A DNA stretch of 64,000 nucleotides, from the NCBI GenBank assembly GCA_963681505.1, contig OY811974.1:1943124-2007123 (forward strand). The letters are read 5' to 3'. This stretch comes from Eunapius fragilis. Its lineage: Eukaryota; Porifera; Demospongiae; Spongillida; Spongillidae. Both the position numbers and the translations under genes were made by a program. Each line of letters opens with the position of its first letter. Within the stretch, counting starts at the first letter, position 1. Shown here in pieces: positions 1-64,000 of this stretch. Under the pieces are notes generated by a model. That model worked only from the letters and a program-made list of their open reading frames with translations, did not search any database and was not told the origin of the DNA.

Positions 1-9
1 TGATACCCG

Positions 10-110
10 TAAAACGAGCAGTGCTAGCGGACCTATCCATTACGCCGTAGCTCGTATACAATGTACAGCACGGAGCGCAATGGATAGGTACGCTAGCACG
101 GCTCGTTTTA
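10..110. repeat. Short foldback (hairpin) element
   Basis: The arms at 10-41 and 79-110 are near-perfect reverse complements, each holding AAAACGAGC, GTGCTAGCG and ACCTATCCATT. The loop is about 37 bp. This fits a miniature palindromic transposon or its remnant. No coding potential is seen. Confidence 0.75.
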
Positions 111-863
111 TGAATACCAAAAGGATTTAAGCTCGGTCCTATCCTAAAAAGACTTGTTCTATAAGCCGGTACCGTTAAATGCAACTGCGTCCTTCCATGA
201 CCGAACGGCAAAAATTTTTTTGCTGTCCACCCGCGGGTACCCCCGGGTGGACAGTCAGGACAATAGGCATTAAGCTGCCATAAAATGTACAAAGGGAGTA
301 CTAAATGAAGCACGTCTTCATTCATAATTACTGAATATTTTTGTACCTGTTCTGCTGAATATTACCTGCGGGTGACATACGACAAGACGTCAGTGCATGT
401 TCGTCTTTCGTTTTTGGCTATGGTAACAAGTCCAACTTTTACAGTCAATAATATGTTGAAAGCTGTAAAAGCTGGTGTTTTAAGCAGAGGACTATTTTAA
501 CGTAATGAAAGGATAATTAGTAAATCCTACGGGAGAGAGGTCAAAGTACTAGTGGTGGTATGTAAACACCACACAGTCTTTTTTTCCCCCATCAATTGCC
601 GTTAGCCTGTACCTCTTGTAACATCTCCAAGGAAACATCCACGAATCTAGATTCACATTTCGCACAATAGTGAGTCGACGGGGTAATGAGACTCTGCAGA
701 TGTCACTGAGATTTAGAAAATGCATGGTACACCAAAAACTGAAGGTCATGCAAAATCACTTGTTTCATTCTTCATGCACGCACGTAACGAGGCAAATGAA
801 ATGTCATAATTCGGTTAGTACTCTTTGCAAATAGGACCACTCAAATTTACTATAGCACGATTT

Positions 864-1063
864 NNNNNNNNNNNNNNNNNNNNNNNNNNNNNNNNNNNNN
901 NNNNNNNNNNNNNNNNNNNNNNNNNNNNNNNNNNNNNNNNNNNNNNNNNNNNNNNNNNNNNNNNNNNNNNNNNNNNNNNNNNNNNNNNNNNNNNNNNNNN
1001 NNNNNNNNNNNNNNNNNNNNNNNNNNNNNNNNNNNNNNNNNNNNNNNNNNNNNNNNNNNNNNN
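864..1063. other. Assembly gap (200 N)
   Basis: Exactly 200 consecutive N bases, which looks like a fixed-size placeholder, so the true gap length is unknown. Translations across it are meaningless. The sequence on either side (120-863 and 1,064-1,600) shows no gene I can support. Confidence 0.99.
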
Positions 1064-1579
1064 TGCAGTATAGTATGCCTTATATAATCCTGCATTGTAA
1101 AGTACCCCCTATCCAGGGGAAAAGAAAGAAAAAAAAAAAAACCACCTACGTATCTATATATAGTACCTTTTTTTCAAAATCACTTTACAGTACCTTTCGT
1201 GAAATGATTCACTAGTAAAATGTTGAAAAGGGTTTCAGATGCTAACTGTCATGAAGATACGCTCTTTAATACAGTACATTTTCTCTGGTGTCGGCTCAAA
1301 TTGCAGAATCATGACAGCTAAATGTCTAGTAAAAGCACTTGGCTCATAACCAAATGCCCATATACGTCCCAACAAATGGTGTAAAGATGCATGAGTGCTT
1401 GGTTTCAGCAGCTTGTGCTGCATTGATTTTCTTAGTGTACTCAGTTGGTGAAAGAGCTACACCCATATACAGATTCATATAGGATGTCGCGCACAATTAT
1501 CAAACAGTGCTATACAGCTTGGCGTTAAATCAGCCGCGTCGGTAGAAATAGAACTTTGAAACTAGAGATTTTTAAATTT

Positions 1580-1637
1580 GTTTAATGCCTGATTGTCGTG
1601 GGGTGTGGTCTAATTCCCTGGTTGTATTTAATGTTTG

Positions 1638-1674
<37 letters not shown>

Positions 1675-2410
1675 ATACGGCCTGGTTGCGATAGGGCTGA
1701 CAATAATATGCCACCCAATAATTCTAAAACCTCCATAATGCCAACCGTATATGCAAAAAAAAAATGCTCTGAGAAAATTCCGAATTCCACCAAAACGCCG
1801 GTTACCTTTATAACCGTCATGCTTGCTTTTTTTTGCATGGTTCAATAATTCCAAAACACAGCGGCTGTGCTGCCTGTTTGTAGGGCTATAAAGGCTAAGC
1901 ACAAACGGCTGCGCTACAGACCGTCTGCGATTTTAAGAGTTCCTTTTCATCGTGGAGCCAGTAAGCGCTAGAGTTTAGGTGTATACGTGTTACCTTGAGT
2001 CTGACCGTTTTCAGTTGCATTTTTCTGGCCAATTTGGAAGACGGTTCCTCGACGTTCGCCATATAGCATTGCATGCATGTATAAACCGTACATATCCGGA
2101 TAGTGCTCGTTTGACCACAAATGCCGGAATTCTAGTGGAATTTTTGGACAGCCCTTGGTAATGATTGGCATCGTTTAATTGCACATGCGCTGGATACTGT
2201 AGTAATGAATTTAAAATATTTCCGTATACTATTAGTTTGATCTAGTGATGGCGTGCATTCTAAGCAGGAGAGGCGCTGCGGTGGATTATTCTCTCTCGTA
2301 TTTGTGTATGTGTGTGTGGGGGGGGGGGGGGGGGGGGGGGGGAATACGGCTGGTAGCGATTGGCACTGTTTTAATGCACATGTATATGCCCGAAATTCAA
2401 TCACGGTTTG
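1580..2410. repeat. Two related repeat units carrying long G runs
   Basis: Runs of more than 20 G at about 1641-1673 and 2319-2342 are both followed by nearly the same sequence (GGAATACGGC, then TGG, a short gap and GCGAT). A short shared stretch (TTGGCA then TTTAAT then GCACAT) occurs near 2163 and again near 2358. This looks like two diverged copies of one non-coding repeat with a G tract inside. The run lengths are unreliable because homopolymers are error-prone. Confidence 0.6.
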
Positions 2411-2448
2411 ATAAAAAATTATGGTTTGCGACTTGCATTACCACCATG

Positions 2449-2650
2449 GCGATTATGAAAACAATTGCTTTTTGGAATCACTTGAAGTTCCCTGGAATAA
2501 AGCTGGCCAAAAGATTGATTTGTGCAGAATCTCAAAACAGGGCTCACAGTTTGGTGTCACTTTTTGGAGATAAGACCATTTCATCTGAAACGAATTAGAA
2601 ATGGCAACATAAGGAGCTTGGGGATACATTTCAGCTGTCCCAGCCACTCC
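2449..2650 (-). pseudogene. Reverse-transcriptase-type retroelement fragment
   Basis: The minus-strand translation contains KWSYLQKVTPNCEPCF followed by a FWPALFQG-like segment. This resembles the thumb/C-terminal part of a reverse-transcriptase-derived protein common in invertebrate genomes (pattern W-x-YL-x-R-x-x-PN then PAL-x-G). Only about 65 residues remain, with no start and no catalytic core. It is probably the same family as the fragment at 7.9-8.7 kb, which covers the next part of the protein. The assignment comes from pattern memory and is moderate. Confidence 0.5.
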
Positions 2651-3154
2651 TGATACCCAAGTCTTCACCTTCTTAAAATAAATGCACACACATCAACCTG
2701 TACGTAATAGATCCCCCTTAAAAAAATTATGTTGGCAAATTATTTTTAAGCCATGTTCTCCAAAGAGTTCTTTAGCTTCAGCCTCATTGGATTTTTGAGA
2801 TTCAAGGTGATGACTATTATCTGGACCTAGTTGACATTACTCTCTTTAGTCAAGCCAAAGTACCGAAATAGTCTGGGGAGTCGTAGTTTCACGTGACCAT
2901 GGGTATTTCCTCAATGCGCGTATACAGAGCTAGACAGTGGCTGCTTCGTCTGTGATATTATGTTTATCATAACAAAATTGCTGTATATTTGAACTCACCT
3001 TCTACCCATTTAACACTGTAAGTTACAATGCGTATGTTACATACCTACAACCGCTTCCGGTGTTTCCATGGCTATAAACAAAAGGTAACTACTAGTGTAT
3101 CCTGCATGGCAACCCGCAGACAAAGCTTATTGTGATTAATAACAAATCTTGTAA

Positions 3155-3580
3155 GGCTTCCATCCTTAATTAAGGATGGAAATCCTGAATTAAGGATGAC
3201 TTTACGCCGCTCGTATCAACTTCAGTTCACATCGTATAGGATACTTCTGGCGATATTAAGCTTCTATAGGCTTTCATCTAGCTAATTAGTCGATATATCC
3301 TTCTACCTTTTCTCAGACTTTGACTGTAAGCGGCACTATTACGAACGAACGTTACACAAAGCCTGAACATGCCCAGTGGTTTTGCTTAGGAAACAAAAAG
3401 ATATATGTCTAATTAGATAGCGCTGTTTAGACGAAAACTTATAGAAGCTTAACATCGCCAAAATTATCCTATAAGATGTGAATTGAAATCAGGATTTCCA
3501 TCCTTAATTAAGGATTTCCATCCTTAATTCAGGATTTCCATCCTTAATTCAGGATTTCCATCCTTAATTAAGGATCGAAA
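3155..3580. mobile_element. Foldback/MITE with short direct repeats at its ends
   Basis: Left arm around 3216-3262 (TTCACATCGTATAGGATA then GGCGATATTAAGCTTCTATA) pairs with right arm around 3438-3492 (TATAGAAGCTTAACATCGCC then TATCCTATAAGATGTGAA). Outside both arms lie repeats of about 18 bp (CATCCTTAATTAAGGATTTC type): two on the left and four on the right, each containing the palindrome TCCTTAATTAAGGA. The roughly 170-bp interior has no ORF. A non-autonomous DNA transposon is likely. Confidence 0.7.
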
Positions 3581-3599
3581 TAGATTAAAGATTAGGAAT

Positions 3600-6500
3600 G
3601 CCAACCATGTGCTCACTGGTGAGGAAAAGTAACAACTCGCAGATTAGGAAATAAGTCATGAATATTCATCGAGTGCTATCGGCCGACCCAGATTGAGACC
3701 CTTATATATGTCTTGTCGATTTGGTAGCATTTGGAAAACTCTTGGTCTAGATCGAGTAATAGCTAGGGAAGCGTGATGATGTCATTGGCCACAGAATTGA
3801 GATGTGAAGCCACTCAGCTGTACTCCAGGGTTGAAGCAGCATGGTTGAAGAAGCGATCCAAGCAATAAGGGAGATAGCGTTATGAAGAATATAATGGAGA
3901 TTGATGGGGAATTGCACTTGTTCGTGTCATGAATTCCAACTGATCTGAACCAGCAAATCATGAACTTTCCATTTGAGTATTATTATGAAGGGACGCATTG
4001 TAACAGTGTATTCAGCAAAACGTAACACGAAACAGCATAGCCAAAAAAAAAAGACCAAGCGTTCGCCGTTCAGCCATGACGTATTGGGGAAAGCCACTGA
4101 CCATAGCGCCTTTTTTACGGGAATTTGTGAACCCGCTTGGCGCAACACAATTGTAGGTATTTACTAAGCGTCACCTATTTTAATACAATATGCGGGGTAC
4201 GATAGCGTTATGAAATTAATTCAGAGTTGGATACGTAGTAGCGTTTGGAACATGTGAAAAATACACATATCCATTCTAAACTGAAAAATTTACTACATAG
4301 CTTAATTGCACAAGATCAATTAATAAAATGTCGGCCGAAAAATTAATACCTGGGTTTTTCAGTTTCCTCAGAACGGAAAAATAGTCTTTCTGGCAACTAT
4401 ATATGGTGCAACGGGATAAATTTTAAACAAGCTGCACTGCTGATACGTATATATTATTATAATATATAATATATATCGCCTCTGCTTAGCACATCTTACA
4501 TATCCATATATGGTTCTTTACGGTGGTACTGTTTTATTTATTTATTTATTTTAATAAAAGTGCAATAATAATGTACATACTGTTTACTACTTGCCTATGT
4601 GTTTATTTATTTTGTGGGCAATATTGATGTTTATGGTTCCAAATAAACGCCACGGTGGTAGTTTACGCGCATACGGTTCGTAGTGGGATGCCTAGCTTGC
4701 ACATGGTTTAGGGAAAACTGTCAGTGTTCTGTGCGCAAGTCGAGCTACCTTACTAAACGGCATTGCTATTGATTTAATATATCGGTTGTGACATAAATCA
4801 TTTATACGCGCTTTTTTCACTGTGGCGGCCATTGAGCTGCAGGTGAACCTCCTGGGTCAGCACTACGACGAACTACTTTGTCATTCTGGAATCCTGTGAT
4901 GTCCACATCAAAATAGGTGGGGGGAGGGGTACTAGAAGTTCATCACATGGCAGAAATGCTCTTAATTCTGCATGGCTTAATTCTGGCTGTTTCTCGCCAA
5001 AATATTTGCAAAAGACCTGCCATTCACTAGCCGAGATTAAGTGTCTAACACTAAATGGCCGTTCAGTAAACCATCGTACAGCTGAACTAATTTTCCCTTT
5101 AATCATGAAGGGCATGGAGAAAACCCCCGAGTAAACTCTATCTTTGTTATTTGCATCAGTGCAGATTTGGCGACCGGCCTAATACGATATATATTCGAAG
5201 ACCCTTGAAAAGGAGAATGGATGCCACATTCCCTTGTTTCGCCAGGTTTTTGGATTGCAATCATCGATGTCCAAGCATGTGTGAAACCTTCAACTGCCCT
5301 TAAAATGTGAACATGTAGTGGAGATGTTGATGAAACTTTGCAAGCATCCTTTATGTGTGTGCATGTGCATCATGACTATATTTATAGGGTTAAAATATAT
5401 AGATCCCTGATTGAGCGCGGTAAACAAACAGAACACAAATCAATAGTAAACACGTACCGAATGTGAAGCATGTGACGGTTTTAACCCATGGGTTATCGGA
5501 CCTTGATACATCATCGAGGAGTTTAGAAATGGTGTAGTATTAAGTGCTGAAAATAGAATGCCAACAGTCTTTACATAGTAGTGATTCTAGCGCAAGACAT
5601 ATATTTATAACATTAATATACATAAAAGGGCAATTTTCTAGTGAACTGTGCATATATAATACAAGATTCGATACCCTACAGAAGAAATCATTATCGACGG
5701 GACCCTTCGAAGTTTGAGTAGAATTTGAAGTGATTTGGACGCTCCTACCAGAAGATATAGCCGTTGGTAAGCCTAAGACACCAAAGTACACTTTTTTTAT
5801 GTGTTCTGTTTGTCAACCAAGAAAAATTAAGGTGAGCATTAGAAGTATTTATTAAATTTTGTTTCATTTTTAAATTTTTTTTTCAGTACAGGATTCAGGA
5901 GACACCACCGTACACAACGCACCCTGTAAAGTATATCATAAAACTCTTCCACAATAGCCACCTCCTAACATGGTTACCAACAATGAGGTCATGTGTATAC
6001 AGGTTACATAAAAACTCTTGCAGCTGCATCCTGATATAAACTATTTCATAGACATCATAGCTATTGTGTGTGCTTTTTATTTAGAACTATCCTTACCAAC
6101 GTGTGTCTGGTTAGGTTATTCATTCATCACCATTTCCTGGTGCAACAAATACACTGTAATGCAAGAATCAGTGATATCTTAGGTACATGTAACATCTATT
6201 TATATCAATACATTTATAAGGAAATTAAAAACATGCATGAAATAAGATTTTTGTTGTCTTCATATACATACTCTCTTAACTACATAGATTCAGTTAGCAA
6301 TCAGAGCAATACAGGGATGGCAGGTTTCAGCAAAGAAGCTGTATCTCTTATAAGCGAGGCTTTGCTGCCTGATTCCGCAATATTAGTACAATCATGTGTA
6401 GGATTCGATCATAAAGAATTAATTACAGCAACTGGTATTTTTGAAAAAGAAGGAAGTGATGATTTAGATAAAAAACTAAATGGCAATTTGAATTAGGTGA

Positions 6501-7440
6501 CCCATATAGTTACATTTTAAGGTGCATCCATTTAAATAGATTTGAATACAAAATTATTCGCAACTTTATCTTGTACATTTATTTACGTATTAGTTTCTTC
6601 TGCACAAGATCAAGATGACTTCTATGAAAGATAGACTATTAATGTATGTAATGTAATGTTGCATTATGCAAACATTTCTGCATGCAAATTCTGTAAAGTC
6701 CTGAAGATATACACCTGTTCAGTATATGAAAGTGAAAATGGATCGATCGAAGGTACATACATTGGTGCATGTATTAAAATTTATGAATTTATCCATACAA
6801 ACATACAGCCAAAATCAAAATCATTGTTATAATGAAGGGGGGAAACAAATTTTAATATACTGGAATAGTGAGAAATGTAAAATTCACCTCCATGACAATT
6901 TTGGGACATCCAAATTGTTACCCGATCATTTGGTTAGTCATCAATAGAGTAGAAATCATGTAGGCTTGTATGATTATATACTAGCACCCTATAGCAAGGA
7001 TGAATATGTACTTATCTGGGTACTATTACCAACACATGTACAATGATGCATGGATATGATACATCCTATAGTTATTGAGTGTTCATTGCTGAGCTGGGTT
7101 CAAATATTTTTCACATATCCCACCAGTTTAATACTGGTATTTGCTTTGACCTACAATTCTATACTCAGGTGGAAAAGCATGGATATGTGAGCTCCACTGG
7201 TTCAACAAGTTCAGAATTAGCAAAGGCTGGTGATGATGATGGTTTAGCTGGTGCTGTTGATGCTGGTAGTAGTCTAATATCATGTTTTGGCCACTAAACT
7301 TAATATGAATGCATGTAGTATATATATATATATGCAACTATTATTGTATTGCCTTTGCATTGCATCAGTTTTAATTGCATGCTTTACAATAGGTGCAACC
7401 GTTTTATTAATTAAATAGCTATGTTACATTAAACGCTTAT
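3600..7440. other. AT-rich stretch with no supportable gene
   Basis: Only short open frames occur, the longest being about 140 codons at 6068-6496 on the plus strand. Its composition is low-complexity and I see no recognisable domain. There is an AT palindrome near 4450-4480 and a short TA run near 7319-7332. I see no tRNA, rRNA or splice-linked coding exons here. Confidence 0.5.
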
Positions 7441-7854
7441 TTAGGCAGAGTAGTTTTTTATTGTGATATTTTGTACTGGTATAGTGGCAGATATGGAAAC
7501 CCCTTGAAGCACTATGAATCTCAGTGTTGTGTCAGACAGGGCTTGAGCAAGAGAGGGTCTAGCTCTTTGAGGTATGTGATGAATTGTGGCACACTGTAAA
7601 TGACAAACTTCCTCAAAAGATGGGAGGGGTATCCTAACCTGATACATGCTGTTCCCCGAACAGTTGGGATGGAGGCAACTGAGACCTGGGATGGCCCTAA
7701 ACGTGCAACTGACCCACTGCACTTAATGGAATGTGACCCAAAACGTGAATTGGCAACTATTTGGTGATTGTTATCCTTAAAATAGAATACATGAACACAT
7801 ACAGTACTTATTACACACAAAGGCACAAGCTAATAGCAGTTAGGATGGAAGCTA

Positions 7855-8700
7855 CCTGGCCAGGATGGCCCTGGCGATGGAACAAACCAAATTCATATTC
7901 AACAGGCCATTAATCTCTGCCACCACTGATCACTCGGGGGAGGACTGGTGAATGGCCAGGTGGGATGCCAGCCTGGAGAAGGTACCGTGGGCCTAATTAC
8001 CATATGTCTTCACTGCCAATGGAATGCAGGACCAGCCCAACTCTTGGCATTTGGGTCCCTTGGTGTGGAGCTTGCGGGCCTCTACTGCAAGGGCTGCCAC
8101 ACCAGCCTGGTGACATGACTCACTCAATATGGCAGAGCAGGGCGCAGTAGGTTTGCCTCTATCCCAGCCAGCAATGAGCAGCAGGTCTGGTGTGAGCAAG
8201 GTCTCTGGTGACACCATGACCTCTCTCCATACTCACAATCACACTCAGGCGAGCACGACGACAGAGGTCAAATACCTCATCCCATAAACGATTATGGCGT
8301 ATGACCACGTCTCCCCCATGCCTGCAGATTACAGCATGGTGACCAAGAGGATCAAGAGCAGTATCGGGGCAACGTGGACCAACCAAAAGTATCCAACCCC
8401 AGCCACCACCTAATGGCCATCGGGTACTCATTTGTCTCCAGGTGCAAGCCCAAACTAGGGGGAAGGGACCACCAATAGCCAAGCCAAGAGGAAGCATGAG
8501 AAGCAGCCACTGACAAGAGGTGAGCTCTGTTGGCAGGGGAGGAAGACTCCAACAAGATGTGGAAATGTTGGGCTTGGATCATTCCTGACTGAGGAATGGG
8601 AGAGTCCAGAGCAGAATTGACCAAGATGGCATTGGAGAGGGAGGTGTTGAACACTGCTGTACGTGGGTGTTATCAGCACTGCCAAAGCCCGAGAATGACA
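7855..8700 (-). pseudogene. Decayed reverse-transcriptase C-terminal region
   Basis: In three minus-strand frames, in order, I read a segment ending AHLLSVAASHASSWL, then LGLHLETNEYPMAI, then CPDTALDPLGHHAVICRHGG followed by RHNRLWDEV, then an L-A-H-T-R-P-type motif, then AILSESCHQAGVAALAVE. This is the order of the conserved C-terminal region (zinc-ligand CP...DPLGHHA...C, RHN-x-L-x-D, RPAD) that accompanies reverse transcriptases in many invertebrate retroelements. Frame changes between motifs show it is dead. No upstream RT core is present between 8.7 and 9.1 kb. The exact clade cannot be set from this part. Confidence 0.65.
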
Positions 8701-8719
8701 GGGAGGCAATGAAAGTAGC

Positions 8720-11355
8720 AGAAGAATGATGAGAGAGTGAGCAAAGGCCTAAAACAATCAAATTTTGGTTATTATTATTATTATTGGAATACAAGCGCAT
8801 ACACAGAATATACAGCAGCAGTATTAATATTATACCAAACACCAGGGAGCTACACGTAGGCCTACAGTTCAACTCTAAACAAGCATGCTTAACCTGAACA
8901 ATTCTTCTACTCAGAATGGCCCTAGCTACTGACCTCACTACAGAGATGGTCAATCGTCCATATATCTCAGATATATTTTTGGGCAGTGCTGGGAGATTGA
9001 GAGAGTGGAGGCTAGTCTTGCACAGGTGTTCTGGGCCTCTTCGCCCCAGTTCCCATAACTCTAGGAACACATACCCACTCTAGCTCCTGACACTCTGGGT
9101 CATTGGAGGATGCTTCCGGTACTCAGCTGTGTGGGCTGCAACAGTTGAATTACACGTGTTATTATTAGTACAAGCTGTACCCCAACAAGAAAATGAACTG
9201 TACACGTAGTTGTTTTGTGTGTTTGTTCGTGTTTGTGTTTGTTAGTGTTTGTGTGTTTGTTGTTGTCAACTTAAGTGCATTTCAGTCTTGTAATTTTAAT
9301 TGCATGCTCAATACATTTAATATGCCATAACATAATTACTATCAATTAAGGTTAGTTAATGATCTTGGAATGCTCTGCTAAGGATTTAACTGATGTTGGC
9401 CCTAACAAGGGTCACGTTCAGCCTCCCATATAGAGCAGTGATGGCTGCGGAGTTCTGTTATTATTTTTGAGCGCTATTTGTGTGCTTTGAAGAATGCTCA
9501 TAGATATTAACATAATAGAATATCTATGCTATTATCTATGGGGGGTTTCTGAACCAATTTATACATCTTCTCGCCAGCTATCAATTCTTATGCCGTGATT
9601 TGTTGATGATAGCCAGGATGAGGGAGAATCTGTTCTGTGGACAGTTTGGCAGGAGTAACAGCTTATTGAAATCCCATCATCTTTAACATTTCCACCAGAT
9701 GATATAAACAAGCACGCACGCTAGCCAGCAAGCGCTGCAGCAACGATACATGGCTATGGCCGGTGCATTGTTTTAGTTCATTGTATATTATTATTTTTTG
9801 TATAGAATGAACTTCATCGTTTTGTTTAGTTCGTTTTCCAGATAATTATACTTTTGAAATCATTTTAAGATCATTTTTTGCTGTTGCCATTTTCGTTATA
9901 AATGGTATTACACAGATACATCCATAACCATAACTGACGAGGGACGGCAAACAAATTAATTCATTAAATAAAATCATCAGCCACCTCGTCCCCAGGGAGT
10001 TTTTAATATTTTAGAAAGTTGAAGCGATGTGTATAACATTTGCAAGTCCACTAGCTATAGTTGGGTTAAACAAAGCCTTCATCATGTAATTAAGTTGATT
10101 GTTACAGGCAATCACATCACTGCCTTTCTAGCAAGACAATCCCCTTGTCTTGGCACAAATAAAGCACACACAGTACCAAAAGCTCACACAACACCTTACT
10201 GCAGTCCTAAGGGGCCACCACTACAGGGCAAACTGAGACTCACTAGGTGTTAAGTTGAGGCCCAAAGTAGGGGTAGGGAAGACTTGCAACCATGAGCTAG
10301 CAACAATACAAAGAACGCGCAGATGCAGATGTGCTCTATATTTGCCAATGTACTACATTGGAAAAGGGAGTGAAAACAATCTTCCACTCTTTGAGACAAT
10401 AAACGTTGGTTTAATTTACTGATTTTACCAGCATCAACTGATAAGGTGACCATGCATGGATTTGTGTAACGATTTTCTAAATAATTACATGTAGTGTTAA
10501 AATATAAGGGGGGTGTCCCAACCTTCCTTCAAGCCAGGGCCTGGCCTGAGAGGTTTGGGCTGGGTTTCAGCCACCCTGCGTTCACCATGCATTGGAAGAT
10601 ACTGCACTCAACAACTGCACCTCCATAATCACCATACCCATACACAGCACACGCTACTATTGTATTATTTGCCACATATACAACACTATGTCCAGCCACA
10701 TTGCAGCACGCAGAACTACTACAATAAATACGAGCCCAACTGTGGCCATTTTGTGGCCATTTTTTGCTATGCATGCAAGACTCTGCTGTAACACTGGTCG
10801 CTAGGACCATAGATAATAGAGTAGTCTATCATCTATGCTAGGACTCCTCAATACATGGCTGCAGGTTCCAGGACAACTATCATACCACTTCTCCCTGAAT
10901 GCCTGGACAATTATCATCATGGTCCAATGCATGCATACGATAAAAGTGTTTACCCACCATTGCATCTGCCAACCAACAGATATATGCTATCCTGAATCCT
11001 TCTAAATAGGTGGCTAATTCCAATATACAGGTTTGTACAATAGATATACCGTATACACATTTATATGCTTCATCCCGGTCACCTAAAGCATTTGTACAGC
11101 ATGTTGATACAAGGTTGCAACAATTTCAAATGAATACTGAAACTCTATACTGAATGTTATCGCTTAGGCGAGGCCTATCAGTTCAAAGAAGAGACTTTCG
11201 GTGGTTCCCAGGACTCGATCTTTGGCCGTGTTGTGCTATAAGGAACATATTCCTTATCTGTAGCAGTGGTGTTGGGTTCATGTGGCATTAAAAACTTCTT
11301 CGGCTCAGGTGGCTGTTGGACTGGAGACTGGTCGCCCATATAGTGCAGCCAACGA
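8720..11355. other. Intergenic stretch, small repeats only
   Basis: It contains a GTTTGT-rich run near 9205-9260 and two short palindromes built on CATAGAT/ATCTATG (about 9500-9541 and 10807-10838). A similar palindrome recurs at 59,876-59,900. No open frame has a recognisable domain. Confidence 0.5.
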
Positions 11356-11359
11356 TGCC

Positions 11360-11655
11360 TTGGGAGTGGGGGTGATGTGAGAGTGGGAAGGGGGGCATGG
11401 GATGGTGGGGGGAGGATGGAAAGGTGGGGGCATGGGATGGTGGGGAGGGTGGAAAGGTGGGGGATGGATGGTGGGGAGGGGAGGGTGGAAAGGTGGGGCA
11501 TGGGATGGTGGGGAGGGTGGAAAGGTGGGCATGTGATGGTGGGGAAGGGTGGAAGTGGGGTTGGAGAGGGTGGAAAGGTGGGGGCATGGGATGGTGGGAG
11601 GGTGGAAGGTGGGGGTGGGGGAGGGTGGGTGAGGGGGGGAAGCATGGGGTGGTGA
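11360..11655. repeat. G-rich minisatellite (unit about 30-35 bp)
   Basis: Repeats of a unit built from GGTGGAAAGGTGGGGGCAT and GGGATGGTGGGGAG run through the interval with length variation. Proline/histidine-rich readings on the minus strand are by-products of the repeat. The closely spaced G runs could form G-quadruplexes on the plus strand. Confidence 0.85.
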
Positions 11656-11701
11656 ACAAAGTGCAGCAGAATGTTTATAAAGTTCCCTTGACATACAACT
11701 G

Positions 11702-11815
11702 ATGAGAACATGATTAACAGTGTGCATGGTGAGAACATGATTAACAGTGTGCATGGTGAGAACATGATTAACAGTGTGCATGGTGAGAACGTGATTAACA
11801 GTGTGCATGGTGATG
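11702..11815. repeat. 27-bp tandem repeat, about 4 copies
   Basis: The unit reads GAGAACATGATTAACAGTG then TGCATGGT. It is repeated four times, almost identically, immediately after the G-rich array. Confidence 0.9.
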
Positions 11816-12445
11816 TGGATGTGCACAAGTTTTGTGCACAAATCAACCTATACGACTAAGCTCTTACAAACATCCATTACAAATCAGACGGTGGGAGGAG
11901 GGAGGGAGGGAGGGAGGGAGGGGTGTGGAAAAGCTATATCGGCTCCAGATCCAATGCGTACAAAGTATATGCATGGTACATACAACCTTAAAAGAAGGGG
12001 GAGGAGGAGGGGGGGGAGGGGTTAATACCCCAATAGCACTATCATTGCTAATAGCTGTTGCTGTACTACCTGCTTCATGTTTCAAAGTGACATACAAAAA
12101 TCTCACAGCCCAAAGGCAGCAAGGGAGAGTCCCCTACAAATCACCTAGAGCTAGTGCCCTTAAATCATGAAATGCACGCTGATGATTTAGAAAGTGTGGC
12201 TCATTATTATCTGAATATAGATACTCTTCAAGTACGTAGAGTTAGATGAAAATGAATCCGAAGCTACATATGTGCATGCAGTCAATGTAGCATCCATGGA
12301 TGCGTCCTAAGCACACCCTCCCTCCCTCTCATGGCAACTCACCATTCAGGGGGAACACGGCTGGCATTATCATCCTTATTGGCATAGAAGATCCAGCGGT
12401 TCCTTCCTACATGACGGAGTATCATGTGCACGCATAAGGAATGAT

Positions 12446-13215
12446 GTCAAAGTAAGAATTTCAACAGAGTGTACCAGTAAGGATATCAACAGTGTGTACC
12501 AGTAAGGATCTCAACAGTGTGTACCAGTAAGGATTTCAACAGAGTGTACCAGTAAGGATCTCAACAGTGTGTACCAGTAAGGATTTCGACAGAGTGTACC
12601 AGTAAGGATCTCAACTGTGTGTACCAGTAAGGATCTCAACAGTGTGTACCAGTAAGGATTTCAACAGTGCGTACCAGTAAGGATCTCAACTGTTTGTACC
12701 AGTAAGGGTCTCAACAGTGTGTACCAGTATGAATTTCAACAGTGCGTACCAGTAAGGATCTCAACTGTGTGTACCAGTAAGGATCTCAACAGTGTGTACC
12801 AGTAAGGGTCTCAACAGTGCGTACCAGTAAGGATTTCAACAGTGTGTACCAGTAAGGATCTCAACAGTGTGTACCAGTAAGGATTTCAACAGAGTGTACC
12901 AGTAGTAAGGATCTCAACAGGGTGTACCAGTAAGGATTTCAACAGTGTGTACCAGTAAGGATCTCAACAGTGTGTACCAGTAAGGATTTCAACAGTGTGT
13001 ACCAGTAAGGATCTCAACAGTGTGTACCAGTAAGGATTTCAACAGTGTGTACCAGTAAGGATTTCAAGAGTGTGTACCAGTAAGGATCTCAACAGTGTGT
13101 ACCAGTAAGGGTTTCAACAGTGTGTACCAGTAAGGATCTCAACAGTGTGTACCAGTAAGGATTTCAACAGTGTGTACCAGTAAGGATCTCAACAGTGTGT
13201 ACCAGTAAGGATCTT
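12446..13215. repeat. 25-bp satellite array, about 30 copies
   Basis: The unit is GTACCAGTAAGGATCTCAAC plus AGTGT. Variants alternate ATCTC and ATTTC and are interspersed rather than clustered, which suggests ongoing unequal exchange or higher-order repeats of two units. One unit near 12,903 has an extra AGT. Spacing is strictly tandem, with no unique spacers, so it is not a CRISPR array. Confidence 0.95.
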
Positions 13216-13375
13216 GTCTGTATATGCATTAGTAACACCTGCACAAAATCTATATTCATTAAAAATGCATAGTTGCATCATGTATGTTCAAACCACCCAA
13301 TCAGAGACAACCTCTTGGCTCGAGTGCATATTAAATTCATTAGTGTCCGTAGCAGGAATGCCAAGCGCAGGCCTG

Positions 13376-13530
13376 ATTGCAGGTCCATTCCCATCCCACC
13401 TTAACATTACAGGTACATTCCCATTCCCCCTTAACATTACAGGTCCATTCCCATTCCACCTTAACATTACAGGTCCATTCCTATTCCACCTTAACATTAC
13501 AGGTCCATTCCCATTCCGCCTTAACATTGC
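13376..13530. repeat. 30-bp tandem repeat, about 5 copies
   Basis: The unit is ACAGGTCCATTCCCATTCCA plus CCTTAACATT. As 30 is a multiple of three, every frame stays open and gives a 10-residue peptide repeat. With no start, splice or domain context, I treat it as satellite DNA. Confidence 0.85.
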
Positions 13531-13731
13531 AGAGCATCCCCTCCACCAATTGTACAGACCTTACAGTAGTGCAGACAATCACCAGCTGCACTACTGGTTA
13601 TGCAAAACTCAGTCGCGCCAAATATAGCTGACAAAATGGCTGTGCATTCATCTACACATCCGCACATTGTGCATGCACCCCTCCTCACACCACATACAGG
13701 ATCTGCCCATTTGGAAGTAGAACATGAACAG

Positions 13732-13733
<2 letters not shown>

Positions 13734-13764
<31 letters not shown>
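13734..13764. repeat. (CA)n microsatellite
   Basis: An uninterrupted CA run of about 14 units lies in otherwise unremarkable DNA between the tandem arrays and the gene at 14.4 kb. Confidence 0.9.
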
Positions 13765-13765
<1 letters not shown>

Positions 13766-14415
13766 CCACGCCCCACACTCACCAAAAAAATAATCGTTGT
13801 TTTCATAATACTTGTTTCCAAAGCTGTCAGTACCCACGAGAGTTCCAATTCTTATATCACCAAGCCTTGAAAATTAAAGTACACAAATTACAGCACTGTA
13901 TCTACGACAGCTCTGCCGTGTATCCCTCTGTCTTTCCATCATCAAGCCTTTTAATATGCGTACGAGAAGTCGACGAACCTAAACAGTTCACTATATAGTA
14001 CATGAGACATACATGTACGTCCGCGCGAAAGGCTTTACTTCCCCGCGTTCATTTTCGTAATTACGATAATGGCATTTTGTGGTACGTACTAACCCCGCGC
14101 CCACACACCTAGCCGTCCGGCGAGCTCGCCGTATTACACTTGAACAACTTAGGATCCTTCGTTGGTGCGCTTTGATTAGAGTAAGATAAACAAACGTGTT
14201 TGGTGATATTATGCTGCATAGCACTCACTTTAGAAGAGTTCTGAACGCATTCTTAACACCTCCGGCCTTTTGAATTGTTCGCCACACAAACGCCATCCAA
14301 AACAAAACCAAAAAATAAATAAACCCGACCGGCCGCAATGCAACTGCGCGCGCCCCTACGTGTAATCCACCCCCTTTTGAGAACCCTACATCCAGCTCCT
14401 CCCCCTTTGGATGCA

Positions 14416-15089
14416 ATGGCAACTCGCAAAATCTCTACCGAGGGAAAATGCTCGTTTAAGGGTAGCGGCAAAGCCACGCTCACCATTTTAGGCTACCAGA
14501 ACTGGAAGCACCTTTTGAAGTGTAACGACCATCTGTTGAAGGAGGACGAAATTTTGGCACTGCAATCTGTGGCGAATTACAGCAACTATGGTTCGGAAGG
14601 CGTGATTAAGGTGGAGTGGCCAAGTGTAATCGTCGAGTTTGACATGAACAAATTCTTAGGTAACTAAGCAAGCCTCGGTGTGTATCAGTGCATGTACATG
14701 GCACACGGAAATTAATTAAATGTGTGTGTATTTTGCGTTCCCTTCATAGGTTCTAACCCCAAAGCGAATGGAAAGTCAAGACCAATGGTCCTTTCAACGT
14801 CGAATAATTTCTCTCGGATCATGCACCCATTTGCAATAGATAAAGAATGGTTCCGTGGTTTCGACAACAAAGATATGAAGAAGATTGACGGGTAAGGCAC
14901 GAGCGTATACTTGCATGTACATGCTGAGATGTCTTATCGACTTAACTCCTTCTATCCAGGTTCAATTGGGTATTTGAGCAGAAAGGAGACATGTCAGGAT
15001 ACGAAGGTCACATTGAAAAGGGCGGAGAAATATTTGTAACTTTTGAGTTTTGTCCAGATAGAGAGTACCATTTCCATCCGTCCAGTTGA
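14416..15089 (+). CDS. Three-exon gene of unknown function (171 aa)
   Basis: The exons are 14416-14659, 14750-14891 and 14960-15089, joined by two short introns with GT-AG ends in matching phases (1, then 2). Together they give 171 residues and a TGA stop. The start chosen is the ATG that opens MATRKISTEG. An in-frame ATG at 14338 would add 26 residues that look like non-coding leader. I do not recognise the family. The product has no signal peptide or membrane segment and looks like a small soluble protein. Notable residues are an aromatic cluster (ILGYQNWKHLL), EWPSVIVEFDMNKFLG, then EWFRGFDNKDMKKIDG-F-NW and a C-terminal EGHIEKGGEIFVTFEFCPD. Clean splice phases support a real gene. A decayed copy of its last exon lies at 19.0-19.2 kb beside the Mask gene, so it was once Mask's convergent neighbour. 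Confidence 0.75.
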
Positions 15090-15198
15090 TTTTGATTAAT
15101 TTTATGGCACACAATACACCATATGATTATGCTATACTGTAAAGCCATCCATTCCTCATTACAAACATTTTATATAGTATACAATCATTATTTGGGAT

Positions 15199-15430
15199 CG
15201 TGGCAGCGAAAAGGGATCTAGCGCATATTTTTGTCAAGTTTCATTCTCTAAGAGACACCTATGTCCTCTACAACTTCTTTCTTACGCACTGAAAATTAGA
15301 CTGTCCATCACGGAGTTACAGGGCCTGAATTTGTAATTACGCGTACACTTTAATTGCACGCGTCAACTTGATGCTCTTTCCTGGAAATTTTTTATAATAT
15401 GCGCTATGTCCGTTAATTTTCGCTGCCACG
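15199..15430. mobile_element. MITE with CGTGGCAGCGAAAA terminal inverted repeats (copy 1)
   Basis: The terminal inverted repeats are CGTGGCAGCGAAAA and TTTTCGCTGCCACG. The interior of about 200 bp is shared with the copy at 26,558-26,777 (AAGAGACACCTATGTCCTCT, GCCTGAATTTGTAATTAC, GTACACTTTAATTG). There is no ORF. The duplicated locus at 19.2-19.3 kb lacks it and so preserves an approximate empty site. Confidence 0.9.
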
Positions 15431-15499
15431 ACCATATATATGTGTCAGTAGGCATGAATCGATCGTTCTAGCCACCTACATTGATTATACATAATCACC

Positions 15500-15865
15500 T
15501 AATGCAAATACAGTATAGTATCATGATTACTCAACCTGGATGGAGCGGGGTAAAAAGGAGGGGGGGGGGGGGGGGAGTAGAAAATTATTTTCAGTGACAA
15601 GAGAGTTCAGAAAAGACAGGATTTGCTTAAGGAGTACCCAGACAGAACATTCCAAGTGATCTGACTGACCCTCAGCATTGAGTAGGAGAAAACAGATTAA
15701 GGTGGGACCGAGGCATTTAGAAACTTGATCCACGAACCCTGACACAGTATTAGAAATTTGACACAAAAAAGACAACCTAAAATATTTGCCGCAAGTACCA
15801 CTTTGACATGCACCAATTCAGAAATTGAACGTTGCTCTGTACCAGAGCTCAACGAAGAATACCCA
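15500..15865 (-). pseudogene. Broken copy of the last exons of the Mask gene
   Basis: Read on the minus strand this matches the functional Mask 3' end at 19.45-19.92 kb: AGCTCTGGTACAGAGCAAC, AAGTGGTACTTGC, then GGATCAAGTTTCTAAATGCC and GAGGGTCAGTCAGATCACTT. A stretch of about 30 bp is missing from the first SAM exon, the middle SAM exon is absent altogether, and the frame is lost. A G run of about 18 follows the region corresponding to the 3' UTR. It arose with the neighbouring unknown gene in one segmental duplication. Confidence 0.85.
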
Positions 15866-16399
15866 CCAGCTTGGGTAAGATATGGTGGTGTGAAGGGCAA
15901 ATGTATTATCATGTGCGCTGGGAAGAGAGAGTAGGAAGGGTAAGAGAGGGAAGTAGAAAGGAGGGACGAGCTTGCATGGAGGAGGACATGCAGCTGAAAT
16001 GGTGTATCGTTGGAAACAAATGAATACACAAATGTAAAGGATGCAAGGATACATTTTCTCTCAGACATAATCCCTAATTCATGCACATGTGCCATTCAAA
16101 CTATTCAGCATATAAACAGAGCAGCAGATAAGTAAGTGCAGTCACAGTGTATTATGCTGCTGCCCTTTGGTTGTTCTGGTGGTAGCTGGGAGTATATGTT
16201 TTCAAAGTGCCCGATGCTACTAGCCAGTTGAAATTTCTGGTGCCACTTTCTCTGGTAAGCACCTAGAGAGATAATACTGAACACATCATAGAACTCGATT
16301 TTTGTGTCTTAAATGTAAACAGTGCAACCAGCTTTCCATTATCTACCATAGAACATGAAGCACCGGACCCTTGTGAATTCAATTCAAGGTTCACTAATT

Positions 16400-17075
16400 A
16401 ATTACACTGAAACCATACAATAAAGTGTCAGTGCAAACCCACAATTACTTTAATCAGCCCGAGGTATATAAAGGTGATTAGGTTTATACGCTTTAGTGCA
16501 GGGTAAGTTCCAATCTTCCCCATCCCTCTTCTCCTTTTGGAGGGAGGGATGGCACCTCTTGCTCCTTGGTAAGTGGAGCTTAAGGGGTGGGGGTAGATAG
16601 TAGAGAGGATAGGGGTGGGTTAGATAGTAGATAGTAGGTAGGATAGGGGTGGGGGTAGATAGTAGGTAGGATAGGGAGGTGGGGTAGATAGTAGGTAGGA
16701 TAGGGGGTGGGGTAGATAGTAGGTAGGATAGGGGGTGGGGTAGATAGTAGGTAGGATAGGGGGTGGGGTAGATAGGATACTGTCTAACCCCCCACCCCCT
16801 TCCTAAGTACTATTTAACCCCCACCCTCTTTCTAAGTACTATCTAACCTCCCCCCCATCCTATCTTCTACCTACCCATTATCTACTTACTCCCTTAAGCT
16901 TCACTTAACAAGGAGCAAAGAGGTGCTATTCCTCCAAAAGGAGAAGAGGGATGAGGAAAGTTGGAACTTACCCTGCACTTAAGTTTATAAACCTAACCAC
17001 CTTTATATACCTTGAGCTGATTAAAGTAATTGTGGGTTTGCACTTACACTATTGTATGGTTTCAGTGTATTTAAT
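16400..17075. mobile_element. Foldback element with internal minisatellite
   Basis: The arms pair over about 170 bp each, for example AATTACACTGAAACCATACA at 16402-16421 with its reverse complement near 17057. Shared tracts include AATTACTTTAATCAG, CCTTTATATACC and CTCTTCTCCTTTTGGAGG. Between the arms lie about six units of GGGTGGGGTAGATAGTAGGT plus AGGATAG on the left and their inverted, decayed counterparts on the right. The arms have diverged slightly from each other. No ORF is present. Confidence 0.85.
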
Positions 17076-17713
17076 TATAACCTACCGGTCTCTCGCATAC
17101 CATTAGGTTTTGATTCACTTCACCATGCTTTGCACCCTCCCCCCCCTCTCCAACACAAAAGCTGGTAACGGGCCTGAGTGTATAAGCACGGATCACCCAA
17201 AAAAATAATACAAAAAGAAAATATGCGCATGCACATCCGCCACTACGTCGCAATTGTATATAATTGTAATTCACCTTAACAAAATTTAGGTGGTTGGTCG
17301 TCTATGTGCTAACTAATGCGCATCCACGCCTCGTCGGATGGGGTGGAGTTGGTAACACGTAATCAAATGGAAAAAAGACTTTGTAGCCGGTTATTGAAGC
17401 TAGCGAATGTTAAATGCGAAAGTAATTAAATGTTTTTTGATTTTTGTATAACGTAGCCGGCTTAACTATAACGCAGTGAAATATACTATTTGAATTCAGA
17501 CCAATTTTTAGTATTTTTGAGTTCATTTAGAATTCAATTTGGAATAAAATGCAACATGCATTTCTACATATGTATCACCTAATTAGCACCCACACGGACA
17601 GCTGCATGTGTTTGTCAGTGTATTAACCGAGGTGGCTATAGAGCTAGGCTACCCTTCTATGAAACCTGAAGTTCAGGTGAAGTATAGTGATGGAAAGCAA
17701 GGACGTTTTTATA

Positions 17714-18455
17714 GCCTATCGGAAGTCTCGCTAGAGACTTCCGTATAGGTTTTGACCCCGACTATGAATTAATTAAAATCCCGCGACCCTACCGTAGCTT
17801 CGCTCCCGACGATCGGATCGTCTAACTTATTGCGGCAATCGATCTAGATGTCAAAACTGAGTAGTTTCGTTTTTGTTTCGCGTCGTAGAACCGCGTGGTT
17901 GTCGAGAGCGAAAAATACTGCTGTCCTCGTTCCCCTTCCAAAAATAATGGGCGGGTCGTCTGCTTCTGCTTCTTCTTCTTCTTGGGAACTCATAACTCGG
18001 GACAGGAACACTTTTAAGCAATGAAAATTGCACCAATAGCTTTAGAATTTGCTGGAGGACTCGCTTTTAGGCTTTGATACACAAAAGCCTAAAAGCTTAT
18101 ATACGGTCTTATCAAGTCTAATTAAGCAAAAGTACCTATTTGGGTGTTTAAAAAAATTAAGGAAACAAGTAAATAAAAACATTCTCTCTGAGAAAGTTGG
18201 TGGGATATAGGTTTTGCAGGCAAATAGTATACTGATGTAAAAAGCAAGGAAACAAGTTTTATCAGAAGGGAAATGTAATAGTCCTATATTTAGCACAGAA
18301 ACAGCATATGCCTTAGTCGAAGTGTGCTAAATATAGGACTATTACATTTTCCCTTCTGATAAAACTTGTTTCCTTGCTTTTTACACCAGTATACTATTTG
18401 CCTGCAAAACCTATATCCCACCAACTTTCTCAGAGAGAATGTTTTTATTTACTTG
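17714..18455 (+). mobile_element. Composite double-hairpin element, copy A
   Basis: The element opens with a small hairpin (CCTATCGGAAGTCTC, loop GCTA, GAGACTTCCGTATAGG). A roughly 400-bp body follows, containing TCTTCTTCTTCTTGGGAACT and a stretch ending TAGCTTTAGAATTTGCTGGA. It closes with a near-perfect palindrome of about 290 bp (18167-18455) bounded by ACAAG and CTTGT. Copies B (45.4-46.3 kb) and C (51.6-52.6 kb) have the same order of parts, but both hairpins have changed sequence while staying paired. Copy A also carries a small hairpin at 18064-18097 (GCTTTTAGGC/GCCTAAAAGC). No protein is encoded. Confidence 0.75.
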
Positions 18456-18984
18456 TATAACATATAAATTGATATAATATAGCTAACGCAGACGATAAGG
18501 TCGGGCTAAGCCCAATTTAACAAAATTACAGTACCAAGTTTTTAGTGGTGAGAAACATCATGGTGAAACAACTGAATTGAGCAGAGGAGTAAGGTGAAAC
18601 CGATGAAAGAGAAGAACAAGATGAAATAGCAGAGATGTATGGAACAAAGTGAAGAGAAGTACAACGTGAAACAGGTGAGGCATAAACAGGGGAATGCACA
18701 ACAATTAACGTAAATTTAAGCAAGGAACTAGCGTATGAAATTTAAATTTGCATGATTAATACATGCGTACCAATTTCTTGCGTGACTATTTACATTAAAC
18801 TCACGCATATGAAACGCTAATACCGTTATACAAGTTATTTCCCCCGGATTTGTGCATATACATCTTTCAGTCACGTAACATGATTCATGCAAGGTGTCTG
18901 TCCGCGTCAACAACACTGCATGACTCTCAAAGACCTCTGCATCATACTTGCATGGTGTTGTTAAATGCCATCTCCCTCAACTCC

Positions 18985-19180
18985 CATCATTGCAATCGTC
19001 ATCCTTGCGACTGTTGTACTATACTTAGTCAGATTCAGCACTCCATTTTTGGACATGGGCACGAGACCGGCCAGGTGTTCAATGAGATTCAAGTGGGTAC
19101 GAAGGTCACACTGAAATGAGTTGTCCGATTGCATCAAGACATTCCTATACTATTTCCATACATCCTGTTGATTATCACGC
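18985..19180 (+). pseudogene. Remnant of the unknown gene's last exon
   Basis: GGTACGAAGGTCACACTGAA followed by ATGAG, TTGTCC and TTTCCATACATCC then GTTGATT aligns with the last exon and stop region of the gene at 14.4-15.1 kb. About 30 bp is deleted and the frame is broken by TGA. It lies just 3' of the functional Mask gene, in the position its intact counterpart holds relative to the broken Mask copy. Confidence 0.65.
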
Positions 19181-19445
19181 AACACTGCACTGTTACCTAA
19201 ATGATTACGCCAAAACCATTCTCCGACGGGACATTTTTGCATAACGATATAGTACAATCATTATTATATTGCATAAGTGTAGGCATGAATCGATAGTTCT
19301 AGCCACTTGATTACACATAATCACCTAACACAAAGCAGTGTCAGGGTTGCACAACCAAGCAACCTGGAGCGAAAAAAAAAAAAAAAAGGCAAACAGGGGT
19401 AGCAAATTATCAAGTGATCAGAAAAGACACGAGAGATCCTTCCTG

Positions 19446-19950
19446 TCATGATTGCTTGTGGTGTACCCCAGACAGAACAGGTTGAGAATTGTCCAAGTGA
19501 TCTGACTGACCCTCAGACGTAGGAGAAGACAGATTAGGGTTAGATGCTGATTCAATATCATCCAAAGGTTTTCGCCCCAAGGCATTTAGAAGCTTGATCC
19601 GTGGACCCTGCGGGAATCAAGGGGTTAATATCTGAATGCTTTACTAAAATTTAAATAATACCTTTGGTAGTTCAATTTCTGAGAAATCCTTTTCTTCCAT
19701 CAAAAGAAGGGCATCCAAGTCAATTTCATTGGACTGTAACATAAACCCTGAAACTGTGTTAAACATTTGAAACAAGAAGACATTACCTGAAAAAGTTGCA
19801 AGTACTTTGTCAGTGCCAATTTTTCCAGCACCGATTCCAAGTTATCCTGAGGAGAAATGGAAAGTTGCTCTGTGCCAGAGCTCAAATTTGGCCAGTCTGT
19901 CTGATCCGAGGAAACAGCAGCTTTAGACCAATCAGAATCACCAGAGGCAG
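19446..19950 (-). CDS. ANKHD1: Mask: C-terminal SAM domain
   Basis: Exons 19787-19950, 19662-19733 and 19446-19607 join in frame (phases 1, 0, 0) and end at TGA. The product reads DNLESVLEKLALTKYLQLFQ, then SNEIDLDALLLMEEKDFSEI, then ELPKGPRIKLLNALGRK, and a 36-residue tail. The spacing and residues are those of a SAM domain: L-x-x-L-x-L-x-x-Y, F-x-x-NEID, LL-x-L/M-x-E-x-D and G-x-R-x-K-L-L. SAM domains form homo- or hetero-oligomers. I know of no SAM in human ANKHD1/ANKRD17 or fly Mask, so this looks like a lineage-specific or ancestral addition. Confidence 0.85.
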
Positions 19951-20100
19951 CTACACAACAATAAACCATTATTAACTTAACACGACAACAGAAATAGTAA
20001 CAGAACAAATCATTACCAGAATGACTGCTGAAGCTCCACAGCTTGGATGGGTTGATACCTACAAGCAAAGAAGTCAGAACCATCGATAACAAACCACGTT

Positions 20101-20141
<41 letters not shown>

Positions 20142-23100
20142 AAAAAAAAACTCAGTGTACAAACCTTGTGCAATAACAGCAAAACCCGAATTGCCCCCAT
20201 AGTTGGCACTCCTCTTAGCCCTCTCAGTGCCAATGGGCAGCAACCCATCGGCCACCACGCCCCCATCGCTCATGTACTTCACCTCCGGCCCCCCGTAGGC
20301 AAAAGTCCCCTCCTCCCTGCCGGGCGGTGACGACTTCTCGGGTGGGCTGCAATTGGGCATGGGGCTCATCTGATGGGGCAGTGCGCTCAGCTGACCCAGG
20401 TTGATGGAGAACTGGCCCAGCAGGGCACCGGGGAGGTGGGACGACGATACCTCATAGTCAGCAGCCACCTGCTCCGCCTTGACAGGATACCCTAGGGGCA
20501 ACCCGTACTTGAACTCCGACCCCGGACTGGGCGCCGGACCCTGGATGAGGAGGGACTGCGTGGTGGTCGCCGCGGGCAACATGGCCGGCTCCATCGCGTA
20601 CGGATCCTTATAACCGGGCGCCGACTGGGCATGGAGGTCGGGGGGCGCCGTGCTGGAAGAGCGCAACGAACCAATCGGAAACGAAACGGGAGAGGACGTC
20701 GAGATCATCACGCCAGACGCAGCGAGTGCACCGTCGTAGGACTGGGTGTACGCTGCCGCCATCTGGCCCTGCCGTACCGGGATGGTCAGGGGTGCCACAG
20801 CGGGGGCTGGGTGACCCAACAGGGGCGGCGGGTTCAGAGGAGCCTGGTTGAGCGGGGGAGGGTTCCCGAGCAGGGACGGTTGCTGCTGCTGCTGTTGCTG
20901 CTGGTACAGACTCGGCTGCACTTGGGGACTGCCAAAGTTCGTGGTGCCGGGGAGCAGGCGGTAACTGCCGTACATGGACGCCGGGGCACTTCCCAGGAGA
21001 GAGCTGCCAACGCCAGAGGCCACAAACCCGGCAGTGGTAGGAAAGACAGGCGGGTTTCCGAGGATGGAACTGGTTGGGGGCTGTAGATAATGAAAGTGAA
21101 AGTGGTATTTTAAAACTTTGATTTAGCATGCATTCCCTTGTACATACATGCTTTATGACAATGCATGGTTTGCTGGGTAAAGGGTACTTACGTTGGAGGG
21201 GCCCTGCCTTGATGAAGAGCTGATCACCTGCTGTGTTGGAACGAATGACGGCGCATTGGGGTTAAATCCTTTGCCAGTTGGGTGAGGAGGGCTCTTATTA
21301 GGAGAGCTAGCGTTCTTGCTGTTTGATTCTGCAAATTTAAATTTAAAAAAACATTGAACAAGTAGAAAAAAAAATGCAGCAGAAAACAATAGTTGTGTAG
21401 GACGAACAGAGTGGGATGAAAGAGGGGTCTCAGTTGATGGACCATGCAACACAGGAGATAACAAGCATTCCACAAGCACCTTACCAGCTTGCACAAAGCT
21501 TGTAGGGTTGAAACCAGGCGGTGTAGCAAGAAGAGGTGGTCTCGGATTTCGCACGGGAGTAGGGACATGAGTCACAACAGCACCACTTCCCTGATCCCCC
21601 GTTGGCACGTCTGCGGGTTGAATGGGTTGGAACGCAGAACTGTAGAGCCCTGCATACACACACAAAAAACACATACAAATTGGATGGTGGGTAAGCAGAG
21701 AAATGACGTACGGAACAAAAGTTTCGCTGCTCTACAACATAGCATAAATAAGATTGCACATGCACTGGTCATCAGGTCCATAAGATAACACACAATATTA
21801 TGGACCTACTCAACAAGTGCTTTTAAATTGTACAGCACTCTCCAAATACTGCTCACAAATTATCAAAAGAATGCATTACCTATGACCACACACCCCTTTA
21901 CCCCACGCCCCTCACCCTTCTCCGGCCCAGGCAACAATGCTGGCGGAACAGGGCCGAGCAGTGGACTCTTCAGAGCAGGCGACGTATCATTCCGGTAAGG
22001 CGGATTGCTGAAGCCGGAGGTGGTGGGCGGGCTGGTCTTGCTGGAGGGCAACCCCGGGCTGAACGACGGCCCGGGTCTGGGCGTCCTACCGGGGGGTGGC
22101 CCAATGGGACCTAGCCCGGCAGTCAGGCCCTCATCCATTGGATAATCTACCACCTCATTCCACGGGTTCTGCTTGTGCTGCTGCTTCTCAAATGATGGGC
22201 TCTAAAAAAAATATTTATATTTAAAAAAGAGACAAGAGACAATAGTAACATTAATCACATGAATACAAAACAAGTCAGAGTGTACGACGCAACAACAGAC
22301 AATTGGCACACCACAAGCAAACTACCAACCTTCTCTGCCAGATCGGATACAATAGGCTTGGCACCAGGCGCAAGGTTCACCTTTGCCTGCATCCCCTGAC
22401 CTGCGCTGTCCGCTGGGGGCAAGCCGGGAGCACCAAACTGACCGGGCGCTACATTCGCCCAGCTCCCCGGGTCTGAAGGGGGCGGGGCCGGCTTCTTCCC
22501 GACCGCGTCAGAGTAGGTGGACTTCTTTTTCGGCTTGGTGAACTGGGCGGGCTCCTGGAAGATGGTGGGCGTCTTCAAGAGCTGCTGAAGGGGTTGCTCG
22601 ATGGCGGCCACTTGGGGAGCGGGAGGGAGAGGAGAGGGAAGGGGGAGAGGGTTTGGAGGAGAAAGAGGGCGGGACTCCACCTGCGACCCAATCACGCTCG
22701 AGTAGGTGGGCACAGAGACAGAGGGACCAGACGACGACCCCCCCACTCCCACCCCCACCCCCGTAGGGGGAAGAAGGGGAGGAGGCGGCTGCTTCGCTGC
22801 ACGCGTGCCAACTTCCCCGGCGACGTCGACCACCTTGGGTTTGGCCGCCTCGGTGGGTCTGGGCACCCCGGGGTGCTTCGCGGCCGAAGGCACGGCAAAC
22901 GCGGCCGGCTTGGTGGCGGAGGCAGTGGTGGAAGGCTTGCCTCCAGACGAGGAGGAGGAAGACAGAGACGAGACAGAGGTGGTTGCACCCTTGGAAGCTG
23001 CACTGGTCAAAGGTACTGCGGCCATCATCGTACTGGCCATGGCAGCGTTGCTGACCCCAGCCAGGACAGCAACCCCCGCAGACATGGGAGGAGCAACAAA

Positions 23101-26100
23101 CAGCTTCCTCGCGGCGGCTGGCATGCCAGCAGGCTTGTTGTTGGACGTAGCACTGCTGCCCCCACCACCACCACTGGGCCCTGATCCACCCCCGACAGTG
23201 CGGGTGTTGTTGTTACTGCCCAGGACCACCGCAGGCTTGGGCTCCATTTCTATGGCTGCAGTGGACTGGACCTGCTGTTGGACCTGACCCTTCCGAGCGG
23301 CTTTGGAGGAGGAGGAGGAGGAGGAGGCCTTCCCGCTGGCGGGGTGGGCGGAACCAGCCCCCCTGGCATTAGCTGCGGCCCCCAGCGGCAGGGACCCGGC
23401 TTTCTTCCCCGCTGCGGCCTTGGAAGGAAACGTGGCGGTCGCCGCTGCCGTCGTCGAAACGGAGGCGGTGAGCGTCGAGCTCGAATCGTTTGCGGGTAGC
23501 ATGTCCTCGGACACCGTCTGCGTCGATAGTAGCTCGTGGTTCACAGGGTGGCGATTTCCCATGCTGTTCATCGCCTTTGTTACCCCCTTTGGGAGGAGCT
23601 GGGACAGGTCCCTGTTGGGATCTTCAATGATGGCTGAGAGATACTGATGGGCTTGTTTGATGGCATCAGCAGAGCCTCTGCAAGTAGACAAGGGGGGGGG
23701 GGGGGGGGGGGAGAGTGTGAAAACATGTGCACAAGACACATACCCTTCCGCACTAAACCATGTCCAACTCCATTCCATTAACTGCCCCCCCCCCCTCCCC
23801 TCCAAAGCAAACATACACACAAAGTCGCACAGTGTAGCCCGCCAACCTGATTGTTAGGACTCTACTTGAGCCGTGCTTGTTGTGCTTGTCCACTTCAATC
23901 TGGGTGTTTGTGGCCATTTTGATGGCAGTGATGTTGCAACTACCTTTGCCAATGACTTGCAGAAATACTGCAGATGGAACGACTACCTTCTTCGTCCTTA
24001 AAGGAGGAAAAGAATCAACACTCATAAATCAATGTCAAAACACATCAGAAACGACATTAGCATTACATACATCGAATTAATACAATATACCATTAATAAG
24101 TGGGGAAAAAACAAAAAAACATTTTCTGCATCAGGCACTTAAAGCAAAGACCAGTGTAGCCTGGAAGAAGTTATATAGGAGCGTACAGTAATATATGATA
24201 TCCAGTTCAATCATAAGTAACAACTCTGCAATCAGACTAGCTAGTAAACCCTACGGCAACTCGGCTGACCTAAACAAACAGGTGTCAACATCGCATAAAC
24301 AAACACGTACCTTCGCCCAACTTCCTTCCAACCATCATCCTTCTTGTTCTTTCTTGGACTCACAGTGACACTGCCATTTCCAGCCAAAGACAAGGGCGAA
24401 CCAACCGAGAGAGACGCAACGCTGTTGGACAGAGGTACCCTGGGCTGCTTGTCTTTGTCCTTCCCCCTCTCCTTCCCCTGAGCAGCAGTCAGCGGCGAGG
24501 CCTTTCGCTGCTCAGTCGTGTCAACAACGCTGACCACAATGCCACTCTCAGCCGCGATGTACTTGGTGTTGTTGAACGGCGGCCTATCCATGTCTCCCTC
24601 ATCACCATCATTGCAATCGTCGTCCTCGCCATTATCACTGTTGGACTTATCCTTAGTCTGTCCCCTGCAAGACCAAAAGCACAAATAGTTATGTGTACCA
24701 GATCTACATACCACTTATGAGTATTGTCCCACATGTGACCCAGTATTGTACATACATTGTACTATCATAGAAAACCATAAGTAATTTAATACGTCACGCA
24801 CAAATATACATCTATATATGTGCACAGTGTGATGCAGTTCTCATATGACCAGGCTCACTTCTGAGCTGCCTTCTTCTCCTTTTGCCTCTTCTTTTTGGCT
24901 CTCTTTCGGGCAGCGGCAGCCTTGCGATCTTCCTCGTGTTTCTAGAAGGGAGAGGCTGAAGTTAAATGGACAGACCAGGCACACACCGGGGACACACCAG
25001 GCACACACCGGGGACACACCGGGGACACACCAGGCACACACCGGGGACACACCGGGGACACACCGGGGACACACCGTGGACACACCAGGGACACACCGTG
25101 GACAGACCAGTCACACACCGGGGACACACTGGGGACACACAAGCTACAGCCTTAAAACAGTAACTAAATCATAGGCAAAAACAGGAAAAGAAACACCGAA
25201 CGCCAAAAGGGAAATGAGGAAGTGGAAAACAGGCTTGGAAAGAGGAGGACAGGGACAAATGAAATGAATGGAGGACAGTTTTAAAGGAGACGTTAAAAGC
25301 AATCACTTTTTCAAGGTCCAGTTCTTGGAGCAGGATTGTTGCATTCTTGTTAGCTTCAGCCGCTTGCCTCTCCTTGGCATCAATTATCACATCCATGCAT
25401 CGCTGGCACTTCTTAAGCAGTTCCTGGTGAGAGAAAGACTTTTCATGGCAACTGAAGCAATCCGACACTTCTAGCAGCTAAGCAACTTAAACAAAAGAGT
25501 TGTAGTAATTAAGTGTTGCATTAACTATCAGCATATATGTAACTCAATGAAAATTATCATAGATTGCTCAAAAAGGTCTATCCTGATGGGCTGCAGCCAT
25601 TGTTCAACCACCACACACATGTACCCAACCGACATGTAGCTAACCTTATCAGAGAGAGTATTGATGTATCGGGTAAGATCTGCATCACTAGGAAACTGAG
25701 TGACATAATCCACCAAATACTTGATGACTTTGCTGTGTCCCTGCAAGAGAGAGATATAAGGCTCCAATAAAGAATGGACAACCGAATGCAGTGTTAATAT
25801 GATAGAACGCTCACATGTACACACACACACACACACAACTACTTCCTCACCTTTCTGAATGCTGCCATTAGACAAGAGACCTTCCTGTTGTCCTGACTAT
25901 CAACATCAGCGCCAGACTCATGCTCCACCAGCAGCCTAACCACATCAAGATGTCCACCTACACACACATACACACACACACACACCAAATCAATGCAGTA
26001 CACAACGCATGCAGCCCGCAATCTACACAGTAGACCATCCAGCTAAACCAAAGACGCTTGTAACAAATATGCACTTGCCATTGCAGGCCAGCCAAAGTGG

Positions 26101-26244
26101 GGAGTTCCCCTTCTTGTTCTTGACGTCGACGTGTGCCCCATGGGTGAGCAGCAGGTGGACAAACTTGCAGTGACCCTTGTCAGCAGCGATGGTCAGTGCG
26201 GTGTCCCGCGAGCTGGGCACAGGGGCAGCGTTGACATCTGCACC

Positions 26245-26315
<71 letters not shown>

Positions 26316-29044
26316 TATGAGATTAATCAAATAAAGTGCAAAGCAATGCAACACTGTAGTTTCCAACGCAAACTTGAGACAAGCAAGGGGAGAGGGAATA
26401 GGCTGACCTAGGTTAACTCAGGTTAATAAGTGTTACCATAACTCTATCCATTGTAAAGTGTTGGACACAAGATACAAATACAAGTAAGAAGGCACACAGA
26501 TGTGCAATTAAGTCAAGAGCTATCGCAGCACTGATATGGACACTGCAACATACGAGTTTGTGGCAGCGAAAAGGGATCTACTGCATGTTTTAAATTATTT
26601 CATTTTCTAAGAGACACCTATGTCCTCTACAACGTTTTTCTTATGCACTGGAAATGAGTCTGTCCATCATGGAGTACAGTGGCCTGAATTTGTAATTACA
26701 CGTACACTTTAATTGGATGCGTCAACTTTGATGCGCTTTCCTGAATATATGCACTAGGTCCCTTTTTGCTGCCACAACCCCCATATATACTAGTATATAT
26801 GAAGGAAATGACAACTGCCATTCAGAGGTTGCCAGTGGACAAGTGAAGTCACTCGCTTGACTGCAGCTGAACGTGACATGGATCTCGGGGTGTATAAAAA
26901 CTGAGGGTGCAGAAAGCACCGCCGAAATCGAACTGACTGGATGAACAATTCCTGATGTCAAAGCTGAAAACAACGTAGAACCGTCAAACCATTTCCCAAA
27001 GTGAGGCAAAGCCCAGTGCCTCAAAACCTGTGCCTGACATAGGACATCTGTAATCGGCCCCCACCTGTCTGTAAATCAATGCGCTCCCCCCCCCCCCCCC
27101 CACCCCCCCCAGGTCCATGCTCTGATTAGCTGGATATCTCATGTTCATCACTCCCATGCCCCACGCTCACAGGAAGAGGGTCAACTACAACCCTGCTGAT
27201 ATCTGAGGAAGTGTCAAAACGTAATTGCAGGCCATCATTGGATTCAACATTAACTTCAGAAAAGGAATAACAGACTGGTCATCAGCATGACATCACCTCT
27301 CAGGTCATTTGATATATACAACAATGGGGGGAGGAGAAATTGACTAAAGCCCAGCATATATGGGTCGATTTCCAAGTGAATTGTTGCCTACAACGAATAA
27401 AAATTAAAACATTTTGTTTACTGAACTCTTTACCCATATTCAATTGAGTTACAGGCAACAAGCCGATCCAATTATGTGGGCTTAAAGTGATGCTGTGAAT
27501 GTAGATAGCTCTCCGACGGCCTTACTAGTGCAGTATGTACAGTGTGTTGTGGTCTCATGGCAGTCTATGTATGAGGCACACCTCTACTGTTCTAATTGCA
27601 TTTTTTTTTTACCATGACACCTTAGTTCACACTTGCTCTTGTGCCTGCTTGGGGGTGGTGTGTGGAAAGGGGTACTCAACTATAATCAGCTGCTAATACA
27701 TCTGTTTGCACACCACATGTGCTGCTGTCCATTGCACACCATCATAGCCTGTTGTCCATTGCACACACCATAGCCTGCTGTCCATTGCACACACCATAGC
27801 CTGTTGTCCATTGCACACACCATAGCCTGCTGTCCACACACCATAGCCTGCTGTCCATTGTACACACCATAGCCTGTTGTCCATTGCACACACCATAGCC
27901 TGCTGTCCATTGCACACACCATAGCCTGTTGTCCATTGCACACACCATAGCCTGCTGTCCATTGCACACACCATAGCCTGTTGTCCATTGCACACACCAT
28001 AGCCTGTTGTCCATTGCACAACCATAGCCTGCTGTCCATTGCACACACCATTACCTGCTGTCCATTGCACACATCACATCATTGATGGAAAACAAACAAC
28101 CTTATTAAGACCTATGACAACATGCAATTTGAGGATTTCCACAAGCTTCCCCTTACTTCAGCAATGCTGACAGAGACAAGCTGTAAACTTCAGTGTGAGG
28201 TCATGCTTGAGGTGACTGGTCTCACATTGGAGGGGGTGGAGTAGCTACTACATTATTACACAGAAACAAGCACTGACAGTATACATGTACAGCGCAGTAC
28301 AGGAACGGGTAACATGAATTAATACGTGTATTAGGAGACCTGAACGCAATATTGCGTACAAACGTCTACACACACACACACACACCTATAAACCATCGCA
28401 TAACAACCTTTTTGTTTACATGTGAGCACAAATGCAGTCACAACCATTTGCTAGGTAATCCCCCTATGGTACACACCTATGGTACACACCTAAATGAATG
28501 AGTTAAGGCTATGTGATATATCACTATCCAACGTTGACACACTGCATAACCTAACAGCTCTGATGATACACACAATATTGAAACACATATTCTGCATAGC
28601 ACAAATTAATTTGAATAACAGAGAAACGCTGTATATCCATACAACACTACACAGGAAACGGGAAAAGGGGAATAGGGAAGTGGTAATAATGAAAAAGCGT
28701 GAAAATCAAAAAAAAAAAAAAAAGTAGCCATGTTCAGTTTGTATGCAAATATAGAATTGATAGAATTGAACAATTAATCAGTTGTATGCAAACACAACAC
28801 AGAACCACCCATCAAGCAGACGACATAATTATGATTATGATATTATGCAAAGTATGAAGACGCATAGAAACCTACTACAGCAGCAGCCCATAGAACGTAC
28901 AGCAGTACATACACATCAACGCTGCATTAGAACAGTTCCCCTACCTTTGCTATGAGAACCTTGCCAACTTCGTGGTAACCACCAGAGGCTGCTTCCATCA
29001 GAGGTGTCAATCCCGTCTATATGCCACAAATACCATAAAGACTG

Positions 29045-29119
<75 letters not shown>

Positions 29120-29510
29120 TTGCTCTGTGCTCCACGTTCGCCTGCCTCTCAACAAGAAGATTCACTACCTCATGCCTTCCCTGGAAGCATGCCAAAGTTA
29201 GCGCTGTGTTCCGATTGGTCTCAATCTGATAACAGAAAAATGAGATAATTCATATTCCGGCATGAATGTATAAATGAAGGAAAGTATGAAACTTTTGTAC
29301 CATTCACCCTTAGCCACTGCTTTGAAAATAACAGTGTGAAATTACTGAGCAAATGGATAATGCCATCAAAGATGATACCGACATTGCTAACCTACTACTA
29401 ACTGATCTAATAAGTCACCGTTTTCTGCTAGCAAACCCCCTCAACCTACATCTTCTCAATCAGACACACAAATACACACATGCACAAACGCATACACACA
29501 CATACATACA

Positions 29511-29558
<48 letters not shown>

Positions 29559-31218
29559 GTGCACTAATATCACTGCCCATATCCAGCAGCAATTTCACTG
29601 TAGAGGTGTGTCCGTTCATAGCCGCCAACATCAGAGGAGATATGCCAAGCTTGCTGCCAGTTCTGCAAGTGAAGGATTAAAACAAGTAACTCAAACTTGT
29701 ACCGTAGGGTACCACTTACAAGCTCCCCTCCAGAGGGGGAAATAAAAAGGCTCCTGTTTAAACATGCGCATCTCCCTAACCAACGAATGCCTCCACAAAC
29801 CTGTTCAAGCTTTCAGGTATAAAAATGGTGCCCGCACGTGATTATGACGAAAGATACAGGGAAGCTTTCATGATTATGAAGATACGGACGTTTAAGCATG
29901 AGCCATTTCCCCCCCGTTAAAGACTGTCATACATTACATGCAACCAACCAGTTGAGAACATCAACAACAAAAACCAGCCTGCAACAAACCTGGAGTTGAT
30001 GTCCGCTCCAGCTCTAAGCAGCAGCTTGATAATGTTCACATAGCCCCCAGAGGCTGCCAGCGACAGCGGTGTGTAGTCCGAGACATTGCGGTGCTCAAAG
30101 TTAGCCCCCTTGGCCAACAGCAGCTCCACCACCTGCAGAAACGAGCAGGCTGCGTGAAACAAAAAGGCCCATGTGTGCCAAGCACAAGTTACTACAGGTA
30201 TCTAAAGACGGCCATAAGAATTAATTAATGGCACGCGTGTTGCAATGGTTGTTCATGTACGTACTATAACTTGCAGCAACTGCACAAGTAAATCTCAACA
30301 TTTCTGTACCGCTTGCTGGTTTGCTGTACTAGTACACATCCTAGTATATGCACGTGGCGTAACCATATGCAAAGATGCTACACTATGGATTACAATTAAG
30401 TGATAGTCATACCATCACTGTTCACTGCATACAAGTATAAATAAATGGTACTACACAATGAAAAACAAAAAAAGTCATGAATTAAAAAAAAAAAAAGTAA
30501 GTCATTAACCTCTTGCCTCCCTCCTGAGCAGGCCAGCGACAAAGCAGTGTCCTTGGTCCTCTCAGACTGGGCCTCGATGTCCGCATTGTGGTCCAGCAAG
30601 ATGGCAACAGTGACGGCGTGCCCCGCACTGGCTGCAAGGATCAGCGGTGTGCAACCTAGGGAGGAGGCGCAGGTCGGTAAAAGCTGTAATGGAATGGTTG
30701 CTCACAGCAGCATGCAGTGTACTTTAGCTCCCATATGTACGAATAACGTTTCACCATACGCACACATCACACACGCCCACGCAGTGATACTGGGTATCTC
30801 CCAACAAACACACTATGCTTTCTATTAATAATTTGTACGGGTAAGCTTGATTTGTGGTTTTTGTACAAAGTAACCAACAGGTTGCTGTGAGCTAAATTCA
30901 CACACAGTCCAACTACATATCCTTGAGACTGCAGCACCACTGCAGGTGAAAACAACATAACATTAATATTCAAACCAATTGACTATAATAGAAAAAAAGC
31001 ACTTTCTTAAAACAATAACTCCACTTACGAAATGAATAATTTACGGCAAATGCATAGCAGCTTAAAATTACTAGATGGCATCGAATGTCTGTTTACATCA
31101 GTTTGTCTCAATACAGTTATGTACGGTTAAAACAAAAAACCCAACAAGTTAATTATTACTGAAACTGAAAAGCATGCAAGGCATGTAAGTTGTCGTACAC
31201 ACGTGTAATTGTATGAGT

Positions 31219-31262
<44 letters not shown>

Positions 31263-31991
31263 CAACACGAGCTAACCCTTTTTGTCCCGATGTTCAATAT
31301 TGCTGCCATGAGCGAGCAACAGTTCGACCAACTCATCATGGCCACCTGCTGCAGCCAAGGTGAGTGCCGTGTCGTGATTGGACTCAGTCTGCTGGTCAAT
31401 GTCAATGGCTGGCTCATAGGAGCCAGGGGGGAGGGAGGCAATGTCTTGAGCCATGTACGAAGAGTCTGAGTTATTAAAAAATAACAAGCGGTAACAAGAA
31501 GATAATTAAATTACAGGAAGAGAAATGGAAAAGGAGAGACAACCAACAAAAGCAAGCATAAGACACTGTATACACCATAAAATCCCAATTAAACGCCATG
31601 GCGTCTATTTGAGACAAAAAACTCTTGTGTCGAAAATTTGGATACTCGCTGTAGAAATACCAGCACTGTTGTAAGAGCACTTGAAGGTTGCACACATGCT
31701 CAAACAATCGATGATTGCAATCCAAAAATCTGGTGATGCCAGGGGTATGTCGTTACGGCGGTGCTGCTGTTTTTGTGAGGGGGTATTCGTGTTTGTTGTC
31801 CCAAATAGATACCGCAGCGTTTAATTGAGATTTACAGTATGTATGGAATGCTCTACAAGGTTTTATTTACCCTTTTGTGTGGATTTATATGGATAAAAAA
31901 TCTCGTAGAATGTTCCATATACACACATCATACAGCTGAACATACTGTTGTGTTGACAGTATATCAATAACTATGCAATCACCACACAACA

Positions 31992-32035
<44 letters not shown>

Positions 32036-34052
32036 GATCCTTCCTCTTCCTCCAGATCTTCCTCTTCATCCTCCTCCTCATCCTCATCTTCGCCCTCAGA
32101 CGTGGGGTAGCTGTCGTTCTCCAATGTACTCCCCATGTAGCCAGAGGGTAACATGGCCGGAACCTGCAGGGATATATACACACACATGCATGCCAAGTCT
32201 TTCAACACCAAACGACTCAGCCCCTTCACACAAAAAAAAAAAAAAAAAAAAAAGACAACACCAAGCACTTGAAAGCAAACTAATGCCAACCGAACCCCCC
32301 CCCCCCCCACCCACCCCCATAACTCACATGATCCGATATCAGGTCGCTCGGCGGAGGAATATTGATGGGAAAGTTGCAGTCCTGCAGCAGGGCCCCGGGA
32401 AACGCCCGCTGTCCCTTGTGCGCCCTGTCCAATTCCAAACTGCTGTGGCCCTCGGCCGCCCGCTGCAGCGTGAGCTTCAGCGCGGCCTCCTCCCCAGGCG
32501 TCATGTCCCCCCTCTCGCAGGCCACCAGGCTCCTCGCCAGCTCCTCCAGGTTGGGGATGACGTGACCCTGCGATATGGCTGCCAGGTAGTTCTCAACGGC
32601 GACGCTCAGCGACACGGGAACACTGTCGAGTGCCGCGGGCGGCAACTTTCCCAGGTCGGCGCCCGTCAACACCGTTGGCGCGACCTGCGCAGACGACTGG
32701 GTGACGACAGTCTTAGGCTGGGCACCCTCTGGGGGGTGGTGGTGGTGGTGACCCCCCACTCTGGATGCAAGCGTCGTCTTCAGGTTGCCGAGGGCAAAGA
32801 TGTTCTGGGCCAGTGCCTGGGCCGACTCTGCGATGGACGCGCCCCCAACGCCTCCGGGCTGCTTGTTGGTCACGTTGCCATGACCACCAGCAGCGGCCGC
32901 CGCCTCCATCTGCTGCTGCTGCATGTAGTTCCTGATGATGATCTCGCTCTGGGTCAGACCTTGCTCGCCCCCCTGGGGGGCCCCCGCCACCCCCGCCGAA
33001 CCCCCTTCCCCTTTGACGTGTTGGTTGTTTCTCAACGTGGGCACAGAATCCGTCTGGTTGCTATGCTGCAGGTGTGGGCCGGACCCGGACGCCTGGGGGG
33101 GAGGAGGAGGAGGGGGCTGGACGCTGGCAGGGTCGCGTGAGGCCACCTCGGCGTGCCTCTGCGCGCTGGCTTCGGCGTCGGGCAGGTTGGGCTTGGCCAA
33201 ACCCACTTTCTGCTTCTCATGTCCACCACCACCAGCCACCACCTCCGGTCTCACGTCTGTACCTTGCTGGACGTGTTGTTTCAGGTTCGACGACGTCTCC
33301 GCCTCCGCAGCCCCGCCCCCACGCTGACCCGGGTCACTGTACGTCTTCCCCAGCACGACTTTGCCCTGGAACTTCTGCCCCGTCGCTGGGTGGGCGGCGG
33401 CTTCTTGGGTCCTGGGCTCCTCCTCCCCGCCCCCGCACTTGGTCACCGAGGCCACCCTGCTGCGCACGACGACATCAGAGGACTTGGGCTGACGCAAGAT
33501 GAGGCTGGCCACTGCAGTGTGTCCACCCCTAGCTGCCTCTACCAGCATGGTGGAGTTGTCCTACAACATAGGAAGGGAAGGAGTGTTCCCCCCCACAGCT
33601 TAAAAATTATTGCACTCCTACCCCTCCACACCACACATGCACCGCTATCCTTCCATAAAACCACACACATGCACCTGCCCCACACATGCATGCAAGCAAA
33701 CACAACACACACAAACACAACACACACAAACACACATACACACACAACACACACACACACACATACTTTAAGGATGTGCGCTGGGTCACTCCCCTGCATC
33801 AGCAGGTATTGCACCACACTAACGTGGCCGCCGGCGCAGGCTAGCGACAGCACAGAGTGGTCATTAGTGGCCGTGCGATGGTTAACACCAGCACCTAAAC
33901 AAGACAAGCAAGCACACCATCACACAATGTCAGCACACCTTGGAACCATAGAGGAAATGTTAGTTTTATGTTCTCCAATACGCTGCACCCTGTAACTACA
34001 CATCACGGACACTGATAACAATGTACAGTAAGCGAAGACAGATGACAGACGT

Positions 34053-34089
<37 letters not shown>

Positions 34090-35084
34090 GTATGCACAAA
34101 TATACAGGTTATTAAGCTAACAGGACATCCACTCACCTTTGGACACGAGGAACTGGACAGTCTGCAGGTGGCCAGCCCTAGCTGCCTTCATGAGAGGAGT
34201 GCGGCCACCTTCTGACTCATGCTCCTACACCACGTGTGGTAGTGACGCCAGGTTTAAACAGACCAACTACCACCCCCCACACACACAAGTCCACCCTACA
34301 CCACGCACACATTACCCAGACAGAAGTTCAAAGGCACACACAAAAAACAGGCACAAAGGGCTGAGAATAACAATGCAGATTAAGTATATTGTCTTTGCAC
34401 CGTGACTTATAACATTACTGGCTTTTGCTAGTCACTGCACTTAAATAGCAAAGAGACAACACAAATTGAAAGCATACATGTATTTTTATTTTCCTCTACT
34501 AAACAGAGGGGTTGTAGCACCCAACCCAATGGTCAACAGCTATGTACAGCCCTAACAAAATAAAACCCCTCAATAATCAAACCAAGACAACATGTAACCC
34601 AATTGCAGGCACACATCTTACCAGTTCGGCTCCATGCTGCAGCAGAATGTCAGCAATGACAGTGTGTCCATTAGCACATGCATACGTCAGAGCAGTGTCC
34701 TGGGTGTTGGTCTCAGCATGGATGCTAGTGCCTTGGTGGGGAGAGACAAACATTAGGCTACATGCTTACCAGAGCTAGACCACAACACAACAGAGTACAA
34801 TCAACCACCCCCCCACCCCCCCCTAGTGCAACAATCAATAGAATCATGTAAAATCACATTTGCCTAACACCACGCCCACACACAACACACACAATGAGGG
34901 CATACAGCCCCAACACACATACATAAACCACCAGCCTCACCCTTTTCAATGAGAAACTTTACGATATCCACGTGCCCTTCTTGGGCAGCCTCCATCAGAG
35001 GGGAGGACGCTCCCAGCTCAATATCAGCTCCTAGTATGCACAAAAAAAAAAAAACCAATACATTCACACAGCAGCACACAATGC

Positions 35085-35139
<55 letters not shown>

Positions 35140-38100
35140 TTTTCAATCAGGTACTGTGCAACTTCAAGAAACCCCCCGCAGCACGCTAGTGTAAGCGCAG
35201 TCTCCTGAGTCTCCTCTGTCTGTGCATTTACATTGGCTCCTACATACAGGGACACACAGGGACAGGTATTAAGACATACGGGGACAGGGTATTAAGACAT
35301 ATAGGGACAGGTATTAAGACATATAGGGACAGGCATTAAGACATACAGGGACAGGTATTAAGACACACTCCAGCACAACGTTAGGTCACCCATACCTCGC
35401 TCCACTAGCAGTTTGACAACATCTTCGTGACCTTCTCGGGATGCCTCCATCAGTGGTGTGTATCTGGGAATTGTGAGAAGGGGAGGGTGTGGAGGGAGAG
35501 AGAAGGAGGGAGAGATGGTTGGTGCATAGTGCAAGTGTTTGCAAGTTTGCATGTGTATATTGTGCGTGTGCGAAAACAAGCCCCAGTTAAACGAGTTGCA
35601 CTACCATAGGAAGATTAAACAACAAAACAGCCATGTCTGGCACCCCATCTACAGTGTACAGCAGTTATGACAAACCCACCCACCCACACCACCACTTATA
35701 CACCCACCCACACCACCACTTATACACCCACGCACACAACCACTTATACACCCACACACACCACCACTTATACACCCACACACACCACCACTTATACACC
35801 CACATACACCACCACTTATACACCCACACACACCACCACTTATACACCCACACACACCACCACTTATACACCCACACACACCACCACTTATACACCCACA
35901 CACACCACCACTTATACACCCACACACACCACCACCTATACACCCATACATTATCACACACACACCCTTCATCGTTGACCTCCTCCAGATCAGCTCCACG
36001 CGACAGGAGGAGGTCTGCCAGTTGGAAGTGGCCTCCACACGCTGCCAGGGTCAAAGGTGACTCAAAGCTGTCCACAGGCATGTTAACCTGCAGCACCAGG
36101 GGGGGGGGGGGGGGGGGGGGGGGGGGAAGGAGTCAGTCCTAGTGCTCTTAATAGCCCCTCCTACCCATGGAGCACAAAATCACACTCTCACAATGCATGA
36201 CAAGTGGTCGATAGTGTAAATTGATGTTTCAGTTTCATAATCAAACACGTAAAAGGAATACAGCTTCCATCACTGCCACTTTGCAAATGCTTTTGAATAG
36301 CATATTAAGGCTTGAAAACTCTCTCCCACTCTAGAACTAAAAACCTGGGGGCTTCGTAGCTATCCCTTCTGCTGACCTGTGCTCCGTGGTCTAATAACAG
36401 CCGAGCAACCTCCACATGGCCATCCATTGATGCCTCCATCAACGCAGTGTGCATCTCATCAGTCTTGTGTTCCTGATCTGCGCCTATGTAAGGAGTTGAG
36501 ACAAACGGATTTTTAAAAAATTCTCTCCCTCTCTCACCATCCTAAGACCAACAAGATTGCATAAACATTCCATTTAACTGCAAGAATACTACTTGAAATC
36601 CATATATGGTAACTGCACATCTGTATTAGCCATGTACAGAAGAACTATTCATCCGAATGGCTCAAACTGCTACAACTTCAATGCTCAGTAGCAGTAAAAT
36701 AGCTCCCTGCATACCAGAGCGTTCTTTGTCAGACAAAATCATTCCACTTCATTCCAAATATGGGCAGTAAAAGTACCTCTCCACTTAGCAGCTACGTTGG
36801 CATGATCTACATGTTCCCAATCCCATTAATCTGCCACCAAATATGCTGTAACACACCACTGTGTTTTTACTTTCACTATATAGTCACAAATCCCAATATT
36901 ACTGCCCTTCATTTTCAACAGGTGAGGTCATGCCACCCCCCTCCCCCCCCAAAAAAACCAGCCATATTCAAATGATGTCTCTCACAATATGGTCAAACTG
37001 ACCTGCATCCAACAGGAACTTGACCATCTCGAGGTGACCCTTGTAGCAGGCTAGGGTCAATGCGCTCTCCTTGAACTCGTTAGAATGTGTGTTAATATTT
37101 GCACCAAACTCCAGCAACAGCTTAGCCACACCTATGTAGATAATATTAAAAGAATAACTTTTTTGCTTGTGTACATGCTAAAACAACATACAGGAAATAA
37201 AAAGCAAATAGAAAAAAAAAAATCAAAACAATAATATGTACAATGAAGTCAAATATAAATATATATACACATCATCAAAAACACCACATTGTGAAAGTAA
37301 TTAAAATTTGGGGGGTGGAACATAAGCACTTCGGTTACTGAATGAGACCATCAACACCAGCGTATAACCGACTGATAGCACTTTCTATGCACCTGTACAT
37401 GTATTGCACGCCAGCATAGCCAGACTTCACTTGGCCGTGTGCGGCATCGTACCTGCAACCTCGGCACGCAACTGCTACCAATACTGCCAATATTTACCAA
37501 CAAGCGTGGACTGGCTACGCCAATGAAGTTACCTCACTAACCACATATGCTGCATCGAAGCTCCAATAAATCATGCTCCCCCCTTCCACCACCCACACAC
37601 CCCTCCCCACCCCACCCCCTGCGTGTAGCTAAACCAGTTTAATTGTATTTCCTACACCCCTGACAAGTGGGTGGAGCTTGACGGAGTCCCCAGACTGCTG
37701 ACATTAACTACAATTTGCAACAATGGGGGTTTGTTCAACCATGAATACACATGAAATTTGACCAATCACAAATGGTCAGATTACACACACACACACACAC
37801 ACACACACCACAATCTATACCTACTCACCTACTCACCTGGATTCCTCATGCTCACAATCCACTCACCCACACCCACACCGACACCCACACACACAACCTC
37901 ACTCACCAACGTGCCCACACGAAGCAGCCTCCATTAGCGGGGTGTGTCCGTTCTCATTCTGGTGCTCGACGTCCGCGGCAGACTCGAGCAGTATCCTCAC
38001 AACGTCCTCATAACCACCACAGCAGGCATAGGTAAGGGCAGTGTTGCCCACACTTAGGGGGGAGCAAAAACAGAACACCAACATTACAAGCTTACAACAG

Positions 38101-40120
38101 TGGCCTTCATTGTACTCAAAACCCGCCCCTCCCTTTTTACTTTCGAACTTGCAAACCTGACACAGCATTTAGAAAGTAACACGCCTTGTTTGCCTGTCTG
38201 GCAACAGGACCCTACCATCAGGGAGATGCAAGGGGCCCTTGGCTGGTCCTGTTTATTTTATTCATTTATTTGTTACCTGGATTTTGCATTCACGTTGGCC
38301 CCGTGGTCGATAAGCAGCTTCACTATGTCTGCATAGCCACCAGATGCAGCCTCCATCAAGGGGGTGGAGTCACCTGAGATGCAGGGGTGGGGGTTGTGAG
38401 GATAATCATGGAGGACACTGACAGTGAAGAAAGGGTACATCACCCACACACATTGACTCACAATCAACTGTAAAAACATATTAAAAATAATTGAATGGCT
38501 CCATGTGTAACAATCACACCAAAAGAACCATTTAGCACAAAACCACCTAAATAAAGCTCACCTTTGATACCTCTGTCCTCAACGCTAGCCCTCATTCTTA
38601 GTAAGACCTCAGCCAGTTCGTAGTATCCAGCAGAGCAAGCAAGAGAAAGAAGACTTTCACCATCTTCAGTCGCATCCTGAAGCCCATGGTGACCTAGGGG
38701 GGAGGTGGGGGAGGTGGGGGGGGGGGGGAGGGGGAAAGGATTAAGAGCACTATAATAAGCAACACACAAGACCAAAGTAATCGCCAAAACTACCACACAT
38801 TCTGACATGCAGCTGTGGATACACCGAGAATCCCTCCACCATCCCTCCTCAGACCCTCCAGTCCCTCATGTAAATCCACATCACCCCATCACACTGACAC
38901 ATGGAACACTGAAGTGGGGGGAAGGGAGGGAGGGAGGGGGTGGGGAATAGAACATATCACATCACTCACTTTGAGACAGCAGCCTCTGCACGGCCTGCAT
39001 ACTGTCGTTGGCCCCCTGGGGGGCCGACAACTGCTGCTGGACCTGCTGTTGTTGTTGCTGCTGCAGAGGCTGCTGTGGGTGTGCCTGGGCCTGCTGCTCC
39101 TTGCCCACGGCCGGCTTGTTCACCAACGGGGGGTGTGGGTGGGCCACGGTTGGAGACGGGGCTTGGTTGGCCCCCCGGAGGAATGCTTCGTAGGTCTGCT
39201 TCTCCGACTTCATCCTGGTAAGAGCTGTTGCAGCCTCATCCAATGCTGTGCTAACACTGGTGGGGAAGGGGAGGAAGAGGAGGAGGAGGAGGAGGAGGAG
39301 GAGGAGGAGGAGGAGGAGGAGAGGAGGAGGAGAAGGGGAGGAGGAGGGGAGGAGGAGGAGAGGAGGAGAGGAGGAGCAGGAGGGGAGGAGGGGGAGGATG
39401 AGGGGGAGGAGGAAGAAAGAAAGATATTCTCACAGTTCAAAAGGTTTACATTTTCTGCTTTCACACACAAAGGGTGTACACCAGGCACTACTCATTCAGC
39501 CTGCCTTGAACATGCAGCAGTTGGGCCTCCACCTTCACCACTGCCGGTTTCCACAGCAATGCTCGAAGTCTGGCTCGGAGCCTGACTCGAGCTGCTTCGA
39601 GCGTAGTTCTCTTTTACACGCTTAAATTTGTTACCCATCACAGGGACGTTGGGCGCCTTAAAAATACAATGCCATCAACCATTACTCTCACGGGGGCTTC
39701 CCTTGCGAGCGCACAGTTCGAAAAACGGGCGACAAAAAAAAATACTCTACAGGTGCTAACAATGTAACGTTTCCACGACAGTTCCCGCCATGTGTGCATC
39801 ATGTGACACACTTTGCCGCCGGCTAACCTGTTCGTGAGCTTGCGGAGGATTTCCGGATCTTGAAATGTCCGCGCGTCGATTTGAGAGAGCCCCGTGACTC
39901 CAGCAACTTCGAGGATAGCCTTCAGTCTTTTCTGCGTGTCTGATTCAATCCTACGCAGTTCGTGCGGGTCGCTGAAGTCGAAATCAGGTGTAAGGGCTGC
40001 CTCCGAGGAAATGTGGATGGGGCTGGGCGGTTCCAGTTCTTCCTCACTCTCGTTTTGTGTCGATTTCGTATCGCCAGGCTTGCTCGCCTTACGCTCGTCC
40101 GCCCTCTGCCCGGTGTCCAT
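19446..40120 (-). CDS. ANKHD1: Ankyrin-repeat and KH-domain protein (Mask/ANKHD1/ANKRD17 orthologue) with C-terminal SAM
   Basis: About 39 exons encode roughly 2,850 residues; vertebrate ANKHD1/ANKRD17 are about 2,550-2,600. The product is a cytoplasmic scaffold and RNA-binding protein. In flies and vertebrates Mask proteins act in receptor tyrosine kinase and Hippo/YAP signalling. The order is an N-terminal leader (ATG at 40118-40120), a polyQ segment, a first ankyrin block, a long disordered exon, an acidic exon, a second ankyrin block, a basic coiled coil, one KH domain, a proline/serine-rich tail and a SAM domain. The ankyrin and KH parts carry family-typical motifs (TPLMEAASGGY, ETALTLACCGGF, NKKGNSPLWLA, IGKGSCNITAI). 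Exon 1 is 39812-40120 with donor AAA/GTGTGT. The donor of exon 2 (about 39,530-39,656) is unresolved because three choices fit. The other junctions I checked agree in phase. One intron (donor at 26079) is GC-AG. Head-to-head with GPD1. Confidence 0.93.
20017..23677 (-). CDS. ANKHD1: Mask: disordered tail
   Basis: Exons: 22330-23677, 21916-22201, 21485-21649, 21192-21328, 20165-21080 and 20017-20058. They encode about 950 residues rich in S, A, P, G and Q, after the end of the KH domain. A polyQ run lies in the 20.9-kb part. The short motif LLPIGTERAKR then GINPSKLWSFSSHSG matches the conserved C-terminal box of vertebrate ANKHD1 (PPIGTERLARI ... GIWSF), which confirms orthology beyond the ankyrin repeats. 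The 14-codon exon at 20017-20058 is phase 1 on both sides. A C30A19-type homopolymer junction lies in the intron at 20,106-20,150. Confidence 0.88.
23847..25423 (-). CDS. ANKHD1: Mask: basic coiled coil, acidic segment and KH domain start
   Basis: Exons 25307-25423 and 24859-24941 encode ERQAAEANKNATILLQELDL and a lysine/arginine-rich helix ending KKKRQKEKKAAQ. Exon 24311-24664 encodes an acidic D/E stretch and ends DDGWKEVGRR. Exon 23847-23996 starts the KH domain, with the GxxG-type loop in VIGKGSCNITAIKMATNTQI. The next exon (22330-23677) completes it with GSADAIKQAHQYLSAIIEDP. KH domains bind single-stranded RNA or DNA. The last donor reads ATCAG/GTTGGC. Confidence 0.92.
24965..25142. repeat. 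Minisatellite in a Mask intron (about 11-12 bp unit)
   Basis: Units such as GGGGACACACC and AGGCACACACC are repeated about fifteen times. The array lies between the coding exons 25307-25423 and 24859-24941, so it is intronic. Confidence 0.88.
25645..31465 (-). CDS. ANKHD1: Mask: second ankyrin-repeat block
   Basis: Exons: 31277-31465, 30510-30655, 29990-30132, 29557-29662, 29118-29225, 28945-29016, 26079-26244, 25851-25957 and 25645-25740, about residues 1137-1515. Family-typical segments include TESNHDTALTLAAAGGH, IEAQSERTKDTALSLACSGG, HRNVSDYTPLSLAASGGYVN, SPLMLAAMNGH, TALTLACFQGRHEV and SRDTALTIAADKGH. The 2.7-kb intron between 28945 and 26244 holds a MITE and a 26-bp satellite. The donor at 26079 reads AATG/GCAAGT, a GC-AG intron; this restores the reading NGGHLDVV. 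Confidence 0.93.
26249..26311. repeat. (GA)n microsatellite abutting a splice acceptor
   Basis: About thirty GA units start within a few bases of the Mask exon at 26079-26244. On the transcribed strand this is an unbroken (TC)n tract immediately 5' of the AG acceptor, so the microsatellite serves as the polypyrimidine tract. Confidence 0.92.
26558..26777. mobile_element. MITE with TGGCAGCGAAAA terminal inverted repeats (copy 2)
   Basis: The ends TTGTGGCAGCGAAAAGGGA and TCCCTTTTTGCTGCCACAA are inverted repeats. The interior matches the copy at 15,199-15,430 throughout. It sits in a Mask intron. Confidence 0.9.
27713..28075. repeat. 26-bp tandem repeat, about 14 copies
   Basis: The unit is CCATAGCCTGCTGTCCATTG plus CACACA, with GCTG/GTTG alternation. 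It lies in the large Mask intron. Three units make 78 bp, so all minus-strand frames read through as a 26-residue peptide repeat, which is an artefact. Confidence 0.92.
29047..29117. repeat. (CA)n microsatellite starting at a splice donor
   Basis: About 35 CA units lead directly up to the Mask exon 29118-29225. On the transcribed strand the donor reads GCAAAG/GTGTGTGT, so the GT dinucleotide of the donor is the first repeat unit. Confidence 0.92.
32328..33560 (-). CDS. ANKHD1: Mask: long disordered linker exon
   Basis: A single 1.23-kb exon begins with the last repeat of block one (DNSTMLVEAARGGHTAVASL). It continues as roughly 380 residues rich in P, Q, G, H and A, with several low-complexity runs. 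It ends phase 0 at 32328 before an intron containing a C run. Near the middle the segment around SVPVSLSVAVENYLAA, HVIPNLEELARSL and EEAALKLTLQRA looks helical and may be a short docking region, as in the same linker of other Mask proteins. The next exon, 32034-32163, encodes a strongly acidic run of D/E. Confidence 0.88.
33767..38693 (-). CDS. ANKHD1: Mask: first ankyrin-repeat block
   Basis: Exons in transcript order: 38562-38693, 38277-38373, 37907-38052, 37003-37131, 36377-36483, 35966-36087, 35396-35463, 35138-35239, 34941-35030, 34622-34731, 34137-34224 and 33767-33894. They correspond to about residues 245-680. Each encodes about one ankyrin repeat, with alternating TPLMEAA and TALTLAC cores as in the first block of human ANKHD1, including the characteristic NAQTEETQETALTLACCGGF exon. 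The opening repeat is DGESLLSLACSAGYYELAEV. Ankyrin repeats form a protein-binding solenoid. The 68-bp exon is the shortest. Confidence 0.93.
35260..35365. repeat. About 22-bp tandem repeat, 5 copies
   Basis: The unit GGGACAGGTATTAAGACATA plus two bases lies in the Mask intron between exons 35396-35463 and 35138-35239. Confidence 0.88.
35675..35950. repeat. 24-bp tandem repeat, about 11 copies
   Basis: The unit CACCACCACTTATACACCCA plus CACA is intronic in Mask. The period is a multiple of three, which gives long spurious open frames on both strands. Confidence 0.92.
39268..39415. repeat. (GGA)n-rich purine tract in a Mask intron
   Basis: GGA and GGAGGA units with interruptions. The minus strand is a C/T tract upstream of the exon starting near 39,256, so it again acts as an over-long polypyrimidine tract. 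Confidence 0.88.
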
Positions 40121-40455
40121 TCGTCTTAAGGTCCGCTCTCTGACTCAACTGCTGTGTGATCCGTCTGCCTGTCACGAGGAAATTTGATCGGCGCTATTAT
40201 AGAATCGAAATACCGGTAACCTCATTCCACCATGTTGTCTATAAGGCCCGTCACGTGCCGCGCGTCAAATAGAGGCGACGTTTATTTTACCTCGTTCCCC
40301 ACCAGCTGCATCCTTCGACAGCTGAAACTAGTACTCAGTTAGCTCGGCGTTAATCTCGGTGAGCCACCATTAAGTAGCACGTTAAGGTTGTGAAATATGC
40401 TGCTTAACCCCTCCCCCCAGTTTGGACTGGTAACTTGGTTTTTTTAAAAAGGGTC
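40121..40455. promoter_or_regulatory. Divergent promoter between Mask and GPD1
   Basis: Only 335 bp separate the two start codons, which point away from each other, so both promoters and 5' leaders must lie here unless upstream non-coding exons exist. No TATA box is obvious. The element GTCACGTG near 40,250 is an E-box-like core in a GC-rich patch (GCCGCGCGTC). TATA-less divergent arrangement suits two broadly expressed genes. Confidence 0.6.
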
Positions 40456-43400
40456 ATGGATTCTAGCGGTGGGAAGATGAAAATTGCCTTGATAGGCTCT
40501 GGTAACTGGTAAGTACGGGTGGCTTGAGGGTCTTAAGAATCTCAGAAATGTCGGCGTTGGGCGCTTTGAGTTTAAGGTCCAGTGAATTATACGAATGGAC
40601 GCAACCAAGCCTTGTCCAGTAGCAATGCAGCAATTGGTACCCGTGTGTCTTTTTGCGTGACCTTGTATGGTAAATAGGGAAGTGGGTCGCGCGTCATGTC
40701 CTTGGACTTCACATACGTGTAAAAAAAAATTTTTTTTGCACCAATGGACCCAGGGGTTCGGCCATCGCAAAAATCATAGGCAAGAATGTAATGGAGTTCG
40801 AGCGCTATGACAAAGAAGTACTCATGTGGGTGTACGAGGAAATGGTCGACGGAAAAAAGCTCAGTGAAATCATTAACACGAAACACGAAAATGTTAAGTA
40901 TCTCCCAGGAACGGTGCTTCCTGACAACATTGTAAGTTCTTTTTAAATTTTTTTTTTAATCGGCTTTTTGTTTTAATTGCCGCCCCTTGAGAGTGTGGAA
41001 TTTTGCGTGGTTTACGCGATCGTGCTTTGCACGTGTCAAATCTGCTCCCGGTCCATATATGGAATAATTCATTCATAGGAGGTTGTACATGTATTGATTA
41101 TTTTTTGCAACCATGTACCCACCCATGTGCTGCTCCCTGGTAACCCTTTGATCTGGTACATACTTACCTCAAAGCTGTGGTGGATGTACAGCCCCCCCCC
41201 CCCCCCCCCAGGTGTGTGGCTGCAACCTGTAGAAGTCAGCTTATTGTATGTTCTGTAGGGAGTTGTTGCCAAGGTGTCAGTGGCTACTGACCACAACATT
41301 GCAGTTCATAATCTGTGTCAATTATCCTGTTCATTTTTGTTGTCAACCACAATTTATGGCTGCATGACTAGCTGCATGTATCGTTTTGTGGCTGTGTTCT
41401 TTTCTTGGATTGTGGTGTGTTAGTCATCATTGTCAATGGTATTGTGTATGCCCTTAAGTCAATTGGAGTTAGTGTCTCCAGTGGTCAGATGCGTTGATAA
41501 AACCATTGCACAAATATTTGGAACCTTGGGGGTGTGCATTAATTGGACTTCCTCTGGTTTCTCAGATCGCCTGTCCTGACCTAGTTGCCACAACGAAGAC
41601 GGCTGACGTACTGGTGATTGTGCTTCCTCACCAGGTTGGGGTTGCTGTCAGTGTATTTGATGGAGGGGGGTTGTATGTGTGTGTAACTGTGGTTCATGTT
41701 TTTCTACTGTGACTTAAAATGTTCTAATATTGATCATTATCATCTAACATTTAAAACTCATTCCATTCAGTTTGGTAGTATTTTAGCATCTGTTTGTACG
41801 TTCTTCTAATTTATATATTTATTTATTTTCGGAGGGGGGGTAAGGAGGTTAAGTATAGAAGATGTCTTTTGTAACCAGGTTAATTTATTTTGCTTTGCAG
41901 TTTATCCCAAAGGTTTGCGGTCAAATGAAGAGCCATATCAAGCCTGGAGCCATCGCCATCTCACTGATCAAGGTATCTGTGTTGGGAGAGAGGGGGAAGC
42001 CCCCCCCCCCCCGTATAAGGGGAAGCCCCCCGGTATAGAATACAAGGTGCTTCTAGCCATTAGTTTATTGTCATGAAAGGGGGGGAGGGGGTTAAAATTG
42101 TCATTGAAGTGTTGTTAAGTGTTGCTATGCACACACACACACACATATGCAGGGGCTAGATGCTTCAACTGGTGGTATTCAGCTGGTTTCTCACCAGATT
42201 GAGACCATCCTGGGTGTCGAAGTGAGTGTATTAATGGGTGCCAACCTTGCAGAGGACGTGGCTCAAGAGCAGTTCTGTGAGGCCACCGTGGGTGAGTTCC
42301 GAAGGCAACACCTTAAGTTTGTCGCACGCACATGCACACACAACACAAACAGCAAAGGACTACTAAACCAGCTGCACCGCCGGCTGCCTCTGCTGGCATA
42401 CGTTTGGTATCGCACGTGATTGCGTCCATCTTGGGTGTCGAAGTGAGTGTATTAATGGGGGCCAACCTGGCAGAGGACGTGGCACAGGATGAGTTATGTG
42501 AGGCCACCGTGGGTGAGTTCAAATGCCCATATGTGGGCATGTGGACTGCTCAGGCTCTACAACGTGTGATGGTGAAGCCATTTTTTGGTAGACTAAAAAG
42601 GCGTTGCATGGCGCAATTTATTTCATAGGAAAACGTGTGTTGAAAAGTGGTACAGTCCTGTTTAGAACTGTGCAACTATGGAGAAGTCTTTAAGGTGTAT
42701 AATTCACATATAGAAACGAATATATATATCATTTACTGTGGAAGGTTCTTTCTGCATCCCTGCATTTAGGTAATGATAGTAACTGTTTGCTTTTTATTGT
42801 GGGGGTGTTATTATAATTATTATTTTATGAAAGGAACCTAGGTTGTATTAAAGTACTAAGATTATTTTGGAGCTATTTCATATTTTATATAGTTTTGCAG
42901 TGTAAAGTGGCATTTGCAGGAAAACATTTATGTTTTGTTTTTTTTTTCCTTCCCTTGCATGCAAAAAACCGCAGGCACACTGAACCCAGCCAGTGGCAAA
43001 ATCTACTTGGAGATTTTCAATAGGAATACCTTCCAGGTCAACGTTGTGAACGATATCGCTTCAGTTGAGCTTTGTGGCGCGCTGAAGGTATGTGTACTTG
43101 CAACATTGATGGAGATAATTACAATATGCCTGAGTTAGAAGAGTGAATACATAATCAATGTGAAGCCAGCAATTAGGGTTGTAGTCATGGCAACAAACAT
43201 AAAGGGAAGTTATGTCTAAGATAATATTTTTTCGTACAAGTCATCCTTAAAAAGAGGACTGCTCCTGTGGTTATAGGTACAACAAGGAAAATTATGTTTC
43301 TTTGTCATAAAAAGAAGTGCATCCGTACATATAGACAGCGAGCGTGCTTAAATCAGGACCAGGACCTGAAGATGAAACGTTTAAGTGTACCACAATAATG

Positions 43401-44660
43401 TGAGTCTCGCCTTCTTTCTTGCTACAGAATATCGTTGCCCTCGCAGCTGGAATATCTGATGGACTGGGGTAAGTATGTATGTAAACCATCCGCTCCCACC
43501 ACCAGGGCTGTTCTGATTATTGGCTATTAACCAAGATCACCATTTACGGTAGTTTTTCATGTTTTCAAAAAAGTATTATTATCTGAGCATCCAAAATTGA
43601 ACCATACATTATATAGGGTACGATTGAGGCAGCGAAAGCATATTATAAAAACTTTCCAGGAGCGTGAAAGTGCAATAAAAATGTACGCGTAATTAAAATT
43701 TCATGCCATTGTAATTCCTTGATCGACAGTCTGATAGTTGTAAAGGATATAGGTGTAGGTCTTGGAATATGATATAATTATATTTTCCTCAGCAAGCCCA
43801 ATAAAAAGACATTAGATTAGTGCATTTCCTCCTTTTAAGTGTTATGTTTTATATTAATCCTGAGGTTTTTGATTGGCTCCTTCTCCTGTGTGTAGCTACG
43901 GGGCCAGCACTAAGGCAGCCATACTCCGCATCGGACTAGCGGAGATGCACAAGTTTGCCAGTGCCTACTACCATGGAGTGGAGCTGTCCACCTTCATGGA
44001 GAGCTGCGGTGTAGCTGACCTCATTGCCACGTGCTACGGGGGTAGGAACAGGAGGGTCGCCGAGGCATTTGTTAAGACAGGAAAGGTGGGGGCACTCTTA
44101 AGGCTTTCCTGCAAAGGCAACCAGACTGGTCTGCATGGGTGGTCAGTGAATAGGGCCTTTGCTAGTGTGGAAAATGTCTTCAGCATGTTGATGAGTTCAT
44201 ATATTCACTGTTTAGAACTGCATTGTATTAACTTATTGTGTTTATTTCTGAACAGTCTATCGACGTGCTTGAAGCAGAGATGTTGAATGGACAGAAGCTC
44301 CAGGGTCCCCACACTGCACACGAGCTCAGCACCATCTTGAAGAAGGAAGGAAAGGAAGCAGAGTGAGTCATTTGGCCGATCAATCTGGTGATGATGATGT
44401 GCAATTGGTTAAATGATATTGTGCAATTTTGAAGTGTTATCTCTACATGTAGACAGGGCAGCGTAGGTAGTGTTTGGCACCCGGTGGGTAATTATTTCAA
44501 GGGAACATAGTTACATTGAACTATACTTACTGCTTCCTAAGACAACCCACAAGGGGGGGGGGGGTGGCTTTTATCCTTATTTAAATATTGAAACACCTTC
44601 TTGTAGGCTCTGTGTTGTTGAAAGTGTGCTTGCAAGCCATTCCTCACTGCTGACTGACTA

Positions 44661-44708
<48 letters not shown>

Positions 44709-44968
44709 ACTCACTCACTCACTCACCCCAAAAACTGGGTTTAGTCACTCACCCCAAAAACTGGGTTTAGTCATTAAAATAGCTTGCACCGGTCAAAAAG
44801 TAGGTAGTGGAAAATGTGGGGTTTTATTTTCCATATGTATGCTTGACAGCATGCAGTTAGTCTGTTGTATTGTTCTTTTGTAGGTACCCTCTCTTCACTG
44901 CTGTTCACAAGATCTGCTTCGAGGGGGTACCCCCTCAAGACCTGCTGAAGTTGTTGGCTAAACTGTAG
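40456..44968 (+). CDS. GPD1: Glycerol-3-phosphate dehydrogenase, NAD-dependent, cytosolic
   Basis: Ten exons encode 348 residues: 40456-40508, 40754-40931, 41566-41634, 41901-41972, 42153-42291, 42975-43087, 43428-43468, 43896-44085, 44256-44362 and 44884-44968. All junctions are GT-AG and phase-consistent, and the length equals the family norm (human GPD1 349). The enzyme reduces dihydroxyacetone phosphate to glycerol-3-phosphate with NADH, linking glycolysis, lipid synthesis and the glycerophosphate shuttle. Visible motifs are the Rossmann loop [15 protein letters not shown] near residue 10, the lysine ending ISLIK (about residue 124), CGALK with the second lysine at about 208, and [20 protein letters not shown] with the substrate-phosphate-binding arginine. 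The end LLAKL carries no peroxisomal signal. Starts 335 bp from Mask in divergent orientation. Exon 5 has a duplicate (next entry). Confidence 0.96.
42353..42512 (+). CDS. GPD1: Duplicated GPD1 exon 5 (candidate alternative exon)
   Basis: About 120 bp downstream of exon 5 lies a second copy, including the donor G/GTGAGTTC. Translated it reads [20 protein letters not shown] then [20 protein letters not shown], against [13 protein letters not shown] and [10 protein letters not shown] in the first copy. Many differences are synonymous (for example CTGGTTTCTCAC versus TTGGTATCGCAC) and the frame is intact. With acceptor AACACAAACAG at 42,352 it is phase 0 to 1, exactly as exon 5, so it can replace exon 5 but cannot follow it in frame. 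The acceptor region is purine-rich and would add about seven residues (QRTTKPA), which is a weakness. Confidence 0.7.
43626..43765. mobile_element. Decayed MITE of the GGCAGCGAAA family (copy 3)
   Basis: It starts GAGGCAGCGAAAGCATATTA and continues in inverse orientation to copies 1 and 2 (TTTCCAGGAGCGTG, TACGCGTAATT, GATCGACAGTCTGAT). The far end is lost. It lies in GPD1 intron 7. Confidence 0.7.
44665..44770. repeat. (TC)n then (CTCA)n microsatellite and 26-bp duplication
   Basis: A TC run gives way to CTCA units. Then CACCCCAAAAACTGGGTTTA plus GTCACT occurs twice in tandem. All of it is in GPD1 intron 9. Confidence 0.85.
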
Positions 44969-45357
44969 GGCTGTACATCTCCCTTGTTCCCCCTCCTCCT
45001 CCCCCCCCCCCTCCCCTTCCCCCTTTTTAGGCTAGGAGCATGTCGGTGCATTGATCTTCTCGCCTCCGTGTGTATGTATCCGCTGCTTATATCGTACTTG
45101 CACATTTTCCCTTGAAGCTGAAAATCCTTACACAACGTTGATAAGATGGTGGGCTTGCAGCATGCATCAAAGTATGATTGGTCCGCCGCATACATGTAGG
45201 CCTGGTACCGATAAATATGTAAATAACTGGACGTTCCATATAATGACCCGCGATGTAATAACCTTACGTTCCGTAAGGATATTAATCTATGGTGTAATGT
45301 ACTATGTACCTCCAGAGATCTCTTCACGCATGGACCGTATATGCCACTTATATAGAT

Positions 45358-46275
45358 ACAAGTAAAGAAAAACATTTTCTAACGAGAAAGTTGGTGGGAT
45401 ATAGGAATTGGAGGCAAAGGTGGTGTAAAAAGGAAGGGAACAAGGTTTTTGGAAAAGAAAAATGAGACAAAAATCCTATATTTAGCACTTCTTTTGTTCT
45501 GTTATATATACATGTGTTAAATATAGGATTTTTGTCTAATTTTTCTTTTCCAAAAACCTTGTAACCTTCCTTTTTACACCATCTTTGCCTCCAATTCCTA
45601 TATCCCACCAACTTTCTCGTTAGAGAATGTTTTTCTTTACTTGTTTCCTCTATTTTTTTATTATCATATTTTATCGATTATTAATACTGCCCCCCCATTA
45701 CAATTACCGTCACGAGCAGACGTCCGCTTTTGTTTGGGATTGGGATCACTGTAAGGAACGCGGGAGAATTCTAACTCGTCGGTCTCGTTGTTTAGCTTTC
45801 CCAGAGATAATATATATATTATCTCTGGCTTTCCTTATTTGTTTGCACAATTCTAAATATACGTAAATGTCGCCACGGGAACGCTTCTATATAACACTAC
45901 GCATTACGTATGATTACGTATGTCAGTTTATTCATGAAGATGTCCTTCCACAGCGATTGGTATAATTGGCGCTCTTTAAAACCATTCCTATCCGGAGTTA
46001 TACTCACCCGAGAAGAAGACGACGACGTTGACGACCGAGAAGATTTGGCCTGGGGACGAGGTAAAGCACGAACTTTTTTGTTCTCTTAAAGCAAACAGTT
46101 CGAAGACTGGAATAAAACATTAAAATGACCGTCTTTGCCTTCTGGTTCGATAGCAACAAAGAGCAACACTATCCGTTTCTCGGTACGCGAGTTATACGCG
46201 GGTCGCGTTTACTATTTCACGACCCGGGTCAATTCCTATATAGGAACTACTATCGTAGTTCCCGATAATTATTAA
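45358..46275 (-). mobile_element. Composite double-hairpin element, copy B
   Basis: Inverse orientation to copies A and C. It starts with the long palindrome 45358-45644 (ACAAGTAAAGAAAAACATT to its complement; loop near 45,490-45,520). The body then includes ACCGTCACGAGCAGACGTCC, GAATTCTAACTCGTCGGTC, TATAACTCCGGATAGG-type and GCAAACAGTTCGAAGACTGG. It ends with the short hairpin GGAACTACTATCGTAGTTCC at 46243-46262. It lies just upstream of the oxidase gene. An extra palindrome, CCAGAGATAATATATATTAT followed by CTCTGG (45,799-45,826), sits in its body and is missing from copy C, so it is a nested insertion. Confidence 0.85.
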
Positions 46276-46353
46276 TTGCACGTTTAATAAAAGTAAAGAT
46301 CACAGAAAGCGTGTACACAGCAATAGGGCAAAGTGTTCTGCGTAGCCATAGCG

Positions 46354-47367
46354 ATGTCGAAGGCTAAGGTTGCTGTCATCGGTGCCGGTGTGATAGGCCT
46401 TTCGGTTGGCGTGCGTCTGCTGGAGTCACGTGATGAATTGGAAGTCACCATTGTTGCGGAGAAGTTCCACCCCAATATCACGAGCAATGGAGCCGGCGGC
46501 TTTGTGTACCCCGACGCGGCATCGGAGGACGAACGTGTGCTGGCCACCATGAGGTACCTGCGGGAGTTGCAATCGTCGGGGTTGGCGGAGGAGGCCGGCG
46601 TGAGCCTCGTTCCCACCTTCTTGTATTTCTCGACCCCTCAGGAGCGTCCTTGGTGGGCAGGGGCGGTCGCAGAGTTCGAAATGCTGACCCGGCTCGAGGC
46701 CGCGCAACGTGGTCTACGATCGGAGCCGTACGAGGTGGTGTTCAGTTTCAGGTCGTACGTGGTGGAGCCGAAGAAGTACCTCCCGTGGCTGATGTCGAAA
46801 TTTCAAAAGCTCGGCGGGAAATTCGAGCAGAGGCGGGTCACGGCGATGGAGCAGCTGGCGGGACACGGATTGGTGGTCAACTGCGCCGGGCTGGGCGCGG
46901 GCGAGCTAACGGGCGACCGGGCCTTGTACCCGGTAAGGGGTCAGATAGTGGCCGTGAGAGTACCCTCTGCCTCCCCGCTCAGAGGGCGCCCTGAGATCCA
47001 CGCGTGGGACCCGGAGGTGGGGGAGGAGCTCACCTACGTCATCCCTCATAGCGACGTCACGCTGCTGGGCGGGTGCAGGAACCATGGCAGCTGGTCCCAG
47101 GTCCCCGATGCCCAGCAGACGGATGCGATTTACGGACAATGCCTCCGGCTTGTGCCCGCGTTGGAAGGTTCGGAGATAGTCGAGACGTGGGCTTGCCTGC
47201 GACCGATGAGGAGTGGCGTCCGTCTGGAGTTTGAGTGGGCGTCGCCTTCGCTTCCTGTTGTCCACTGCTACGGGCATGGTGGGCGTGGTTACATTCTCCA
47301 TTGGGGTTGTGCCATAAAAGTGCAGGAACTGGTTGAAGAATTTTTGAAAGGGAAAGGGATTATATAA
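46354..47367 (+). CDS. D-amino-acid / D-aspartate oxidase (FAD-dependent)
   Basis: A single uninterrupted exon encodes 337 residues, the usual family length (about 340-350). The enzyme oxidatively deaminates D-amino acids to 2-oxo acids, ammonia and hydrogen peroxide. Motifs are the N-terminal FAD-binding GAGVIGLSVG, NGAGGFVYPDAAS, VNCAGLGAGELTGD, RPMRSGVRLEFE and the C-terminal flavin loop HCYGHGGRGYILHWGCA. The start is the ATG before SKAKVAVIGAG. Upstream in-frame codons lack another ATG. The C-terminus ends KGKGII, not the SKL-type peroxisomal signal usual for DAO/DDO, so its location is uncertain. Which substrate class it prefers cannot be told from sequence alone. Unlike its neighbours it has no introns and is GC-rich, which could mean retrocopy origin or transfer, but the frame is fully intact. 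Confidence 0.92.
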   Translation: MSKAKVAVIGAGVIGLSVGVRLLESRDELEVTIVAEKFHPNITSNGAGGFVYPDAASEDERVLATMRYLRELQSSGLAEEAGVSLVPTFLYFSTPQERPWWAGAVAEFEMLTRLEAAQRGLRSEPYEVVFSFRSYVVEPKKYLPWLMSKFQKLGGKFEQRRVTAMEQLAGHGLVVNCAGLGAGELTGDRALYPVRGQIVAVRVPSASPLRGRPEIHAWDPEVGEELTYVIPHSDVTLLGGCRNHGSWSQVPDAQQTDAIYGQCLRLVPALEGSEIVETWACLRPMRSGVRLEFEWASPSLPVVHCYGHGGRGYILHWGCAIKVQELVEEFLKGKGII

Positions 47368-47489
47368 GTGTCTGTGTCTTGTCCTTCAATTTGCCTTCAG
47401 AATCAACCTATTTTTGCAATTGGCATTGTTAACATTTATTTGCTGTGTAGATTTTGATCTCCTCAGAGTGCGCTAAAGCCAAATGTAAG

Positions 47490-47562
47490 CTGTTTATTAA
47501 CCCCAAAAGGCTGTGGCGGGTTCACCCGGGAAGGTAGCCGAGCAGCTTGGCAGCTTGTTGCA
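47490..47562 (-). pseudogene. Inverted fragment of the MNS1-like exon
   Basis: GGTAGCCGAGCAGCTTGGCA with flanks CCCCAAAAGGCTGTGGCGGG is the near-exact reverse complement of 48,390-48,458, including the donor-side intron. About 70 bp are copied in inverted orientation 0.8 kb upstream. Confidence 0.85.
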
Positions 47563-47952
47563 CACACATACGTTGAGTAAGTGAGGTACTGCATTCTAAG
47601 CAGGGAAGTAATGGTACTGGTGAGGTTGTGCATTCCTTGTCCCCCCTCAAGGCTGCCCCAGAGGCTGGATCTCCAACATGCACAAATCTCAGCTTTATAG
47701 TTGTAAACGTAGATCTACCTCATGCTTACACTTCAAAAAGGCATGTATGTTCATTTCTGTTTTTATTTTTTATTTTTAAAAAGCAACTTTTATTCTTTCC
47801 AATCAGGAGTGTGCCACTGATCAAGATGCAAGACAACAAGGGGTCAACTACAGAAGTACTTTTCATCATAACATGCTATAGGTGTATGTTACTATGGTGA
47901 TGAACGACTGCACCCCTCCCAATAAACCAGGAGCAAGAGATGGAGGAGTAAC

Positions 47953-48119
47953 ATGATGGCCAAACTGGCAGAGGACGACAGGATTGAGCAGATGAACGCA
48001 CAGAAGAGATGCATGAAGCAATTGGAGCTGCACCAGAAAGCAGTCATTGAGCAAAGAAGGCAACTGTATCAGAAACAGAAGGTTGTGTGTGTGTGTTCTG
48101 TGCGTATGTGTGTGTGCGT

Positions 48120-48168
<49 letters not shown>

Positions 48169-48587
48169 GGATATGTGTGTATATGTGTGTGTTGTGGATT
48201 TTATGTGCATGGGTAGATGTGTTTAGTTATAAGTATTGCATGGGAATATAAGGTTACATGGTGATGAATGACCACACCCCCTCCCAATACACCAGGAGCA
48301 AGAGATGGAGGAGTACCGGGAGGAGCAGCAGAGGGAGGCCGTGCGACAGTCCATTGTGGAGCAGGAGAGGCAGAGGTTGCTCAGGGAGCACGCTGCCAAG
48401 CTGCTCGGCTACCTTCCCAGGGTGAGCCCGCCACAGCCTTTTGGGGCTAACAAACATGTTACCATTTGGAGTGTGGTGTGCCTTTTCCCATTAGCGTGTG
48501 CTGGGGGATAAAAGGGACCTGGAGATGCTGGGAGATAGCTTCAAAGATGCTTACTCAAAGAAACGTGACATGTTTGATGACCTCTGA
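47953..48587 (+). pseudogene. Truncated MNS1-like (trichohyalin-plectin-homology) gene, 3' end only
   Basis: Three exons, 47953-48081, 48296-48421 and 48495-48587, join in frame. They give a charged coiled coil: MMAKLAEDDRIEQMNAQKR..., EQEMEEYREEQQREAVRQSI ..., LLREHAAKLLGYLPR, then DMFDDL and stop. The LLxEHAxxLLGYLP ending and the heptad helix are typical of TPH proteins such as MNS1, an axonemal microtubule inner protein. The 5' two-thirds is missing. Just upstream, 47,902-47,950 repeats the intron end and first codons of the second exon (AGGAGCAAGAGATGGAGGAG), but the next codon is TAA instead of TAC. The donor of the first exon runs into a (GT)n tract. I read it as a broken or partly duplicated gene, although a short expressed peptide cannot be excluded. 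Confidence 0.65.
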
Positions 48588-49031
48588 TGTCTTCCACTGG
48601 CTACCAGCTGGTTCATAACTGGGTCACTGTCTGTTCATTTCATTTGTAATGGGTACTACTAAGCACCTTTCAGTTAGCAATCAGGACCATTTTAATTGAT
48701 GATTGTTAATAACTACAACTTGTCATTTTGAATGAGAGCTCTACATTCTGATCCATTGCAGTTTACAAGTAATTGGGGTAGCAACAGTCCCCATTGTCAC
48801 AACTGGGGTGAGGAAGCTATGTGACATAGGTCAAACTCATTAGTGAATCTTACATATGACATCTAATTTGATGAGAGCAAATGCCCTTTCTCAAGGTGTA
48901 ATGCTAAACCTTCCTGACACCTACAGCTAGTACATTGGGCAATCTGTGTGGTCTATTATGTGAGGAATGAGAGCAATTTATACCATGCAATAAACATACA
49001 AATTACTACAGGTCAGTTACTTATACGTAGG

Positions 49032-49265
49032 TCACTCGTTCACAGCTATGATCTCATCTGCTAACACATGGAGGCTGGATTCTCTGAGAACACTCACCAG
49101 TGTGCTCCATGAAACTGGAGTTCTGCCCACCCTTTTAAGCCACTTTGTAAATATTGCTTTGGTGATGTCTTCAGCTTTTGCCTCCTGATTAAGTGCATCC
49201 ACTAGTTGTCCAGTGCCATCATTGAGGAGGAATGTACCAAGGGTGGGGTAGTTGGTACCTATCCT
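49032..49265 (-). CDS. Death-domain exon (3' exon of a partly recognised gene)
   Basis: The minus strand encodes RIGTNYPTLGTFLLNDGTGQ then LVDALNQ, KAIFTKWLKRVGRTPVSWST and LVSVLRESSLHVLADEIIAV, ending at TGA. The pattern (LGTFLLND, WL-x-G-x-G-x-x-PVTW-x-TLV-x-VLR, LADDI) is that of the death-like domain found in large numbers in sponge genomes, usually as the last exon of small predicted proteins. Such domains form helical bundles that bind each other in innate-immune or apoptotic signalling. The acceptor is probably TCATTCAG before AGGATAGG (49265). The frame stays open to about 49,314 upstream. I could not find the 5' exons between 49.4 and 50.4 kb with confidence, so the gene may be partial. 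Confidence 0.7.
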   Translation of the reverse strand, partial: RIGTNYPTLGTFLLNDGTGQLVDALNQEAKAEDITKAIFTKWLKRVGRTPVSWSTLVSVLRESSLHVLADEIIAVNE

Positions 49266-49629
49266 CTGAATGATGTTGATACCGAAACGCAAAGTCTCCC
49301 GTTTAAGTCCATGGAATTTATGTGAGGTGGTCCAGTACATACAACACACACCAGACCAGTACATTCAATACATCAGCCCAGTACAACACCGGCACCGGCA
49401 TATTAAAAAAAAAAAAAAAAACAATCCTATGCGTTAATGAAAACAATCAAATACTATACATGCGTTTTCAATGTACAAACGTTTATGGATGTCCGAAATT
49501 GCTGGAAACCAGGGCATGGCGTGGAATGGAAGGCCATCCTTACGACCAATCTCAATGCGAAGGAAAGGATACGTTTGGATTGCTACGAGCGCTCATCACA
49601 CCCGCTAAGTTGGTGGACACATAGATATC

Positions 49630-49720
49630 ATAATATAGGAGAGGGATTGGAAACCGAGGCAATCAACACCAATCAACGCGCGAAGTTCTGGTGCCCAGGC
49701 CATTCTTGATTAAAATGGCT
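49630..49720. repeat. Short dispersed repeat (partner at 52,930-53,030)
   Basis: GGATTGGAAACCGAGGCAAT and GGTGCCCAGGCCATT recur in diverged inverted form near 52,945-53,020 (ATTGCCTCCGTTTCTAATCC). Probably ends of one MITE family. Confidence 0.55.
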
Positions 49721-50459
49721 AGCTGTTTCAGAGATCATATATAGATGATCTCTGGCTGTTTCAACAGCTGTCGTTTCGGTTTGGCTGAGAATAGCGAACT
49801 AACAAAAATATACGGTGCTTAGAAAGCAGAATTTGCACACTGTCCCTTGCAATCTTCTTGTGCTTTGTGCGACAAGTCAACTTGAACTTATGTTGACTTG
49901 CGTTGTACATCCTGCCAAAAGATAATTAGTCACTTCAGACGAGATCTGTACAGATTAACCCGTGTTTTTATTGACTACAAAACCAGCCAGTGGCATGTAT
50001 AAATGATCTGACTATAGCGTGCACTAGTCAATTCATAGATTGTAGTAAGCGTGTAGCCACTACACCGGTAAGTATACGAGGAGGTCAAATCCGGTTTTTG
50101 TCATTTTCCCCGTCTATTAATGAAAATCTTATCTCCAAAACAACCCTGTGGCACGTATTTATTTTAGCTCTATCATACTGTACTATAGAATTACCTTCTT
50201 CTTCTAACCAGTTGCACCGGAAAGTCTCAACTTGTGTGTCGTCCGCCAGTCGTAAAAAAACTGCGGTATGATTCGCTCTGTTAACGTGAAAGTTAGCTTT
50301 TTGGAATCCACTTCCACTTACCAAGATCTACCAGGTACATGTACTGCTCTTAAGGGGGAGAGGCACGAATTAACAACTAATTAGCAACTTCACGGAGTGC
50401 ACGCTCAAGTCTCCGCACAAATGTATAGCTCACGTGCGCCGTTTCCAATCCCTCTCCTT

Positions 50460-50735
50460 TAGAGCTCTTTCATCGCATAACTTAATAGCATTCATCTTCT
50501 AATTAGTCCGCCATATTGGTGCTCGGAGAAGTATGGGATTACTTCAGAGTGTTGTTTAAATATATATTATTGTGGTCTAACACATGACTAACATTTGTAA
50601 AAATACTTGTGCCCTCGGAGCGCGAGTTATACGTATCAAAAGTACCAAAACTAAATTTCCGAGCACCAATATGGCGGACAATAAAGCAATTAAAGCCCAC
50701 GCGTCATGTGACCATGAAAGAGCTCTATACTATTT
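50460..50735. mobile_element. Foldback element around TATGGCGGAC
   Basis: The left arm 50465-50531 (GCTCTTTCATCGCATAA to CCGCCATATTGGTGCTCGGA) pairs with the right arm 50656-50725 (TCCGAGCACCAATATGGCGG to CATGAAAGAGC). A unique loop of about 120 bp lies between. No ORF. Confidence 0.75.
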
Positions 50736-50763
50736 ATGGTGGACAAGACGAACTGACGACAGC

Positions 50764-51130
50764 AGAGGCGGATCCAGGGGGGGGGGGGGGTTTGGGGGTT
50801 GCAACCCCCCGGCCGGCCCTTTCATATATGGTAACGCCCCCTCTTCTGCTAACCAGCCCCTCCCCCTTCCCCGCTTTTTGTATCGGGCCTGAAGCGCCGG
50901 ACAGCACCCCCTCCGCTTTTCGTAAATGGACAGCACCCCCCCCCCCCCCCCCCCCCCCCCCGCTTTTCGTATCGGGCCTGAAGCGGGCAGCACCCCCCCC
51001 CCCCCCCCCCCCCCAGCTTTTCGTGTCAGGTCTAAAGCGGACAGCACCCCCACCCCACCCCCCCCCCGCATTTCGTATCGCGGGTCTCAACCCCCCCTTT
51101 TGGAAAACCCTGTATCCGCCCCTGGACAGC
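50764..51130. mobile_element. hAT-like MITE with C-tract repeats
   Basis: The ends AGAGGCGGATCCAGGGGG and TATCCGCCCCTGG form the (CAG)RGGCGGATCCAGG-type terminal inverted repeats often seen in hAT-family MITEs. Inside, GCTTTTCGTATCGGGCCTGA plus AGC and a C run are repeated three to four times. No convincing target-site duplication could be read, so family placement is tentative. Similar ends are seen at 51,567 and 56,096. Confidence 0.6.
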
Positions 51131-51420
51131 GTTAACATTCAAAGCCCTCGTCTATGTGTAGTAACCATATATGGGCGACGCACATCGAACTTCGAACGTT
51201 AACAGGGCTGAAAACGAGGGACGTACGCCTATAGCTCCCAACACCACCACCCCTCCCCCTCACCATGATGCCATATTACTAGCTGACACGCTACAATGGA
51301 TTACATATCTCTAGGCAACATGCAGATAGATGTCCACGAATTTGCCAATAGTGCAGACCCTTCTATCTAACTTGCAGTGATGTAATCCATCGCGTACTTA
51401 GATCTGGGGCCGAGGCTAAC

Positions 51421-51472
51421 GCACACACACGCACACGCACACACACACACACACATACACACACACACACAC

Positions 51473-51543
<71 letters not shown>

Positions 51544-51545
51544 TG
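51421..51545. repeat. (CA)n microsatellite
   Basis: About 60 CA units with a few CACG and CATA interruptions. Confidence 0.95.
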
Positions 51546-51604
51546 GCACGCACACATGTCTGTGGCAGATCCAGGGGGGGGGTCCAGCCCCCTCGAACCT
51601 GAAT

Positions 51605-52556
51605 ATGAATCAGGAACCACGATAGTAGTTCCTGTGTAGGAATTGACCTGGGTCGTGAATATCATTTTTAAAACGCGACCCGCGTATAACTCGCTTACCG
51701 AGAAACGGATAGTGTTGCTCTTTGTTGCTATCGAACCAGAAGGCAAAGACGGTCATTTAAATGTTTTATTTCAGTCTTCGAACTGTTTGCTTTAAGAGAA
51801 CCAGAAGGCAAAGACGGTCATTTAAATGTTTTATTCCAGTCTTCGAACTGTTTGCTTTAAGAGAACAAAAAAGTTCGTGTTTTACCACGTCCCCAGGCCA
51901 AATCTTCTCGGTCGTCAACGTCGTCGTCGTCTTCTTCTCGGGTGGGTATAACTCCGGATAGGAATGGTTTTAAAGAGCGCCAATTATACCAATCGCTTTA
52001 GAATCTCCTGGAAGGACATCTTCAAGTATCAGATGTATGAATAAAGCATAAAACTGACATACGTAATCATTACGTAATGTAATAATCTCATGGCGACATT
52101 GATAGAATTGTGCAAACAAAAGAGGAAAGCTAAACAACGAGACCGACGAGTTAGAATTCTCCCGCGTTCCTTACAGTGATCCCAACCAAAAGCGGACGTC
52201 TGCTCGTGACGGTAATTGTAACGGGGGTTGGGGGGCACTTGGCAGTATTAATAATCGATAAAAAATGATAATAAAAAAATACAAGTAAAGAAAAACATTC
52301 TCTAACGAGAAAGTTGGTGGGATATAGGAATTGGAGGCAAAGATGGTGTAAAAAGGAAGGGAACAAGGTTTTTGGAAAAGAAAAATGAGACAAAAATCCT
52401 ATATTTAGCACATGTACATGTAACAGAACAAAAGAATAGGATTTTTGTCTCATTTTTCTTTTCCAAAAACCTTGTTCCCTTCCTTTTTACACCACCTTTG
52501 CCTCCAATTTCTATATCCCACCAACTTTCTCGTTAGAGAATGTTTTTCTTTACTTG
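51605..52556 (+). mobile_element. Composite double-hairpin element, copy C
   Basis: The short hairpin GGAACCACGATAGTAGTTCC opens it at about 51,611. The body matches copy B in reverse (ACGCGACCCGCGTATAACTC, CGAACTGTTTGCTTTAAGAG, TATAACTCCGGATAGGAATG). The long palindrome at 52281-52556 closes it. A 68-bp block starting GAACCAGAAGGCAAAGACGG is tandemly duplicated at about 51,733-51,868 here and single in copy B. No protein is encoded. Confidence 0.85.
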
Positions 52557-52559
52557 TAT

Positions 52560-55340
52560 AATTAACGTATGACGTGTCGCACGTGAGATATACATTTCTA
52601 CGGAGTGCACTTCGTGAAGTTGCTAAATAGCTTATTCTTATTGCTTGTTCATTGGTAAGTGCTATATTTTAGTTGCGAGATACGTAGTAGGTTGGTATTT
52701 ATACGTTAAGGTAAATGTTTCCAAAATGGTAACCCACGGTCGTAATATAGAGCGATTCTTTCCGCAGTTATTTTGATTCGTGCTCTATTATTAGTACCCA
52801 TGCATCTAGGTCGAATACAAGATCATTGCAAAATTAAAATTTAAAAGTTACATTTTAACATAGCAAAGAAACTAAGCCGGCGCATGTAACGTACGCAAAT
52901 CTGCGACGAAACACACTAGCCATTTAAATCCGCAAAACCACAATAGCCTGGAAACCAAAACGTAACGGAGTGGCAAGCATTTATTGGTTATGATTGCCTC
53001 CGTTTCTAATCCCCCTACATGTACAATCTGTGGAAAAATTTGGAATGTGTACAAAAATTTTTTTCGCGCGCGAATGTTATGCCGAATTATACTGTTCACT
53101 GCTTGAAGTAGGTCATCTGCCGGAGTGTGATGGTAAATTTTAAGACACGGCTGTTTGCGGCCCATTCGATGTTGGACAATAAGACCTACGCCCCGAAATA
53201 TTGAAAGATGACATCATGCATCATGACCTAACCAAGCACTTTGTATTTTCGAGCTATATAAGGACTGTACTTGTTGCACCGACATGTAACAGCCATTTTA
53301 GTACAGACATACCATTTAGCGTATAAATTTTGTGCCACAACTCTGTAGCGCCTGCTAGCTATAGCGCTCGCAAGCCGAGTTCATCAATTGGATATCCTCC
53401 ACAAAGAACTGAACAACGGACCACTGCCAGTTTTCCTATAGGAAAAAGCTAAGCGTGATTAGGTAGCGGAGGGTTAAGACTACCTAGATAGCGTATAGAC
53501 CAAGTGCGGCCGGCTGAAATGATGGCGCTACTGATCGTCAAATATCGCTGATTTTACAAGAGTTTTTAATGCCGTGTCAAGCATAACGATAGGTATAGTC
53601 CCGGGCCCGAAAGTTCAAGCTTCGTTGATTGTGGTATTGCTGCCACTTCTTGTGACACGATGTTGATAAGGTGCTCCATCACACACTGCATTGTAGTTCT
53701 GCAACTGCATCTCTAGCTTATACGTCGGCATACGTTATTCTGTGCAATGATGCATACATGGATTTGACTCCTTGTTCTACAAGCCGGAAGGAGACTGACT
53801 GAATCCTGCCACTTTCCACAAACCTAGTGCATGTGATGAAGATGATGTTAACTAGGTCAATGGCATTAAGTGCTAAAGGAGATAAAGTCATGCAGCATTT
53901 ATACTGGCATTCAATGTTTAGCTGATGTTGTTAAGGCAGTAAGATTCAATGCTGTTGAATCAGATGTATTATACGATAAATAACAATCGCAGCGAGTGCA
54001 TAAACTGTTTCAAGCTGTCAGGTGTAAAAACCTGGTAGGTCGTTGACAACTTTAATGATGGAAATGCATGGTGTTTTATATTCCAATGCTTTGGAGTACA
54101 TAGTGCCTGATAAATATCAAGTTGAAACCTTTACACCCACAATGTATAGTACACATTATTATGCCTCTTCACCCTTGCAGAGGTCCAAGCTTGATACACA
54201 CTTCATCACTGGCAATTTAGTTGTCATGCAGGGTGCATGAGCCTGTAAACTATGTATAGCGAGCTGATTTATAAATATCATCTTATTTAAGCTATCCATG
54301 CACCCAGCAGCTTTTCCATCAATGTGGAACATATATAGACTGATGTCTTTTTGTATCTTCTTTCTGCCAGAACAATGGCAGTAAAAATGGAGAGCTATCT
54401 CAACCCAGCCCCTTTGAGATTTCTTGCTTCTGACCTCTCCCTGGAGATAGAGTTTGTTGTAGAAGCCTTACGTGCCATTTTAAATTACATGCATGTAAGA
54501 GCAAAGTTGTTTTAGATTTTTTGTAGTTTATTTTTTGGGGTGTTGCACAGCTAATGCCAAGTGATTGCTAGGCCAGCTAGCTGTGATTGCTATGCCAGCT
54601 GTGATTGCTATGCCAGCTGTGATTGCTATGCCAGCTGTGATTGCTAGACCAGCTGTGATTTTTGTTCTGCCCTCACTGTAATCCCTGACTCTACCAATGA
54701 TGCATGCTTCCTATTTTAATCACTGATCACTTAATAGATTTTAATTCTCAGATAGTTAGTACTTCCCTGAGATGCACAAGGTTCACTCTGGAGACCTTCA
54801 TTACAGTGTTGTCATGCTGACTGATGTGGTTGCTAAGGCTTTAGGATATTCCCTAACAGACATGCATGTAAGGAAGAGTCAAGCTATTGTTTGTGCCATT
54901 GTTGATATTGCAAAACATGTATAGGGTCTCAGATGCCATATACATACCAGAACATTCAAGCCTTGATGTCCCTCGAACATTCACTCTGCTACAATGTTTA
55001 ATACCAAGCTAGGTGTCTAGGGTAATAGTGCTGTGTCATAACAATAGGGGTGTATTATACAACTGCAAATTGATGCAGCTCCAGAGGCTTAGGCGCCTAC
55101 CTCTCTATAAACATAAGCAAAGGGTTCTATTTTTGTTGGCTGTGTTCTAGTGCAAAGGGTCAAGCCAGACCCAGCAAAAAGAGCCCTGAGTGTGTGTACT
55201 TTTTGAGGGAAGTAAACTTGCTGTTTTTAATGTTATATTTCTATCCAAAGCCTATGTACATATGTGGTTGTGTATTTGTCAGTTCCAGCTGCCTACATGT
55301 ACCTTTATCTGATTGTGGTGTGACCAAAACAGCACCCAGG
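52560..55340. other. Long stretch without supportable genes
   Basis: Short open frames only, for example 54043-54240 on the plus strand, with no recognised domain and no clear splice partners. An 18-bp tandem repeat (TGCTATGCCAGCTGTGAT, about 6 diverged copies) lies at 54,553-54,660. TATATAAGG at 53,257 resembles a TATA element but has no convincing gene behind it. Confidence 0.5.
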
Positions 55341-55673
55341 TCCCCTGTATTCTCGTCCCCAGACCCTATACGCTACGTATATGGGTCAGGCATTTCGATT
55401 TGCAAGCGCTTGTACACTGTGGAATGTAAACAAACAATCATATCAATCCATCGTTTGACCACATCCGATGATTATCAAATTTATTAAAGTTATGCTGCTG
55501 TTTGGGCCCCATATCAGTGTAGGTGTTGCGGAGACGTTGTGTTGAACCACAGAGACCGCAGAGTACTGACTAGCGATGCTGCCCACACCAATTGCTTGCT
55601 CCAACTTCTTGGCAAAGAGTAGGCTTGTTTAGCTCCTGCGCGCGATTCGCGCAAAGAAAGGACCAACATATGT

Positions 55674-55913
55674 CGGTTGTGCTTCTTAACCTTAGTTACG
55701 CTACACAAAAAGTTGGAAGATGTTAAGAAAGACATAATAGAGGCTGAGCGATGTGTCATTTTGAAGATTAGTCAATTGCACCCACACATCTCTCTAGCAG
55801 TATCAACCATAGATGTGTGCATGCCAGTCAGTACATCAAGTTTGGAAGCTCACTCGCACTGTGATAGGATTGTGAAAGAAGCATATTTACACTTAGTGCG
55901 GGTCTGGGTTTAG
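55674..55913 (+). pseudogene. Coding fragment in the left arm of the foldback
   Basis: Reads CFLTLVTLHKKLEDVKKDII then EAERCVILKISQLHPH, with KKLEDV and a predicted helix. The fragment just upstream is in another frame. The C-x-x-C start seen in the right-arm copy suggests the end of a cysteine-ligand domain followed by a helix, but I cannot name the family. Probably a captured host exon rather than a transposase. Confidence 0.45.
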
Positions 55914-56415
55914 TGTTTTTGTTTATGTATATGCGTCATAATTAAAGTGCGCACGAATTCCAGGGTTTGGTACACTTCCGCCGCATAGAGAGTGTTTATA
56001 CATTATGCGATAAACATTGCCGTCATATTGGTCTGGGAACGAGACTACCCCCGCCCCCACTCCCATGTGACCTGTGTTACCTAAACGCGTCAGAGCAGGG
56101 GTGGATCCAGAATTTTTTTGCAAGGGAGCGGGGGGCGGGGTGTATAATATTAATGCGAGACCAATATGACGCAATGTTTATCGCATAATGTATAAACACG
56201 CTCGTATAGGTCTGGTGTTTCGAATGGGGCGGAAGTGTACCAAACCATGGAATTCGTGCGCACTTTAATTATGACGTATGTACATAAACAAATACGCAAC
56301 CATTCACTCGATCCAGACCCGCACTAAGTGTAAATATAGATACGCCAGCTTCTTTCACAATCTTATCACAGTGAGAGTGAGCTTCCAAACCTGTTGTACT
56401 GGCATGCACACATCT

Positions 56416-56539
56416 TAGAATAGTCTCGCTAGCCAGACGTATTACATCGAACTTCAACTGGACTGGGTACGAGGAACGTAGGTACGTTCCTCGTACCCAG
56501 TCCAGTTGAAGTTCGATGTACGTCTGGCTAGCGAGACTA
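56416..56539. mobile_element. Palindromic MITE nested in the foldback's right arm, with 9-bp target duplication
   Basis: About 120 bp, almost wholly palindromic: TAGTCTCGCTAGCCAGACGT to its complement, centre near 56,480 (ACGTAGGTACGT). It is flanked by CACACATCT at 56407-56415 and again at 56540-56548. The other arm has the single, uninterrupted site (AGATGTGTG near 55,812-55,820). Confidence 0.9.
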
Positions 56540-56548
56540 CACACATCT

Positions 56549-56706
56549 ATGGTTGATACTGCTAGAGAGCTGTGTGGGTGCAATTGATTAATCTTCAAAA
56601 TGACACATCGCTCAGCCTCTATTATGTCTTTATTAACATCTTCCAACTTTTTGTGAAGCGTAACTAAGGTTAAGAAGCACAACCGACATATGCAGGTTTT
56701 GTCCAA
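56549..56706 (-). pseudogene. Coding fragment in the right arm of the foldback
   Basis: The same fragment as at 55,674-55,913, on the other strand: CRLCFLTLVTLHKKLEDVNK, then AERCVILKINQLHPH. It differs at a few residues (VKK/VNK, ISQ/INQ). Beyond it the reading is interrupted by the nested palindromic insertion. Confidence 0.45.
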
Positions 56707-57169
56707 ACCTTTCTATGCGCGAATCGCGCGCAGGAGCTAAATATGCCCACTCTTTGCCAAGAAGTTGGAGCCAGCAATTGGTGTGGGCAGCATCGCTAGT
56801 CAGTACTCTGCGGTATCTGTGGTTCAACACAACGTCTCCGCAACACCTACACTGATATGGGGCAGCATAACTTTAAATCGGATGTGGTCAAACGATGGAT
56901 CGATACGACTGTTTGTTTACATTCCACAATGTACAAGCGCTTGCGACTCGAAATGCCAGACCCATATACGTAACGTATAGGGTCTGGGGACGAGACTATG
57001 AGGGGATTCATGCCAACTGACTCTTGCTGCTCTTAAAATTGCTATTGCCTCCCTCTTGCAATGGACAGTAAGTATTTTCTAGAGCATAAGGTATACAGCA
57101 TGGCAATATGAATACATGTTAAGAAACGAAGGTGGGGTATATGTCACCTGACTTTAATATTCTGTTTTA

Positions 57170-57350
57170 GTATTGTGATACTGAATATGCACCTGCTCTA
57201 ACAATTGGTTACTTCGTAATCCATATAATTTTATGCCCGCACCATAAAATGATGTAATATAGTTACAACATGTAGTTTCTGTATTGTGAGGGCATAGTAT
57301 ATTGGTTACGAAGTAACCGTGTGTATATTCAGTATCCCAATAATAAATTG
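57170..57350. repeat. Foldback around GGTTACTTCGTAA
   Basis: ATTGTGATACTGAATATGCA and GGTTACTTCGTAA on the left pair with TTACGAAGTAACC and GTATATTCAGTATCCCAAT on the right, with about 90 bp between. A small non-coding inverted-repeat element. Confidence 0.7.
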
Positions 57351-57654
57351 CACACTTTTATTGCGGTAAAAACCGTATGAAAAAACGAAAAACAATCTTA
57401 TTTTTGGTTATTTAATAAGTTTCCGGATTTTAATAGATTGATACATGTCCTGTAATTTGTTTTTTATTTTGTATCGACACCTGTTTCAGTCACCATAATG
57501 ACTACCATTTTATGTGGCCACACGGCCCTTGGAATCTAATGAAGAACTACACAAAACAGAAAACACCGAAGTCTTTTAGAATAAATTAAATGTTTCAAAG
57601 GTCTTGCAATACTGGCAGAGCAAACAGAAGCCATGTTCACGCATAACATAGGCT

Positions 57655-57685
<31 letters not shown>

Positions 57686-57688
57686 CAC
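57655..57688. repeat. Long C homopolymer
   Basis: A run of about 30 C, one of at least eight G/C runs of 20 or more in this window. The exact length is uncertain. Confidence 0.9.
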
Positions 57689-58548
57689 CCATCAAGGCCG
57701 TTCCTACGCCTTTGCATGAGGAAGAATAAATTACAAATGTCTTACAATAAGCTGTAGACATCTGAACGACTATACAAATAATCATTTTTTGAACATGCAA
57801 ACAGACCTCGTCAATACGCTAGCTAGGGTCGCTGTATTGGTTAACGAAAGTTCATAACTGAAGGTTCGTATCCCATCCACCTGAGGCATTCTAATTATGA
57901 CTGGGGTGGTTCAAACTTCGAACTTTCTGAACCGAAATGTCATTTTATAATAGAGAAGGTGATATACTCATAGGAAAAATGCATGCAGAGTTGCAACGGA
58001 CCTCTAGTTAAATAATCTAGCTCAAAGAAAGTAGTTGCTGACAGCTGTCTCTTAAAATTCAATTGCGTATATATGGAACAGTGTCCAGCAAAATTACCCG
58101 TGTGATACTTTATCTAATTTTTCAGGACAAGCAAAACAAAAGTAACACTCGCATTGAAATGTATGGTTAATTATAAATTCAGTGCCCAATAACTTTATGA
58201 TGGATAGTCCAATTTAGGATGCGTAAGGAACAGTTGATAGAAGTTCTTTGGAGTTCGGCATGGAAAATGAAAAAAATTTTAAAACTTGAAAAACTATCCA
58301 GAAGGGTGATTTTTCTGACACCGACCCATATATACCTTCGCTTAATTGTTTAGTTAAAAGCTCCACATAGGCATTGGGAATGTAATTAAATGTAGTAAAT
58401 ATGAAGTCGTTACTCGTGCACGATTTCATCATCTTAGTGAATTTCCGGATGTTGTTGCGACAGTGTTCCAGACAATCGCTGGGAACTTTTCAGGATGCCA
58501 TTCACATAACAAGGTACGTTCAGTGATCTGATTACCAGCTGTACCGAT

Positions 58549-58560
58549 TATATAAATAAA
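58549..58560 (+). promoter_or_regulatory. TATA box of the secreted DPLWDG gene
   Basis: TATATAAATAAA begins about 65 bp before the start codon at 58616. This places transcription start near 58,580 with a leader of about 35 nt. It is the clearest TATA element in front of a gene here, consistent with regulated, tissue-specific expression. Confidence 0.65.
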
Positions 58561-58615
58561 TCATCAGTATTGATCCGTCCATGCATACAAGAAAGGAAGT
58601 GCGGACGGAACACAG

Positions 58616-59518
58616 ATGGCTCCCAACAGTGTGCTACTTGTTCTTTGCCTACTTGGTTGTGGTGCCCTAGCCGTTCCAAAAACTGGACGTTTGGGTGCAA
58701 ACGCAGACCCAGAACTCCACAACCCTGAAGAGTACGTAGTGAAGCCTACGTACGACGAGGACGTTGATCAGGACACGATTGTGAACGATTTTGAAGAAGG
58801 GCGAAACCGAGTTTACTTTCAAGCAGCTACCTCAGTCTCACCGTTCCCTTCCGATATCCCCAGCGCTCCCCTGGCGTGCGGCTGGAAGAGAATCGGCTAT
58901 CTCGATATGACAGACCCAACGCAGCAGTGCTTTGATGCATGGAAGAAGTATAGCTCTCCAAGAGCGGCTTGCGGGAGAAAGAGCGCATCTGGCGGATGCG
59001 ACTCTGTTCTGCTACCTGCCTCTGGATATAGTTACCAAACCGTGTGCGGAAGGTTTCGAGGTTACCAGGTCGGAACACCTGATGGGTTCGACGGCAAAGG
59101 CCGAGGCATAGAGGGCCCGTACGTTGACGGCATCAGCCTGACGTACGGGGCCGCCGGAGCGCGAAATCACGTCTTCACTTACGCAGTGGGGTGGTCGGAA
59201 ACGAGCTCGGCTCCCAACCCTTGTCCGTGCGCTACAGGCCCGGCACCTCCGGCCTTCGTGGGTTCAAACTATCACTGCGAGTCGGGCAACCCTGGACCAA
59301 CCTACTCATATGGTATCATGTACAGTCAGGATCCCCTGTGGGACGGACAGCAGTGCGGAGGTGGCGAGGGATCGTGTTGCAGTACCCAGAACCTCGCCTG
59401 GTTTTGCACTCAGCTCTCCGCTCCCGTTTCCAGTGACTTAGAAGTCCGCATATGCATGGACGAAGATATCGGTAATGAAGACGTCGCGATCGAGTATTTG
59501 GAGGTTTACGTGAAATAA
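58616..59518 (+). CDS. Secreted cysteine-rich protein of the DPLWDG family (function unknown)
   Basis: One exon encodes 300 residues. Residues 1-19 are a clear signal peptide (MAPNSVLLVLCLLGCGALA). After an acidic propeptide-like stretch comes the family core: CGWKRIGYLDMTDPTQQC-F-D-AW, RAACGRKSASGGCDSVLLP, VCGRFRGYQVGTPDGF, YVDGISLTYGAAGARNHVFT, CPCATG...PAFVGSNYHCESGN, DPLWDGQQCGGGEGSCCST, then AWFCTQLSAPVSSDLEVRIC and EYLEVYVK. This extracellular module (W-x-x-I/V-x-x-LDM-x-DP-x-Q-x-CP ... DPLWDG-x-x-CG ... CC ... LP-x-P-x-x-DD-x-E-x-R-x-C) is widespread in sponges, cnidarians and some deuterostomes, with no settled function. It is usually next to or fused to extracellular-matrix domains, but here it stands alone. 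Roughly fifteen cysteines suggest several disulphides. A TATA box lies 65 bp upstream. Confidence 0.88.
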   Translation: MAPNSVLLVLCLLGCGALAVPKTGRLGANADPELHNPEEYVVKPTYDEDVDQDTIVNDFEEGRNRVYFQAATSVSPFPSDIPSAPLACGWKRIGYLDMTDPTQQCFDAWKKYSSPRAACGRKSASGGCDSVLLPASGYSYQTVCGRFRGYQVGTPDGFDGKGRGIEGPYVDGISLTYGAAGARNHVFTYAVGWSETSSAPNPCPCATGPAPPAFVGSNYHCESGNPGPTYSYGIMYSQDPLWDGQQCGGGEGSCCSTQNLAWFCTQLSAPVSSDLEVRICMDEDIGNEDVAIEYLEVYVK

Positions 59519-59739
59519 TCGAGCCTGCCGACGTGTAGTTAGTCACGAGTGCATTTGTACCGTATGCTATAGCTCGCTTGGGCTAGTATTATAGTGTAGT
59601 TTTTAAGAGACTTGTGACTATGCAATGTGTGCCTTTGCTGCTTAAAAAAATTTCAATACCTTGAAATTGTAATATCAGCTGCATTACAAGATAGTCTCGT
59701 GCCCAGCCCTCAGCTGCGATGATTACATCTCCATGGATC

Positions 59740-59823
<84 letters not shown>

Positions 59824-59835
59824 CGCGTGTGTGTT
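59740..59835. repeat. (GT)n microsatellite
   Basis: About 45 GT units with GCAT and GCGCG interruptions. Confidence 0.95.
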
Positions 59836-59939
59836 ACCCTCGGCTCCAGATATAAGTACATCACAGTGCGATGGAATCTATGATAATAGAATATCTATGG
59901 TTAGAGTCCTATAGTGATATGTAGTCCGATGTCACGTGT

Positions 59940-60145
59940 CAGCTGGTTATATGGCATCATGGTGGAGAGGGTGGGGGGGGGGGGGGGGGGGGGGGGGGGG
60001 GAGTGGATGTGGTGGCGGGAGCTATAGGCGTATGCCCCTCGCTTTCAGCCCTGTTCGAAGTTCGATGTATACGTCGATCTGGCTAGCGACGTTTATGCAC
60101 CAATATATGGTACTACACTCCGAAGAGGGCTTTGAATGTTAACCC
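59940..60145. repeat. Dispersed repeat with G run (inverted partner at 51,125-51,260)
   Basis: AGCTATAGGCGTA, TTCAGCCCTGTTCGAAGTTC, GATGT and AGGGCTTTGAATGTTAAC recur as their reverse complements at 51,132-51,235. A G run of about 30 lies at 59,970-60,000. Part of the palindromic MITE family of 56,416-56,539 (TTCGAAGTTCGATGTA, CTGGCTAGCGA). Confidence 0.7.
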
Positions 60146-60528
60146 TTTGACTGTCGTTTAGGCATGTATGCACACACAAACGTTACAGCATTCACGCATG
60201 ATTTAGAACTTGCTTGCAAGAATGCGTTGATCAGTCACAACTGGCTGATGCATGCGTATGCTTGCTGCACTTGTAACCTTATAAGTACATGTACAAAGTC
60301 TTCTCGCACTACATAAATGACCTCACTTCACTAATGTACCACTTTATGTTCTCTAATTAGAACAAGAATGTGCATCCCAGATCAGTGTAGTATACATGTA
60401 TCACTCCTCCACCTCTTGCTAATGGGTTGTTGCAACAAAAGGTACCAGCAAGTTACAATTTGGACACACAAAATGTTCTTGCACAGGGCCCTAATATATT
60501 CAATATTTGTATGACTATGAAGTTACTT

Positions 60529-60819
60529 ACAAGATATAAAAATTTAATTAAAATAAAATTGGTGATGTAGGATTTGTAGACACCAATTGAGTAAAAAGTA
60601 AGGAAACAAGGAATTACGGATATTAGGCATTCATTTAATTATAAATATTACAGACCTACATTTAGCACAGAATTTCAAGGAGGTAGATTTGCTAAATAAT
60701 GTAGGTCTGTAATATTTATAATTAAATGAATGCCTAATATAAACCTTACTTTTTACTCAATTGGTGTCTACAAATCCTACATCACCAATTTTATTTTAAT
60801 TAAATTTTTATATCTTGTT
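60529..60819. mobile_element. Long palindrome of the ACAAG family (copy D, hairpin only)
   Basis: It starts ACAAGATATAAAAATTTAAT and ends with its complement CTTGT. It has the shared inner block GTAAAAAGTAAGGAAACAAG and the loop-side CTACATTTAGCACA, as in copies A-C, but most of the arm sequence differs. There is no body or small hairpin beside it. Confidence 0.8.
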
Positions 60820-60848
60820 TCACACATTTTTATGCTAGGTGCTGTACA

Positions 60849-61083
60849 TGTAAGCCGGGATCCGCCTGTAGTAATAAGCTAAAATTATAAGGGGGCTTGT
60901 CCAAACTATGTTTGGAAAAATTAGCGTCATTGTTGTTACGCAGCCCTATCCCCGTGACAAGGTACCAAGCAACAGGATGCTTTTTGATAACGGCACAGCT
61001 CACGCGCACCACACGTAGCGTACACACAAGAAATCAAAGACAGCCGTACGCGCATGCGCGTACACATACATCATCTCTTAACA
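60849..61083 (-). repeat. 3' LTR of the Ty3-like element
   Basis: On the minus strand it begins TGTTAAG and ends CTTACA, the expected short inverted TG...CA ends. It follows a polypurine tract (AAGTGGGGGGGGGA at about 61,084-61,098), which primes plus-strand synthesis. It is 235 bp long, short for the group. The 5' LTR, and so the target duplication, lies outside the window. Confidence 0.82.
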
Positions 61084-61101
61084 TCCCCCCCCCCACTTAA
61101 G

Positions 61102-64000
61102 TTAACATTGTTCAACAAAACGTTCAGGCTTCTTGCTGATCCTCCCAGACCGAGTAGTGGTGACCCTTGGCTCAGGAACCCCAGTAGGTGGTTCTTGATC
61201 AGGGGGTGCTTTCTGTTTGGGCACCTTTGGCACACTGCTGGGTCCTGGTTTTTTCAATTTGGGTACCGCATTGGGTACTGCCATGGATGGCACTGGGCCC
61301 ACTGGACTGGGCAGTTCCCGGTCCTTGGGAATATCTTTGGACTGGTCAGGTAACTGGTCTAACTCTGGTTCTGGACACCCCAAATCCAGCGGTGGCGAGT
61401 TCCACGAGGGCTTGACGAACTGTCGATTCCGATGCAAGAGTTGTCCATCGACTTCCACTGTATAGGAGTTCTTTGAGAGCTGCCCCTCGCACTTTCCTCT
61501 CATCCACTGTGTTTTCCTGGCCCTCAGGTCTTGCACCAGTACGGGTTCCCCTTTCCTTAGCGGTGCGAACGTAGACCCTTTACCACTTCGATACAATTGG
61601 ATTTGGGCTTGTTTGTGGACCTTCTTCTCCCAGGTTCCTTGTGGCAATTTCGCTGCTAGTTTAGCCTCACTGCTGGTAATCGCTCCCCTTGTTCGGCGTG
61701 CAAATAAACGCTGGCTCGGACTTGTGTCCAAACCGGCAGTGGGAGTGTTTCTCCACTCCAGCAGGGCTAGGTAGGGATCTCGACTTCTCTTGAACAAACG
61801 CTTTGCGATCTTAACAGCCGATTCAGCTTTCCCATTGGATTGGCTGTTATAGGGTGATGAGACTGTTTGCTGAAATTCCCATGCCTTGGCAAAAGACCGA
61901 AATTCGTGCGACATGAACTGGGGGCCTCCATCCGTATGAACCACTAGGGGAATCCCATGTCTGGCGAAATTTCGTTTGGTTGCTTCAACGACAGTAGAGG
62001 CTAAAGTGTTCGGTAGTTCTGACACCTCAAAGAAATCCGTCAGATAGTCGACCATTATGAGGAACTCCTTTCCTTTGCACTTAAACAGATCCATCCCCAC
62101 TTTGCTCCAAGGCTGTTTTGGAATATCATGTGCCAATAATTTGCCTCTTGGTTGGGCGGGACTGTCCTCCTCACAGATGGGGCACTGTTTAGTGACTCTG
62201 TATATGTCCTCAGCCATCCCTGGCCAGTAGACAGCGTCGCGTGCTCGTCTCAAGGTTGATTCACTGCCCATGTGACTTGCGTGCAATTTCTGCAAGTAGT
62301 TCTCTCTAAGACCTTCTGGTACTACTACTTGATCTCCTTTGAAGATGACACCATCACGCACCACCAATAGCTCCCTAAAATTCCAGTATTTCCTGACAGC
62401 CTCTGGTAGTTCCCTCCAATGAGCAGGCCAACCTTGCTTAATCACCTGGCTCAGTGCCATCTGTTCTGAATCTGTGACTGCTGCCCTCTTCACCTCCATC
62501 AACCTCTCGTCCTTCACCCGCACAAAGTCTCTCTCCTCAACAGCCTCTAACTCACTGGAGTAGTCATCCCCACAAACGTGGATAGCCATGATCCCTTGCA
62601 GGGTTAGGTCCTCATCCTCTACAGCTGGTGACTCGGTAGTCGGCAACCTGGACAGAACGTCCGCAATCACCTGCTGCTCTCCAGGTCGATAAACCACTTC
62701 AATGTCATATCTCTGTAATGCCAGGAGCATGCGCTGCAACCGTCTAGGAGCTGCTAATATGGATTTCTTGGTGATAACTTCCAGGGGCTTATGGTCCGTT
62801 TCCACTTTAACCTTTTTTCCATATATGTACTGATCAAATTTGCTACAGGCAAAGGCGATAGCTAGACATTCTAACTCCAGGGCCACATAGTTCTTCTCTG
62901 CTTTGGTCAACGATCTGGACACCGAAGCCACTGGTCGCCCTCCCTGCAACAAAGTAGCCCCCAGCCCCTCTGTACTGGCATCGCACTGGATGACCACGGG
63001 CTTACTGACGTCATAAAACGCTAAGATTTGATCCTTGCAAATCATGTCCTTGAGCCTTTCAAAAGCTGCTTGTTCTTCTAATCCCCACTGGAACTCACTG
63101 TCCTTTTCAGTTAGGCGACGTAAGGGTTCGCTGGTTGCAGACAGGTTAGGGATAAACTTGGCTAGATAATTGCACATTCCTAGGAACCGTCTCACGTCTG
63201 TCACTGACTTTGGGGCGGCCATCTGTTGAATAGCTTTAACCTTGGCAGGGTCCGGACTCACTCCTTTGCTTGAAATCCGGTGGCCAATGTACTGCAGCTC
63301 AGACTTATGAAGTCTCATCTTCTCTTTATTAAACTTGATATTGGTTTTTCGAGCTCTCATCAACAACTGCACAAGCGCCTCATCATGCCTTTGTCGGGCT
63401 TCTTCATCTGTTTTCCCACCACCAAAGACCAGAACATCGTCTGCGACGACTGCCACACCCTCTATTCCATGAAGTGCTGCCTGGAGCCGCCGCTGAAACT
63501 CTTCTGGGGCTGACGAGATTCCAAATGGCATCCTCAACCAACGATATCTTCCTTTTGGACCCCAGAACGTAGTTAAGAAACTGGATCGATCACTGAGTTT
63601 CACATGCATAAAACCATCTTTGACATCGAGCAAACTGAATACTCTTGCCTCCTTTAGAGCAGGTAAGACATCCTCCAAGACTGGCATGTTAAAGTGGCTT
63701 CGCTTGATGGCCTTATTTAAATCTCGGGGGTCCAAACATATTCTCACTTGGGCTTTATCTGCTTTCCAGACTGCGGTGAGATTACTTATCCACTCAGACG
63801 GCCCATCCACCTTGGCAATCCAACCCTCTTCTTCCATTTCCGCTAGTTTGCTTTCCACTGCCTTTTTCATCACATGTGGAATTCTTCTGGGTCTGTTCTG
63901 TACTGAAGGCACCCCCTCCTCCAGCTCAATTTCGTATTCACCAGGCAAACAGCCAGTACCCCTAAAGACATCTTGATAACTGCTCAATATGGCATCCTTG
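61102..64000 (-). mobile_element. Ty3/gypsy-type retrotransposon pol (RT, RNase H, integrase), runs off the window
   Basis: An open frame of over 960 codons without stops, entering from the right edge. In order: reverse transcriptase (FSLLDVKDGFMHVKL, RWLRMPFGISSAPEEFQ, and VVADDVLVFG with the metal-binding DD), RNase H (VIQCDASTEGLGATLLQGG, then VALELECLAIAFACSKF and VETDHKP), the H2C2 zinc finger of integrase (H-AS-H ... C-P-I-C), and the integrase core with its D, D and E in GMDLFK, HTDGGPQF and NGKAESAVK. The last about 120 residues are proline- and lysine-rich, with an RSGRISKKPERF motif. Stop is at 61,102, right before the polypurine tract. Intact frame and motifs suggest a recent, possibly active insertion. 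Gag and protease are beyond the window. Confidence 0.93.

Follow-up and report, generated by a model that had tools for sequence, protein, structure and literature searches.

Probable Helitron-like families in Eunapius fragilis with a long 3' palindrome: mirrored arm changes and loop inversion

The window studied here, a stretch of 64,000 bp of Eunapius fragilis DNA, contains elements A to D, which are likely to be non-autonomous members of Helitron-like rolling-circle families, D being truncated. It is part of the same reading, and held with the same confidence, that an arm of their long 3' palindrome has been recopied or exchanged in rolling-circle transposition, with independent decay after insertion. 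Of the four families in which at least two copies could be read, three (B, A2 and D) showed both loop orientations of the palindrome and one (A) did not, and family B holds far more symmetric arm changes than re-paired arms do.

Ends, insertion site and genomic copies

Element A (17719..18455, + strand) starts with TC and ends with CTTG, and is preceded by A at 17718 and followed by T at 18456. The 5' end plan is TC, a 9-bp stem, a 4-nt loop GNTA and the second stem strand; in A this hairpin (17721..17742, + strand) reads GGAAGTCTC GCTA GAGACTTCC. It is followed, from nt 25 of the element, by the 5' copy of an asymmetric repeat (17743..17754, + strand), which is GTATAGGTTTTG in A and ATATAGGTTTTG in the other A copies listed. 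In all five families tested this shared word of 12-13 bp starts at nt 25, directly after the 5' hairpin, and occurs again 36-41 bp from the 3' terminus. Between the repeat and the terminus a short hairpin TTCTC...GAGAA is clear in families A, A2, B and E, and not clear in family D. The 3' end is a palindrome of 277-303 bp with CTTG and its inverted copy as edges; the terminal word was found repeated, inverted, at the inner palindrome boundary in all aligned representatives. In A the palindrome measures 292 bp including the flanking T (18165..18456, + strand), ACAAG being the inner boundary and CTTG^T the outer terminus.

Element B (45359..46265, - strand), of family B, follows the plan of A, with a palindrome of 287 bp including the flanking T (45358..45644, - strand) and the 5' hairpin GGGAACTAC GATA GTAGTTCCT, which contains one G-T pair (46242..46263, - strand). 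Element C (51610..52556, + strand), likewise of family B, has an internal duplication in its body, a 5' hairpin AGGAACCAC GATA GTAGTTCCT with one uncompensated change (51612..51633, + strand) and a palindrome of 277 bp including the flanking T (52281..52557, + strand), from which loop-side arm sequence has been lost on one side. D is a 3' palindrome (60529..60818, - strand) of a fourth family, to which the autonomous element L064/L067/L068 belongs; no 5' end of D was found, and it is counted as truncated. When folded as single-stranded DNA, the A palindrome reached -148.4 kcal/mol against -24.0 in shuffles (z -34.8) and the D palindrome -121.1 against -19.7 kcal/mol (z -26.2).

An earlier note, made from the letters of the window, had described A, B and C as one kind of transposon with a hairpin at each end, a small one and a palindrome of about 290 bp. 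All three copies are present, and the same plan recurs in tens of genomic copies; palindrome D had been missed. The description as "paired hairpins" holds in so far as there is a hairpin at either end, but these differ from each other in structure, and the rolling-circle element had not been recognized. The small hairpin and the palindrome did not turn out to be unrelated neighbours: about 40 genomic places match the 742-bp A query over almost its full length, and so do most of the 30 B loci with the B query. In the genome of 219 Mb, a 26-bp end gave 2,680 + 2,669 matches with at most three mismatches, and the pattern of both palindrome edges plus one flank gave 302 + 323.

Exact ends and target duplications had also been envisaged. 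The ends of A, B and C were fixed by comparison of copies, and no duplication was found at the one empty site (n = 1), where the flanks of the 13,569-bp element L065/L066, GTTGGTGGGATA and TAGGAATTTGAGG, rejoin to a family-B palindrome arm; this arm has a 10-bp gap farther out relative to L061. In the loci examined, the base 5' of TC was A in 36 of 37 ends counted and the base 3' of CTTG was T in all 40. Insertion thus takes place between A and T without target-site duplication.

Autonomous relatives

Autonomous elements with the same end plan occur in families D and E, and one of them, a relative of 13.6 kb with Rep, PIF1 helicase and OTU, sits inside a palindrome arm. The ORFs of L064 (family D) and L065 (family E) both contain Helitron_like_N, PIF1 and OTU domains, with E-values of 3.3e-26 and 3.4e-24, respectively, for PF14214 (Rep, Helitron_like_N) and of 4.3e-21 and 1.6e-22 for PF05970 (PIF1-type helicase). 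No Pfam family of an endonuclease domain was detected in these two ORFs at E 0.01. None of the seven Rep matches (of 91) that were read at length proved to be an autonomous copy carrying A or B ends; A and B are presumably moved by Rep-helicase-OTU proteins of this kind.

The L065 protein scored 91 bits against Helraiser (7lcc), the best stretch being the helicase, while L061, a Helitron1 of the same genome, scored 1,232 bits over 1,184 aa; the L065 protein had no match in viral contigs. The Helraiser-like Helitrons (L061, L062 and their kin) were rejected as partners, their ends being different (TCTAATAC... and a hairpin followed by CTAG). L061 merely adjoins, and L062 sits within, palindromes of the families studied.

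Arm changes and loop orientation

In 12 distinct rows of the 5' hairpin from the five families, 97.2% of cells were paired and seven of the nine pairs had changed on both sides, compared with at most two in slid controls. Further pair types were as frequent as in shuffles (11 versus 10.6; 279 of 500 shuffles as high). Compensatory change in the 5' hairpin has already been described for Helitron2 (PMC3627910), and the covariation seen here does not separate selection from copying.

Between families, differences in the 3' palindrome were largely found in both arms, multi-base insertions included. In the alignment of family representatives, where arm identities include a few loop bases, indels were mirrored in 11/11 columns between A and B1 and in 8/8 between A2 and E; the symmetry was incomplete between A and B2 (10/12) and between B1 and B2 (0/2), and one-arm deletions occur in D of the window. 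The 22 palindromes counted in family B held 70 symmetric changed cells, whereas 500 re-pairings of arms among copies gave a mean of 24.7 and a maximum of 47, and about 1.6 would be expected under independence. Alleles present in at least four copies were symmetric in 57 of 66 cells and one-armed in nine; private alleles, by contrast, were one-armed in 51 of 58 cases and symmetric in seven. Eight copies of family A showed three symmetric versus 17 one-arm changes (3/20 private alleles mirrored), a value also reached by at least one of 500 shuffles, and fixed one-arm changes were absent from this family in a count trimmed of loop bases. One loop-side change was one-armed in all seven of its B carriers (inner arm in six, outer arm in one); thus, palindrome arms can be passed on uncopied.

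These counts apply to palindromes of a defined kind. The scan that yielded 25 B palindromes required ACAAG/CTTGT and a good outer match, which favours intact arms, and six of the 30 B loci gave no palindrome in it (L010, L016, L020, L027, L032 and L034). Excluded from the arm count were L028, L036 and L037 with damaged arms, the 214-bp palindrome L062:155-368, the A2, D and L066-type palindromes as members of other families, and the window duplicates of L001, L009 and L036. Altogether, the claim that arms co-vary between families is upheld by the 5' hairpin and by the mostly mirrored palindrome indels. Uncompensated arm changes, which the earlier note had set against its reading, are common among private alleles, and C lacks part of one arm on the loop side; changes shared by at least four copies are mostly symmetric. 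Its choice between selection for structure and copying can be narrowed for the long palindrome, where copying is favoured; the 9-bp 5' hairpin is compatible with either.

Loops of family B were forward in 26 and inverted in three of 30 loci (3/29 readable), one having no assignment. Family A2 has one loop each way (L019 and L062; the orientation of L062:652-937 was assigned from its 5' hairpin). In family D, the autonomous element has one orientation, and D of the window as well as a fragment in L002 have the opposite one. None of the nine A copies read was inverted and few of the B copies are, so the loop is not flipped in each cycle. The tally excludes the second palindrome of L028 and the Helitron-interrupted A palindrome of L062, for which the body side is unclear. 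The latter has body-like flanks on both sides, and its loop is inverted relative to L001 if the left flank is the body.

Origin of the symmetry and relation to known elements

The data favour a process in which one arm is from time to time copied from its partner and the two then decay independently, over selection alone: most multi-base indels of the long palindrome have a counterpart in the other arm, and some copies differ in loop orientation. During rolling-circle transposition a strand would be single-stranded for a while, and its 3' end could fold into the long hairpin that would mark the terminus. Occasionally one arm would serve as template for new synthesis of its partner, or the two would exchange, which would produce symmetric changes including insertions and might invert the loop; after insertion both arms would decay independently.

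Selection alone, under which the transposase needs both hairpins and each arm mutation is independently compensated in the other arm, is improbable as a general explanation. The pairing and two-sided changes of the 5' hairpin would fit it, as would the compensatory changes in Helitron2 (PMC3627910), and it may yet hold for the short 5' hairpin; in the 3' palindrome, however, mirrored multi-base insertions, inverted loops and mirrored private changes (7/58 in B, 3/20 in A) point to copying. It is possible, albeit doubtful, that host recombination or gene conversion between chromosomal arms homogenises the arms and flips the loops while transposition only multiplies the outcome. Such recombination could be the source of inverted loops, since the inversions look sporadic (among the six relatives closest in body to L011, L014 and L038, five, four and four, respectively, are forward copies), and gene conversion between palindrome arms has been described for X-chromosome palindromes (PMC8981503). 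Yet private B changes are one-armed in 51/58 cases, so inserted copies are not quickly homogenised. Arms of about 130 bp are, moreover, short for homologous recombination, which counts against this explanation as well. A foldback transposon bounded by terminal inverted repeats, or a chance neighbourhood of hairpin and palindrome, would account for the strong fold-back and for a hairpin at either end, but can practically be dismissed: the order is the same in tens of copies, and the foldback type is ruled out by the lack of a duplication at the empty site, the unlike ends and the Rep-helicase of the autonomous relatives.

Terminal resolution as in AAV, with Rep nicking CTTG^T at the outer boundary and its mirrored inner counterpart on the other strand, and with the palindrome copied each round as a self-priming or closed hairpin, appears unlikely. 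It would explain the inverted terminal word at the inner boundary and the two loop orientations, and flip/flop ITRs and alternating repeats of AAV are read as rolling-hairpin marks (PMC11575299). At C4:2733801-2735040, matches on the + strand (query 5-425 and 425-742) and on the - strand (query 4-742) meet in a single palindrome, as expected of an inverted dimer; this one dimer-like locus, read from the match table, lies in a complex place. Against it, orientations are far from equal (B 3/29, A 0/9) and seven B copies carry a one-armed change. We also consider, tentatively and as an unlikely possibility, that the 3' palindrome functions as a hairpin for replication and that some transpositions pass through a fold-back, self-primed stage, in which Rep would cut CTTG^T at the outer and the mirrored inner edge on opposite strands, so that an arm would be recopied, the loop flipped and sometimes an inverted dimer formed. 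If true, Helitron rolling-circle and parvovirus-like rolling-hairpin replication would be joined in one eukaryotic transposon.

The families resemble Helitron2, including FoHeli of Fusarium oxysporum, in having hairpins at both ends and an asymmetric inverted repeat of 8-15 bp whose 3' copy precedes the 3' hairpin (PMC3627910, PMC5148889), in the TCAG start of FoHeli1/2 (PMC5148889) and in the compensatory change of the 5' hairpin (PMC3627910). The 3' repeat copy lies about 20-30 bp from the terminus in Helitron2 (PMC3627910) and 38-51 bp in FoHeli (PMC5148889). In Helitron2 the 5' copy sits inside the 5' hairpin, 0-2 bp from the end, whereas here it begins at nt 25, after the hairpin. The families also differ in their near-perfect 3' palindrome of 277-303 bp, whose inner edge mirrors the terminus, in numerous mirrored indels, in loops that some copies carry inverted, and in insertion between A and T. 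Canonical Helitron1 (Helraiser/Helibat, PMC4778049) shares the 5' TC, the A^T target without duplication, a hairpin upstream of the 3' end and Rep-helicase, but has 3' CTRR and no 5' hairpin, in contrast to CTTG and the 9-bp 5' hairpin of the five families. Helentron/HINE/DINE-1 elements (PMC4067079) likewise have numerous non-autonomous copies, inverted repeats of about 12 bp in subterminal position and palindromes close to the ends, and OTU is reported in the clade; Helentrons have an endonuclease fused to the helicase and a TT target, unlike the two ORFs and the A^T target here, and the 3' palindrome here is much longer. AAV inverted terminal repeats (PMC11575299) share a long terminal hairpin, a Rep protein, two loop orientations and possibly inverted dimers; here the single long hairpin is confined to the 3' end, its orientations are very unequal, and no DNA homology is claimed. 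In the Helitron literature, of which few subscription papers were covered, no 3' palindrome of 290 bp that combines a mirrored terminus with symmetric indels and inverted loops was found among the matches listed, nor did PMC3573991 mention such features.

The finding bears on the questions of what terminates Helitron replication and what keeps the hairpins intact. These families are a natural record in high copy number, in which copying leaves readable marks, the mirrored indels and the loop orientation, so that selection versus copying becomes a matter of counting, and autonomous relatives are available for testing.

Elements in the window and their genomic copies

The earlier note had described three copies sharing one plan, and the inverted repeats of these copies, A, B and C, were located again by program; all three elements were also read in the sequence. 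For copies, the whole genome was compared (219 Mb, 24 contigs; window at C4:1,943,124-2,007,123). Copies across the genome gave TC as the 5' end and CTTG as the 3' end, with A preceding TC at 36/37 ends and T following CTTG at 40/40 ends counted in the loci examined. Because these termini and flanks are shared by copies, end comparison places element A at 17,719-18,455, B at 45,359-46,265 (minus strand) and C, a family B member, at 51,610-52,556. A 26-bp 3' end matched the genome 2,680 + 2,669 times when as many as three mismatches were allowed, against 0 + 0 for its reversed control. A stricter pattern, requiring both edges of the palindrome plus one body flank, matched 302 + 323 times against 0 + 0 for the control; among the matches listed for it, at least one is not palindromic by its letters.

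A palindrome scan revealed a fourth palindrome, D, at 60,529-60,818, belonging to a family unlike A-C. Its body side extends rightward, toward a Ty3/gypsy-type pol ORF of 961 aa (61,105-63,987, minus strand) in which the domain search found reverse transcriptase, RNase H and integrase. Further neighbours are another inverted-repeat element of about 1.65 kb (55,348-56,998; arms 93-96% complementary, ends near GGGTCTGGGGACGAGACTA) and, at 16,424-17,050, an imperfect palindrome whose 120-bp arms (92%) enclose a short GGTGGGGTAGATAGTAGGTAGGATAG-type repeat. Within 46,265-47,367, an ORF encoding an FAD-dependent oxidoreductase domain has the 5' end of element B 68 bp upstream of it. ORFs at 32,280-33,548 (minus strand) and nearby resemble by eye an ankyrin-repeat/KH protein; the ORFs tested had no Pfam match.

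Structure of the termini

Immediately after TC, five families (A, A2, B, D, E) carry a 9-bp stem with the loop GNTA. Pairing holds in 97.2% of cells (12 distinct rows), and both sides changed in 7/9 pairs, compared with 4.6 in shuffles (11/500 as high) and at most 2 in slid controls; further pair types were not above shuffles in the same 12 rows. Right behind the hairpin, at nt 25, starts a 12-13-bp word that is repeated near the 3' terminus, at a distance of 36-41 bp, in 5/5 families. The A and B words clearly match their own family best (12 vs 9 or fewer in the others). A2 and E have one word in common, and the 5' end of D also has a 12-letter match in the E palindrome.

An arm-by-arm alignment was made of six representative palindromes plus a second D copy. 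Agreement between the arms of one copy was 95.7-99.3% (a few loop bases counted in), and single arms agreed by 60-92% from family to family. Differences were largely mirrored in both arms: 24/29 substituted and 11/11 indel columns for A-B1, 15/18 and 8/8 for A2-E, and 36/37 and 31/37 for A against autonomous D. Exceptions among indel columns were A-B2 (10/12 mirrored), B1-B2 (0/2) and the D copy of the window with its one-arm deletions. Multi-base insertions in both arms are hard to explain by independent compensation.

Within family B, 25 palindromes passed a scan that favours intact edges (24 of 30 B loci, and L061, a locus with a Helraiser-like Helitron); 22 were usable. These had the same change in both arms in 70 cells, a one-arm change in 92 and differing changes in 2, while re-pairing arms among copies gave on average 24.7 symmetric cells (maximum 47 in 500). 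Of the cells with changes found in at least four copies, 57 were symmetric and 9 one-armed, and 7 of these 9 stem from a single loop-side change (6 in the inner arm, 1 in the outer); for private changes the numbers were 7 and 51, respectively. The eight family A copies had 3 symmetric and 17 one-arm changes, every one private; shuffles reached 3 too. With widespread changes mostly symmetric and private ones mostly one-armed, the arms appear to be equalised from one element generation to the next and to decay independently later.

Of 30 B loops, 26 were forward relative to the body, three inverted (L011, L014, L038) and one left unassigned. All A loops read were forward (9/9; one ambiguous copy left out). 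The A2 copies L019 and L062 showed opposite orientations, as did the autonomous D copy vs the D copy of the window and an L002 fragment, where an adjacent 3-bp asymmetry was turned too. Among the six nearest body relatives of L011, L014 and L038, 5, 4 and 4, respectively, were forward, and L011 has another loop subtype, which suggests more than one inversion event.

At C4:2,733,801-2,735,040, matches on both strands share one palindrome, resembling an inverted dimer (one locus, hit table only). In L011:684-2413 two B elements lie head to head, with a few tens of bases between their 5' ends. The bodies of L012, L013 and L022 are 97% alike (L013 vs the other two) and their palindromes and loops are of differing subtypes, a hint that palindromes may be exchanged between elements.

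Autonomous relatives

A genome search for Helitron_like_N gave 91 matches. Ten stretches were examined, seven of 10 kb and three shorter; of the 10-kb stretches, the first five were picked from the strongest-match group, which includes the Helraiser-like L061. In L065/L066 (family E), a 1,955-aa ORF lies between the 5' end TC-GAGAGTTAC-GTTA-GTAACTCTC and a 295-bp palindrome, the whole element measuring 13,569 bp (C2:2,479,311-2,492,879). It is inserted within an arm of a family B palindrome, and the flanks of the element rejoin as GTTGGTGGGATA|TAGGAATTTGAGG (compared with L061, 10 bases are missing farther out in this arm); this one empty site, A^T without duplication, shows that ORF and ends form a single element. 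In L064/L067/L068 (family D), an element of about 10.4 kb, a 1,979-aa ORF lies between TC-AGGACCTAC-GTTA-GTAGGTCCT and a 303-bp palindrome, and the matching end words of L064 indicate that these probably form one element as well. Helitron_like_N, a PIF1 helicase domain and OTU are present in the L064 ORF as well as in that of L065. None of the seven Rep matches (of 91) read at length belonged to an autonomous copy with A or B ends; from the common plan we infer that A and B use similar Rep-helicase-OTU proteins.

Both Helitron kinds have an ORF containing charged tandem peptide repeats upstream of the Rep-helicase ORF, on the minus strand in each case (L065:8479-9093, L064:8834-9601, L061:7111-9012). 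In L061:1903-3160 a sequence whose 5' end is that of the Helraiser-like Helitron (TCTAATAC) starts at the T directly following the CTTG of a B element, and in L062:3807-9442 such a Helitron lies inside a family A palindrome.

Relation to known Helitrons and proposed arm copying

The plan of the elements is Helitron-like and closest to Helitron2. Earlier work (PMC3627910, PMC5148889) already describes paired hairpins, short asymmetric repeats and compensatory changes at the 5' end, and a 3' hairpin serving as terminator is described for Helraiser (PMC4778049). The nt-25 word resembles Helitron2's asymmetric terminal inverted repeat; however, the 5' copy of the latter is part of the 5' hairpin (PMC3627910), whereas here the word follows the hairpin. 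Among the literature matches listed, none described a Helitron 3' palindrome of about 290 bp that combines a mirrored terminus with mirrored indels and loop inversion.

The mirrored indels and the inverted loops favour a reading in which one arm is sometimes copied from the other. The unequal numbers of flipped and forward loops, together with the inherited one-arm change, speak for such copying as an occasional event. It might accompany rolling-circle replication, follow an AAV-like nick at the mirrored inner terminus, or result from host recombination between the arms. For AAV, PMC11575299 interprets flip/flop ends and alternating repeats as marks of rolling-hairpin replication. The failure to find an autonomous A or B element in the Rep matches read at length lowers confidence slightly; we consider it likely that these are Helitron-like rolling-circle elements in which one palindrome arm is occasionally recopied from the other, the two arms decaying independently after insertion.
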